DNA of 64,000 bases from Aspidapion aeneum (Eukaryota > Arthropoda > Insecta > Coleoptera > Brentidae). The stretch's first letter is position 1, and each line of letters begins with the position of its first letter. Shown in pieces: positions 1-64,000 of this stretch. Location of the stretch: assembly GCA_963576565.1 (NCBI GenBank), contig OY755039.1, forward strand, positions 21,345,102-21,409,101, read 5' to 3'. The notes below the pieces were generated by a model that ran no database searches, was not told the DNA's origin, and saw only the letters and a list, made by a program, of their open reading frames with translations. The position numbers and the translations under genes are program-made.

Positions 1-375
1 AATGCAGACATGATTGGCAAGGCCATCGTATTATATTCAAAACAATGGTTAAAACAAAAATATTTTTTTTTAGAACCACCGACCCGATTTTGCTGATTCA
101 TACCTTGTTGTGCGTGGCAAGAACGCTGCTTTTTTAATGATTTAAAAAATTATTAAGACATGTTCGGAACACAAGAATAAACGTGCATCTTTGAAGGGTA
201 CAATTTCATTTTGTCCGCCATCTTGGATTTAAAAATGGCGGACAAAAAAATTTATTTATTCAAAACTCTAATTAATTCTCTCGCCAAGTGCTGTTTGTTC
301 CATTAAAATCGATGGTATAGTTCAAAAGTTATAACGAGAAAAAATTCTCCAGTTTTCTTTGGCCCACCCGGTATA
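1..375. repeat. Partial copy of an inverted-repeat TE family (right arm)
   Basis: This stretch closely matches 46519-46875 in the same orientation, including the paired opposite-strand motifs around ATGGCGGAC and the end motif GGCCCACC. It is cut by the window start, so only one arm is visible. The complete relative at 45606-46875 has the inverse arm too. No coding potential is seen. Confidence 0.7.
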
Positions 376-1626
376 CATAAAAACCTATGTTTACAAACCT
401 ACAAAATCTTAAATATTGCTTTTTAACACTGGGTGCTGTTTGTAAATACTGATCAAACTGATTAAATAATGTCACGGCAATCTATTATAAATTCACAGGC
501 GACCGGAGAATGGAAGATCACAGACAGAACGACTAACTGACAAAGGGAATGCCGAAATGGAGCCAGCTTTGCCAGGCTGTTTGTATATTATGCCTGGCGC
601 CTTTGCACTCCATTAAATAACATTTTGCGCAAAAGAGGAAATGGTTTAACGAGAGGATTATTTATTTCAAATGCAGTTAACCTTCCTTTACTCGCACCAT
701 ATTTTAGTACGAACTTGATGGTGCCAAAAGCGGCCGACGACTAACGCAATTGACACTGTTGACATTTGAACGTCACATGTCGTTAACGGCTTCCGTGGAA
801 CGCCGCACACTTACGGATGGTTAACATAAGAATTTTGACGTACGTAGAATGTTCGCGATGGTGTTTTAGCGAGGTTCTATTTCAGTCCCCGCCAAGCGCG
901 TCGATAAGGGGGGGGGGGTACTGGGTTGGTCAGTGCCTCCCCCCCCCCCAAGAATCCAAGAACTAAAGTTTTTTATTATCGAGCACTCGTAATGCAAAGC
1001 TCCCGAAAATTCGCAAAAAACAATTAGGTCCAACTAAACTAAAGCAAATAAATAATGCCGTTTATTTTTACCCGAATATACTACCGACCAGTAGGAATAA
1101 CCGACCGACTAGCGCTACCGCTGCATTATTATTCATCTGGTCCACACGATCGTGTTCTGTCTGTAAAACAAAGCCGCGGTTTTAGTTGGAGAGTTCACTG
1201 CATTTTTTCCAGCGTCCGCGAGAATATAGTGTGTGTGTTTTTGTGATTAATTAATTATGCAGAATTCTTTTGTAAGGTAGTTTAAGCCTCTTAGGGTCCC
1301 TTCCTAAAACCTAAACGACTTCAAATTAATTAAATGCAAAAAGGGGTGCCGGTGGGTCTTAATTAGTTATATTGTAATCTGCCCACGGACTATGGACTAT
1401 GGAAGTTATGTACAAGAGTGCCCGCCGGCGGCGATGGCGCAGTGGCCCATGGTATTGTTTTAACCCGCAACTCGCGCAGCCCACCCCACGCCATTTGTCA
1501 TCTCATCATCATAAGTTACTCTTTTGCATTGTGGTTGATGGATCAATGTATACCCATTTTTGCAATTATTATTATAATAAGTTCAAAGGTGTTATAAGTA
1601 TTTGTAATATTAAAAACAGGGTTTGT
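376..1626. other. Stretch without a recognised gene
   Basis: No convincing coding region is seen; the short ORFs here have no recognisable domain. There is a run of about 11 G near 908-918 and about 11 C near 940-950. They resemble the G- and C-runs of the hAT MITEs elsewhere in the window, but without clear TIRs. A weak hairpin (7-bp stem GCCAGGC) lies near 570-597. Confidence 0.5.
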
Positions 1627-2273
1627 TGATGGGTCGTTCGCGAATGAACCGGTTCAAAGATCCGGATCTTTATACTGAGCCGTGAGAACCGACTCTCGAA
1701 TTTTCAATGAGCCGGTTCGCGGATCCGCGATCTGTGAGGATCTGACGATTGAGAAAGCGTCCGAATATTTACGAACTCTTCCGACCACGCAACTCCCGAC
1801 TGAACCGCAGTTGAAACCGCTCGAAAAGATCAAGCGACCGAAGAGATCCGTGATCCATTGAATCGCAAAGACACAGAACACTGAAGGGAGGCTGCGTAAA
1901 GAGCACGTTGACAACTTTTATTTAAAACCTTTATTTTTTACGGCACAATTTTATGATAATTTATTTACTTAATTACTTGAAAACAAAAGGACGTGTTTCT
2001 TGATGTTTTGTTTATGATCGACCAGATGATTCATAACTACAATGGTTTTGTGATAGTTCTCTTATGTGCCGCCAAGGGTTTGGTGGCGCCATGTATCCAA
2101 GCCAAGGCCAAGAGCGCAAATTGACAGCGAAGCGGAGAACCGAACGCAGAAATCACGATCATCATAAATGAGAAAGATCCGGATCCGCGAGCCGGTTCAG
2201 TGAGTCGGCTCTTTGTACTGACCCAGATCCGTTGAGCCGGATCTCAAAAAAGACCCGGATTGCCCATCACTAG
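1627..2273. mobile_element. Non-autonomous hAT-type element
   Basis: The left end begins TGATGGG and the right end, read inward on the other strand, begins CTAGTGATGGG. TGATGGG(C/T) is a common hAT terminus. Both ends are packed with variants of GATCCGGATC and CCGGTTC in inverted orientation. Flanking 8-mers gggtttgt and tgatttgt match at 6 of 8 positions, a plausible decayed target duplication. No transposase is encoded. Confidence 0.55.
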
Positions 2274-2344
2274 TGATTTGTAATTGAGTTTTGATCAGCT
2301 GAAACTAACGGTAAGAAAAACCTAAAATTTCTTTTATTGTAGTA

Positions 2345-2800
2345 CAGAGTGGTCCAAATAGGACACTTTTGATAGGAAACGCCTATTTCTAGAGGAGATA
2401 ATATAGAGAAAAAAACTAACCTGCATTTTGCGAACTCGATTTTCGTGCCTGAAGTTATCGACATCCACATCGTCACATCGTCATTTTTTACAGCGGACCA
2501 AACAAATAGTGTTTGTGGTAAATGAAAATCTCACTGGGGCTATTTTTAAGAGGCTCTGATGTTTGTAAATTACTAAAGCAGTTCCACCGAATCGAGAAGG
2601 GTGGAAATCAAGTAAAATTAGGATAATTTTCCAGCGTTTTTCAATATTAGAGCAATAAAATTAGATCAAAATAATGGGTTGACAAAAGGTTTAAAATTGC
2701 AGTGCTGAAGTGATAACATTGTTTAAATATTGGTTTAAGGCTTATTATGTATTAACAATTAACACTCCCAAGAAACAAAACTATCATTAGACAGTTGGTT
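2345..2800 (+). repeat. Left terminal inverted repeat, non-satellite part
   Basis: This segment is almost identical to the reverse complement of 24481-24837 plus 25615-25719; the gap in the right copy is a nested MITE. It links the TA-flanked terminus to the first satellite monomer. The few differences from the right copy are mostly single bases. Confidence 0.8.
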
Positions 2801-5800
2801 TTAATAGGCCGGTAAAATAGGACCAAAAAAAAAGAAAATTATATTTGACATGAAATTCAAAGTTATAGCGCTTACGTTAGCGGCAGCTTAATGGAACCTT
2901 TCAATGCTTTTTAGAAACAAAAGTGTCATTTGTCACGTTACCTTAATAGGCCGGTAAAATAACCACAAAAAAAATTATATTCATTTGACATGAAATGCGC
3001 GCTTGTAGCGCTTGGATAATAGTGGCAGTTTAATGGTACCTTTCAATGCTTTCTAGAAACAAAAGTCTCATTTGTCACTTTACCTTAATAGGCCGATAAA
3101 ATAAGAACAAATAAAAAAAGCAATATTCATTTGACATGAAATGCGCGCTTGTAGCGCTTGGATAATAGTGGTAGTTTAGTGGTACCTTCCTGTGCTTTCT
3201 AGAAACAAAAGTCTCATTTGTCAATTTACCTTAATAGGCCGGTAAAATAAGACCAAATAAAAGAAAACTATATTGATTTTTATATGAAATGCGCGCTTGT
3301 AGCGCTTGGATAATAGTGGTAGTTTAATGGTACCTTCAAGTACTTTCTAGAAACAAAGTTGCTATTTGTCAATTTACCTTAATAGGCCGGTAAAATAAGA
3401 ACAAATAAAAAAGAACAATATTCATTTGACATGAAATTCGCGCTTGTAGCGCTTAGATAATAGTGGCAGTTTAATGGGACCTTCCAATGCTTTCCAGAAA
3501 CAAAAGTGTCATTTGTCAATTTACCTTAATAGGTCGGTAAAATAAGACCAAATAAAAGAAAACAATATTGATTTCTATATGAAATGCGCGCTTGTAGCGC
3601 TTGGATACTAGTGGCAGCTTAATGATACCTTTCAATGCTTTCTAGAAACAAAAGTGTCATTTGTCACTTTACCTTAATAGGCCGGTAAAATAAGAACAAA
3701 TAAAAAAATAACAATATTCATTTGACATGAAATTCGCGCTTGTAGCGCTTGGATAATAGTGGCAGTTTACTGGTACCTACCAATGCTTTCTAGAAACAAA
3801 AGTGCCGTTTGTCAATTTACCTTAATAGGCCGGTAAAATAAGACAATATAAGAGAAAACAATATTGATTTTGCATGAAATGCGCGCTAGTAGCGCTTAGA
3901 TAATAGTGGCAGTTTAATGGGACCTTCCAATGCTTTCCAGAAACAAAAGTGTCATTTGTCAATTTACCTTAGTAGGCCGGTAAAATAAGAACAAATAAAA
4001 AATCAATATTCATTTGACATGAAATGCGCGCTTGTAGCGCTTGGATAATAGTGGTAGTTTAATGGTACCTTCCAGTGCTTTCTAGAAACAAAGTTGCCAT
4101 TTGTCAATTTACCTTAATAGGCCGGTAAAATAAGAACAAATCAAAAAAGAACAATATTCATTTGACATGAAATTCGCGCTTGTAGCGCTTGGATAATAGT
4201 GGCAGTTTAATGCTACCTTCCAATGCTTTCTAGAAACAAAAGTGCCATTTGTCAATTTACCTTAATAGGCCGGTAAAATAAGACCAAATAAAAGAAAACA
4301 ATATTGATTTTGCATGAAATGCGCGCTAGTAGCGCTTAGATAATAGTGGCAGTTTAATGGGACCTTCCAATGCTTTCTAGAAACAAAAGTGTCATTTGTC
4401 AATTTACCTTAATAGGCCGGCAAAATAAGACCAAATAAAAGAAAACAATATTGATTTCTATATGAAATGCGCGCTTGTAGCGCTTGGACACTAGTGGCAG
4501 TTTAATGGTACCTTTCAATGCTTTCTAAAAACAAAAGTGCCATTTGTCAATTTACCTTAATAGGCCGGTAAAATAAGACCAAATAAAAGAAAACAATATT
4601 GATTTTGCATGAAATGCGCGCTAGTAGCGCTTAGATAATAGTGGCAGTTTAATGGGACCTTCCAATGCTTTCCAGAAACAAAAGTGTCATTTGTCAATTT
4701 ACCTTGATAGGCCGGTAAAATAAGACCAAATAAAAGAAAACAATATTGATTTCTATATGAAATGCGCGCTTGCAGCGCTTGGATAATAGTGGTGGTTTAA
4801 TGGTACCTTTCAGTGCTTTCTAGAAACAAAGGTGTCTTTTGTCAATTTACCTTAATAGGCCGGTAAAATAAGACCAAATAATAGAAAACAATATTGATTT
4901 TACATGAAATGCGCGCTTGTAGCGCTTGGATAATACTGACAGTTTAATGGTACCTTCAAGTACTTTCTAGAAACAAAAGTGTCGTTTGTCAATTTACCTT
5001 AATAGGCCGGTAAAATAAGACAATATAAAAGAAAACAATATTGATTTTGCATGAAATGCGCGCTAGTAGCGCTTAGATAATAGTGGCAGTTTAATGGGAC
5101 CTTCCAATGCTTTCCAGAAACAAAAGTGTCATTTGTCAATTTACCTTAATAGGCCGGTAAAATAAGACCAAATAAAAGAAAACAATATTGATTTCTATAT
5201 GAAATGCGCGCTTGTAGCGCTTGGATAATAGTGGTAGTTTAATGGTACCGTCAAGTGCTTTCTAGAAACAAAAGTGCCATTTGTCAATTTACCTTAATAG
5301 GACGGTAAAATAAGACCAAATAAAAGAAAACAATATTGATTTTGCATGAAATGCGCGCTAGTAGCGCTTAGATATTAGTGGCAGTGTAATGGTATCTTCT
5401 TGTGCTTTCTAGAAACAAATGTGTCATTTGTCACTTTACCTTAATAGGCCGGCAAAATAAGAACAAATAAAAGAAAACAATAGTGATTTGACATATTTGG
5501 ATAATAGTGGCAGTTTAATAGTACCTTCCAATGCTTTCTAGAAACAAAAGTGTTATTTGTCACTTTACCTGAATAGGCCGGTAAAATAAGACAAAATATA
5601 AACATCACAAATTTAATTTCACTTAAAATTCGAACTTGTAGCGCTAAAGTAATAGTGGCAGTTTAATGTTATCTTTCAAGCATTTCCAAAATCATAGGTG
5701 TTATATGATACTTTGCCTTAATAGGCCGATAAAATAAGACTAAATATAAAAACCACAAATTCGATTTCACATGAAATTCAAACTTGTCGCGTTAAACTAA

Positions 5801-5965
5801 TATTGGCAGTTTAATGCATCTTTCAACGCTTTTTAAAGACAAAATTGTCATTTGTCACTCGAGTTGATGATGAGGATTCGAACTTTTAACGGTTTTAGTT
5901 AATAGGGCAGATTAATGGCATCTTCTACATATTTCTAAAGGCATAAGTATCATTTGTCAGATTAC
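2801..5965 (+). repeat. Left satellite arm, ~147-bp monomers (about 21)
   Basis: Successive copies of TTAATAGGCCGGTAAAATA occur at spacings of 142-148 bp. Each monomer also contains GCGCGCT, AGCGCTT, AGTGGCAGTTTAATGG and CTTTCTAGAAACAAA. Copies near the core (after about 5580) are degenerate and shortened. The same monomer in reverse orientation forms the right arm. Confidence 0.9.
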
Positions 5966-6031
5966 CTCACCACTAAAATAAGTTTGTAGCGCTTGGAATA
6001 TAGAAACTATTAAATGTAATTCTATAACTCC

Positions 6032-6228
6032 CCCACACAGCACAAATCAAAATAACGTTAAAAACACACTTTTTTTAGTTTAATAGGTCGCTTTTTAACG
6101 TTATTTTCAAAACCACGTTATTTCGGTGTGATATTAATGTGGTTTTATAAATAACGTTAAAAAAAAGCAACTATTAAACTTAAAAAAAGTGTGTGTTTTT
6201 AACGTTGTTTTGATTTGTGCTATGTGGG
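6032..6228. mobile_element. Hairpin MITE
   Basis: The left arm starts CCCACACAGCACAAATC and the right end is its near-complement ending GCTATGTGGG. Arms of roughly 75-80 bp pair through AACGTTAAAAACACAC. It is non-coding and small, with no clear target duplication. Confidence 0.65.
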
Positions 6229-6339
6229 TCCTAAAAGTTTTTTTCAGTTTGCTCTAATAGACTGGTAATATAATATAAGGCCACAAATAAGCTTGACTTA
6301 AGGACTTACTGCCATCCTTTAAACCTTAAAGAAATCTTA

Positions 6340-6932
6340 GGGCACGGTAGTGCCTCGCCAAGTTCGCGCGCCGTAACCATCTTTTCTGGAAACATTTCAG
6401 CCGATATTTGACCTACCCAAAACTCTACTTCGAAATGAGCGACGAATCTCAAACTTTGCACAGTCGTAGATCTCCATAGAGTTAACAACCCCTCCAAGTT
6501 TCATGGAATTCCATAGAGTAGCAAAGTAGTTAATAGGACAAAATTTAAAAACACGACAATTTTAATTTATTTCCCTCCCCTATACATGTAAAGTTATGTA
6601 AAAGTAACATTGTGCACTGTCAGAAACGCTAGAGAGCTGAGCTTTGGAAGGCTGATAGGAACTACGATAAAACCATGGAAAAAAATCTCAAAAATTTAAG
6701 TAAGGCATTGCAAAAGTTTTGAACAAAATTCCGCATATTTTACTACTTTAAAAATTAAGTATTATCGAATTCCTTTAAAAGGGGTTGTTAACTCCATGGA
6801 GATCTACGACTGTGCAAAGTTTGAGATTCGTAGCTCATTCCGAAGTAGAGTTTTAAGCAGGTCAAATATCGGCTGAAATGTTTCAAGAAAAGATGGTTAC
6901 GGCGCGCGAACTTGGCGAGGCACTGCCGTGGC
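6340..6932. mobile_element. Non-autonomous TIR element (GGGCACGG ends)
   Basis: Inverted arms of about 165 bp begin GGGCACGGTAGTGCCTCGCC on the left and read GGCCACGGCAGTGCCTCGCC inward from the right. The interior has the CCCTCCCCTATACATGTAAAG block also seen in tandem at 47428-48290, so both belong to one family. The 63-codon ORF inside is a shadow of the TIR. Confidence 0.65.
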
Positions 6933-6949
6933 CTCAGATTACGTTTTTT

Positions 6950-8105
6950 ATTACAAGAATGGCGGATCCAAAATAGCAGATATTTTTATTTTTAAACCAA
7001 TTTGTCTCAAACTCTCAATACAGTTTTATCCTAAAACTGAAAAAACTTAAAATGGCGGATCCAAAATGACGGATTTTCTTATATCGATATGTATCAAATA
7101 CAGAACTTGACGGTGTATTAAGTCGCTGATTTTGGTTTTTGACTCAAACTCATAAAAAATCAAAATGGCGGATTTCTTTATATTTAAACCGATTTGCCTC
7201 AAACTTGAAAGTACGCATCATTTAATACAGTTTTATCCTCAAACTTAAAAAATTCAAAATGGCAGATCCGAAATGGTGTACTTTCTTATTTATAAACCGA
7301 TGAGTATTAAATTTAGAAATTAGCGCTGTTTTAAGTCGCTGATTATCATTTTTGAAATAAACTTATAAAAGATTCACAATGGCGAATCCAAAATAACGGT
7401 ATTTCTTATTTACTAACCGATGTGTCTCAAGCCCAAAACATTATATTGCTTTTTCTAAGTTTTAGACAAATCGGTTAGTAAATAAAAAAGTCCGCAATTC
7501 TGGAATCGCAATTTTAAATTTTTGATGAGTTTGAGTCAAAAATCATAATCAGCGACTTGAAGCACCTACAAAGTTCTATATTTGACACATATCGGTGCAT
7601 AAGTCAGAAAATCCGCCATTTTGGATCCACCATTTTAATTTTTTTAAGTTTCAGGATAAAACTGTATTAAGTGATCTCAAGCACTGCAAACTTTTAAGTT
7701 TGAGACAAATCAGTTTAAAACTAAAGAAATCCACCATTTTGGATATGCCAATTTAAATTTTTTATCAGTTTTAGTCAAAAATCCTAATCAGCGACTTGAA
7801 ATACCGCCAAGTTCTATATTTGATACATATCGGTGCATAAATAAGAAAATCCGCCATTAAAATTTTTTTAAGTTTCAGAATAAAACTGTATTAAGTGATC
7901 TCAAGCAGTGCAAACTTTAAAGTTTGAGACAAATCGGTTTAAAACTAAAGAAATCTACCATTTTGGATCTGCCATTTTGAATTTTTTATCACTTTGAGTC
8001 AAAAATCATAATCAGCGACTTGAAATACCGCCAAGTTCCATATTTGATACATGTCGTTGCATAACTAAGAAAATTCAACATTTTGAATCCGTCATTTTAA
8101 GTTAG
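6950..8105. repeat. Palindromic block with ATGGCGGAT repeats
   Basis: Forward repeats (ATGGCGGATCCAAAATG spaced along 6958-7400) are followed from about 7440 by the same sequences in reverse (AAATCCGCCATTTTGGATCC). Motifs such as AAGTCGCTGATTTTGG and GTGATCTCAAGCA recur. It would fold back on itself. No coding sequence is seen. Confidence 0.6.
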
Positions 8106-11100
8106 GTTCAGCCGTTTAGAAACTAGCGTATAAGCATATGCATATGAAACCTTAATTATGGAGTTCTTAGGTCCGCTGAATACAAATCTGTAAGAAGGAA
8201 AAGATTTGGAGGTAATCTGGGGGAGTGGAGGATATTCATGGCGTAAGCACTAAATGGAGACTCAACAATAAATTTTATTTAAGTTTTTCTTATAGATTTT
8301 GACAGCTCTACTCAACCCTGTCATAATATTAGCAAACTCATTTGTTGAGCTTAATTTACCATTTTGAAATATTCAAGATGGCGGCCGACGGTAAAAAGTC
8401 AGAAGAGCATATGCATGAGATACACCTATCCGAGGAATTTTGGGTTTAATAAATCTGAGGTCAGAGCGAACCTATGGCCCATTTTTGCAAATTTTGCAAT
8501 AAGCTGCCACTATAACCAAAACGCGACAAGTTCGCATTTCATGTGAAATCAAATTTGTGTTTTTTATATTTGGTCTTATTTTACCGGCCTATTAAGGTAA
8601 AGTGACAAATGGCACTTTTGTCTCTAGAAAGCATTGGCAGGTACCATTAAACTGCCACTATTATCCAAGCGCTACAAGCGCGAATTTCATGCAAAATCAA
8701 TATTGTTTTCTTTTATTTGGTCTTATTTTACCGGCCTATTAAGGTAAATTGACAAATGGCACTTTTGTTTCTAGAAAGCATTGGAAGGTAGCTTTAAACT
8801 GCCACTATTATTCAAGCGCTACAAGCGCGAATTTCATGTCAAATGAATATTGTTCTTTTTTTATTTGTTTTTATTTTACCGGCCTATTAAGGTAAATTGA
8901 CAAATGGCAACTTTGTTTCTAGAAAGCACTGGAAGGTACCATTAAACTATCACTATTATCCAAGCGCTACAAGCGCGAATTTCATGCAAAATCAATATTG
9001 TTTTCTCTTATATTGTCTTATTTTACCGGCCTATTAAGGTAAATTGACAAACGACACTTTTGTTTCTAGAAAGCATTGAAAGGTACCATTAAACTGCCAC
9101 TAGTATCCAAGCGCTACAAGCGCGCATTTCATATAGAAATCAATATTGTGTTCTTTTATTTGGTCCTATTTTACCGGCCTATTAAGGTAAATTGACAAAT
9201 GACACTTTTGTTTCTGGGAAGCATTGGAAGGTCCCATTAAACTGCCACTATTATCTAAGCGCTACTAGCGCGCATTTCATGCAAAATCAATATTGTTTAC
9301 TTTTATTTGGTCTTATTTTACCGGCCTATTAAGGTAAATTGACAAATGACACTTTTGTTTCTGGAAAGCATTGGAAGGTCCCATTAAACTGCCACTATTA
9401 TCTAAGCGCTACTAGCGCGCATTTCATGCAAAATCAATATTGTTTTCTTTTATTTGGTCTTATTTTACCGGCCTATTAAGGTAAATTGACAAATGGCACT
9501 TTTGTTTCTAGAAAGCATTGGAAGGTAGCATTAAACTGCCACTATTATCCAAGCGCTACAAGCGCGAATTTCATGTCAAATGAATATTGTTCTTTTTTTT
9601 ATTGTTCTTATTTTACCGGCCTATTAAGGTAAATTGACAAATGGCAACTTTGTTTCTAGAAAGCACTTGAAGGTACCATTAAACTACCACTATTATCCAA
9701 GCGCTACAAGCGCGCATTTCATGCAAAATCAATATTGTTTTCTCTTATATTGTCTTATTTTATCGGCCTATTAAGGTAAAGTGACAAATGACACTTTTGT
9801 TTCTAGAAAGCATTGAAAGGTACCATTAAACTGCCACTAGTATCCAAGCGCTACAAGCGCGCATTTCATGCAAAATCAATATTGTTTTCTTTTATTTGGT
9901 CTTATTTTACCGGCCTATTAAGGTAAATTGACAAATGGCACTTTTGTTTCTAGAAAGCATTGGAAGGTAGCTTTAAACTGCCACTATTATTCAAGCGCTA
10001 CAAGCGCGAATTTCATGTCAAATGAATATTGTTCTTTTTTTATTTGTTTTTATTTTACCGGCCTATTAAGGTAAATTGACAAATGGCAACTTTGTTTCTA
10101 GAAAGCACTGGAAGGTACCATTAAACTATCACTATTATCCAAGCGCTACAAGCGCGAATTTCATGCAAAATCAATATTGTTTTCTCTTATATTGTCTTAT
10201 TTTACCGGCCTATTAAGGTAAATTGACAAACGACACTTTTGTTTCTAGAAAGCATTGAAAGGTACCATTAAACTGCCACTAGTATCCAAGCGCTACAAGC
10301 GCGCATTTCATATAGAAATCAATATTGTTTTCTTTTATTTGGTCCTATTTTACCGGCCTATTAAGGTAAATTGACAAATGACACTTTTGTTTCTGGGAAG
10401 CATTGGAAGGTCCCATTAAACTGCCACTATTATCTAAGCGCTACTAGCGCGCATTTCATGCAAAATCAATATTGTTTACTTTTATTTGGTCTTATTTTAC
10501 CGGCCTATTAAGGTAAATTGACAAATGGCACTTTTGTTTCTAGAAAGCATTGGAAGGTAGCATTAAACTGCCACTATTATCCAAGCGCTACAAGCGCGAA
10601 TTTCATGTTAAATGAATATTGTTCTTTTTTTATTTGTTCTTATTTTACCGGCCTATTAAGGTAAATTGACAAATGGCAACTTTGTTTCTAGAAAGCACTT
10701 GAAGGTACCATTAAACTACCACTATTATCCAAGCGCTACAAGCGCGCTTTCCATGCAAACTCAATATTGTTTTCTCTTATATTGTCTTATTTTACCGGCC
10801 TATTAAGGTAAATTGACAAATGGCACTTTTGTTTCTAGAAAGCACTTGAAGGTACCATTAAACTGTCAGTATTATCCAAGCACGACAAGCGCGCATTTCA
10901 TGTAAAATCAATATTGTTTTCTATTATTTGGTCTTATTTTACCGGCCTATTAAGGTAAATTGACAAATGACACCTTTGTTTCTAGAACGCACTGGAAGGT
11001 ATTATTAAACTACCACTATTATCCAAGCACCACAAGCGCGCATTTCATATTGAAATCAATATTGTTTTCTTTTATTTGGTCTTATTTTACCGGCCTATTA

Positions 11101-13069
11101 AGGTAAATTGACAAATGACACTTTTGTTTCTGGAAAGCATTGGAAGGTCCCATTAAACTGCCACTATTATCTAAGCGCTACTAGCGCGCATTTCATGCAA
11201 AATCAATATTGTTTTCTTTTATTTGGTCTTATTTTACCGGCCTATTAAGGTAAATTGACAAATGGCACTTTTGTTTCTAGAAAGCATTGAAAGGTACCAT
11301 TAAACTGCCACTAGTATCCAAGCGCTACACGCGCGCATTTCATATAGAAATCAATATTGTTTTCTTTTATTTGGTCTTATTTTACCGGCCTATTAAGGTA
11401 AATTGACAAATGACACTTTTGTTTCTAGAAAGCATTGGAAGGTCCCATTAAACTGCCACTATTATCTAAGCGCTACTAGAGCGCATTTCGTGCAAAATCA
11501 ATATTGTTTTCTTTTATTTGGTCTTATTTTACCGGCCTATTAAGGTAAATTGACAAATGGCACTTTTGTTTCTAGAAAGCATTGGAAGGTAGCATTAAAC
11601 TGCCACTATTATCCAAGCGCTACGAGCGCGAATTTCATGTCAAATGAATATTGTTCTTTTTTTATTTGTTCTTATTTTACCGGCCTATTAAGGTAAATTG
11701 ACAAATGGCAACTTTGTTTCTAGAAAGCACTGGAAGGTACCATTAAACTATCACTATTATCCAAGCGCTACAAGCGCGAATTTCATGTCAAATGAATATT
11801 GTTCTTTTTTCATTTGTTCTTATTTTACCGGCCTATTAAGGTAAATTGACAAATGGCAACTTTCTTTCTAGAAAGCACTTGAAGCTACCATTAAACTGTC
11901 AGTATTATCCAAGCGCTACAAGCGCGCATTTAATGTAAAATCAATATTGTTTTCTATTATTTGGTCTTATTTTACCGGCCTATTAAGGTAAATTGACAAA
12001 TGGCACTTTTGTTTCTAGAAAGCATTGGAAGGTAGCATTAAACTGCCACTATTATCCAAGCGCTACAAGCGCGAATTTCATGTCAAATGAATATTGTTCT
12101 TTTTTTATTTGTTCTTATTTTACCGGCCTATTAAGGTAAAGTGACAAATGACACTTTTGTTTCTAGAAAGCATTGAAAGGTACCATTAAACTGCCACTAG
12201 TATCCAAGCGCTACAAGCGCGCATTTCATATAAAAATCAATATTGTTTTCTTTTATTTGGTCTTATTTTACCGGCCTATTAAGGTAAATTAACAAATGAC
12301 ACTTTTGTTTCTAGAAAGCATTAGAAGGTAACATTAAACTGCCAGTATTATCCAAGCGCTACAAGCGCGCATTTCATGTGAAATCAATATTGTTTTCTAT
12401 TATTTGGTCTTATTTTACCGGCCTATTAAGGTAAATTGACAAATGACACGTTTGTTTCTAGAAAGCACTGGATGGTACCATTAAACTACCACTATTATCC
12501 AAGCGCTACAAGCGCGAATTTCATGTAAAATAAATATTGTTATTTTTTTATTTGTTCTTATTTTACCGGCCTATTAAGGTAAAGTGACAAATGACACTTT
12601 TGTTTCTAGAAAGCATTGAAAGGTACCATTAAACTGCCACTAGTGTCCAAGCGCTACAAGCGCGCATTTCATATAAAAATCAATATTGTTTTCTTTTATT
12701 TGGTCTTATTTTACCGGCCTATTAAGGTAAATTGACAAATGACACTTTTGTTTCTAGAAAGCATTGGAAGGTCCCATTAAACTGCCACTATTATCTATGC
12801 GCTACTAGCGCGCATTTCATGCAAAATCAATATTGTTTTCTTTTATTTGGTCTTATTTTACCGGCCTATTAAGGTAAATTGACAAATGGCACTTTTGTTT
12901 CTAGAAAGCATTGGAAGGTAGCATTAAACTGCCACTATTATCCAAGCGCTACAGGCGCGAATTTCATGTCAAATGAATATTGTTCTTTTTTTATTTGTTC
13001 TTATTTTACCGGCCTATTAAGGTAAATTGACAAATGGCAACTTTGTTTCTAGAAAGCACTTGAAGGTAC

Positions 13070-13673
13070 TGAAAGGGTAGGGTTAAGGTTATTTCAGCAT
13101 GGAGGGTATAAACTAGGGTACGCGTGGTTCCAATCCTGTTTGAATCCCGGTTCTTGGGTTCAAGACACTCAATAGTAGTAAACGAAAAAATTTAAGTTAA
13201 AAAGCAAGCTCGACTTACCTATTATTCCAGGAACGTAAATTCTGGAAGGAAACCGGCACTATCACCCGCGTGGGTATTGTTCAGAAAAAACCGCAAGGTT
13301 AAAATTGTGACGTATATGTCGATATATGAACGACGGCTGTAGTCATGAGTGTGTGTGTGCTCGATGCTTCCTTGTTTTGGCACAGCGCGCAGCGGCTCGC
13401 GCGCCGGTGGTTTCCACACAGTCCATTCTTCAGTGCAGAAGGAAGTAGGGGTAGGAAGGGTGGAAACACCTAATAAGGGATGCAAGGAAAAGTGCGTCGA
13501 GCTTGATAATTATTTAGAGTAAAAGTAAATTAAACGCGCAAATTTCTATTTGCAATAGTGTAGTAAAATTAACTAGAAAAACAAAAAAAAAAATAATAAT
13601 AATACTAAATTCTAAAAACTTCCCAAAAACGTTACAAACAAAAATAAAGCAATATGAGGGCGAGAACGAACCA
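13070..13673 (-). repeat. 3' LTR of the BEL/Pao element
   Basis: In element orientation it starts TGGTTCGTTCTCGCC and ends CCCTACCCTTTCA. It is essentially identical to 19209-19813. An 87-codon ORF within it exists twice only because the LTR is duplicated. Confidence 0.93.
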
Positions 13674-13685
13674 TTTCCCACCCCC
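13674..13685 (-). other. Polypurine tract of the BEL/Pao element
   Basis: Read on the minus strand this is GGGGGTGGGAAA, abutting the 3' LTR start, as expected for the plus-strand DNA primer site. Confidence 0.75.
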
Positions 13686-13703
13686 ATGAAATGCCGCGCA
13701 ATT

Positions 13704-16700
13704 TCATTCATGAGAAGTAGGAGGGGGCAGTGGGCAAAGTTTAACTAGTGGTCTTTTATAGACGCCTTTGTTAGTTTTAACCACTGCAACCCTTGGAACC
13801 TTATCAGTTCCGTAGAATAATTCGATAATTCGGCCAAGTGGCCAATCTAAAGGAGACGCATTTTCGTCTTTTATAAGCACGAGAGTACCAATAGTGACCG
13901 AGCTCATGCCCTCAAGCCACTTCGCTCTTTGCTGCAGCGTATGTAAATACTCGGTTCTCCACCGTTTCCAAAAATCCTGTTGGATTCTAACTAAAAGTTG
14001 CCACTCAATGGATTCTTGTTTTGCACAATCTTCGAATATTTTACGTAAGTATTTATCAGCAGAAACAAAATTCGTGCCACAATCTGTGTAAATGTGCTGA
14101 ATTCTGCCTCTTCTAGCCATAAACCGGCGCAGAGCGGCCAAAAAGGCATCAGTAGACATATCCGAAACCAAGTCAATGTAAACGCATTTTACGACACAGC
14201 AAATAAATAGGCAAACGTAGGATTTAACTATCTTAAAACTACGCAACTTTGACGTTTTAATGTCAAAAGGGCCGCAGAAATCGATTCCTACTTGTGAGAA
14301 GGGTTTGGCTTGACATAATCGAAATTTGGGCAAATTTCCCATAGGGGGTTGAAAAGCAATGGGGTTAGTTTTCCAACATGGAAGGCAACTGTGCAATATT
14401 TTGCGGACCACTCGTTTAGCAGCAAGGATCCAAAAGGATTGAAAAAATAAAAATAAAGTGGTCTGTAATCCGCAGTGTAAATAAGTGATATGTATATCTT
14501 TAATAAGCAATGTGGTAAAAATGCAATTATTAGGTAAAAGCAAGGGGTATTTTTTGTCAAAGCATAAATCCGAATGACTCAAGCGACCGCCCACTCGTAA
14601 TAAGCCCGTTTCAGCTTCCAAAAACGGATTTAACCTTTTTATTGCCCTATTGTTTATTGGCCTATTTTCTTGCAACAAACTAATTTCCTTTTTAAAATAA
14701 ATAGATTGGAAATGTTTAATTATAAAAAGTAAAGCGCGATACAACTCAACATTCGTTAAATATGGCTTCTTAATTTTATTTTTATTTTTAAAATTTTCAA
14801 CAGCGCGCAAAAAAAATCCTACAATTCTTTTTATCGCGGATAGCGAACTATATTTTTCAAATAAATTATCAATAAAACTTTTTTGCACGAAAATCGTAAG
14901 GTTCAAACTATTAATCAAATTGCATTTTTCCTTTTGTGATTCTTCGCATGAAGGCAAATTATATTTCGTAAATGACCAGGTATCTACAGGGTCATATAAA
15001 AAATCTGGACCTTTGGACCATTGAGTAAAATTTAAAAAATCGCTTGGGTACATCCCCCTTGACCCGCAGTCAGATATATTCATAGCCGAAGGGACATATA
15101 ACCAATATTCGGGATTTATGCGTTCCTGAATGTAAGCCGCCCTATTCGCAACATAGGTTTTCCAGTTATGCGCAGAGCCTTTTATCCAATCTAACGCGCA
15201 TTGGCTATCAGAAAACGCAAAAATATTTTCAAAAGTTATTTTACTTGAAAAAGTCTCATAAATAAAGGTTAAAAGTTTACAAAGTAAAACACAGCCGCAT
15301 AGCTCTAAACGGGGAATACTTTGTCTTTTAAGGGGAGCTAATTTTGATTTACCAGCCACAAAAAAATTCTGAATAGTATTATCCGAGTAGGTACACCGTA
15401 TATAAACCACGCAGCAATAGCCAAGTTCACTGGCATCACTAAACCCTACTAATTGAGCTGTAGTATAGTTAAAAATATTTATTTTCCTAGGAATAGTAAA
15501 ATTTTGTAAAAAAGAAAGTTCAGATTTAAATTTTTCCCATTTTGACAAAACTTCCGGGGGTACCTTTTCATCCCATTGAAGACCAACAGACCAACAATAC
15601 TGTACCAGTGCCTTTCCATAAAAAGTAACTGGCGTCAAGAATCCGCATGGATCATACATTCTTGCCAGGTCACTAAGTATAGTTCTTTTGGTGCACACTG
15701 TATGTCTGCTGTCCTCAAAAGAGTAGAAAAAATGGTCTTTTACTGGATTCCATTTTAAGCCCAGAATTTTTTGTGTATTATCGCAATCTTGATCAAAAGA
15801 TAAAGCATTGGTTTGAATATGGGATTGAGGCAGATCTTGTAATAATCGGGGGTCATTACTGGTCCATTTTCTAGCCTCAAAGTTACCCTTTCCTAAGAGC
15901 TCAATTAGTTGATTTTTTAATAAAATCGCGTTTTTTAAATCGAAACTACCGGTCGTCACATCGTCAATGTACGTGGATTCCCTAAGTACCTGTGCAGCCA
16001 GGGGCAGTTCCGGGTAATCAGTGGCAAGTTGTAAAAGAGTTCGTATCGCAAGATACGGGGAGCAGGAAACTCCAAAAAGTACAACGTTTATTTCGTAATC
16101 TGTGATAGGTTCGTGTGGCGAAAAACGCCAAAGTATTCTTTGAAATTTATGTTGACTTGGGTCAATAGCAATTCTTCTGTACATTTGTTTCAAATCGCAA
16201 GTGAAACAAACTTCATGTAATCGAAATTTAAGAATAATAGCAACTAAATCTTGTTGCAATTTAGGCCCTGTATACACAGCAGAGTTAAGAGAGACCTTAT
16301 TAGCCGCATGGCTTGAGGCGTCATACACAATCCTCATAGGGGTTGTTAAGGAGTCTTTTTTAAAGACAGCATGATGACTGATGTAGAAAAAATTGTGCAT
16401 CTCAGCATCCGAGGGCGGCGCAACTTTAGTCATGTGCCCCTGGTCTATATAATCTTGCATAACCTCGGAATAAATAGAATTAAAAGATTGATTAAAAAGT
16501 AACCGTCTTTCCAACGAAAAAAATCTGCGCAAAGCAAGAGTGCGCGTGTCTCCAAAATCGGGAGACGTGACTTTAAGCGGCATGGAGACGATGTAACGCC
16601 CCATGGAGTCCCTTTTAGTAGTTTCCTGAAAGTATGTTTCACAAAAAACGTCCTCTGGGGCAAAATGTTTTTTGCTAGGCACTTCCTCTACTTCCCAAAA

Positions 16701-18785
16701 CTTTTGTAGCGTAGAATCAAGAGATTGATTTTCCGATAAAGTAAAAAAAGCGCTACTTTTTAGTGAACAAGAAGAGGTTTCTTTAACTTTACCTAGAAGC
16801 GTCCAACCGAAAGAGGTATTTATACAGACAGGTTTATCAGGGCCGTTATTTATTCTCCCGTCTTGTAAAATATAGGGAAAAATGTCATTTCCAAGTAAAA
16901 AATCGATTTTTTCCGATTTATTAAAATAGGGATCAGCCAAGGTTAAGTTATCGATAAAGTGCCAGTCCTGCAAGTTATAAGGAACTGATGGTTTATTATC
17001 ACAAATTTTATCAATCACAAAAAATGGTGTATTTATTGAAAATAGAGGGTCCACTAGGGAGCCAATAGTACAATTTATGTAAAAATTAGCAGTCGAGTTC
17101 ATTTGATCTAACCCCTGTAGGGTCATTTGTATTTTGCATTTAGGTAGACCTAATTTATTCGCGAAATTTTTTGTTATGAAACTGCTTTGGGCTCCAGAGT
17201 CCAAAATGGCACGGCCTACATGCCAATTATTAAAAACATCTTTAATTTTAATTAGTACGGTAGAGAGCATGACCTCATGATGATTAAGTAACATGCCAAC
17301 AGTAGTGCTTTGCTGACCGCTAGAGATTTGCTGACCAGTGGAAGTGGGTTGACTTGTTGAGGTCAAAAATGGCTGACTCACGGGAATCCCAGGGAGGGCA
17401 GCGGATGTGCTCTGAATAGCTAGTACCGAAGAATGGGTAGAATCAGTATAATTAGGGGTAGTATTATTCGTATAGTTATGAGTAGGTGACCCTTGCGCAT
17501 TATTAGTTGCAAAGCATAAAAGAGAATGATGAAACTTGGCACAATGTAAGCACCTTTTTGTGGTCTTGCACCCGATCTGCGTGTGCGCAGACGCGAGACA
17601 GTTGATACAAGCTCGTCGAGCTTTAATAATATCAAAACGCTCCTGAGGACATTTCTGCAAAAATGAAGGACACTGGAAAATAATATGTTTACCTTGACAC
17701 AGTAGGCACGAAAGGTTTTTATTATTGCTAGCATCAGTAGAGCTATTATTCTGTCGGTCTTCCGAGTTCACAAAAAATGTAGAACGGTTATTTCTATTAT
17801 TAGAAGACGAAGAAAAAGTCGTAGAGCGCGTAATATTTTTACTTATTGTAGCGGGTTGAGGTTGAGGTTCCTTTTGAGGAAGAGCCTCAAGGGCAGTGCA
17901 TTGCCTGGACACAAAATCTTTAAGAATATTGAATTTCGGTATTTCCGTGGACGCGTGTTCCTTTTCAAAGGCCTTTCTGGTCGAGTTGTCTAGCCGATCT
18001 AGGAACATCATAGTTAAAATAAAGTCTGAAAGCGCCGCATTTTCCAACTTAAAGTTTTTTAAAGCCGCTAAATTTTTCGTAAAGGTGTCGATTAAATTAC
18101 GTAAACCTATTGCATTTTCAGATTTAAGGGGAGTAATATTTTCCATTTTTTTCCAGTGTGTCTCGGCCCTCAGGCGTTTATTATTATACCTATCGAAAAG
18201 AGTAGAATACGCAATATGGTAATTTTCGTTAGTTATCGGTATATCTGAAATAAGGTCCAAGGGAGGGCCTTCTAAGTAAGAAACTAAAATATTAAATTTT
18301 TCTAAATTAGTGGCCTTAGTAGAGGTGTGAACCATCGTATTAAACGTTTGTTGAAAGGTGGGAAATTGTTTTAAATCACCCTTAAATGGAACCAATTTCA
18401 TTTTTGGAATCAAAGTATTTTCCGAGTGGCAAACGAACGTACTATTATGATCTGGGGAAGCTATCGAGAGATCCTCACTTGCTTTTTCAAACAGTTCATA
18501 GTGAATCGTTTGAATATCTTGGGATTTTTGAAAAAAATCCTCAAAAAAAGCATTTTCAATGGCAACTTTTGCCGCATCCGTAGCAACCAAAGTAAGCACA
18601 GAATTATGGTGTTTTTCAAAGTCCTTTTCGAATTTTTTAAGCGATCTAAACCCCACCTTAAGTTTATTATGTAAGGAAGGATCAGTTTTTGCCTTTTCAG
18701 CAGTGGAAAAAAGGTATTTTAATTGTTCCATGGCCGTATTACGTAAAACCGTGGAACGGATAATTTTTTCCTGTGTTGTAGGCAT
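13704..18785 (-). CDS. BEL/Pao gag-pol polyprotein, integrase core deleted
   Basis: This single 1693-codon ORF encodes the retrotransposon polyprotein. A gag-like DUF1759 region starts near residue 130. Cys/His zinc knuckles lie at about 358-420 (CLLCQGKH, CINC, CLHC). An aspartic protease has its active site at about 525 (ILDSGAQSSF). The Pao-type reverse transcriptase has its catalytic box at about 939 (YIDDVTTG). An RNase H-like region is near 1190 (AFSDSQCALDWI). The integrase zinc-binding segment is at about 1432-1470, and the two integrase aspartates lie in VGIDFCGPF (~1498) and YTDCGTNF (~1566). A DUF5641-like C-terminus follows. After IEW at about 1593 the sequence jumps directly to QLLVRIQQDFWKRW. 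In the family roughly 100 residues, including the catalytic glutamate, lie between these. The reading frame stays open, so the deletion is in frame and integrase should be inactive. Confidence 0.92.
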   Translation of the reverse strand: MPTTQEKIIRSTVLRNTAMEQLKYLFSTAEKAKTDPSLHNKLKVGFRSLKKFEKDFEKHHNSVLTLVATDAAKVAIENAFFEDFFQKSQDIQTIHYELFEKASEDLSIASPDHNSTFVCHSENTLIPKMKLVPFKGDLKQFPTFQQTFNTMVHTSTKATNLEKFNILVSYLEGPPLDLISDIPITNENYHIAYSTLFDRYNNKRLRAETHWKKMENITPLKSENAIGLRNLIDTFTKNLAALKNFKLENAALSDFILTMMFLDRLDNSTRKAFEKEHASTEIPKFNILKDFVSRQCTALEALPQKEPQPQPATISKNITRSTTFSSSSNNRNNRSTFFVNSEDRQNNSSTDASNNKNLSCLLCQGKHIIFQCPSFLQKCPQERFDIIKARRACINCLASAHTQIGCKTTKRCLHCAKFHHSLLCFATNNAQGSPTHNYTNNTTPNYTDSTHSSVLAIQSTSAALPGIPVSQPFLTSTSQPTSTGQQISSGQQSTTVGMLLNHHEVMLSTVLIKIKDVFNNWHVGRAILDSGAQSSFITKNFANKLGLPKCKIQMTLQGLDQMNSTANFYINCTIGSLVDPLFSINTPFFVIDKICDNKPSVPYNLQDWHFIDNLTLADPYFNKSEKIDFLLGNDIFPYILQDGRINNGPDKPVCINTSFGWTLLGKVKETSSCSLKSSAFFTLSENQSLDSTLQKFWEVEEVPSKKHFAPEDVFCETYFQETTKRDSMGRYIVSMPLKVTSPDFGDTRTLALRRFFSLERRLLFNQSFNSIYSEVMQDYIDQGHMTKVAPPSDAEMHNFFYISHHAVFKKDSLTTPMRIVYDASSHAANKVSLNSAVYTGPKLQQDLVAIILKFRLHEVCFTCDLKQMYRRIAIDPSQHKFQRILWRFSPHEPITDYEINVVLFGVSCSPYLAIRTLLQLATDYPELPLAAQVLRESTYIDDVTTGSFDLKNAILLKNQLIELLGKGNFEARKWTSNDPRLLQDLPQSHIQTNALSFDQDCDNTQKILGLKWNPVKDHFFYSFEDSRHTVCTKRTILSDLARMYDPCGFLTPVTFYGKALVQYCWSVGLQWDEKVPPEVLSKWEKFKSELSFLQNFTIPRKINIFNYTTAQLVGFSDASELGYCCVVYIRCTYSDNTIQNFFVAGKSKLAPLKRQSIPRLELCGCVLLCKLLTFIYETFSSKITFENIFAFSDSQCALDWIKGSAHNWKTYVANRAAYIQERINPEYWLYVPSAMNISDCGSRGMYPSDFLNFTQWSKGPDFLYDPVDTWSFTKYNLPSCEESQKEKCNLINSLNLTIFVQKSFIDNLFEKYSSLSAIKRIVGFFLRAVENFKNKNKIKKPYLTNVELYRALLFIIKHFQSIYFKKEISLLQENRPINNRAIKRLNPFLEAETGLLRVGGRLSHSDLCFDKKYPLLLPNNCIFTTLLIKDIHITYLHCGLQTTLFLFFQSFWILAAKRVVRKILHSCLPCWKTNPIAFQPPMGNLPKFRLCQAKPFSQVGIDFCGPFDIKTSKLRSFKIVKSYVCLFICCVVKCVYIDLVSDMSTDAFLAALRRFMARRGRIQHIYTDCGTNFVSADKYLRKIFEDCAKQESIEWQLLVRIQQDFWKRWRTEYLHTLQQRAKWLEGMSSVTIGTLVLIKDENASPLDWPLGRIIELFYGTDKVPRVAVVKTNKGVYKRPLVKLCPLPPPTSHE

Positions 18786-19208
18786 TATGTAGCAAATTAA
18801 TTATTAATATCTTAAATGAATAGATGGCAACTACCTATGTATAGGTATATTTATCAAAAATTTATTAACACAAAGACACCGCAGCAAAGCGAACGGCGAG
18901 AGGACATAAAAACTGTGCGAGTTTTTTATCACCAGCTGCAGATTTGATCTCCTGTTTTTTATATATGTACTGGTCTTTTTAAAAGTATTTTAAAAGACGA
19001 AGTTTAATATTATTTTTTAATATTTATCAATATATTATATATTTTAGTATTAATTAGCAATTAAATGCACGTAAATGCGTATATTTAAGTATTGAAAAAT
19101 TTCTACACTTTGCAATAAGAAATTTACTTAGCAAATTAAGTCCTTAAAATTCCAAAAAACAGGATGATTTTAACAGGATTGAACATATCTAGGAGCGAAG
19201 GACCAAAA
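18786..19208 (-). other. 5' leader of the BEL/Pao element
   Basis: An AT-rich, 423-bp untranslated segment lies between the 5' LTR and the gag-pol start. It holds the primer-binding site at its LTR end and no other clear feature. Confidence 0.7.
19196..19205 (-). other. Primer-binding site, probably tRNA-Tyr
   Basis: Three bases inside the 5' LTR the element reads TGGTCCTTCG. This is complementary to a CGAAGGACCA tRNA 3' end, which I recall as the acceptor end of insect tRNA-Tyr. The match is 10 bases and the next bases do not extend it well. Confidence 0.55.
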
Positions 19209-19813
19209 TGAAAGGGTAGGGTTAAGGTTATTTCAGCATGGAGGGTATAAACTAGGGTACGCGTGGTTCCAATCCTGTTTGAATCCCGGTTCTTGGGTTC
19301 AAGACACTCAATAGTAGTAAACGAAAAAATTTAAGTTAAAAAGCAAGCTCGACTTACCTATTATTCCAGGAACGTAAATTCTGGAAGGAAACCGGCACTA
19401 TCACCCGCGTGGGTATTGTTCAGAAAAAACCGCAAGGTTAAAATTGTGACGTATATGTCGATATATGAACGACGGCTGTAGTCATGAGTGTGTGTGTGCT
19501 CGATGCTTCCTTGTTTTGGCACAGCGCGCAGCGGCTCGCGCGCCGGTGGTTTCCACACAGTCCATTCTTCAGTGCAGAAGGAAGTAGGGGTAGGAAGGGT
19601 GGAAACACCTAATAAGGGATGCAAGGAAAAGTGCGTCGAGCTTGATAATTATTTAGAGTAAAAGTAAATTAAACGCGCAAATTTCTATTTGCAATAGTGT
19701 AGTAAAATTAACTAGAAAAACAAAAAAAAAAAATAATAATAATACTAAATTCTAAAAACTTCCCAAAAACGTTACAAACAAAAATAAAGCAATATGAGGG
19801 CGAGAACGAACCA
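19209..19813 (-). repeat. 5' LTR of the BEL/Pao element
   Basis: This is identical to the 3' LTR except for one extra A in a poly-A run. It contains the expected promoter by position; I could not assign an individual TATA box with confidence. Confidence 0.93.
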
Positions 19814-20091
19814 GGTACCATTAAACTACCACTATTATCCAAGCGCTACAAGCGCGCATTTCATGCAAAATCAATATTGTTTTCTCTTATATTGTCTTAT
19901 TTTACCGGCCTATTAAGGTAAAGTGACAAATGACACTTTTGTTTCTAGAAAGCATTGAAAGGTACCATTAAACTGCCACTAGTATCTAAGCGCTACTAGC
20001 GCGCATTTCATGCAAAATCAATATTGTTTTCTTTTATTTGGTCTTATTTTACCGGTCTATTAAGGTAAATTGACAAATGGCGTTTTTGTTT

Positions 20092-23000
20092 CTAGAAAGC
20101 ATTGGAAGGTAGCATTAAACTGCCACTATTATTCAAGCGCTACAAGCGCGAATTTCATGTCAAATGAATATTGTTCTTTTTTTATTTGTTTTTATTTTAC
20201 CGGCCTATTAAGGTAAATTGACAAATGGCAACTTTGTTTCTAGAAAGCACTGGAAGGTACCATTAAACTATCACTATTATCCAAGCGCTACAAGCGCGAA
20301 TTTCATGCAAAATCAATATTGTTTTCTCTTATATTGTCTTATTTTACCGGCCTATTAAGGTAAATTGACAAACGACACTTTTGTTTCTAGAAAGCATTGA
20401 AAGGTACCATTAAACTGCCACTAGTATCCAAGCGCTACAAGCGCGCATTTCATATAGAAATCAATATTGTTTTCTTTTATTTGGTCCTATTTTACCGGCC
20501 TATTAAGGTAAATTGACAAATGACACTTTTGTTTCTGGGAAGCATTGGAAGGTCCCATTAAACTGCCACTATTATCTAAGCGCTACTAGCGCGCATTTCA
20601 TGCAAAATCAATATTGTTTACTTTTATTTGGTCTTATTTTACCGGCCTATTAAGGTAAATTGACAAATGGCACTTTTGTTTCTAGAAAGCATTGGAAGGT
20701 AGCATTAAACTGCCACTATTATCCAAGCGCTACAAGCGCGAATTTCATGTCAAATGAATATTGTTCTTTTTTTATTTGTTCTTATTTTACCGGCCTATTA
20801 AGGTAAATTGACAAATGGCAACTTTGTTTCTAGAAAGCACTTGAAGGTACCATTAAACTACCACTATTATCCAAGCGCTACAAGCGCGCTTTCCATGCAA
20901 ACTCAATATTGTTTTCTCTTATATTGTCTTATTTTACCGGCCTATTAAGGTAAATTGACAAATGGCACTTTTGTTTCTAGAAAGCACTTGAAGGTACCAT
21001 TAAACTGTCAGTATTATCCAAGCACGACAAGCGCGCATTTCATGTAAAATCAATATTGTTTTCTATTATTTGGTCTTATTTTACCGGCCTATTAAGGTAA
21101 ATTGACAAATGACACCTTTGTTTCTAGAACGCACTGGAAGGTATTATTAAACTACCACTATTATCCAAGCGCCACAAGCGCGCATTTCATATTGAAATCA
21201 ATATTGTTTTCTTTTATTTGGTCTTATTTTACCGGCCTATTAAGGTAAATTGACAAATGACACTTTTGTTTCTGGAAAGCATTGGAAGGTCCCATTAAAC
21301 TGCCACTATTATCTAAGCGCTACTAGCGCGCATTTCATGCAAAATCAATATTGTTTTCTTTTATTTGGTCTTATTTTACCGGCCTATTAAGGTAAATTGA
21401 CAAATGGCACTTTTGTTTCTAGAAAGCATTGAAAGGTACCATTAAACTGCCACTAGTATCCAAGCGCTACACGCGCGCATTTCATATAGAAATCAATATT
21501 GTTTTCTTTTATTTGGTCTTATTTTACCGGCCTATTAAGGTAAATTGACAAATGACACTTTTGTTTCTAGAAAGCATTGGAAGGTCCCATTAAACTGCCA
21601 CTATTATCTAAGCGCTACTAGAGCGCATTTCGTGCAAAATCAATATTGTTTTCTTTTATTTGGTCTTATTTTACCGGCCTATTAAGGTAAATTGACAAAT
21701 GGCACTTTTGTTTCTAGAAAGCATTGGAAGGTAGCATTAAACTGCCACTATTATCCAAGCGCTACGAGCGCGAATTTCATGTCAAATGAATATTGTTCTT
21801 TTTTTATTTGTTCTTATTTTACCGGCCTATTAAGGTAAATTGACAAATGGCAACTTTGTTTCTAGAAAGCACTGGAAGGTACCATTAAACTATCACTATT
21901 ATCCAAGCGCTACAAGCGCGAATTTCATGTCAAATGAATATTGTTCTTTTTTCATTTGTTCTTATTTTACCGGCCTATTAAGGTAAATTGACAAATGGCA
22001 ACTTTCTTTCTAGAAAGCACTTGAAGCTACCATTAAACTGTCAGTATTATCCAAGCGCTACAAGCGCGCATTTAATGTAAAATCAATATTGTTTTCTATT
22101 ATTTGGTCTTATTTTACCGGCCTATTAAGGTAAATTGACAAATGGCACTTTTGTTTCTAGAAAGCATTGGAAGGTAGCATTAAACTGCCACTATTATCCA
22201 AGCGCTACAAGCGCGAATTTCATGTCAAATGAATATTGTTCTTTTTTTATTTGTTCTTATTTTACCGGCCTATTAAGGTAAAGTGACAAATGACACTTTT
22301 GTTTCTAGAAAGCATTGAAAGGTACCATTAAACTGCCACTAGTATCCAAGCGCTACAAGCGCGCATTTCATATAAAAATCAATATTGTTTTCTTTTATTT
22401 GGTCTTATTTTACCGGCCTATTAAGGTAAATTAACAAATGACACTTTTGTTTCTAGAAAGCATTAGAAGGTAACATTAAACTGCCAGTATTATCCAAGCG
22501 CTACAAGCGCGCATTTCATGTGAAATCAATATTGTTTTCTATTATTTGGTCTTATTTTACCGGCCTATTAAGGTAAATTGACAAATGACACGTTTGTTTC
22601 TAGAAAGCACTGGATGGTACCATTAAACTACCACTATTATCCAAGCGCTACAAGCGCGAATTTCATGTAAAATAAATATTGTTATTTTTTTATTTGTTCT
22701 TATTTTACCGGCCTATTAAGGTAAAGTGACAAATGACACTTTTGTTTCTAGAAAGCATTGAAAGGTACCATTAAACTGCCACTAGTGTCCAAGCGCTACA
22801 AGCGCGCATTTCATATAAAAATCAATATTGTTTTCTTTTATTTGGTCTTATTTTACCGGCCTATTAAGGTAAATTGACAAATGACACTTTTGTTTCTAGA
22901 AAGCATTGGAAGGTCCCATTAAACTGCCACTATTATCTATGCGCTACTAGCGCGCATTTCATGCAAAATCAATATTGTTTTCTTTTATTTGGTCTTATTT

Positions 23001-23484
23001 TACCGGCCTATTAAGGTAAATTGACAAATGGCACTTTTGTTTCTAGAAAGCATTGGAAGGTAGCATTAAACTGCCACTATTATCCAAGCGCTACAGGCGC
23101 GAATTTCATGTCAAATGAATATTGTTCTTTTTTTATTTGTTCTTATTTTACCGGCCTATTAAGGTAAATTGACAAATGGCAACTTTGTTTCTAGAAAGCA
23201 CTTGAAGGTACCATTAAACTACCACTATTATCCAAGCGCTACAAGCGCGCATTTCATGCAAAATCAATATTGTTTTCTCTTATATTGTCTTATTTTACCG
23301 GCCTATTAAGGTAAAGTGACAAATAACACTTTTGTTTCTAGAAAGCATTGAAAGGTACCATTAAACTGCCACTAGTATCTAAGCGCTACTAGCGCGCATT
23401 TCATGCAAAATCAATATTGTTTTCTTTTATTTGGTCTTATTTTACCGGTCTATTAAGGTAAATTGACAAATGGCGTTTTTGTTT
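20092..23484 (-). repeat. Second copy of a 3.39-kb satellite block
   Basis: This matches 9950-13069 continued at 19819-20091 (the BEL element interrupts the first copy) with the same rare variants in the same order: AAGCACGACAAGCG, GCGCTTTCCATGC, CTACACGCGCGC and TACTAGAGCGC. The offset is 10142 bp, or 3393 bp after removing the BEL insertion and its target duplication. The duplication therefore predates the BEL insertion. Confidence 0.85.
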
Positions 23485-24480
23485 CTAGAAAGCATTGGAA
23501 GGTAGCATTAAACTGCCACTATTATCCAAGTGCTACAAGCGCGAATTTCATGTCAAATGAATATTGTTCTTTTTTTATTTGTTCTTATTTTACCGGCCTA
23601 TTAAGGTAAATTGACAAATGGCAACTTTATTTCTAGAAAGCACTTGAAGGTACCATTAAACTGCCAGTATTATCCAAGCGCTACAGGCGCGCATTTCATG
23701 TAAAATCAATATTGTTTTCTATTATTTGGTCTTATTTTACCGGCCTATTAAGGTAAATTGACAAATGACACGTTTGTTTCTAGAAAGCACTGGAGGGTAC
23801 CATTAAACTACCACTATTATCCAAGCGCTACAAGCGCGAATTTCATGTCAAGTGAATATTGTTCTTTATTTATTTGTTCTTATTTTACCGGCCTATTATG
23901 GTAAAGTGACAAATGACACTTTTGCTTCTAGAAAGCATTGAAAGGTACCATTAAACTGCCACTAGTATCCAAGCGTTACAAGCGCGCATTTCATATAAAA
24001 ATCAATATAGTTTTCTTTTATTTGGTCTTATTTTACCGGCCTATTAAGGTAAATTGACAAATGAGACTTTTGTTTCTAGAAAGCACAGGAAGGTACCACT
24101 AAACTACCACTATTATCCAAGCGCTACAAGCGCGCATTTCATGTCAAATGAATATTGCTTTTTTTATTTGTTCTTATTTTATCGGCCTATTAAGGTAAAG
24201 TGACAAATGGGACTTTTGTTTCTAGAAAGCATTGAAAGGTACCATTAAACTGCCACTATTATCCAAGCGCTACAAGCGCGCATTTCATGTCAAATGAATA
24301 TAATTTTTTTTATTTGTGGTTATTTTACCGGCCTATTAAGATAACGTGACAAATGACACTTTTGTTTCTAAAAAGCATTGAAAGGTTCCATTAAGCTGCC
24401 GCTAACGTAAGCGCTATAACTTTGAATTTCATGTCAAATATAATTTTCTTTTTTTTTGGTCCTATTTTACCGGCCTATTA

Positions 24481-25719
24481 AAACCAACTGTCAAATGATA
24501 GTTTTGTTTCTTGGGAGTGTTAATTGTTAATACATATTAAGCCTTAAACCAATATTTAAACAATGTTATCACTTCAGCACCGCAATTTTAAACCTTTTGT
24601 CAACCCATTATTTTGATCTAATTTTATTGCTCTAATATTGAAAAACGCCGGAAAATTATCCTAATTTTACTTGATTTCCACCCTTCTCGATTCGGTGGAA
24701 CTGCTTTAGTAATTTACAAACATCAGAGCCTCTTAAAAATAGCCCCAGTGAGATTTTCATTTACCACAAACACTATTTGTTTGGTCCGCTGTAAAAAATG
24801 ACGATGTGACGATGTGGATGTCGATAACTTCAGGCACATCCGAAAACCGCACATCGATATCTTAAACTACTTACAAGATATAGGGTGGTTTTCGATTTGG
24901 TTCATTTTCGACCCACCCCCGTTACTTGTTTATTTATGAATGCTTTTTATTTCTGTAAAAACGTCCTTAAAGCACTTTTTTAATAGCAATTCAACTGTCA
25001 AATTATATTTTATCTTTCACTTTTAATTTTTAAGATATTACATAAAGTTTGTAATTTTCTTATGGAATGACCCTATTTTTATTTGATTTTTAAAATCAGC
25101 GTAAAATTTCCTTTAAAATGATGTGTCACACTAATATTTTATTATTATTTATTTTTTTTAATATTTTTTTTATTACCTCTTATTTTTTATTACTTTTTTT
25201 AGTTTGATCATTTTAAAATATTTTAAACCCGTTCACCAAACTAAAGAAAAATAAAAAAAATAAAGAGGTAACTAAAAAATAAAAATATAAAAAACAATAA
25301 AAAAAAACAAAAAATAAAATACTAAGTGTGACATGTCATTTTAAAGGAAATTTTACGCTAATTTTAAAAATGCAATAAAAAAAGGGTCATTCAATAAGAA
25401 AAATACAAACTATGTAATATCCCAAAAACTAAAAGTGACAAAATTTAATTTGACAGTTGAATTGCTCTTAAAAAAGTGCCTACAGAATGTTTTCACAGAA
25501 ATAAAAAATATTCATAAATAACCAGGTTACTGGGGTGGGTCGAAAATGCACCAAATTGAAAACCACCCTATATCTTGTAAGCAGTTCAAGATAGCGATGC
25601 GCGGTTTTCGACATTCATTTTTTAACAAAATTCAAGCTCGTAACATGTAGGTTGGTTTTTTTCTAGCTGCCCTAGAAATGGGCGTTTCCTATCAAACGTG
25701 TCCAATTTGGACCACTCTG
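24481..25719 (-). repeat. Right terminal inverted repeat, non-satellite part
   Basis: This is the reverse complement of 2345-2800, interrupted by a 771-bp MITE. The outer 100 bp (25615-25719) is somewhat more diverged from its left partner than the inner part. Confidence 0.75.
24840..25610. mobile_element. Palindromic MITE nested in the giant element
   Basis: Arms of about 370 bp are inverted copies: the left starts CCGAAAACCGCACATCGATA and the right ends GCGATGCGCGGTTTTCG. ACAT flanks both sides (24836-24839 and 25611-25614), a possible 4-bp target duplication. The centre is AT-rich. The matching left terminus of the giant element lacks it. Confidence 0.7.
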
Positions 25720-25920
25720 TACTTTAAGACTTACTTCGTTTTCTGTCTTCGGTTTTGCAAATAAAAAAACTATTACGCATTCGTTACATAATAATCTTTA
25801 TTGTGTGTACCTTTAAAAAAATAAAACTCAAAAAACCACTTAATTTCTAATGGATGTAAATTATAGTCACCGACTGTAGTTTTTATTATTATAAGTTATT
25901 TTTCTTTTTTCTGTAGAGTC

Positions 25921-26518
25921 ATGAGTAAACGTGGTAACCAAAGAACTTTGGATAGTTTTCTTTAACAAAAAGGCTAAACCCGATGAAGAAACTGTCACAC
26001 ATAAACCTGATGAGGAAATTGCATCAACTTCTAATACAGATAAAAACTATTACGAAAACTCTCTTACCTTGGGTTCACGTTTAGAAACACAGATAGATTC
26101 AGTGGAATCGAAGAAAGAATATTTTTCTGGTGAAGTTGACATTGGAAATTACGTAAATTTGTTTAATAAAGTGTAAATTTGTTTAATAATTATGTGATGT
26201 CTGATTTAGAAAAGTACAATATTTTAAAAAATGCCTTTGTTCCCAATAAAGATTTTAAATTCCCTTATTCTACCTATCGTAAAAATGAAAAGGATAAAAA
26301 ATGTTATTTATCCACAAAGCATTTTGAATTATTTCCGTGGTTAACGTTTTCAAAAATTTTAAATGGGTTATTTTGTAAATCATGCACTTTATTTGCATAA
26401 TTTGGAGGCGTTCATAAAGCAACTCCGGTTAAAAAGTTTGTTGTAAGTCCTTTACAAGAGTATTCAAAACTGTTTGGAAAAGACGGTGACCTTGTCCTTC
26501 AACGGTCTTTTTCGTTAT
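25921..26518 (+). pseudogene. Broken hAT transposase (TTF/ZMYM1-like N-terminus)
   Basis: Reading from ATG at 25921 gives MSKRGNQRTLDSFL. A frameshift near 25960 leads into AKPDEETVTHKPDEE and a stop at 26174, and the third piece (26179-26400) reads KFPYSTYRKNEKDKKCYL, then HFELFPWLTFS and GLFCKSCTLF. This order (N-terminal leader, W-x-x-F, then a CxxC-type TTF segment) fits the start of ZMYM1-like hAT transposases. The dimerisation and catalytic parts are missing. It begins about 200 bp beyond the giant element and has no intact terminal repeats that I could find. Confidence 0.6.
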
Positions 26519-27497
26519 AAAAAAAAGTAAATATGACGTTTTTGTATATAAATACAATTAGTTTTTAGGTCCTAAGAGAACCATGTAAATTTAAAGTCTT
26601 TGCCTGTTTAACTTTAGTAATATATTTTTTGATACAAGGTAAAACAGATCTTCGTTTTTTAATTGAGGTTTTATATTCCGCCTCGCTAATCTTTGATTAA
26701 CTCCTAAATAAAGTACTTGCACAAAATCGGCTTAAATAATTTTTTTTGCAATGGGTAAGTATAGTATAGTTTTGCAAAATTTAGCAACTCGAGTTAATTG
26801 GTTTTAAAAAATTACTGCATTTTTGAAACCAGCACGAAAAACTACATGTATGTAATATATATTTTTTGTATTTTTATCTCGTATGGTTTTGAGATAATAG
26901 CCTTCGCATTTTATTATTTCCCATTAGCTAAATGGCAAAATATTTTAGAAAAAACGCTCTCGTGAAAAGTTACCAAAAACCTAGTTACTAGGTTTTGCAA
27001 AAGTAGGGCAGAGTACCCCCCAAGAAAAAAAGCAATCGACGCCTTTGGTCCCCGCGCCATTTGGCTTGTTGAGCGGAACCCATTTATTTGACATAGGGAA
27101 AGATGGGGTAATAGGAAATATTTTTTGCTACTCTTGCATTTTGTCTTTTGTCATTTGACCTACGAAAAAAAACTTTTATATTCTTCTACTACAATACTAA
27201 TAAAATTTTAGCACTTTTGTGCTCTTTTTTAAACATATTTTTAACAAGCAAACCATTTCAGATAAAAAAATTTTGGCTAAGGAAACACTTTAGTTTTAGG
27301 TGTAATACATAAGTTTGTTGTCAAATGTAAAACTTTCCATGTATTGTTTTAAATTTTGCATGTCTTAAAAAAGTAGTTCAGAATGAAAATGTTTCTTATT
27401 ACCCTTTCGTTTTGACTATCGACAATTACAACTACTTGAAATTACGCAGAAATGAATCAAAGTCATCTTTGTCAGAAGTAGACTTTATTCTACAGAT
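26519..27497. other. AT-rich stretch without a recognised gene
   Basis: No domain-bearing ORF is seen. A motif GGGGTAATAGGAAA near 27107 recurs inverted near 28320-28335, and ATGTTTCTTATTACCC (27385-27410) recurs inverted at 28357-28375. A decayed TIR element around the LINE fragment is possible but I could not set its borders. Confidence 0.4.
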
Positions 27498-27711
27498 TTG
27501 CTTTATGAAGAGTGTGGGTTATTCAATCTAAGGCAGTTGTACTTTCAAAGGGTCGCTTTAAGACAGTTTAAAAAAAAAGATACCTACTTTCCAATCTTCC
27601 ACAATTATCAAACCAGATTAAGACACCAAACTGCGCAGCTGCCTCAAGTCAAAACTACGTTAGCACAGCGTTTCTTTATATACCTCAGTCCTAAAATTCA
27701 TTACCACATTC
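27498..27711 (+). pseudogene. LINE reverse-transcriptase C-terminal fragment
   Basis: The frame reads LYEECGLFNLRQLYFQRV, then FHNYQTR and TLAQRFFIYLSPKIHYHIP. This resembles the C-terminal tail of jockey/CR1/I-type non-LTR reverse transcriptases, where an HxYxTR motif precedes a segment ending in K(I/L)xxxxP. Catalytic motifs are absent. A hAT MITE interrupts the 3' end. The exact LINE clade is not resolved. Confidence 0.5.
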
Positions 27712-27898
27712 CAGTGGCGTATATAGAAAAAAGTTTCGGGGTGGGCCCGAGGCAGTTTGGGGGGGCCCGAGACCCCATGAGGCCGTATTTTATGCTATTT
27801 TATGTTTGTATTCAGGAAATATGTGGAAAATATCTAAAAAAATCTTAGTTCGGGGGGGGGGGGCGGTCCCCCCAGGTCCCCCCTTATATACGCCACTG
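27712..27898. mobile_element. hAT MITE (CAGTGGCGTATATA ends)
   Basis: TIRs are CAGTGGCGTATATA on the left and its complement ending CGCCACTG on the right. A perfect 8-bp target duplication CCACATTC lies on both sides. A G-run and C-run lie near the right end. It is the same family as 60527-60721, in opposite orientation. Confidence 0.92.
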
Positions 27899-28454
27899 CC
27901 ACATTCCACTAGAAATAATGCACTCAACAAACATAAATCTATTTAAAAAGAAACTCACAGGCTAGATTTTTCAAAACAGACAAAAAATAAGACAAATTAT
28001 AGAAATAAATAATAACTAAAAACACATGAAAATAAAATACACAACTTAAGGAAAAAGTTAGGCGTCTCGGCCGAATAAAGTTATGTACGAGAATTCAGCC
28101 TGTAAGTCATCACACAAAAATAGACCGGTGTACTGTGGACGATTTGCGTTTTGTCAAATTTAAAGGTAACATTACTACTTAAATATGCAACAAAAGAGAA
28201 TATATAATGAATGAAGCCTAATGAGGCAGAAACGCGTCCCCAAGCTACCTTTACCTCTGAGGTCTTGCCCGTGAAACTTTTTTGTAAAAGAGAATATATT
28301 TTCTATTGCCCCATTACAATGTTTCCTATTACCCAACGATAACCAAAACGAAGGGGTAATAAGAAACATTTCCATTCTAAACTGCTTTTTTAACACAACA
28401 CAAACAATTATCAGGCGATCTTTAGTTTCTGCTAATATTCCGTCCGTTTTAGAA

Positions 28455-28845
28455 CCGCCTGGTATATGTAGGAGTGATGGAAAACGGGTGAACGGTATGT
28501 CTTTGTTGCCCTGGAAGAATGGTAGGACACTTTTGTGGGATGCTACTTGTCGCGACACTATTGCAAAAACATACATAGCAAAAACTTCACAAAAACCAGT
28601 TGAAGCAGCTAATCTTGGTGAGTCACAAAAAAAAATTAAGTATAAAGAATTGGAAGACCGGAGTTTTCTCTTTGTTCCTTTTGGTGTCAAAACATTTGGT
28701 CCTTTGGGTAATGAGGCTAAGCAATTAATTAATGAAATAAGTTACAAAATAAAACATCCAAAAGCACGTAGCTTCATTACCGAAAGGATAAGTCTTGCAA
28801 TACAAAGGGGAAACGCAACATCGGTGCTCGGGACCATTCCTGTTG
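28455..28845 (+). pseudogene. Mobile-element protein fragment, nuclease-like motif
   Basis: The frame reads EPPGICRSDGKR, then PWKNGRTLLWDATCRDTIAK, and ends AIQRGNATSVLGT. I recognise this arrangement from repetitive mobile-element proteins common in invertebrates. In those the segment usually reads R-P-D-G before about 15 residues and W-D, reminiscent of the PD-(X)n-D motif of restriction-like endonucleases. Here the PD position reads V-N. No reverse transcriptase is attached. The 171-codon ORF on the opposite strand is its shadow. Confidence 0.4.
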
Positions 28846-29246
28846 ATTTCGTTTTTAATATTTTTTACCATTTTCTATGACGTAGATTTTTATTTAATTT
28901 AGTTTTAATTAACTGGTTTACCTGTGTATATTTTTACCTTATTACCTAGGTGATGTAAAAATGTATTTAAATTAAAAAGTTTGCACACTGCACAAAACAC
29001 AAACAATTAAAGTATTAAAACTGCAAATGAAGTCTTTCCTTCAGACAAAAGAAATATATTTCCTCAACTTCCCCTCTCTAGTCTTGCACACCAACCATGT
29101 CCCCGCGGCGCCGGAGTCGAGTAAAAGCGGTACCAGAAAGGCTATTTCGAACTGTCAAATTTAGCATGACCAAAATTAGGATTTTCTGGGTGTTCATGAT
29201 TTTAGAACAAAATCAATTTGTAGGTTTTTTTCTCACTCTGTCACTC
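28846..29246. other. Stretch without a recognised gene
   Basis: Only AT-rich sequence with no domain-bearing ORF or clear repeat is seen. Confidence 0.4.
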
Positions 29247-29950
29247 CCCAGGTAGCAAGGTCACGTTTTTTAAACGTCAAAAACAGGTCATTTTTAATGA
29301 CCATTGACGTCTCTAATCTGACGTGTAAATGACCTTTAAATGACGTTCAAAAGACACACCCAAAATGACGTCATTTTTAGACGTTTTAAAGACGTCAGCA
29401 ATATGACGTATTTGGGACCAAATCAGAACATTAGACACACACACAGACACAAACATATTTATGACTTTTTTTAAAGTCGTCTGAATATATGAAATATTCA
29501 CTGCAGTTGAGAACACTGAAGGAAACTTAGACACAGAAGGTGACTCTTCTGTGACTTGGACCTGGAAGTACTGGAACAGGTACAGCGGTATTCGTCTGTG
29601 AGGTACAGATCAAAATAGGCCTATACCTAGACTTACACATCTCCACCTTGAAGCGAAAGAAGCCTCGAAGTTTGTCTTGATTTAATATATTTTACATACG
29701 TACCCCTACATTCCGTACTGACTGGGGCACCATCTATGTAAGTATGAATTTATGTCCCTTGGACAAAATGTGCAGTGTGGGTAGTGACCAATATATGACG
29801 TTTTTCAGACGTCAAAAACTACACTACGAAAAGACGTCAAGTAACTGACGCCTTAAAGACAACATTTTCTGGTAGATGACCTGCTGGTCATCCAAATGAC
29901 CAATTTTCGACGAAAAAAAGACGTCATTTGATGACCCCTTGCTACCTGGG
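29247..29950. mobile_element. MITE with CCCAGGTAGCAAGG ends, rich in TGACGTC
   Basis: The left end starts CCCAGGTAGCAAGGTCA and the right end is its complement, ending CCTTGCTACCTGGG. Both flanks of the interior carry many TGACGT/ACGTCA half-sites, including a perfect TGACGTCA at 29366-29373. No clear target duplication and no coding sequence. Confidence 0.7.
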
Positions 29951-30189
29951 TCTTTTTTTGTAGCTCACATAACTTGAAAACGCTTTACCCGATCTTCATC
30001 AAATTTTGTACAGCAATATGCTATCGTTGAGGATTAGAGAGAGCTCTTATTTCCAATGAAGTCAATCACCATAAAACACATTAACCAATTTTAATAAAAT
30101 TATGCATACTTACTGCTCCTATCGAGGACAAATGCTTCTTTATACGCTTTTCGGATTTTCCTCCCAAAAAGAGTTATTTGGGGTCATGG

Positions 30190-30810
30190 GGGAAAACTAG
30201 AAAAATGCACAGAAAAACTCGGGAAAAGTTCGAAAAAATTCAAAAATCTTCGGAAAAACTCGTAGTATGTTCGTACAAACCAGGAAATTGTTTGGAAAAA
30301 CTCGGGAAATGTTCGAAAAAACTCGGGAAATGTTTGGAGAAACTCTAGAAATTTTCGAAAAAACTAAAGCAATATTCGAATAACTCGTGAAAACTCGGGA
30401 AATGATCGGAAAATATTCGAAAAAACTCAGGAAATCTTGGAAAAACTAGGGATATGTTCGAATCTCGGAAAATGTTCGTAGAAACACGAAAAATGTTCGG
30501 AAAAAGCTCGGGAAATGTTTGGAAAACTCGAGAAATGTTCGGAAAAACAGGGGAAATGTTCGACAAACTCGGGAAATGTTTGGAAAACTCGGAAAATCGA
30601 GGATTGTTCGAAAAAATGATTCATAAAGCTCGGGAAATGTTCAGGAAAAGTCTGAAAATGTTCTAGAAAACTCGGAAAATGTTTTGAAAAAGTCTGTAAA
30701 TATGCAGGAAGTCTGGAAATGTTCTGGAAAATAAAGAAAATGTTTAGGAAAAGAAAGAATGTTTTGGAAAACTCTGAAAATATTCACGAAGTCAGCAAAT
30801 GTTGTGAAAA
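30190..30810. repeat. Degenerate ~21-bp minisatellite
   Basis: About 25 diverged copies of GAAAAACTCGGGAAATGTTC run through this block. Several ORFs on both strands (repeating phenylalanine/proline-rich peptides) are artefacts of the repeat. Confidence 0.8.
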
Positions 30811-31124
30811 CGTCTGAAATGAAAATCTATTCTATGCTACTTCTATCTATCTATCCATTTAGCTTTCTTCGATCCATCTTTGGACATAGGCCTCCCCCAA
30901 TATCTTCCACTCTTCCCTGTCTGTCTTCGTGTTCATCCATCTAGTTTCCGCATGTTTCTTCAAATCGTCCGTCTATATCTACTTATAGTCCAGTCATTAT
31001 TAGAAGTGTCCAAAATCGGTTCTGAATCGAATCTGGTTCAGTTAATACCCTGAGAGTCTCTCGTTCTTGTATTGAGACACCGCAGCCTGCATAGATGAAA
31101 GTTTTCCGAAAATTTATGTATGGC

Positions 31125-31196
31125 TTCGGTAGTTCAATGTTTAGAATGTTTGCGTACAGAGCAAGAGATCCCGGGCTTGAGTCCCGTCCGAAGCAA
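31125..31196 (+). other. tRNA-like head of a SINE-type repeat
   Basis: This folds as a cloverleaf: acceptor GCTTCGG pairs with CCGAAGC (7 bp), the D-arm is weak, the anticodon arm TTTGC/GCAAG has a 7-nt loop, and the T-arm is CCGGG/CCCGT. The B-box-like segment is degenerate (GGGCTTGAGTCCC). It is followed by A-rich sequence and a tail ending TTTCTTTAATTTCACTTG that is shared with 45470-45505, which suggests a tRNA-derived SINE rather than a working tRNA gene. Confidence 0.55.
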
Positions 31197-31690
31197 AAAA
31201 ACATTTTTCTTTCTTTAATTTCACTTGTATATAGGTATTATTTATTTATTTTTGTAAAAATCTCATAAAAATCGGTTGCGCGGTTTAGGAGCTATTGCCT
31301 TACGAACAGACATACACAGTCATACGCACCCACACACACAGACACGCGTCACGACGATATTGCTTAGATCGAGTGGTGTCTCCTGAACCTTCAATTTTTG
31401 TACACTAAAAGGAAATGCCTACGATAATTCCCGGTATATTTCCCAGTATTTCCAAGGTATTTCCTAGTATTTTCCAAGTACTGCTTCCACGTATTTCCTG
31501 TATTTCCCCTAGCCTGTCTATACACCAAAAGGAAATACCAAGTCACCCCTCGGCTAAGATAGGTCAAAATACACCCAAATAACATAACACATATTCAACG
31601 TTTTCTGATTTTAAAAAAAATGGTCGAATACAATACCTTTTCTAGCCATTTCTGCGCGGGCTAGGAAGATAAAAATCGCAATAGATATGG
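31197..31690 (+). repeat. Dispersed repeat body following the tRNA-like head
   Basis: AAATCGGTTGCGCGGTTTAGGAGC, CACACACA and CACGACGATATT, then ACACACCCAAATAAC and GCGCGGGCTAGGAAG-like segments, recur in the same order at 60950-61190 and in part at 35990-36115. Within it, 31425-31510 is a degenerate run of GTATTTCC-type repeats. Confidence 0.6.
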
Positions 31691-32050
31691 ATTTAGAAAA
31701 AGTTTCTGCTCAAAAGACTTTGTCAAGAAAACCTGCCTTTCAAAAAAAATCGATTGGGAACAACTTAAAAGTGTGAGTCACGTTAAGTTCAGGGATGAAC
31801 TATCTAAGAAGAAATTAATTAAAAAAACACACGTTCCACCAGACGGTTTAATTTAGAAAGTTGGTGCTTTTCCATGTTACCGCCTATGATTACTCTACCG
31901 CTTCACTTACTTTCAGAATTTATTATATAGCTACTTAGCTATGTACGGTCGCCTACTTTTTTTAGCATTTTAAGCCCAGCATTTCGGCTCATTTTAAAAA
32001 TTACTAAAGAAAATCGTTTAAAATATTTTGATACTTTTTAAAACCATGGA

Positions 32051-32455
32051 CACGGTAAAAAATTTTGTCTACAGTAAAAACACGTTTTTTCCTTGAATAA
32101 ATTGTTTTACCTTTACAATTTGTTTTGAATTAAAATATTTCTCCTTAGTTTAACGCAGCGTTTAATCTTGAAATGAGACTTTATTTTTCTTCTTCAATTA
32201 TTTTGTTTCAGTATACTCCATTTTGTAACAAAGCAAATTGTCTTCATATAAGTAATATTTTGCTTCCAGAGAAAACGGTGCCTTAGATTAATTAAATTCC
32301 AATTTATCATAAAACTATTTCTTTTTGACATTAAAATAAAAGGCAAGATATTTTTTATTCTAAATGAGGAAAATATTCTCTTAGGTAATAGGAAAGCACA
32401 AAATATTTTACTTCAAAGCAATTTGCTTTGATCTAAGACAATTTTTTTTACCGTG
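32051..32455. mobile_element. MITE (CACGGTAAAAAA ends)
   Basis: The left end reads CACGGTAAAAAATTTTGTCT and the right end is its near-complement ending TTTTACCGTG. It is about 405 bp, non-coding and AT-rich. No convincing target duplication. Confidence 0.55.
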
Positions 32456-32617
32456 CAGTGTTGCCAAACAACGCACCGCTTCTTTATGTTTTACAAATGT
32501 GGGAAAAATAATGTGACATTAAATTACGCACGCACGTTTCATCGATACTTCTCGAGATCAATAAATTACGGAGAATTTACGTACAAATGTGCAGTACGTA
32601 CACTATAGGTACCTACG

Positions 32618-33312
32618 TCGAGGGGTCATCAGCTTTCAACAGTACTGTACAAATTTCACAACAGGACCCGACAGTACCACGACAGGACCCAACAGTACTC
32701 GACAGTACCCAACAGTACTCGACAGTACACAACAGTACTCGACAGTACCACGACAGTACCCAACAGTACTCGACAGTACCCAACAGTACTCGACAGTACC
32801 ACGACAGGACCCAACAGTACTCGACAGTACCCAACAGTACTCGACAGTACATGATAGGACCCAACAGTACACGACAGTACTCGACACGACCCCCCAACCC
32901 CAACCAGGGGCGTAGATGCGAAAAGACATGATGAGCTTTTTTTTTTTTTTGGTCGCAAGTTTTTTGAGCGCGCGCTTTGTGTCCCTGTCGGCCTTCCCCA
33001 AACATGATGACCTTTTTTTTTTTTTGTTTTTGGTCGCAAGTTTTTTGAGCGCGCGCTTTGTCCCTGTCGGCCTTCCCCAAACAATGATGACCTTTTTTTT
33101 TTTTGGTCGCATGTTTTTTGAAGGGCGCGCTTTGTACCTCGCAACAGGACCCAACAGTACTCGACAGTACACGACAGTACCCAACAGGACCCAACAGTAC
33201 TCGACAGTACACGACAGTACCCAACAGTACTCAACAGGACCCAACAGTACACGTCAGGACCCAAGTCCTGTTGGACGCTGTACAAAATTTTAGGGTGCCG
33301 ATGACCCCTCGA
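32618..33312. mobile_element. Foldback element with minisatellite core, copy 1
   Basis: TIRs are TCGAGGGGTCATCAGC on the left and, inward from the right, TCGAGGGGTCATCGGC. CCTACG flanks both sides (32612-32617 and 33313-33318). GTACAAA lies just inside each TIR. The interior is an array of ACAGTACTCGACAGTACCCA-type units split by three tandem copies of a poly-T/GGTCGCAAG segment that also occurs in the hAT MITEs at 49830 and 55947. All ORFs here are repeat artefacts. Confidence 0.75.
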
Positions 33313-34829
33313 CCTACGTACTTTTCGTACCCAGTTGCATAATGTGAACATCAAGGATACATGCAAATTTTGGAGATGCATGGAAAATATGCAGTTCGAA
33401 TAAAGATAAAAAAGCCGACGTTTTTTTAGAAAAAAAAACTGTTTCTATTATATTTTTTAATGAGATTCTACAAAAACTTCAGAGAGTTTCTCCGTAAAAT
33501 TAAAACTATTCAGTCTATAAAACAAATTTAAAAATCAACAAAATAATATAGCATTACCCTACTTATTCTTAAATTTGTACAAATATACAAAGACTAACAT
33601 GGCACAAAAATCTGACCCTGCGATTGCTTAAGCTACGCTTTTAATTAGCGGCGAATCCATGATTTCTAAAAAGAAAGAGCCAAGGGTGCATCAAAAACCA
33701 AAAAAAAATGTAAAACTAATTTTTGTATAAAAAATAAAAATTAGAGAAAAAGATAGTGCGGTTCGGGGCATACTGTAAAACAAAAGTTTCTGGTTACCTA
33801 TATATAAAATAAACTAAAAACAAAAAATCTATAATTTTTATGACAAACAAGGGAACGTTCTTAAATTAATTAACGCAAAAATTCAGGATTTTCGACCCCC
33901 GCCCCCACTATGTAAAGCATTTTCAAGAAAAAACACATTTAAAAAACATTCAGAGTAACGCAAGACTAATCCCCTCTTCGCCCCCTTAAGCGTTACGTAA
34001 TTTAAGAATTCTCCCCAAAAGAATAAACTGAAGTTTTTTTTAATTCAGCTTGTGTTTCTGGAAAAAAAGTTCTACCGATCCCGTTAATGGAATAAACTCT
34101 TACATTTCTTAATATTTTTTCAGACCCTATTTTTAGGTCATCCATGTAAAAAATTATTTAAAAAAAAGTTAATATTGTAATAAAACAAGGAAAACTAAAC
34201 TCAAGATTTTAATACACAAAATTCTTTGGCATTGCTTTCTTAAAAAAACCTAATTGGCATATTTAACCCCTAGATTTTTTATGTCCAAATACTCGACTAG
34301 GTTCCTGTTCAAAAGACCGACAGCGATATTAGAAGAAAGAGATTTTAAAACAGCGACCTTAAAATCTGCTCACGGCAGTAATGCTTTCCTGTCCTCGAAA
34401 CGGAGGTCAGTATAACAAACCTAACCTGATTCGGTTATGGATCTATTAAGGTCATGTGACCCCTTGACGAACACACAGTAGGTTGTATTCTTCTCAAATC
34501 GTGGTCAAGCATTAGCCTTTTTCTAAAGCCACGAAACAGAAAGAGATTTCGGTTCAATATCCACTCAAAGCAAATAATCGAATGGAATCTCTCTCCTTGT
34601 CGTGACTTCATCAATTGTTTTATGTAAATTTGACCCCTCACCATTATCTTTAACTTGATTTGGTTTGTGTGCCCCGCAGTGTAGCGTCAGTCCTTATAGA
34701 TCTATTATACCTCACTTGGTTAATTTAACATACCTAGCCTAACCTGGCTACAGAACGGGAAAGCTATGACTTACCTAACTAGTTAACATTTTTAAAAAAT
34801 AATTGTAAGTGTTTTAAATGCAGTTTTTT
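33313..34829. other. AT-rich stretch without a recognised gene
   Basis: No domain-bearing ORF and no obvious repeat is seen. The 69-codon ORF at 34435-34644 (minus) has no recognisable motif. Confidence 0.45.
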
Positions 34830-34996
34830 TTATGTCGCTGTTTTAATATGTCGCTGTTTTAATATGTCGCTGGTTTGAACTATCGACCTTTTAATATGTC
34901 GCTGTTTTAATTATATCGCTGTTTTAATATGTCGCTTTTTTGAATGTCACTCAAATGAGACCGCTGTTTTAAATGTCGCTGTTTTAAATATCGCTT
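34830..34996. repeat. ~16-bp minisatellite (ATGTCGCTGTTTTAAT)
   Basis: About nine imperfect copies of ATGTCGCTGTTTTAAT follow one another. Confidence 0.85.
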
Positions 34997-35079
34997 TCTG
35001 GAACCGGAGCCACTCGACTATTTCTCTTTAGTGAATTTTTATCCCTTATTAATTCTATGGTAAGATCGCAGAACCAGGT

Positions 35080-37510
35080 TGTGGCAAATAAGGGATTTAA
35101 GGTACTTTCAGGGGAGCATGAGAAAAACTGGCCCACCTTTGCTAACTTCGAATTGCAAGAGAAGTTCAAAGGTGAAAAATTTATCTTAATACATAAAACC
35201 ATCTTGGAAGGGGGGTCATCAAGATGCAAATTATAGGTTTTTTAATAAATAATTCAACTGAATTTTTTCTGTTATTTTTAGTTTTGAAGATATTACAAAA
35301 AATTGTTTTCTTTTTAACGGAATGTCCCCTGAAGTCTATATTTTAATGTAAAATCTGAGAGTTAGAAGATATATTCTTACTTTAAGTGTAAAATGCTTTT
35401 TTATTAAAAACTGTTATCATAAACTGTCCAACCAAAATGTATCTATCATTTACACTTTCTGAAATATTACATAAACTTGGTACTTTTATGATTTATATTC
35501 GATTTTTTTTAATTAACGTAAAAATTTCTTTCACTCACATTTATTTTTTATTTTTTTTATAACTTTTTTATTTTTAATTTCTTGATTTACTATTTGAAAA
35601 GTAATTTCAACTAATATCTAACCAATAAAAATGTCAAATATTAACAAAAAATCTATAAAAATGCAAAAAAATTATAAAAGAAAAAATAAATGGATCCATG
35701 ATCTGATACCTTCCTAGCTAGCCTATTAGCACACTTCAAGAGAAGCCATAATATATCAGCCTCGAAAACAGTTTTGTAAACATCTCAGAAACTAAAGCTC
35801 CTACGAAGTTTTTGGTTATAACACAAATTATTGAGCAAAATGTAATCTACAATACTCTGAAAAACGCATATTGATGCGATGCTCCGTTAAAAAGTAAGTA
35901 TTTTTTTAAAACATTAAATATCAATTCATTAGCATTAATGGATTTTAACCAAAATCTAATCGGCTCGTTAGAGTGTCGAACGCTATTTTACCTGAAAAAT
36001 TTATGAAAATCAGTTTATTAGTTCAGGAGCTATCGTATTACGGACAGAAATACAAATACACACACACATACAGACTTGCCATTGGTGCGCGGGCTAGGGA
36101 GGTAATAAATATTGAGTGTAATACGTCATTTTAGAGGAGATTATGCGCGGTTTTCAAAAATCGAATCAAAAGACAACCATTAACACGTTGGCTACCATAT
36201 GAGTCACCGGTGATACATAGCCCGACTACCCCTACAGCCCTGGCTAATAATGCAGAGGCCTTAGTGGTATATCTTTGAGCCCAAGTGTTAAGCCTAAATC
36301 ATTTATTGTTGTAATCTGCAGAGTTTTTTCATGTACTGGGTGGAAAAAAAAAATATGCCACTTTAGTCAAACTCAGTATGTAGGTACGTGGGCACAATAG
36401 ATCCATTTGTGGTCGCAGTGCATGGAGGTCCAGTAGGGCCTGCCACCACTTTCGAATACATACATACATACATACCCCTACAGCCCACTGTTAAAAATTC
36501 GCACCTATCCCCTGTGTACCAACGCCTTTTACAAGTTATATCGTGGAGTTTTACCACAAGATGTCGCTAGGATGCATTGAAACACGCATGTGTACGGTTT
36601 TTTAACGGATATATATACGAAAATATCATAGGTGATTCATATGGTCTCAAAAGTGAGCCACAATAGACCCACTGGTGGTCGCAGTGGAAGGGCTGCAAGG
36701 CCCACTCACATATGAATCATCAATCATCATTATATGGTCCATAAGTGAACCATTTTTAGTCCTTCAGACATAAAATTCATATAATAATTATTGTTTAGCT
36801 TTAAGTTGTTTTAGTCCTTCAGACCTAAAATAGTTGTTTGTGTTTAATTTTTTAGTTCTCTAATAAAAATATCCGCCGTTTCTGTTCGACTTGATTTTAT
36901 AAATAATAAAAAAAGTAAACAATATGACCTTTATTTTGTTAGAGATTTACCGAACCCTTGTGTATCACCGGTGATGCCCAAGGCAACCAGACATTTCTTA
37001 GATCATCCCTGTACCATACCCAAAACTTCATTCCTTTCTTTATACTCCGGCGTTTTTTGCAAGCATTTAAAATGACTTGTGTTCGTTATCACCGGTGATA
37101 CATAAAGTACAGAAGTGAACTGTACTGTACGAGTCACCGGTGATTCATATGGTACCCTGGACCAGGATGAGAAAATCATGGTTGGTAGCCAACGTGTTAA
37201 ATCATAAAAATACCAACTTTATGTAATAAGTAGGTATAAAAAATATTAAAGTGACAGATGCATCTCAATTTGATAGTTGGACTCTTTCAATAATCTATAA
37301 ATTACCACAAAATAAAATGTTTATAAATAAAGAAAATATAGACCTGCTCCCAAATAGCAAACTTTTTAAAAACTGCCTAAAAACTTCTTGTTGTATCGAG
37401 ATACGGTTTTCAGCTTTTAACTTCTCTTCAAATTTAAGCGCCGCAAAGAGGTTCAGTTTTTCTCTATCGCCTGTGGAAATGTCTAAACCCTCAAAAATGC
37501 ACAATTTGGA
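35080..37510. repeat. Decayed inverted-repeat element interrupted by other TEs
   Basis: 35110-35180 and the complement of 37395-37470 share GAGAAAAACTG, CTTTGC and AAGAGAAGTT in order. Segments near 35270-35340, 36120-36170 and 37205-37235 match the arms of the MITE at 24840-25610. Nested inside are a dispersed repeat (35990-36115) and a piggyBac-type element. The 35230-35730 part is AT-rich and non-coding. Confidence 0.4.
36184..37196. mobile_element. Non-autonomous piggyBac-type element
   Basis: TTAA lies immediately outside both ends (36180-36183 and 37197-37200) and the 14-bp TIR CACGTTGGCTACCA is perfect. TTAA target duplication is the piggyBac hallmark. Four copies of the palindrome TCACCGGTGA occur at 36204, 36965, 37089 and 37134. 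A (CATA)n microsatellite lies at 36456-36472. No transposase is encoded. Confidence 0.85.
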
Positions 37511-37639
37511 TGATCCTATACATACCTGATTTTACCATCTTACCGCAGAAAATGTTTCTTTTAGAACTTTTGTTTTGGTAGATCACTTTTGTAAACGAAC
37601 TGAGATTCCATTTTTAAGAATTTTTGTTTAAAGAAACTT

Positions 37640-38270
37640 TTTGTTTGGTATCTAAACACTATTTTTTAGTCACTTACGGTAGATCACGTGTATTTAGCGA
37701 AACCGCAATTATAAGATCGCACTCCTCCCCACATAATAGTTTTGTGTGTAAAGATGGTGGTTTAGAGAAATTGTCATAGGTTATCACATATTTATTGTTA
37801 TTTTTGCTAGATTGAATTCGAGAAAATTTTTGTTTGCTTTCTACACAATCATGTATCCAGCGAATCGGTATCATTAGCGAGTCTGCAATTATCCGAAAAA
37901 CAGTTTTTTGTATGCCATCGTCAGTGTGCCCTCAAATGTGATGTTTTCCCGTAAACTTTATTACAACCCGGTATGTGACAGATGTGTTGCCTTTTTCTGT
38001 CCGGATGTCTTTCGCCATGAGTACAATTCGGACATGTACAGGCAACTCGCCGTACTTTAGCCGGTTTTTCTTCTGTACCATCAATAATATTTATTGTTTC
38101 ATTGTTACTATTATTACTACTACTTTGGTTGGTATTGACTACAGTAGTTGGAGTTATAGTGGTTGCCTGGCCACATGCGGTCATAATTTGCGGAACTATT
38201 TGCCATTTGTTAGGATCATTTGGATCCTGTTGAATATACTGACCCACAGTCAACTGTTGATGTTAAACAT
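37640..38270 (-). pseudogene. Broken partial copy of the Spps-like last exon
   Basis: 37905-38253 (minus) matches exon 6 at 38871-39216 with only about seven differences in some 350 bp. It covers the linker, the Buttonhead box (VACTCPNC) and the first zinc finger up to KTSHLRAH, where a TGA replaces the next leucine codon. Fingers 2 and 3 are missing. Beyond it, 37674-37874 is a more diverged copy of the C-terminal tail (acidic/serine region and ADSLDT end). The copy lies directly downstream of the gene in the same orientation, so it arose by local tandem duplication followed by deletion. It could lie in the parent transcript's 3' UTR; it cannot make a working factor. Confidence 0.85.
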
Positions 38271-38362
38271 TAGCGAGTCTGCAATTATCCGAAAGAAAGT
38301 TTTTGTTTGGTATCAAAACAATATCACTGTTTTTAGTCACTAAACACAGCCAACCCCAAATC

Positions 38363-39447
38363 TCATGTGTCCAGCGAATCTGCAATTATCAGATCGCCAC
38401 CCTCTCCAGCACTAATCGTAATCATCATTTTTTCTTCCGCTGAATTTGAACTTTGTTCGCCTTGGCTTACTGTTTCCTGAGTAGACGTGGTGGGTTCTTG
38501 AGAGAAATTGACATGGGTTATCGCATATTTAATGTTATTTTTGCTGTCTATAATCCAAGCTCCAGGTTCACTTTTTGGTACCAATTCGGCTTCTTCATTT
38601 TTTTCAGATTCCTGGGAGGTTTCTAGAGGATCTGGATCATCCCAGTCCTCAGTCTCATCATCTTCGGTTTTACCTGATGTTATTCGAGATTTTAAGTGTG
38701 TTTTTAAATGTTTCGATAAGTGATCTGATCTCATAAATTTCTTATTACAATCGTTGCATTGAAATCTCTTTTCTCCAGTATGAGTCCGTTTATGCCTTTG
38801 CAGTTCATCTGATCTCGTGAATCGTTTTTGACAAAAAGGCCAATTGCAAACGAATGGTCTTTCGCCTGTATGCCATCGCAAGTGGGCCCTCAAATGTGAT
38901 GTTTTCCCGTAAACTTTATTACAACCCGGTATGTGACAGATGTGTTGCCTTTTTCTGTCCGGATGTCTTTCGCCATGAGTACAATTCGGACATGTACAGG
39001 CAACTCGCCGTACTTTAGCCGGTTTTTCTTCTGTACCATCATTAATATTTATTGTTTCATTGTTACTATTATTACTACTACTTTGGTTGGTATTAACTAC
39101 AGTAGTTGGAGTTATAGTGGTTGCCTGGCCACCTGCGGTCATAATTTGCGGAACTATTTGCCATTTGTTAGGATCATTTGGATCCTGTTGAATATACTGA
39201 CCCACAGTCAACTGTTGAGGTTGGGCCGCTTGTTGCGTTATAACTTGTACATTACCCAATCCTGGTATGTTTTGAATAATTGGTAGACTTTGTATATTTT
39301 GTAGACTAGGAATTTGTATAACGTTTCCCAAGTTCGTGACAGTGGGACCTTTTACCTGCTGCAAGTTTTGGAGGTTCTGTAGATTGGATGCAGGAACCAC
39401 TGTGAATTGTTGACCATTTGGTCCAGTTATAGTAAACTGAGCACCAC
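38363..39447 (-). CDS. Spps: Spps-like exon 6 with three zinc fingers and stop
   Basis: The acceptor is CTTGTTACAG. The exon starts with the last two bases of a glycine codon, continues [20 protein letters not shown], and runs through glutamine-rich linker, Buttonhead box, fingers and an acidic tail to the stop at 38363. Confidence 0.95.
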
Positions 39448-42400
39448 CTGTAACAAGCGAAAATATCCAGATTAGCGGTCATACACTATACAAAAACATT
39501 TGTATATTAAGTATACAGGGTGTCCCAGAACTAATGGTACATAGTAAAACTGTAAATTCTCTGGATCAAAATATTACGATTTAGCTATACTTATCTTAGT
39601 CCAAAAGTTCGTACTAACCGAGATACAGGGTGTTAAACTTTATTTTTTCAATTCGATTTTCTTTAATAACTTTATTATTAATTAATATTTTTGCAAAAAC
39701 TAACCAGCGTGTAAGTTTTTTTAAAATTGGCAAGACGATTCCGTCGAAAATTTTGATGTACAATGTACAGGGTGTTCCTTGGACCACCAACATTGCATTA
39801 AAATCAGTGTACATTTTTTTGTGCCTCGGTGTATACCAGTTTTTATGTAAAATAATGGTTTTCCCACCCTTTTTATGTAAAAAAGTTATACTGTTTTAAA
39901 GTCGCTCAGAGCAACGGTTTTTGAGATTTTTGCATTTAAAGTTTTTATTGCATGTGAGTGATATGCCTAATTTATGTATGAGACTTTCTCTAATTCTTTC
40001 TACTAATTAATATTTTTGCAAAAACTAACCAGCATGTAGGTTTTTCTGAAATTTGCAATACGATTCCGTTGAAAAATTTCATGTACAATGTACAGGGTGT
40101 TCTTTGGACAACTACCATTTCATTAAAATCATCAATATATTTTTTTGTGCGCTGGTGTATACTTAAGGAGGTTTTTAAACAGAATATTATTTTAATTATT
40201 AAAATTATACATATTTTATTGCAACAACAAATTTTTAGACAGAAAAACAAAAAAAATTCGACAATAAATGTTCAAACTGGCCACCGTTAACCTGAATACA
40301 TTTTTTTATTCGCTTATTATAGGAACATATGATTTTCGAATAAAGATTTGCATTTTTTAACGCCTCTCAAGCATTTTGAATTTTTTGAAATAGTTCTTCT
40401 CGGGTATTTATGTTGGTCTCATAGACAAATGATTTCATATAGCCCGATATACAAAAATCCAGGGGGTTTAAGTCTGGGCTACACGGTTGCAATAACGGAC
40501 AAAAACTTACAATTGTTTTCACACACTTATGATAATTCAAGAAGCATCCTGTATATTTTTTCACTTAATATTTCTTAAGAAAACATCCAATCTTAGAATG
40601 CTATAAAAAGTATTTATTATAGCTAATACGAAGTAGGTCAGAATTTAATCAAAAATCTTTTATACGAATACAATAAAAACTTCTAATTTAAATATCTTGA
40701 AAACCGTTGCTCTAAGCGACATCTAAACGCTATAACTTTTATACTTTAAAAAAATTAAAAAATTAATGTTTTTAATAGAATCTTGTATAGAACAAAAAAG
40801 TTAGACCTATTTTAATGTGACGGTACCGACCCAGAGAACACCCTGTATAATATTTTAATTTATATTTACCAAAATTAAATTGTTCATGCCCAAAAACCAC
40901 TAAACCCAATTTATTGTGCAAAATTATTAATTAGTAGAAAGAATTGAAGAAAATATCATACATAAATTAGGCATATCGCTCACATGCAATAAAAACTTTA
41001 AATGCAAAAATCTCAAAAACCGTTTCTCTGAGCGACTTTAAAACAATATAACTTTTTTACATAAAAAGGATGGGAAAACCATTATTTTACATAAAAACTG
41101 GTATACACCGAGGCACAAGAAAAATACAGGGATTTTTATGCAATGGTAGTGGTCCAAGGAACACCCTGTGCATTATACATCAAATTTTTCAACGGAATCG
41201 TCTTGCCAATTTTAAAAAATCTTAAACGCTGGTTAGTTTTTGCAAAAATATTAATTATTAGAAAGGTTATTAAAGAAAATCGAATTGAAAAAATAAAGTT
41301 TAACACCCTGTATCTCTGTTAATACGAACTTTTGGACTAAGGCAAGTATGGCTAAATCGTAATATTTTGACCCAAGGAATCTACAGTTTAACCATGTACC
41401 ATTAGTTCTGGGACACCCTGTATATGAGCAGAAACTATAATAGTGTATTCTTTGTCTTCTTGAGATATGAGGTCGTTTCCATGTTAAACAACAAGGTACC
41501 AGCGCGAAATCGAAATGAGAAATGTACAAACCAGGGAGACGCCGTCATAGTCCACGGTCCCTAGAATAGACCGGTCTATGGTCATATTTTTCACGACACT
41601 GGTGGTCCAGCTGATTTTTGTAAACAAGATTTACGTAGGATATCTCTTTAATGAACAATAAATATATTTGGAATATTTTGAAAACCAAGGCAATTTACCT
41701 GTTTACGTGGATCAGCTGAACCACCAATGACGTAATATTATGACATATATTTTTAAGATCCATAGACCGGTCTATTTTAGAGACCGTGGTCATAGTTCAA
41801 CCCGTGTTATGTCATTATTATTGGGTCGTTGTCGGTCATAGTGGATATTATGATTAAATATAGTAATCAAATCCTTACCCGTATCAACTTGTTGTGCCAC
41901 TGAGGTTGGAATCTGCGTTGGCTGGGCAATTTGAACAGTTTGGACTTGTCCATTTGAAGTAAGTATATTGGCCATCTATAATCAAAATGAAACATTATGC
42001 CATTGTTAATTTAAACAATGATTTTGTCTAACCAAAAACCAAGGCCAACACAAAAATAGAGGCCACGACCCTGAAAAAATCAGCTGTTCTCCCGGGGCTG
42101 AATTTTACATTGGGTCTTATGGGAGGTCAGACGTTTTTTTATGATATTTTTAAAATGGCACTACAGATTTCCGCAAAATTTCAGTGAAATATTCTCAGAC
42201 ACCATCCCGATATTCCACCAAAGGTTTGTAAGGAAGCAACTTGATTAAAAGGTTAAAATCTTTAAGATTTAGCCTTCCTTATTTTGAATTCAAATTACCC
42301 GCCATGTACCACATCCCAACTGTTATATTTGACATGTATTTGACTTTGTCATCTGTGATGGTCACATTCGCTTCTGCTTTAAACTTAATTTTTGTGTGAG

Positions 42401-45400
42401 CTAATGAAGCGGCTATGAAAAATTAGGGATTACTATACATTTAAAAAAGAATGCCCTGCCAGAATAAAGTAAAAACAATCTCAAAAACGGCTTTATTTAA
42501 AAAAAATCAAATATTCATGAACCGTCTTTCCAACTTCAATATTTTAAAGACAATCAGCTGTGTCGTTACGTGACCATCAAAAAAAAATCAGCCCCGGATG
42601 TGACGTCAACAAAGTGGAGGATCGTGGCCCGTTCATTTTGATAGCCCTGCAAAAACTAATTGATTATTTTGGAATGGCGTCACAAACAGATCAGCTGACG
42701 CTTGGGCATATCGTGGATGACATCAACAAATCATGGTTTAAATTAAAACGCATGTAGTTCAAGAAGTTTTATAGTTTTTTTGTAAAAATCCCAACTTTTT
42801 GAGCCGTTGTTGGTTGCTTAATTAAGAGAGATAGAGACAAACTCCGATTTTTTAGAATTGCCGCTGTTTTAAAAAAACAGGGGAAAAAGTTACAGGTGCA
42901 TTTAGTGACGAGACGATAAAGTTGGGTTAAATCCCTTACAAGATGCATTAGCTGGCCATACACACAGAGGTTGATCCGTCGGTTTGGAACGGCACAGATA
43001 AGTCTGGCCGTTTTGTCCGCAATGGTTTAAAACTGCTGCAGTTCACTAACACAAAAAAAAATCTTTCGAATCGATCCTTCATATCGGTCTGTGGCAGATA
43101 TAACCGCGTGTTAGTGGGCCAAAACTCAAGATTTATCTGCCGGTTAAACCAAAACTGTGGAATTTCGTCAAGTCGAAAGTTTTATGCGGCACGGTATTTT
43201 AAGAATAGTGTATGTAAAATGTTTCGTGCTAAAAAGAAGCAGGCTCTGTGTATGGGAATGATTATTAACATGGAAATAATGCATAGTGGTGTAAAAAAGA
43301 GATGTTCCAAGTGGGTTAAAAGTTATTTGCTTAAGAGGAAACTATTTAGCCATGACCTTCTATTAAAAGAGTTAAGAGAAAATGATCCAGACGATGTTAA
43401 AAATTATTTAAGAATGGATATTAACACGTATGACCTTTTATAAAATTTGGTAAGGGAGGATCTTACGAAACAAGATACCCAAATGAGAAAATCCATTGGA
43501 CCAGAACAGCGATTAAATGCTGCCCTTCGTTTCCTTGCCACGGGAAGATCATATGAAGATCTGAAATTGGCACTTGGTTATATCATTCCGAAAACATGTG
43601 CCATAATATTCAATAAATTAAAGAGAGACTATATAAACGCTCTGTTATCTCTAACACAGTGAAAACCGACAGACAAGTCTACGCCGGTTAAAATATCGAG
43701 CGCGGAACCCACAAGTTTCGCCCGCCGGTCTGAACTCACAGATAAATCTGTACCGGCTATAACTGGCGCGTGGAATGTCCACTAATTAAAAGACAAATCC
43801 GCCAGTTTGAACCGCGCCGTTCCAAACCGGCGAATCAACCTCTGTGTGTATGGCCAGCTATTGACTGATTCCTGTCTTACATAAACCAGAATTTGTTTAA
43901 AACAATTTGAACAGGAAGGTTATGTTAATAAATGCATTTTAAGTCAGATTTACCTAAAATTGTAGGCAGGAATGCATTTTGTGCTTAATTTGCTTATCTT
44001 AATCACTTAACTCAATTTTCTAACTGCACCAAAAAATATCTTTAAAAATCAATAAAATACCAAAAAATAAAAAATAAACAATGGGATAGATAATAAAACT
44101 GCAGTAAACAATGCTTTTTTTGTCATCCACATCTCATACAAATAATCACATGACTCAAAATGGTCTTCAGTTAGTTACCTGTGGAATCATTTGAGGTTGA
44201 GCCTGCTGAACAATATTCGACATTTGTATTGGTATCTGAATTGTCTGGTAAATCGTCTGACCATTGCCTGCCTGTATGGGCACTTGGACAGGTATGGTCT
44301 GCTGAAGTGGCATTTGAAATATCTGAGGCTGAGCTGCTCTGACTTGGATGTTTTGGCCTGGCAAAATACATCAAATGTTACTTACACCGCGTGAACAAAT
44401 CCACATCTAGGGGCTTAATTTCCATAAAAGGATAGAGATTATAACATGTATCAGGGCTATCAAAATGGACGGGTCACGATCCTCCACTTTGTTGACGTCA
44501 CATCCGGGGCTGATTTTTTTTGATGGTCACGTTACGACACAGCTGATTGTCTTTAAAATATTGAAGTTGGAATGACGGTTCATGGATATTTGATTTTTTT
44601 TAAATAAAGCCGTTTTTGAGATTGTTTTTACTTTATTCTGGCAGAACAATTTTTTTTAAATGTATAGCAAGCCCTAATTTTTCATATCCGCTTCATTAGC
44701 TCACACAAAAATTAAGTTTAAAGCAGAAGCGAATGTGACAATCACATATGACAAAGTCAAATACATGTCAAATATAACAGTTGGCATGTGGTACATGGCC
44801 GTACATGGCGGGTAATTTGAATTCAAAATAAGGAATGCTAAATCTTGAAGATTTTAACCTTTTAATCATGTTGCTTCCTTACAAACCTTTGGTGGAATAT
44901 CGGGATGGTGTCTGAGAATATTTCACTGAAATTTTGCGGAAATCTGTAGTGCCATTTTGAAAATATCATAAAAAAACGTCTGACCTCCCATAAGAACCAA
45001 TGTAAAATTCAGCCCCGGGAGAACAGCTGATTTTTTCAGGGTCATGGTCTCTATTTTTGTGTTGGCCTTGCATGTATTAATAAGAGACCGCCGCGCCGTA
45101 TGCCCGATTTCCGTCGAAATCGTTTCAGCGTTGCCAAAAATAACCTTGATAAATAACTACAGACGCAAGTGGTGCGTTACCTACGAAGCTCGTAGGTAGT
45201 GAGTGGTCGCAGTCGTCAAAGGGCGGACAACCTGAAACATTTGTTTAGGGCGGGAATTATTGCATAACTTGATTTTTAGTCCACTACAAAATTATTATTA
45301 AACAACAAGTGAAATTAAAGAAAGAAAAATAAGAAAAAAGTTTTCTGCTTCGGCCGGGACTCGAACCCGGAATCTCTTGCTCTCTAGGCAAACATTCTAA

Positions 45401-48400
45401 GCATTGACCTACCGAGTTTGCCTAGAGAGCAAGAGATCCCGGGTTCGAGTCCCGGCCGAAGCAGAAAATTTTTTTCTTATTTTTCTTTCTTTAATTTCAC
45501 TTGTTGTTTATAGTTTTAGGTCCTTGCATTATTTTGCAATTTGGTATTTGAGAAAATTATTATTATTATTAAACGTGAAAATTTAATTTTTTATTTTACT
45601 TAAATGTGAGTCCTAAAAATCCGGACAATTTTTTTTCATTATATTTTTTGAGCTATACAATCGATTTTAATGGGACAAACTGCACATGGCAGAGATTCAA
45701 TCAGAGTTTTGACTAAATATATATTTTTTTGCCCGCTATCTCAAAATACAAGATGGCGGACGAAATTAAAATGTACCCTTCAAAGATGCTCGTTTATTCT
45801 TATGTTGCGAACATGTTTTAATTATTTTTATTAATTTACTTTTATTATCAACAAGGTACGAATCAGCAAAATCGGTTCAGTGGTGCAGACAGGATTGGCA
45901 ATCCAATCGTATAATTTGTAAAACAATGGTTAAAACTATATCAGATTTTCTGAGAATTACTACACCGATTTTATTAATTGGTACTTTTTTATGCGAGAAA
46001 AAAGTAGTGTTTTTCAATACATTAAAAAAAACTAAAACATTTTCGGAAAATAAGAATAAACGTTCCTCTTTAAAGGGTCAAGTACGATTCTGTCCGATAT
46101 CTTAACTTTTAAGATGGTGGCAAATTTCTATTAAAATCTTTAAAGAACAATCAATTCTTACCATGATTTTTTTTATTTCACTAAGATCGGTTTAGTAATA
46201 ATGAGTTTATAACGAAATTAATGCAGACAGGATTGGCAATGCAATCATATAATCTGTAAAACAATGGCTAAAACACCGATTTCACTAATTTGTAACTCGT
46301 TGGGCGGGGAAAAAGTAGTGCTTTTTTATAAATTAAAAAAACTAAAACATTATCAGAAAATAAGAATAAACACGTTATTTGGAAGAATCAATCTGTCCGC
46401 CATCTTCAATTTTAAAATGGCGATACATTTTGATCATGATCTTTCAAAAGCAATCAATTCTCACCAAAATGTTTCTTATTTCATCAAAATCGGTTCAGTA
46501 GTATGAATTTATAAGAAAATAAATACAGACATAAATGGGAAGTATTCAAAACAGTGGTTCAAAAAAAATTTTTTTTTTTAAAAACCACCGAACCAATTTT
46601 GCTGATTTGTACCTCGTTGTGCGTGGCAAGAGTGCAGCTTTTTTAGTAATTTAAACAAATAATTGAAACATGTTCGCAACACAAGAATAAACGAGCATAT
46701 TTAAAGGATACAGTTTAATTTCGTCCGCCATCTTGGATTTTCAGATGGAGGACAAAAAAATACATTTAGTCAAAACTCTGATTAATTCTCTGCCAAGTGC
46801 AGTTTGTCCCATTAAAATCGATGGAATAGTTCAAAAGTAATAATGAGAAGAAAATTGTCCGGTTTTTTTTGGCCCACCTGGTATTAGCCAAAATGCTGCG
46901 AATACTTGTTGGATTGATCGAGTAGTATCAAAGATGAATGTTCATACATCTTTGTTAGTATTCAATCCATATTCAATTATTTAATATGTTAGTATTCAAT
47001 CCATATTCAATTATTTAATATGAAACTAAAATCTGATGCCCTTACCATTTGACAACTGCACAGTGGCAGGAATACCGCCAGCTGTCTGGATACTGGTTGG
47101 TATAACATTTGTGGGTGCTCTCATAAGCTGCGCAGCTTGAGTAAAAATCGGCTGTCCCTGTTGCTGATTGTTGTTGGCGATACTGACACAGTTTGCTATA
47201 CTGACGCCATTGGACAAACCAGCCACGTTGGCCAAGTTTGCTGGAATCAAAATGGTCTCGCCATTTTGACCTTCCAAGCTGAAGGCCTGCATTGGAGCCT
47301 GAAGAACGTTGTAACCGAGATTCTGGAGACCCTGGACGTTTTGACCGTTGACCGCCGCTTGAAGTATTTGAGCCCCTGAAAATGAAATGCAAATGAGTCA
47401 CTAAAAGCTCAGTCGATTAGAATCTGAGGGCACGGCAGGGCCTCGCCAAGTTCGCGTAACTGCTGTACCATCTTTCCTTGAAACATTTCAGCCCTATTTG
47501 ACCTATCTAAAACTCCACTTCGGGATGAGCTCGAAGTTTGCACAGTCGTAGATCCTCATAGAGTTAACAACCCCTTCTAGTTTGATAAACTTCCATGAAG
47601 TAGTAAAGTAGTTACGAAATTTCAAAAAACGTCGAAATTGCCACTCATTCATGTATAGATCATCAAAATTCTACTGTACTTCCAGACATGCTACAAAGCT
47701 GAAATTTGGCAGACTGATAGAAATTATGCCCAAACCCCTGCAAAAAACTACAAAATTCTAATTTACTCCTCTCCCCTATACATGTAAAGTTATGTAAAAG
47801 TAACATTGCCCACTTCCAGAAACTCTAGAGAGCTGAGCTTTGGCAAACTGATAGGAACTATGATAAAATTATAGGAAAAAATTTAAAAACACCAAAATTA
47901 TAATTTATTTCCCTCCCCTATAAATGTAAAATAATGTAAAAGTAACACTGCCCACTTCCAGAAGCGCTAGAGAGCTGAGCTTTGAAAGGCCGATAAAAAC
48001 TATGATAAAACTAAAAAAAAAAATTAAAACCATACAAAATTTTAATTTACTTCCCTCCCCTATAAATGTAAAGTTATGTAAAAGTAACACCGCCCACTTC
48101 TAGAAACGCCAGAGAGCTGAGCTTTTTAAGACTGAAAGGCACTATGATAAAACTATAGGAAAAAATTTAAAAACATCAAATTCTAATGTACTTCCCTCTC
48201 CTATAAACGTAAATTTATATAAAAGTAACATTGTCCACTTCCAGAAAGCTGCAAATAACTCTTAAAGGCTCAGTGCTAAATTGTACATAAAGAAGTTTGG
48301 CTGTAATAGCAAAGTTTAAAAAAACATTTCCAATCTAGTAAAGCCTAGTTTTCACCTATGCGTGCCCACCCCGATTCAAAAAACAAATCACGCGACGGGA

Positions 48401-51400
48401 CACGGATTTAGACCGGTTTTAAATGCAGCGTCACCTGATTTTTTGAATCAGGGTGGGCACGCATAGGTGGAGACCGGATATAAAAACCTTTTATTTTGAA
48501 ATTTGTATTGAAAAACTTGGCTTTACTTTTATCTCAATTCTTTCTAAGGAATACCATTTTCACGTACTTGGCTTTTTTTTATATGAAATGTTTTTGTTAT
48601 GATAAAATATATTGCATAGCTAAGTATTTTTACTCCAGAGAATCCGGTTAACTAAGTTAAAATATAAAATCCAACAAGTTTCAAGAAATAGTTTTTATAA
48701 GATCGAATGCTTGGTCCTTGTCAGTTTGGAATAAGCATGACCCTGATATGACGTTTAATTTGCCCTCTTAATAATGAAAAAACTATAGATTTTTATAAAA
48801 TCTATACATCTATGGAAGCAACAATGTTACTTTATTGTTTACCTTGTTGCTGTAAAAGCTGATTTTGTAGCTGTTGTTGAAGCTGCTGCACCTGGGCAGA
48901 GGTGATTCCAGACGCTCCGATGGGTATGTTAACGATTTGTGGCGCCGTAATATTTTGATTCTGTTGGGGAGTTTGAGGTGAGGAATTTTGCTGTTGGAGA
49001 TTTGTCTGAGGAGTTGTTTGTGGGGAAGACAAAACATTTTGCTGTTGAGTAGGGGTCGTGGGCGTTTTTAACTGTTGATTTTGTGGTGGAGGACTTTGTA
49101 GAATTTGAATTCCTTGTAAGTTTTGAAGCGTTTGTAACGAGTGAAGGTTGTTTTGTTGGTTTTGTTGAGGGGACGTTGTGGGCGATATAAATATTGGAGA
49201 ACTGGAGTCATCTTGGTCAGAAATTTCAATTTTTTGTATTGGTGTAGCAGTTTCTGCCCTGAAAAATAAAAAATACGATATTGGTATCTCATATCATGCC
49301 ATAAAAATTGTTTGCATCTACCAATTTTTATTTTTGTTAGTATGCTAGAGTCCCTGTATGTTGACATATTTGAATAGAGTGGCGTGCTAGGCATCTACGT
49401 ATAAAAACTAAAAATTTAGGAATGCCAAAATTTTTGGTATAATGGATTATTGTCTTTTTTTAAGTGAGAGGTAGGTACATAGATTTTCCATAATACAGGG
49501 TCGTTCAGGTTAAAGTACATTAATTTTAAAAGGTGATAGAACGTCGCAATAAAAGTTGAGTTTCATAACAAAACTTTTTTAAAAACATTACCTAACAAAG
49601 ATACAGGGTGTCAAAGTTTTAGAAAAAAAAATCTCCAGTGGGGTAAATATTGGGGGTGGGCACCCCATTTTACCGTCTCAATCTTTGGCGCCACTCAATG
49701 TTTTAAAAATAAAAATTCTTTTTTATTATGCCTTGTTTAATTTAGTAAAAAAAGTGCTGTTATAAAACTTTGATTTTTGGCTTGGCTTTTGAGATATTTA
49801 AATAAATTTAAAGTGATGTAAGCACGTTACAGTGGCGTAGCGTGAGGGGGGCGCGGGGGGTTTGTCGCCCCCCCCCCCCCCCCCGCCCCGACGGTACTGG
49901 CGCCCCATGGGTGCCCGAAGTATTAAGTAGCAGGACCGGTAACGGCAAAGAAAACTAAAGACAAGACATGACACAGATGACATGAGATGACCTTTGTTTT
50001 TTTTTTTTTTGGTCGCAAGATTTTTGGTGGGCGCCGTTTTTAGCTGTCGGCCCCTCCCCGCACCTACAGGCACGCTACGCCGCTGGCACGTTAAAAATCA
50101 AGCCATTACTAAATGAAATAAAAATGATCGAGTTCCACTAAATTTTGCACAGAATAACGTAGTAAATCTCTAAGTAATGATTACATTTATTTAAAAATAT
50201 TGACCAGTGGCGTAAATATTGGGGGTAGGCAACACATTGTACCCCCAATATTTGGCGCTACTTGTTTTAAAAATAAAATTAATTTTTTTTTTGTTTCTGT
50301 TTTAATTTTGCAAAAAAAAAACTTCTAAAAACTAACAAATAGATAAATTTCTTTCTAGAGTAAGTTTTCAAAATGAAATCCACCGACTTCAATGCATTTT
50401 TGAAGTCTTTTAGCAACGGAATTAGTTGCAGTTAAGACTTGGTGACGACTTTCCTTAGGCTGACGGCACGCCTCTTCAACACGTTCTACTAGTTCTTTGC
50501 GTGTTTTTATTGTCGTTTCATAAACAATATTTTTTAGGTATCCCCACACATAAAATTCAAACGGCGTAATCTCTGGTGATCTTAGTGGCCACGCTACTGG
50601 GCCTCTTCGTCCTTACATCACTTTAAATTTATTTAAATATCTCAAAAACTAAGCCAAAAATCAAAATTTTGCAAAAGCATTTTTTTTTTTGCTAAATTAT
50701 AGAAGGAATAAAACACAAGAATTTTATTTTTAAAACATTTAGTGGCGCCAAAGATTGGGAGGGTAAAATGGGGTGCCTACCGCCAATATCTATGCCACTG
50801 GAGAATTTTGGAAAACGAATACAATCGTTACTTAGAGATGTATAGTTTTTGCAAAGTCAGTTGAACAAAGGTTAAAGCCGACCATCGGCATATCCTTTAA
50901 AGAAAGTGACATGGGCGGCGGTAGATATACCTACTCATGAAAATTATTTCATTTAATTATGGCGTAAACTAAAGAAATAAAAATAGATAATAAAACTTTC
51001 TATTCCTACACCTACAGAAACGACATTGATTTATTTTCTAACTCTGCACACGGCCGACTAAAGGGGTGCCGAAAAGCACACCCGAAAGCAATTAAAAGCG
51101 CATCTCAAAAAAATCTGCCAATTAGGTCCCGTCTATCCACCTGTGCTGGGTCGGTCAGAAAACAAACACTTTGTGCTCGGACCGCCAAGAGCCGCGCCTT
51201 TTCTCTGTCGGTAGGGTTGAAATTATACCAGGAAGATTTTATATGAATTTGGATAACTTTTGAAGGGCAGATTGAAGCAAAATTTCATGAAATCGATAAA
51301 ACCCCGTATTAGGAACATTTCAGGTGACTTTGCAAAAACTATATCACAGTAGTTGTGTACGAAATCTAGTGAAAATTGATGTAATGGTTTAAAAGTTAGG

Positions 51401-54400
51401 AAACGTTTCTTAAAAAAGTTTCCTTACAAAATTCTACCTTTTATTCGACGTTCTATAACCTATTAAAATTAATGTACTTTCACCTGGACCACCCTGTATA
51501 TTTCAGCCAAGGTCTACTGCACTTATTATAAGAGACAGAAAAAAAGTGTAAATGCAAAAGTCGCCAAAAGTTGTAGGGTTTATTCCTGTAGTTTATTCTA
51601 AACCGCGAAAAAATGTTATCTGACAAGACAAATTTATAAAAAAATACATATCGCAAATTTATTTAAAAAAACATTGAACATCTATTACGGAACACTCTAC
51701 ATACAGTGACGGCTGCTACAGGGAGGGCAACGGGGCAGTGCCCTCCCAAAACTAGACAACAACCAGTATTTTTAATTGATTTATTTAAAAAATGTTAAAT
51801 GTTTCCTTACCACATGTCTAGTGCTTTTTTTAGTCTGTGGTTAACTGGGTAAACTTTTTTAGCGTAAATAATTACAAGCCGGCAGCACCGCGCGGGACTA
51901 GATTTCACCCGTTTTTTAGCGGTGTATGGGAAGCTGTTCTCGCGTGGGGACGGGAGAAATGTTTGTTTTAGTTGACGTGCCAAACCGTTCGTTGCCCTTC
52001 CTACGTGTTGACGGTTCTATCTTTAGTGAAGAGTTTGTTTTGATTTGGTGTACGTCAGGGTCAGTAGTTAAAAGCCTTGCCGGTCGCGTGTCCATTGTTT
52101 TTGTTTTTGTTTTTTTTTCAAAATGGAAATAAATACCGTCGAATAAATAATTAACTGTGCAAATTTAAATACGTTGACATATAAACTTCGATTACAAATA
52201 AAATCTTTAGGGCCACATAGACCGGACCTAAAAATCCTAAAAATTAACCAAAATTTTGGAGCAAGTAATAAAAAATTAGACGATGCTGAAAACTGGTTGT
52301 ACGGTTGTGAAAAAAAAAGCTTTCTTTTGCTTTATTTGTCTTATAATGAAAAATACACGAAGGAACACAAACATTGTCAAAAGTAGACGAAATTAGCACA
52401 CAAAAAGACAGTGCCTTGTCGAATAGAGGGCCAGGGAGGGCGACCCCCTCCCGCCCCTCTGCGCTTGGCGTCCCTGGCGTCCTTTGAGAAAAAATAGAAT
52501 TAATAGTGTTATTATTTTAAAAAAAGGTTTGTTATTTATTTGAGTTCCATACCTATATTTGCGCCCGTAAGGTCTTCGCCCCCCCCCCCCCCCCCCCGCC
52601 CTTTTATCCACGACACGCCACTGCAAAAAGAGCACATAATTCTGGAATGTATTTTATTTATTTTTATTGAGGTGGCTTGCTAAACCTAGCAAGCCCACAC
52701 ATTAAAAAAAAGCTTAAAAACTTGTTAAATGGAATTTGCTTTTCAGCAAACGGGAGCACATAAAAAGCACTTAATTTTCGCATATAAATATTATAAAAAT
52801 ATTTATTGTTTCTCTATGGGCTTGCTAGCTTTATATAAAGCTAGCGCGCCAATTATTTTTTTAAATTTCCGTGGAAACCAAAGGAGAACAAAATTTTTAA
52901 AAGTTGACGAAATTAGCACTAAAAGAGCACATAATTCTGGAATGTATTTTATTTATTTTTATTGAGGTGGGCTTCCGAGGTTTATATAAACCACATTAAA
53001 AAAAAAAGCTTAAAAACTTGGCAAATTATTTTTTTTTTAGCAAACCGAACCACATAAAAAGCACTTAATTTTCGCATATAAATATTATAAAAATATTTAT
53101 TATTTCTGTATGGGCTTACTAGCTTTATATAAAAACTAAAAAAAAAGTGCCAAGTTTTGATGGTTTTTTCAAGATGGCGGAGGGAGCACAGGGGTGGGGG
53201 TGACGAAAACTCAGATTATTAACTACCCTCCTGAGCTTAACAACATATCCAAATTCAGAACTACCGGACCTTTTGTAGGGTAACCCTACCCACACATTAA
53301 AAAAAAAAGCTTAAAAACTTGGTAAATGGAATTTTCTTTTTTGCAAATGGGAGCACATAAAAAGTACTTAATTTTTACATATAAATATTATAAAAATATT
53401 TATTATTTCTATATGGGCGCTAGCTTTATATAAAGCTAGCACGCCAATAATTTTTTTAAATTTCCGTGGAAACCAAAGGAGCACAAAAATTTTTAAAAGT
53501 GGACGAAATTAGCACATAAAAAGCACATAATTCTGGAATACATTTTTTAAATTTTTGTTGAGGTGGACTTGCTAGGTTTATGGAGGTTATAAAACGTTAA
53601 AAACATTCTGATGAGACTGTGTCAATTTTGCAGCTTTTTGTGTAATAAAATTACCTATTTATTTAAAAAAATCTTTAAAATGTTACCTTTTTAAACAACA
53701 ACAAAGTTGTTAATTTAGTTTAATTTTAAATATTTTGTACATAGTAGCAAAATGCTAAATAAAATATATTACTACTACTACTACTACTACTACTACTCTT
53801 TCCACTACCATTCTATGGTATTTGTATGTAAAATGATGAGTTCAGAAAAATAAATAAATGCAATTTAGGTAGGGTAAACTGCCCAATTGTCGTCCAGTTA
53901 GTGGAAAGTTCAACTTTAGAGCCCGAAATCTCGAACATTTTACATCATTTGGTATTAGAAGCGGCTAATTTCCATTCTTTGATGATAAATAATTAATTTA
54001 GATTTTTTTGCTTTAATCTAACAGTTCCAGACAATTAAAATGAAAAAAATGTCGTTTTGCCCAGTTTCCGTCCACGGCCTTCCCTCCATCCGTCCAAAAA
54101 TTTCTAGTTTTTCGACCGGACGAAAACTAGGTTTTGGTGGTTCGAACAACTGGTTTGTTGGCGGTCGAAAACTGGTATTATTCGACCACTTTAGGACAAA
54201 AAATTAATCGACCACACGCCAAATAAACTGGTCGAAAATTGGGGATTTTTGGACGAAATTCACAAGGAAAAACTTGATTTGAGCAGATTTAGGAGCAATA
54301 TTCCCGCAAAGTTCGTTAAGCATAATAGTTTACCTAAAAAACATTGTGGAACAACTGGAAGAATAATCGGTTTCTTGTGTTTAATTTTCTTGTTGAAGGC

Positions 54401-57400
54401 AACTTCAACTTAAATCTTGATGGTAAACTAGTTTAGTCACCTACCTAAAAAGTATATGGTGTAATCTAAAAAATTCAATTCTATTTTATACTAGCTAAAT
54501 AAAAAAATCTTCAAAAAATTTAAAAAAAACAACCTAAAAAAAAAATTATGAACACCAATGCAATTTTTTCAAAAGGATTTGTATCACAAAATCAAATTCT
54601 TATAAAATTTAAACTTTGCAATGTGGACCATTTTTTTATTGACCCTAGAAGTACCCGAAAAATTTCAAGAGTTTCCAACTGGGAATGCCCTATACTTATA
54701 GGTAGGTATCTACTTCCTATATTAACAAGAAACAGTCAGGGATTAACTTCTTAATTGCTAGTGGCCGAAAAAAACCTGTTTTTCGTCCGTCAAAATCAAC
54801 AAAACATTGATGGGGTCGAAAGATTCCAGTATTTCGTCCGGCCATATTTTGGGTGGTCGAAAAATTCAATTTCTTCGACCAGCCAAATTTTGCCGATTTT
54901 GTGTCAATAATAACTCTGGTAAACGAAGAGAAAAATGCGGACGAGAACTGGACATGATATTATAGAAAAAAAAATCTGTTTGCAATGTGTCTTAAAATTT
55001 CATTAATTTTAATAATAAAAGATTAGGATAGATTATAAGCACATGGACCAGTAACCCAGTTTTCGTCCACCTGGACGAATAATTATTTTTGAGCTTTTTT
55101 TCATCCAGTTCGGCGACCACCCATTTTTTGATAGAAAAACTAAGAAATTGTAACTAAAAGTGATATTTTTCGATGGGAAAATTATTATTCTAACTAAAAA
55201 ACGTAAAAGTTCAACACATTTTGTAAAATTCTAATACTTACTCGCTATTTCCCGCAGGCACCTACACTAGCAAAAACATAACAAAAACTTCACTTTGATG
55301 GTTCAACGCACGTTCACCCTTCTAAAGACAAGACCACGGATCACCTTTGTTAGGTGATCCGTGACAAGACTGTACTGGCTAAACTTTTGGCGCGATATAA
55401 AAAACGACTTAACCGTTTGGTGGGGGAAGGATCATTTTATAAGAAAGTGTCCATAGATGGAGCCATATGGTGCTTGTTATCTTATTTTTAGGCAGAAAGT
55501 GCCAAAGTGGACGACAATTGGGGGTGGACGGCTTACTGGGTGTTTTACCCTATATCTATAAGTAATATCTACATATTTACATACAATAATATTCCAAAAA
55601 ATAAAACATTTCAGGTTAAAAATTTTGTTAAAATTTTTGACATGTTTTACATTTTTTTACATCTTTAAATTTTTTTACATTTTTTACAGTTTTAGACATT
55701 TTTGTTCAAATTTTTTGAAACTTTTTGTCTTCTTAGATATTTTTTGAAGTTTTTTGCCATTTTTACTTTTTTGAAATTTATTAACATTTTTGACATTTTT
55801 TAAAATATTTTTGGTACTTCAAGTACCTACTTTTAGAAATCTTACTTGTACTTGAAGTACTTTCATAATGTACTTGTGACAGTTGTGACAGCTCCGAGGG
55901 GTGATCAGCTGCCCACAGTAGGTGTACAAATTTTATGGACTATACACAGCGGCGTAACGTGGGGGGGGGGGCGCGGGGGGTTTGTCGCCCCCCCCCCCCG
56001 CCCCGAGGGTAGTGGCGCCCCATAGGTGGCCGAAGCGCCCTCAGCTTTATTAAGTCGGGCCGGTAATGGCCAATTGAGTGGGTGCCAAAGGAAACGAACG
56101 ACATGAAGACCTTTTTTTTTTTTTTGGTCGCAAGATCAGTTTTCAGAGGCGCCCTTTTTAGCTGTCGCCCCCCCCCCCCCCCCCCCCCCGCCCTTTCGGG
56201 CACGCTACGCCGCTGACTATACAGGACTACCACAGGACCCCACAGGACTATACAGGACTCCACAGGACTTCCACAGGACTATACAGGACCTCAAGGGTAC
56301 TGGCGCCTAAGGGGTGCCCTAAGCATGATTAAGTACTAAGGACGGCAAAGGCAAATCGGCTCTCTAAGAAAAACGAGAGTTAAGACGTAATGACCTGTTT
56401 TTTTTTTTTGTCGCGAATTTTTTTATGGGCGCCATTTCAGCCATAGTTAAGGACTATACAGGACCCCACAGGCAGGACTATACAGGACTTGTACAGGACT
56501 ATACAGGACATGTAGAGGACTATACAGGACACTACAGGACCAAAAATTTATTAAAGTCCTGTAGGACGGTGTACAAATTTGGTTCAGCTGATCACTCCTC
56601 GGACGGCGCTGATTAATTCGAGGTAAAATTATATTTTCAAAAAAATCTTTACCAATTGTCCCCGGTCTCCCCTACCCATTAAATATCAAGTATAAGAAGT
56701 GAGAAAGAAGCACAGAAGAAATTTTTATTTGTGATGATGTAATGAGAAGTTCCAAAAGCAAAATAGCTCTAGCACAATTTTAGGGCGTGGCTATAGATGG
56801 ATTGGTAAATAAAAAATGAGGTGCCTTCACCACAAGCGCAGCGCGGATTTGAGGGGGGGGGGGGGGTAACGGAATTACCCCCTTAAAAAAATTCACTTTT
56901 TCCTAATAATTAAAGGAAAAACAGGAGAATTACTTTCCCCCCTAGAAAAAAACAATTATATTTAAAAAAAAACTTTCGTTGACTATTACCCCCCCCCTAG
57001 ATTTTGAACCAGATCCGCGCTTGCTTCACCTTCCACCATCCTTAAATATTCTATTCCCATAAACTTTCGAAACAAAATCAAAGATAAGAATCCGAGAAAA
57101 AACTGAAATTTTTAAATAAGTTTATCAAGCTCCGCATAGATACCCGCCCAAAGAGGACAGGCTTCGAGGGACGGCCCACCCTTTGTAAACCACGGCCTAC
57201 AATTTCCACGTTGCTAGGTTATGTTTACCAGTTTCAAACTGTCTTAAACACCTTTTTCATCAGGTTTTCCTTAAAAACCGTCAAATAATACGTAAAACGG
57301 GTTTTTTTTGTGCTTTTGTCCCTAGAAAATCATTATTATCTAGCGATTTCAGCTGTCAAAGAAAATAACACAAAGAAAAACCTAAAATATCAAGCATACC

Positions 57401-57448
57401 ACGGCAAAACAACCAAAATTCAACTGTTTCTTACCTTGAAGTGGACAT
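38363..57448 (-). CDS. Spps: Sp1-4-class zinc-finger transcription factor (six exons)
   Basis: Coding exons join as 57435-57448, 48843-49258, 47046-47375, 44179-44357, 41879-41975 and 38363-39447: 2121 nt, 706 residues plus stop. Every junction has GT/AG and matching phase (AG|G, G|GG, G|GC, phase 0, G|GT). The N-terminal two thirds is glutamine/serine/threonine-rich activation sequence, as in Sp1-Sp4. A Buttonhead box (ACTCPNC) lies at about residue 495. Three C2H2 fingers lie at about 515-596 with helices [16 protein letters not shown] and RSDHLSKH, the Sp/KLF set that reads GC/GT boxes. An acidic tail follows. It acts in the nucleus; in Drosophila, Spps binds Polycomb response elements. 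No Sp box (SPLALLAATC-like) is found, so an alternative first exon may be missing. Orthology to Spps rather than another Sp gene rests on the Q-rich N-terminus. Confidence 0.85.
39517..41420. mobile_element. Tc1/mariner-type element in intron 5
   Basis: TIRs are CAGGGTGTCCCAGAACTAAT on the left and its complement on the right, both flanked by TA. Long inverted arms (39517-39900 against 41030-41420) contain further copies of CAGGGTGTT-type motifs, so a related element may be nested. A minus-strand transposase remnant lies inside. The left end is about 70 bp from the exon 6 acceptor. Confidence 0.8.
40254..40516 (-). pseudogene. Mariner-type transposase C-terminal remnant
   Basis: The frame reads [39 protein letters not shown], a stop, and in the same frame [26 protein letters not shown] with the following WGYLK-like and RExxxRI segments is the C-terminal end of IS630/Tc1-mariner transposases. 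Upstream catalytic parts are absent. Confidence 0.75.
41546..41795. mobile_element. Palindromic MITE in intron 5
   Basis: Inverted ends share CCACGGTC, AATAGACCGGTCTATGG and ATCAGCTG. Each end holds the perfect palindrome ATAGACCGGTCTAT. It lies 84 bp from exon 5 and is non-coding. Confidence 0.65.
41879..41975 (-). CDS. Spps: Spps-like exon 5
   Basis: The acceptor is GATTATAG and the donor GTAAGG. It encodes [20 protein letters not shown] and [12 protein letters not shown]. The first codon happens to be ATG but is internal by phase with exon 4. Confidence 0.85.
42040..42649 (+). mobile_element. 610-bp MITE, copy A (intron 4)
   Basis: Ends are CAAGGCCAACACAAAA and, inward from the right, CAGGGCTATCAAAATG. 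A perfect 7-bp target duplication CAAAAAC lies on both sides. It is nearly identical to copy B at 44452-45070 in reverse orientation. Confidence 0.85.
42951..43858 (+). mobile_element. Deleted PIF/Harbinger element in intron 4
   Basis: TIRs GCTGGCCATACACACAGAGG and the complement at the right end are near perfect over about 45 bp. Inside is the N-terminal part of a Harbinger transposase with one internal stop. The DDE part is missing. Confidence 0.75.
43219..43662 (+). pseudogene. PIF/Harbinger transposase N-terminal remnant
   Basis: The frame starts [16 protein letters not shown], continues [13 protein letters not shown], hits TAA at 43441, and in the same frame continues [18 protein letters not shown] and [15 protein letters not shown]. 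The KQDTxMRxSIxPxxRLxxxLRFLATG block is characteristic of HARBI1/ALP1-like transposases. The catalytic DDE domain and the Myb-like partner gene are absent. Confidence 0.75.
44179..44357 (-). CDS. Spps: Spps-like exon 4
   Basis: The acceptor is TTTTGCCAG and the donor GTAACT. It encodes [39 protein letters not shown] and QAQPQMIPQ. It is 179 bp long, not a multiple of three, so skipping would shift the frame. Inverted 610-bp MITE copies lie on both sides. Confidence 0.88.
44452..45070 (-). mobile_element. 610-bp MITE, copy B (intron 3)
   Basis: This is the reverse-oriented partner of copy A. The 7-bp target duplication CATGTAT is present on both sides (44445-44451 and 45071-45077). Shared internal landmarks include CAGCTGTTCTCCCGG and TGACGTCAACAAAGTGGAGG. 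Confidence 0.85.
45310..45510. repeat. Head-to-head tRNA-derived repeats
   Basis: The minus strand (45353-45420) holds a near-complete tRNA-like unit with T-arm CCGGG-TTCGAGT-CCCGG, anticodon stem TTTGC/GCAAG and loop CTAGAGA. The plus strand from 45421 repeats its 3' half. Tails on both sides are inverted copies ending TTTCTTTAATTTCACTT. The acceptor pairing is broken at the 5' side, so these are SINE-type copies rather than tRNA genes. Confidence 0.65.
45606..46875. mobile_element. Inverted-repeat element with ~300-bp internal repeats
   Basis: Left (45625-45900) and right (46600-46865) arms are inverted copies sharing CCGGACAATT, GATTTTAATGGGAC and AAGATGGCGGAC. Between them, segments with AGACAGGATTGGCAAT-type starts recur at about 45888 and 46222 and more weakly near 46523. 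1-375 is another copy of the right arm. Confidence 0.6.
46955..47028. repeat. Two tandem 36-bp copies
   Basis: TTAGTATTCAATCCATATTC and the following ATTATTTAATATG occur twice in direct succession in intron 3, close to the exon 3 donor. Confidence 0.85.
47046..47375 (-). CDS. Spps: Spps-like exon 3
   Basis: The acceptor is CATTTTCAG and the donor GTAAGG. It encodes [38 protein letters not shown] and TVQLSNG, resembling the glutamine-rich B domain of Sp1/Sp3/Sp4. Confidence 0.88.
47428..48290. repeat. Relative of the GGGCACGG TIR element with tandem units
   Basis: This starts GGGCACGGCAGGGCCTCGCC and matches the left arm of 6340-6932. It then has about four ~150-165-bp tandem units containing CCCTCCCCTATAAATGTAAA and GAGAGCTGAGCTTTG. 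The right TIR is not present. It lies in intron 2. Confidence 0.6.
48345..48477. mobile_element. Short palindromic MITE in intron 2
   Basis: CACCTATGCGTGCCCACCC on the left pairs with the complement GGGTGGGCACGCATAGGTG on the right, with an additional matched TTGAATC/GATTCAA. About 60 bp lie between the arms. Confidence 0.65.
48843..49258 (-). CDS. Spps: Spps-like exon 2
   Basis: The acceptor TTTTTCAG precedes GGCAGAAACT and the donor is GTAAAC after CAACAAG. It encodes [20 protein letters not shown] and then a long glutamine/asparagine-rich stretch with PQNQQ and [16 protein letters not shown], typical of an Sp-family activation domain. Confidence 0.85.
49830..50085. mobile_element. hAT MITE (CAGTGGCGTAGCGTG ends)
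   Basis: TIRs are CAGTGGCGTAGCGTG and CACGCTACGCCGCTG. A perfect 8-bp target duplication GCACGTTA lies on both sides. It contains a C-run, a T-run followed by GGTCGCAAG, and TAGCTGTCGGCCCC. It is nested in the mariner-type element and is the same family as 55947-56215. Confidence 0.93.
50355..50615 (-). pseudogene. Mariner-type transposase C-terminal remnant
   Basis: The frame reads [40 protein letters not shown], and ends [16 protein letters not shown]. It resembles the end of Tc1/mariner-superfamily transposases. The usual SPD of the third catalytic motif reads SPE here. The N-terminal two thirds is missing. Confidence 0.78.
51704..52400 (+). pseudogene. hAT left end with possible transposase remnant
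   Basis: CAGTGACGGCTGC at 51704 followed by GGGAGGGCAACGGGGCAG and CCCTCCC resembles a hAT terminus. Downstream, 52174-52386 reads [13 protein letters not shown] and [17 protein letters not shown], similar to the LGPxRP...W(L/I)xGC...FC(F/L) layout of ZMYM1-like hAT transposases, but the cysteines of the second half are lost. A matching right end was not found. Confidence 0.35.
52409..52623. mobile_element. hAT MITE with C-runs
   Basis: Ends are CAGTGCC on the left and GCCACTG on the right. A perfect 8-bp target duplication CAAAAAGA occurs at 52401-52408 and 52624-52631. The interior has GGGAGGGCG, CCCCCTCCCGCC and a long C-run. It is inserted in the ~297-bp tandem repeat. Confidence 0.85.
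52632..53600. repeat. ~297-bp tandem repeat, about three copies
   Basis: GAGCACATAATTCTGGAAT recurs at about 52630, 52927 and 53523. AAAAGCTTAAAAACTTG recurs at about 52710, 53005 and 53308. CTAGCTTTATATAAA recurs at about 52826, 53120 and 53415. Two copies hold a perfect 22-bp palindrome starting GCTAGCTTTAT (first at 52824-52845). GGCTTGCTA/TAGCAAGCC forms a hairpin near 52673. It lies in intron 1. Confidence 0.75.
53771..53797. repeat. (ACT)n microsatellite
   Basis: About nine ACT units occur in a row. Confidence 0.95.
53872..55550. mobile_element. 1.68-kb TIR element with TA flanks
   Basis: The left end reads GGGTAAACTGCCCAATTGTC and the right end is its near-complement ending GTTTTACCC, with TA outside both. 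CGTCC and TTCGACC motifs (from CGTCCA to TCGTCCGG) recur many times. No transposase frame is seen. The TA target suggests a Tc1/mariner-type element. Confidence 0.6.
55335..55363. other. Perfect 12-bp-stem hairpin with direct-repeat flanks
   Basis: CACGGATCACCT pairs exactly with AGGTGATCCGTG around a TTGTT loop. ACAAGAC occurs directly on both sides. It looks like a minimal insertion or an excision footprint. Confidence 0.7.
55600..55810. repeat. T-rich degenerate simple repeat
   Basis: Variants of TTTTTTACATTTTTGACAT follow one another. No coding sequence is seen. Confidence 0.7.
55893..56603. mobile_element. Foldback element with minisatellite core, copy 2
   Basis: TIRs are TCCGAGGGGTGATCAGCTG and the complement CAGCTGATCACTCCTCGGA. 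GTACAAATTT lies inside each end, and GTCCTGTAGGACGGTGTACA near the right end parallels the same position in copy 1. The array unit here is GGACTATACA. It holds an intact hAT MITE (55947-56215) and a TIR-less MITE-like copy (about 56290-56450). Confidence 0.75.
55947..56215. mobile_element. hAT MITE inside the minisatellite
   Basis: TIRs are CAGCGGCGTAACGTG and CACGCTACGCCGCTG. ACTATACA lies on both sides, which is also the minisatellite unit, so as a target duplication it is only suggestive. Long G- and C-runs and the T-run/GGTCGCAAG segment are present. It is a relative of 49830-50085. Confidence 0.85.
56833..57023. mobile_element. hAT MITE (CAAGCGC...GCGCTTG ends)
   Basis: Ends CAAGCGCAGCGCGGATTTGA and the complement AGATCCGCGCTTG. 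Flanking 8-mers CTTCACCA and CTTCACCT match at seven positions. It has an internal G-run and C-run. It is the same family as 59533-59651. Confidence 0.8.
57435..57448 (-). CDS. Spps: Spps-like exon 1, coding part
   Basis: On the minus strand ATGTCCACTTCAAG is followed by the donor GTAAGA. It supplies M-S-T-S and two bases of an arginine codon completed by the G that opens exon 2. The 5' UTR would extend toward about 57600. This is the least certain exon because it rests on only 14 coding bases, a good donor and phase agreement. Confidence 0.55.
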
Positions 57449-57726
57449 CCTTTTCAACAGCACAAATCCACGGTGAGCAATTACTAATTTTAACACGAAA
57501 AAACAATGAAAAATCACATAAAATCTCGAAATGTAAGGGCGAAAATGCCTACGGAAAGATAGCGCCACACGGTAAAATCACTAAATTCAAGGGACGCTGT
57601 TTCGACGCATACTAAGCATTAATTTGCTATGTTGCCAGACCTTGTATGTAATCATAATAATTTTCTTAATGATTCTAACCTTACACTGCACTGCTCGCGC
57701 CCTATCTGAGAGATACATGACTCGAT

Positions 57727-57800
<74 letters not shown>

Positions 57801-59532
57801 CATATTACATTTTTGTTGGTTTTTTAGTTTTTGTTCCGTTTTGTAAAATAAAGCTTTTTAAGAAAAAATATTTACGTATCATTTCATTACAACCTACTTT
57901 AGTTAACTTCAGCAAATAAAAGATTAATTTTCTCTAAAATAATATTGTGTATCTGAAAAATACTTCGTCGCGAGCAACAATGACTGAATTTGAGCGCGAG
58001 CAGTGCAGTGTTAAATAAATAAAAATTGAAGACTTTGACATGAACATATTTCCTAAAGAAAAATATATTAAAAAAAGTAAAACCGGCAACTGTCTCTTAA
58101 TGAAAAGATGCTGACTGTAGGTTGATAAAAAAAGCACAGATAAAAACAATTAAATGGCATGCCATTTTTTTTATTGGAGCTGTCAGTATGCATATGATAA
58201 ATGAAGAGGTTGGAAAAGTCACAAAAGTGTAATTGTGCCAGGCAAAATTGACATACCAAAGTCGAATTTAAAACTTTCGTCGTTTATTTTCAATTAATAT
58301 AAGAAGGCACTGTTTATTCCGGTTCATATATTAAACAAAGGCCGTGTGTTAAAAGATCACAGCTGATATTACAATGTAAAGGTGTCAAAATTGTGCCTGG
58401 CACTGTTATAGCCTGGCTTTATTTCAATGATTCTCTATTATATCAAAGCTAGTACCTTGCTCTAGCCTTTATTTTAAACAACCTTTTCCTACAACTAAAT
58501 ATGAAAATAGCGAAATTTACACTATTTTCTATTCCGAAAGGTGCATATTTTGATGCATATTTCAATGATTTTCGTTTTGGTCAATAAAGAAGAAAATATT
58601 TTCTTTTTGTCTGTACAATGTTTTGAAAAAAATATTATTCTTTCTGGGGAAGAAAATACTTTCTTACCTTTGGAGCAAAATGACTTCGTCTCTAGAGAGT
58701 AGGGGCGGAAATATAAAAAGTTGAGTTTAACAAAAATAAGAAGAAATTTCAATTATACCTCATATCTTGTGATTGTAGAAAAAAGTTAGTGTGACAACTT
58801 GCCCTGTCAAGATTTTCTACGGCGACCTGTAAAGGTTACTTTTCCCGTCTAGTAAAAACTTAAAATTATTTTTCAAAACATTTTTTTTATACTAGCGTAA
58901 GGAAACCATTTATATTTCCGCACCCATTTGCCCGTTGAAAAGGTTGCAAAAACTTTACCATAGCAGCAACAGCTCGTGCCGCAGGCCGATGTGAAGGGTA
59001 TATACAAAAGTTTTATTTATATTGTCGTTTTTCTGTTTCAAGTTACGTAGCATAATCTAAAAGTGCTTGGACGTAACGATTTAAAAAAGAATAGATACTG
59101 TTTGCACCGGTGTCCACCTCGCCTTCTGCACGAGTCGCGACTGTACCATAGCAATAAAGTAAAATAAGCCTGTCATGGAAAACAGTACATTGTTAAAATT
59201 TAAGATAAATAAATAAATTAATGTTAACTTTAACATCTTTCCCTTTAATCTTGTTTTGGCAATCTGGCAACACGGCAAAATTGTGTTCAGAAATAGGCGT
59301 ATTTTGTTGGGGTTTCCTACTTGATGCGAAAGCACAGTGTTGTCGTAGGTGAGATCCCTACACTGGGACTGCAGGCAGAGAAAGCAAGAAGCAGGCAGCG
59401 GGGACCACTTGGCGATATTGTGTGAAAGACAGGGACTACTTTTATTATTATATCACAGACACCAATGTTTACAAGAACCAAGGCAGACACATATAATTTT
59501 AGGAGGGATATTCTATTATTTAGAGTATTAGG
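57449..59532. other. Stretch upstream of Spps-like exon 1; no recognised gene
   Basis: The 5' UTR and promoter of the Spps-like gene should lie in the first few hundred bases. I see no certain core promoter motif. An (AT)n microsatellite fills 57731-57798. The remainder is AT-rich without domain-bearing ORFs. Confidence 0.45.
57731..57798. repeat. (AT)n microsatellite
   Basis: More than 30 AT units occur in a row. It produces an artefactual tyrosine/isoleucine ORF. Confidence 0.97.
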
Positions 59533-59651
59533 CAAGCGCGGATTTGAGGGGGGTATCGGGGTAATCAGGGAAAACAGGAAAATTACCCCCCTAGAAATTT
59601 TTTCATCGACTATTACCCCCCCCCCTTGATTTTGACCCAGATCCGCGGTTG
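59533..59651. mobile_element. hAT MITE, 119 bp
   Basis: Ends CAAGCGCGGATTTGAGGGG and the complement AGATCCGCGGTTG. A perfect 8-bp target duplication GTATTAGG lies on both sides. It is a shorter relative of 56833-57023. Confidence 0.92.
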
Positions 59652-59688
59652 GTATTAGGTATACTCTTTTGACCCTTTGAAAACCAAC

Positions 59689-59927
59689 CAAGGGCGGATC
59701 CAGAGGTGCTTCTCGGGGGGGGGTCACTTTAGGTGACATTCTCTGTTGGTAAAAAACGGTATATATTTTTTTAAGCAAATAACAACAATAGACACTTTCA
59801 TGCGCCGCAGGCAAAAATTTTGAATTTTTATTAGCAAAAACATTACTTTTTACTCATTTTTTTGTATATTCAAAAAATTCTCGGGGGGGGGGAAGTGCCC
59901 CTAGTGCCCCCCCTGAATCCGCCACTG
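59689..59927. mobile_element. hAT MITE, 239 bp
   Basis: Ends CAAGGGCGGATCCAGAGG and the complement CTGAATCCGCCACTG. A perfect 8-bp target duplication AAACCAAC occurs at 59681-59688 and 59928-59935. Two G-runs and a C-run lie near the ends. Confidence 0.9.
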
Positions 59928-60526
59928 AAACCAACTACTGTTTTTTCTCGATATTTAGACCAAATATACCTACGCTTTTGGGCCAACCAACCCTAAACCT
60001 TTATAATGTAACTTGTGAGGAATTTAAACAAATAAGTGCTCGAAAATAGAATAAAGAGCAAAATTCTGTATTCTGCGGCGCCATTTTTTCTGAAAAGCAT
60101 TTTTTTAAAACATTAACGCTTGCAGCGCAATATTTTCTTCTCTACACATTTTTTTCTTTGGCGCTATTTTTTCCGTAAAATACCTAATTTTTCTAACATT
60201 TTCGTCTGTGGCACAATTTTTCCTAATTTTCTAGTCGATTTTTTTAACATTAATTTATTTTATTTTATTTATCTTGAGGTGTGTTAAGCCTTCGCGCCCC
60301 TCTGAAAATTGCAGCTTCTGTAAAAATGTATTAAAAATAAATATGAGCATGAAGTTAGCGAAGCACCCATCGCTAATCGAATCGCGACTAGGTGGATAGT
60401 TTGCCGTTAATTAGTCGTGAATTAGTTGTGGAAAAATTAATTTTGTCGCTCTTATTTTTGACCGTTTTTTTGGGTGCTTCGCTAAAATGGCTTTAGACAT
60501 GACCAATCGAAAACGAATATGGTGGA

Positions 60527-60721
60527 CAGTGGCGTATATATGGGGGGGGGCCTGGGGGGCCCGGGCCCCCCCCGAAGCTAAGATTTTTTTGGATATTTTC
60601 CACATATTTCATGAATACAAACGTAAAATAGCATAAAATACAGCTTCATGAGGTCTCGCCCCCCCCCCCCCCCAAAACTGTCTCGGGCCCACCCCGAAAC
60701 TTTTTTCTATATACGCCACTG
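60527..60721. mobile_element. hAT MITE (CAGTGGCGTATATA ends)
   Basis: Same family as 27712-27898 in the other orientation. A perfect 8-bp target duplication ATGGTGGA lies on both sides. It has long G- and C-runs. Confidence 0.93.
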
Positions 60722-60789
60722 ATGGTGGATAATTTGCCGCTAATTAGTCGTTAATGAGTTGTGGAAAAATTAATTGTGTCTAAACCTTA

Positions 60790-61195
60790 CGAAGTTTACT
60801 ACTATACTCCGAAAACTATGTATATTGATGCGATGCTCCGCCAAAAAGTTAGCATTTTTTAAAGTTTTTAATTGTTAAACAAAACAAAAAGCATTAATGG
60901 ATTTTGACCCAAAACCTAATCAGCTCGTAAGAGTCTCGAATACTATTTCACCTGAAAATTTTATGAAGATCGGTTCAGCGGCTTAAGAGCTATATCGTGT
61001 TACGGACAGAAATAATATACACACACACACACACACACACCATGACAGACATCACGACGATATTACTAGGATAGGCCAAAACACACCCAAATAACACATT
61101 TTCGGCGTTATCTGAAAAAAAAATCGTGGAAAATAATACCTTCTCTAGCCATTGCTACGCCCGCCGGGCCGGCTAGGAAGGTAAAAATTGAATGA
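60790..61195 (-). repeat. Dispersed repeat with (AC)n
   Basis: AAGATCGGTTCAGCGGCTTAAG, CACACACA and ATCACGACGATATTACTAGG, then the ACACACCCAAATAAC block, are shared with 31240-31690 and 35990-36115. An (AC)n run lies at 61019-61040. Confidence 0.65.
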
Positions 61196-61282
61196 TGTAA
61201 AAATGCAGTTATAAAGTCGTAGTTCTGCGCAGTGGTCAAAATATTCTCTGATTTTTTTTTAATGAGGTTATATTATCTAGTT

Positions 61283-61445
61283 CAGTAGCGCACCCAGGAA
61301 TATGTCTTGGGGGGCCCAAGGCCTTATGATGTCGTATTTCATGCTATTTTTTGTGTTTATTCATGAAATATACGAAAAATATATACAAAAATCTTAGGCT
61401 TGGGGGGAGCCCGGGCCCCGCCCTTCCCTTCTGGGTGCGCCCATG
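61283..61445. mobile_element. hAT MITE related to the CAGTGGCGTATATA family
   Basis: The interior (GGGGGGCCC, CATGCTATTTT, TTCATGAAATAT) matches the 60527 element. Ends are CAGTAGCGCACCCAG and CTGGGTGCGCCCATG. CTAGTT lies on both sides, offset by two bases, so the exact ends are uncertain. Confidence 0.65.
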
Positions 61446-61462
61446 CTAGTTTATTGTAATTT

Positions 61463-62160
61463 TAGCTCACACTACTACTATACTATAGTAGTGTGAGCTA
61501 TGGTGATCCTAATTTTTTCGAGAAAAAAAAAGTTGCTCCGATTTCAAAAATTTTTATATATCTTTGCGTTTCAGATGATTTTGAAACTTTTTTGTTGCGC
61601 CGTCTGTCTGTCTGTCTCTCTGTCTGTCTGTCTGTCTGTCTGTAACGACCAACGCGCATAACTCAAAAACCGCTTGCCCGATTTTAATGAAATTTGGTAA
61701 CTACGCCGGGTTTTGGGTCGAGATGGTCCCGTTTAAAAATGAACAAAATCCACCAAACACAAGCGAAATAAAAGGGGGGGGGGTATATTTCAAAAATTAG
61801 AGTTTATGTAAAAATATGGCGTGTGTGATATCAAACGAAAGGTGATTGCGTCTGGAGTTAAATAAAATACATTTTACTTTTAAAAAAAGGGTGGGGGTAA
61901 ATTTAAAAAATCAGTGTTTATGTGGAAATATGGCGTGTGTAATATCAAACGAAAGGTAATTGAGTCTGAAGTTAAACAAAATACATTTTAATGTAAAAAA
62001 AGGTGGGGGTAGATTTGAAAAATTAAAGTTTAAGTCAAAACATGGCTTGTGCGGTATCAAACGAAAGGTAATTGAGTCTGGAGTTCAATAAAATATATTT
62101 CAATTTTTTGTTATATTAGCTCACACGTACACTATAACTATAGTACCTAGTGTGAGCTTA
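61463..62160. repeat. Repeat bounded by AGCTCACAC hairpins
   Basis: Both ends carry a hairpin with AGCTCACAC paired to GTGTGAGCT (61463-61500 and 62117-62158). Between them are a (TCTG)n microsatellite at 61597-61641 and three ~118-bp tandem units (about 61780-62105) containing ATCAAACGAAAGGT. The last motif is common in insect repeats. Confidence 0.65.
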
Positions 62161-62788
62161 GGTGCCCATAGATTGGCAGAGTATTTTTATTTGTTTGCTT
62201 TGAAAATGTTTTTTTTATCTTATCTATTTTGATCAAGATTTTCGAATTTTGCTCAAAGATATCGGAGGGGAATAGATAGCTCGACGAGTGCTCAGCTGAA
62301 TTTCATAGAGACACCATTTTGTCAGTCATTTTGTGGTTATCTTCTCCTCAATCATTTACTTTTTTGCCTACTACAAGATTGCAAGGCGATAAATACTTAA
62401 ATTTTTAGTTATTAAAAGTATAAGAAGGGTAATCTTGACACAATAATTTTTTTTTTAATTGAGAGAATAGTCCATTTGTCAAAGTGGAGTTTGCAAATTA
62501 CAAAGAAAAAAATCAACGTCTTCGCCACTAAAGTCGTTATTATTTCGGATTTTATTTAGCACAGTGTGCCTGAATGAAGTATAGGTTACATAAAAATGGT
62601 TCCAAAAACTAATTACACGTTTTGAATATGGACTCTTTCCTGACTTCAGAGCCATATTCATATAAATCCTAGCTGATCCTTTTCTCGAAATTTTATAAAT
62701 TTTTTGCCTTTTTTCAAGTTAGTCTAGGCGCTGGATCCTGTCACGTGTGACCTAATATGTGCGCTCAGTTTGACTACGGGGCTTTGTT
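62161..62788. other. Stretch without a recognised gene
   Basis: Nothing domain-like is seen. A 60-codon minus-strand ORF at 62479-62661 has no recognisable motif. Confidence 0.4.
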
Positions 62789-64000
62789 AAGCACCCATAG
62801 CAGTATCAAAAAAGTTTGGTTACGTTGTCGAACGCATGGTCGTTTGGCCGCCATCTTTGAAAATGGCCGCCAAATTAAAAGATTTTTTGTTTAAGCGTAT
62901 CTCCCTACTTAGTGGTCCTATTTTAATTTTTTAAAATTGAGCTTGTTTTACTCCTTTTTGAAAGGCAAACAAATTTTGTAATAACACATTTTTTGATAAA
63001 TTACGTAGTTTTTGAGATATACCAAGATTTTTAGTATTTCTGCTCGAAAAAGAGTTAAAATAATACTCATGCTCATTTTATTGTAGCCACAATATTATTG
63101 ATATTTGTTTTTTTTTGTTACATAGAAGGCTTTAGACCTTTCACAGAAGAGGATATTGACGTTTTTAAAGTTCGTTGAATGGTATGCCTAAAGACTGCCT
63201 TAAAAAGGGTAGTTTCTGAAACTGTTCACAATATTATAGAAAAAGTGAATTTGCAACGAAACGATGCATCCTAGCGAAAAACGATAAAATTAATTTTTTA
63301 TAGTACTTTTAATTTCGCTTTTTCTGATGTATCACTTAGCATCCTGGCTTTGATAGTTAGCTGTACAAGCCAGCTAAAATATACAATTTTGTAACAATTC
63401 CATGTTTTCGCTCCAAAATCGATTTTTTTCTTAAAAATTGTAAAAGATATGACAACGATCAGAAGAAGCGGAATTAAAACTACTATAAAAAATTATTCTT
63501 AACGTTTTTTGCTAGGATGCATCGTTTCGCCGCAAATTGACTTTTTGTATAATCTTGTAAACAATTTCAGAAACCACCCTCTTTAATACAGTCTTTAGGG
63601 GTACCATCCATCGAAATTTAAAAGCAGAAAGTCAATATCCTCTTCTGTGAAAGGTTTAAAGCCTTCTATGTAACAAAAAAAACAAATGTTAGTAATATTG
63701 TGGCTACAATAAAATGAGCATGGGTATTATTTTAATTATTTTGCGAGCGGAAATACTAATAATCTTGGTATATCTCGAAAACTACTTTTGATTTATTAAA
63801 AAATGTGTAATAACAAAATTTATTCGTAATTGTAAAAAAGGAGTATAACAAGCCTTAAAAAATTGAAATCGGATGACTGGGTAGGGAAATAAGCTCAAAC
63901 AAAAAAATCTATCAATTTGGCGGCCATTTTTAAAGATGGCGGCCAAACGACCATAAGGTCGACCACGTGATCAAACTTTTTTTATACACTTATGGGTGCT
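62789..64000. mobile_element. 1.2-kb palindromic foldback element
   Basis: The left arm from AGCACCCATAGCAG and the right arm ending CTTATGGGTGCT are inverted copies through nearly the whole element, with a short loop around 63330-63460. Landmarks GGCCGCCATCTTTGAAAATG, CTCATTTTATTGTAGCCAC and CTAGGATGCATCGTTTCG pair. It ends at the window edge, so a target duplication cannot be checked. Confidence 0.75.

Follow-up and report, generated by a model that had tools for sequence, protein, structure and literature searches.

The window, a stretch of 64,000 nucleotides of the Aspidapion aeneum genome (contig OY755039.1, positions 21,345,102 to 21,409,101), contains at 2445-24839 a foldback element whose arms are built of satellite DNA. 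Its outermost parts are unique sequences carrying the terminus of a repeated family (ATGTGCCTGAAG...). The left unique end (2445-2800, plus strand) begins GTGCCTGAAGTTATCG... in this copy, which lacks the AT that opens the family terminus, and 98-99% identical ends occur elsewhere in the genome. The right unique end (24512-24839, minus strand) closes with the family terminus (...CTTCAGGCACAT), and the two ends are 99% identical over ~326 bp (2445-2770 against 24512-24837, inverted).

Between the unique ends lie tandem arrays of a 147/148-bp satellite unit. TRF, a motif scan and a profile HMM placed 21 monomers of ~147 bp in the left arm (2801-5857, plus strand), followed by a degenerate partial monomer reaching ~5959, and 31 monomers in the inner part of the right arm (8496-13069, minus strand). 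The outer part of the right arm (19814-24511, minus strand; TRF, self-comparison and profile HMM) holds 32 more, the first of them cut by a retrotransposon. A 27-base monomer motif, with up to 3 mismatches, matched 20 times on the plus strand left of the core and 62 times on the minus strand right of it (82 in all), with no match in 100 shuffles. The profile HMM gave 22 left and 64 right matches, counts that take in partial monomers and score one retrotransposon-split right monomer twice; thus the opposed arms of about 21 and 63 copies described in the initial annotation are correct. Viral contigs held no match to a 26-base monomer motif, and three sequence strings tried had no occurrence in the literature searched. 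Within the right arm, 19813-23211 repeats 9671-13069 (3399 bp, 23 monomers) at 99.7% identity, a recent duplication that supplies part of the 63 copies.

The right arm had been taken as a run of more than 9 kb. Its monomer number stands and its continuity does not, as a Bel/Pao LTR retrotransposon occupies 13070-19813 (minus strand). The LTRs (13070-13673 and 19209-19813) begin with TG, end with CA and are identical in 604/605 columns, the 5-bp duplication GGTAC flanks the insertion on both sides (13065-13069 and 19814-19818), and Peptidase_A17 (E 8.7e-49), DUF5641 and DUF1759 domains lie inside. The retrotransposon entered the right arm later than the satellite element had inserted. The core between the arms, first put at ~2.5 kb, measures about 2.6 kb (5860-8495). 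It is a shorter version of the core carried by the family and shares 96-98% identity with parts of the cores of two other copies, E7 and E8. Self-comparison revealed a foldback at 6333-6940, related to a 142-bp repeat of the family, and a block of 118-120-bp repeats at 6958-8103. No transposase gene was seen in the window core, where open reading frames reach at most 65 aa; the window copy is non-autonomous, its transposase region missing.

We had initially placed the ends of the element at 2345 and 25719, next to TA dinucleotides and with about 450 bp of matching subterminal sequence, as a TA-inserting (Tc1/mariner-like) foldback would have them. Favouring that reading, the outer ~105 bp (2341-2446 against 25625-25723) are inverted repeats of 80% identity that adjoin TA. 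Genome searches moved the boundaries inwards. When 2343-2800 was used as query (882 first-look candidates, of which 40 were scored), 39 of the 40 scored matches began at query position 97-104, or about window position 2445, and so have the satellite-element end without the left outer stretch; the window itself was alone among the 40 in matching from base 1. The right outer stretch (24840-25723; 5092 candidates, of which 40 were scored) matched at least 12 other places at 84-95% identity, from query position 3-5 to 883-886 of 886, and none of those 12 lies within 10 kb of a satellite-element end. At L065, one of the 12, the junction was read and the repeat is uninterrupted. The outer stretches thus appear to be parts of an older host MITE lying outside the satellite element: a left part at 2341-2444, which has the TA-flanked end CAGAGTGGTCC... 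and aligns to the left arm of L065, and the rest at 24840-25723, itself a foldback. Since this MITE occurs alone and is uninterrupted at L065, the TA flanks belong to it and were not duplicated by insertion of the satellite element; the supposed 450 bp mixed MITE sequence with a true end of ~350 bp. No TA target duplication of the Tc1/mariner-like kind was found at the element's own ends (2445/24839), and other copies show duplications of 8-9 bp. A TA-inserting foldback is therefore almost certainly the wrong description. L065 also provides the related empty site for which the initial annotation had called, and comparison with it suggests that ~26 bp, including one target duplication, are missing at the left edge of the window copy. 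The contrast of 80% outer and 99% inner identity was at first put down to gene conversion that ended at a nested MITE, an idea discarded when the genome search put the boundary at ~2445.

A pattern search (up to 3 mismatches; control 0) found 95 satellite-element ends in the genome, which form 32 neighbouring plus-minus pairs with a median length of 17 kb and a maximum of 52 kb; the longest may include nested insertions. All ten elements that were read, the window included, have opposed satellite arms, with 17-73 monomers per arm and one arm reaching 10.6 kb, so that other copies of the termini and differing monomer numbers, both proposed earlier as checks, were found. Their long terminal inverted repeats (TIRs) combine a unique end with tandem repeats and enclose a middle part that varies, which gives them the structure of Foldback-type elements. 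Exact target duplications flank 7 of 9 independent insertions (9 bp in five, 8 bp in two); one of the remaining two has an imperfect duplication and the other, the window copy, has none, and mismatched flank pairs gave 0/70. For element E5 the target duplication joins the outer plus end, so the element is ~17.5 kb instead of the 14.5 kb obtained when adjacency pairing took the inner plus end. Several copies are clustered, for instance at C2:124.3-124.8 Mb.

Spread by segmental duplication or by array exchange between loci could account for such clustering, and one insertion, represented by E1 and E4 with the same flanks, has indeed been duplicated. Across the family, however, sharp common termini stand in different flanks, a related site (L065) is uninterrupted, and three copies contain DDE transposase genes; the exact target duplications speak strongly against this route, which we regard as very improbable. 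These ends, pairs and duplications bear out the proposal that the satellite travels in a mobile foldback-type unit.

The DDE transposase gene is accompanied by a C48 protease sequence and occurs in three of the nine elements read besides the window. Residues D168, D243, C289, H292 and E464 are invariant in 8 relatives. The protein has an RNase H-like DDE domain with a CxxH motif, as MULEs have, and matches RNase H-like folds, features that are common to other DDE families too; fold comparison did not set it clearly nearer to IS256/Mutator than to those families. The Pfam MULE model PF10551 did not exceed the cut-off in any of 7 proteins (best E 0.045, in L063 only) and gave nothing in two other scans. 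A C4HC3-like (PHD-like) pattern was recognized by eye in E6 and E8, and Pfam PHD_ash2p_like reached only E 0.44; a single-sequence model of this part (mean pLDDT 37) was too poor to use. We also considered by eye an FB-NOF-like transposase, and the published features agree better with Rehavkus. It is improbable that the likeness to Mutator/Rehavkus is superficial and that this Foldback-type element has a transposase from elsewhere, either P-like (the Galileo type) or hAT-like. The family is probably of the Mutator/Rehavkus kind and is a candidate member of Rehavkus.

Arms also resize in place: in the duplicated insertion represented by E1 and E4, one arm has 41 monomers in one copy and 73 in the other. 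This difference of 32 monomers raises the question of whether arms are short at insertion, transposition seeding a few monomers and each array growing independently afterwards. The 23-monomer duplication in the window fits such growth, as do the 458 of 793 monomers whose best match, alone or tied, lies in their own arm, and the few monomers present in Tetris (PMC4079207) and Rehavkus-1_TC (PMC10218199). Independent growth predicts greater likeness within than between elements, whereas the means are nearly the same (0.892 and 0.886); blocks of 10-12 monomers are common to different insertions, in one case at matching positions counted from the terminus, and no arm in the ten elements falls below 17 monomers. 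Short arms at insertion therefore seem rather unlikely, and they would bear solely on array length at insertion, leaving the rest of our explanation standing.

Comparison with known systems, drawn from sections of the cited papers, points to Rehavkus as the closest kind. This Mutator-related group, expected in insect or annelid hosts, has 9-bp duplications, satellite or minisatellite DNA in or adjoining the termini and a reported PHD finger (PMC10218199; PMC6446971). Here, exact 9-bp duplications at five of the nine independent insertions and a tandem repeat adjoining the TIR in 10/10 elements agree with it, and a C4HC3-like pattern is visible by eye. Rehavkus-1_TC of Tribolium castaneum is 9.5 kb long, and its inverted termini mostly carry a 164-bp satellite in five and eight copies (PMC10218199); in contrast, each arm in our family holds 17-73 copies of a 147-bp unit and elements reach 52 kb, and the family is likened to Rehavkus by features, not sequence. 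It would represent a much enlarged variant. Tetris of Drosophila virilis is likewise a Foldback: its TIRs contain tandem repeats inside an outer unique sequence, its middle varies and its duplications are 8-10 bp. It has TIRs of up to 1,735 bp with a ~220-bp unit that also forms longer arrays, and the sections cited report no transposase-bearing copy (PMC4079207); the present family has an arm of 10.6 kb and includes copies with the gene. In root-knot nematodes, Tm1 Mutator/Foldback elements share composite TIRs with variable numbers of tandem repeats, mostly 9-bp duplications and one transposase-bearing copy of Phantom type, but their unit is 13-15 bp and not a 147-bp satellite (PMC3169594). 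TCAST transposon-like elements, again dispersed beetle DNA elements with satellite within their TIRs, have ~269-bp TIRs (one almost complete monomer plus a ~121-bp inverted segment), an ACT duplication and lengths found up to 1,181 bp (PMC3411249). Arthropod MULEs, whose survey divides the Mutator superfamily into Mutator and Rehavkus, share the DDE transposase; complete elements span 1,875-9,972 bp, with TIRs of 13-1,193 bp in the text and up to 1,527 in the Hemiptera row (PMC13359780). The arms are thus unusual in scale, as first suggested, and not in kind, satellite-bearing termini having been published (PMC10218199, PMC4079207, PMC3411249).

Together, our data make it very probable that the element in the window, itself non-autonomous, belongs to a family of large cut-and-paste DNA transposons with ~350-bp unique ends and long satellite TIRs that resize in place. 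DDE transposase from the rare gene-bearing copies would recognize the ATGTGCC... ends and insert the unit in one piece, duplicating 8-9 bp of the target, as the ends, duplications and genes suggest. The satellite arms would be carried along, consistent with the sharing of monomers. Once in place they would change in length, as observed in one duplicated insertion, probably through unequal exchange. The window copy lacks the transposase region and would have lost ~26 bp at its left edge; a Bel/Pao element entered it later. Tentatively, and with more doubt than confidence, we suggest that giant, partly gene-bearing cut-and-paste elements of up to ~52 kb regularly disperse complete satellite arrays of several kb on both arms within this genome, the arms serving as multiple transposase-binding sites and as inverted-repeat sources of small RNA.

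The means by which satellites come to occupy new chromosomal sites are still debated, and a common model begins with a few monomers inside a transposon. The family shows a route by which satellite DNA comes to new places in the genome, smaller elements of such a kind having already been described. Inverted arms of kilobase length would probably give rise to hairpin RNA and promote ectopic recombination. With arrays of 17-73 monomers inside units with precise ends, a single family allows tests of both the travel of a satellite and its later change in place.

Both Tandem Repeats Finder and profile-HMM hits confirm the two oppositely oriented sets of ~147-bp monomers that the initial annotation had described in the satellite element: 21 lie to the left and about 63 to the right of a core, which measures 2.6 kb. 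The right set is split by a Bel/Pao LTR retrotransposon (13070-19813), which is flanked by a GGTAC duplication and whose two LTRs agree in 604 of 605 columns; it appears young and has one open frame of 1698 aa. The right set also holds a 23-monomer tandem duplication (3399 bp, 99.7% identity) spanning the retrotransposon. The element measures 22.4 kb, or about 15.6 kb minus the retrotransposon.

The initial annotation had taken the TA-flanked ends, 2345 and 25719, for those of the element. Genome searches and the related site L065 show that they are instead the arms of an older MITE (2341-2444 and 24840-25723) holding the element. Identity in the window is 99% between the two inner ends but only 80% between the outer ~105 bp. 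When 2343-2800 was searched against the genome (40 scored of 882 candidates), 39 of the 40 scored matches began at query 97-104, about window position 2445, the exception being the window itself. Likewise, 24840-25723 is matched over almost its full length at 12 or more other genome places (40 scored of 5092 candidates), and none of these 12 lies within 10 kb of a satellite-element end. One of these, L065, read at its junction, presents a related uninterrupted site, flanks included, in line with the empty sites that the initial annotation had proposed to look for. Together, the start of the matches at about 2445, the MITE matches and the L065 junction place the element at 2445-24839. Relative to L065, 15 bp of the target are missing from the window; counted together with the terminal AT and one copy of a 9-bp duplication, this points to a probable deletion of about 26 bp at the left edge of the window copy. 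Just to the right of the MITE, ORFs at 25925-26400 resemble, by eye, a decayed transposase-type gene.

Other copies of the termini, which the initial annotation had proposed to look for, are found across the genome. The 28-base terminus occurs exactly 78 times, 39 per strand, and its reversed control not once in the genome; AT is missing before the exact 28-mer solely at the window's left end (1/78). Searching for AT plus the terminus with up to 3 mismatches gave 95 ends (77 exact), forming 32 plus-minus neighbour pairs within 100 kb, with 31 ends outside such pairs. Chance pairing in 2000 strand shuffles averaged 10.4, with a maximum of 20. The median span of the pairs is 17.0 kb and the longest reaches 51.8 kb; the shortest, of 849 bp (G000:C4:8620739-8621587), is possibly a MITE-sized family member.

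Nine other elements (E1-E9) were drawn from pairs among the 40 scored matches to 2343-2800 and thus do not represent the 32 pairs at random; 22 pairs lie beyond these nine and the window. Their left/right monomer counts are 19/41, 31/57, 42/39, 19/73, 39/17, 27/57, 44/72, 57/21 and 72/41, so that monomer numbers differ between copies, as had been anticipated, from 17 to 73 per arm. Between elements, the unique 330-bp ends share 99.1% identity (97.9-100%; 158 pairs of 19 ends); the two ends of a single element share 99.3% (9 elements; the E8 right end is not among the 19). E1 and E4 are a single insertion copied by segmental duplication and were therefore counted once. Counting the window copy there are nine independent insertions, of which five show an exact 9-bp duplication and two an exact 8-bp one; the E3 duplication is imperfect (7/8 bases match), and the window insertion has none. 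Mismatched flank pairs gave 8-10 exact bases in 0 of 70 cases.

At L039:6581-7103, and correspondingly in E8 and E9, the ORF lying upstream of the transposase ORF contains a 72/144-bp coding tandem repeat, with 7-8 copies of 72 bp. In the window, about 22 kb downstream of the element, 47421-48247 is another family-core fragment with 142-bp tandem repeats, 82-86% identical to the cores of E3, E5, E7, E8 and E9. The window also displays a 356-bp stretch in two copies (37909-38264 and 38867-39222, 98% identity), the second within a C2H2 zinc-finger ORF (38363-39478, Sp-like by eye), further foldbacks at 39512-41424 (arms about 510 bp, 92%) and 42040-45070 (about 610 bp, 95%), as well as a self-inverted segment at 62790-64000 (about 1.2 kb, 80%).

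The principle of satellite-bearing inverted termini is already published. Rehavkus-1_TC (9.5 kb) has inverted termini with a 164-bp satellite, mostly five and eight monomers (PMC10218199), in contrast to the 17-73 per arm in the nine elements here. For the Rehavkus group, 9-bp duplications are listed along with a minisatellite and a PHD finger (PMC6446971); the TIRs of Tetris reach 1,735 bp (PMC4079207), and complete MULEs in an arthropod survey span 1,875-9,972 bp (PMC13359780). Here one satellite arm reaches 10.6 kb and elements reach 52 kb, nested insertions possibly included, a scale with no counterpart in the parts of this literature covered.

Among 793 full-length monomers from ten elements, similarity is almost as high between elements (0.886) as within one arm (0.892) or between the two arms of one element (0.892). 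Different insertions have array blocks in common, up to 11.7 monomers long at 98.8% identity, and in one case 10.1 monomers are shared in register, counted from the end. The best match lies in the monomer's own arm, alone or tied, for 458 of 793, which speaks against pure travel of arrays. Furthermore, E1 and E4 share 99.7-100% identity in 300-bp windows between the left end and about 6.9 kb, core included, and 97-100% in the final 3 kb, yet one arm differs by 32 monomers, which reflects array growth or loss in place. Together, these sequence comparisons point to both processes: the satellite array would travel with the element and change its length later.
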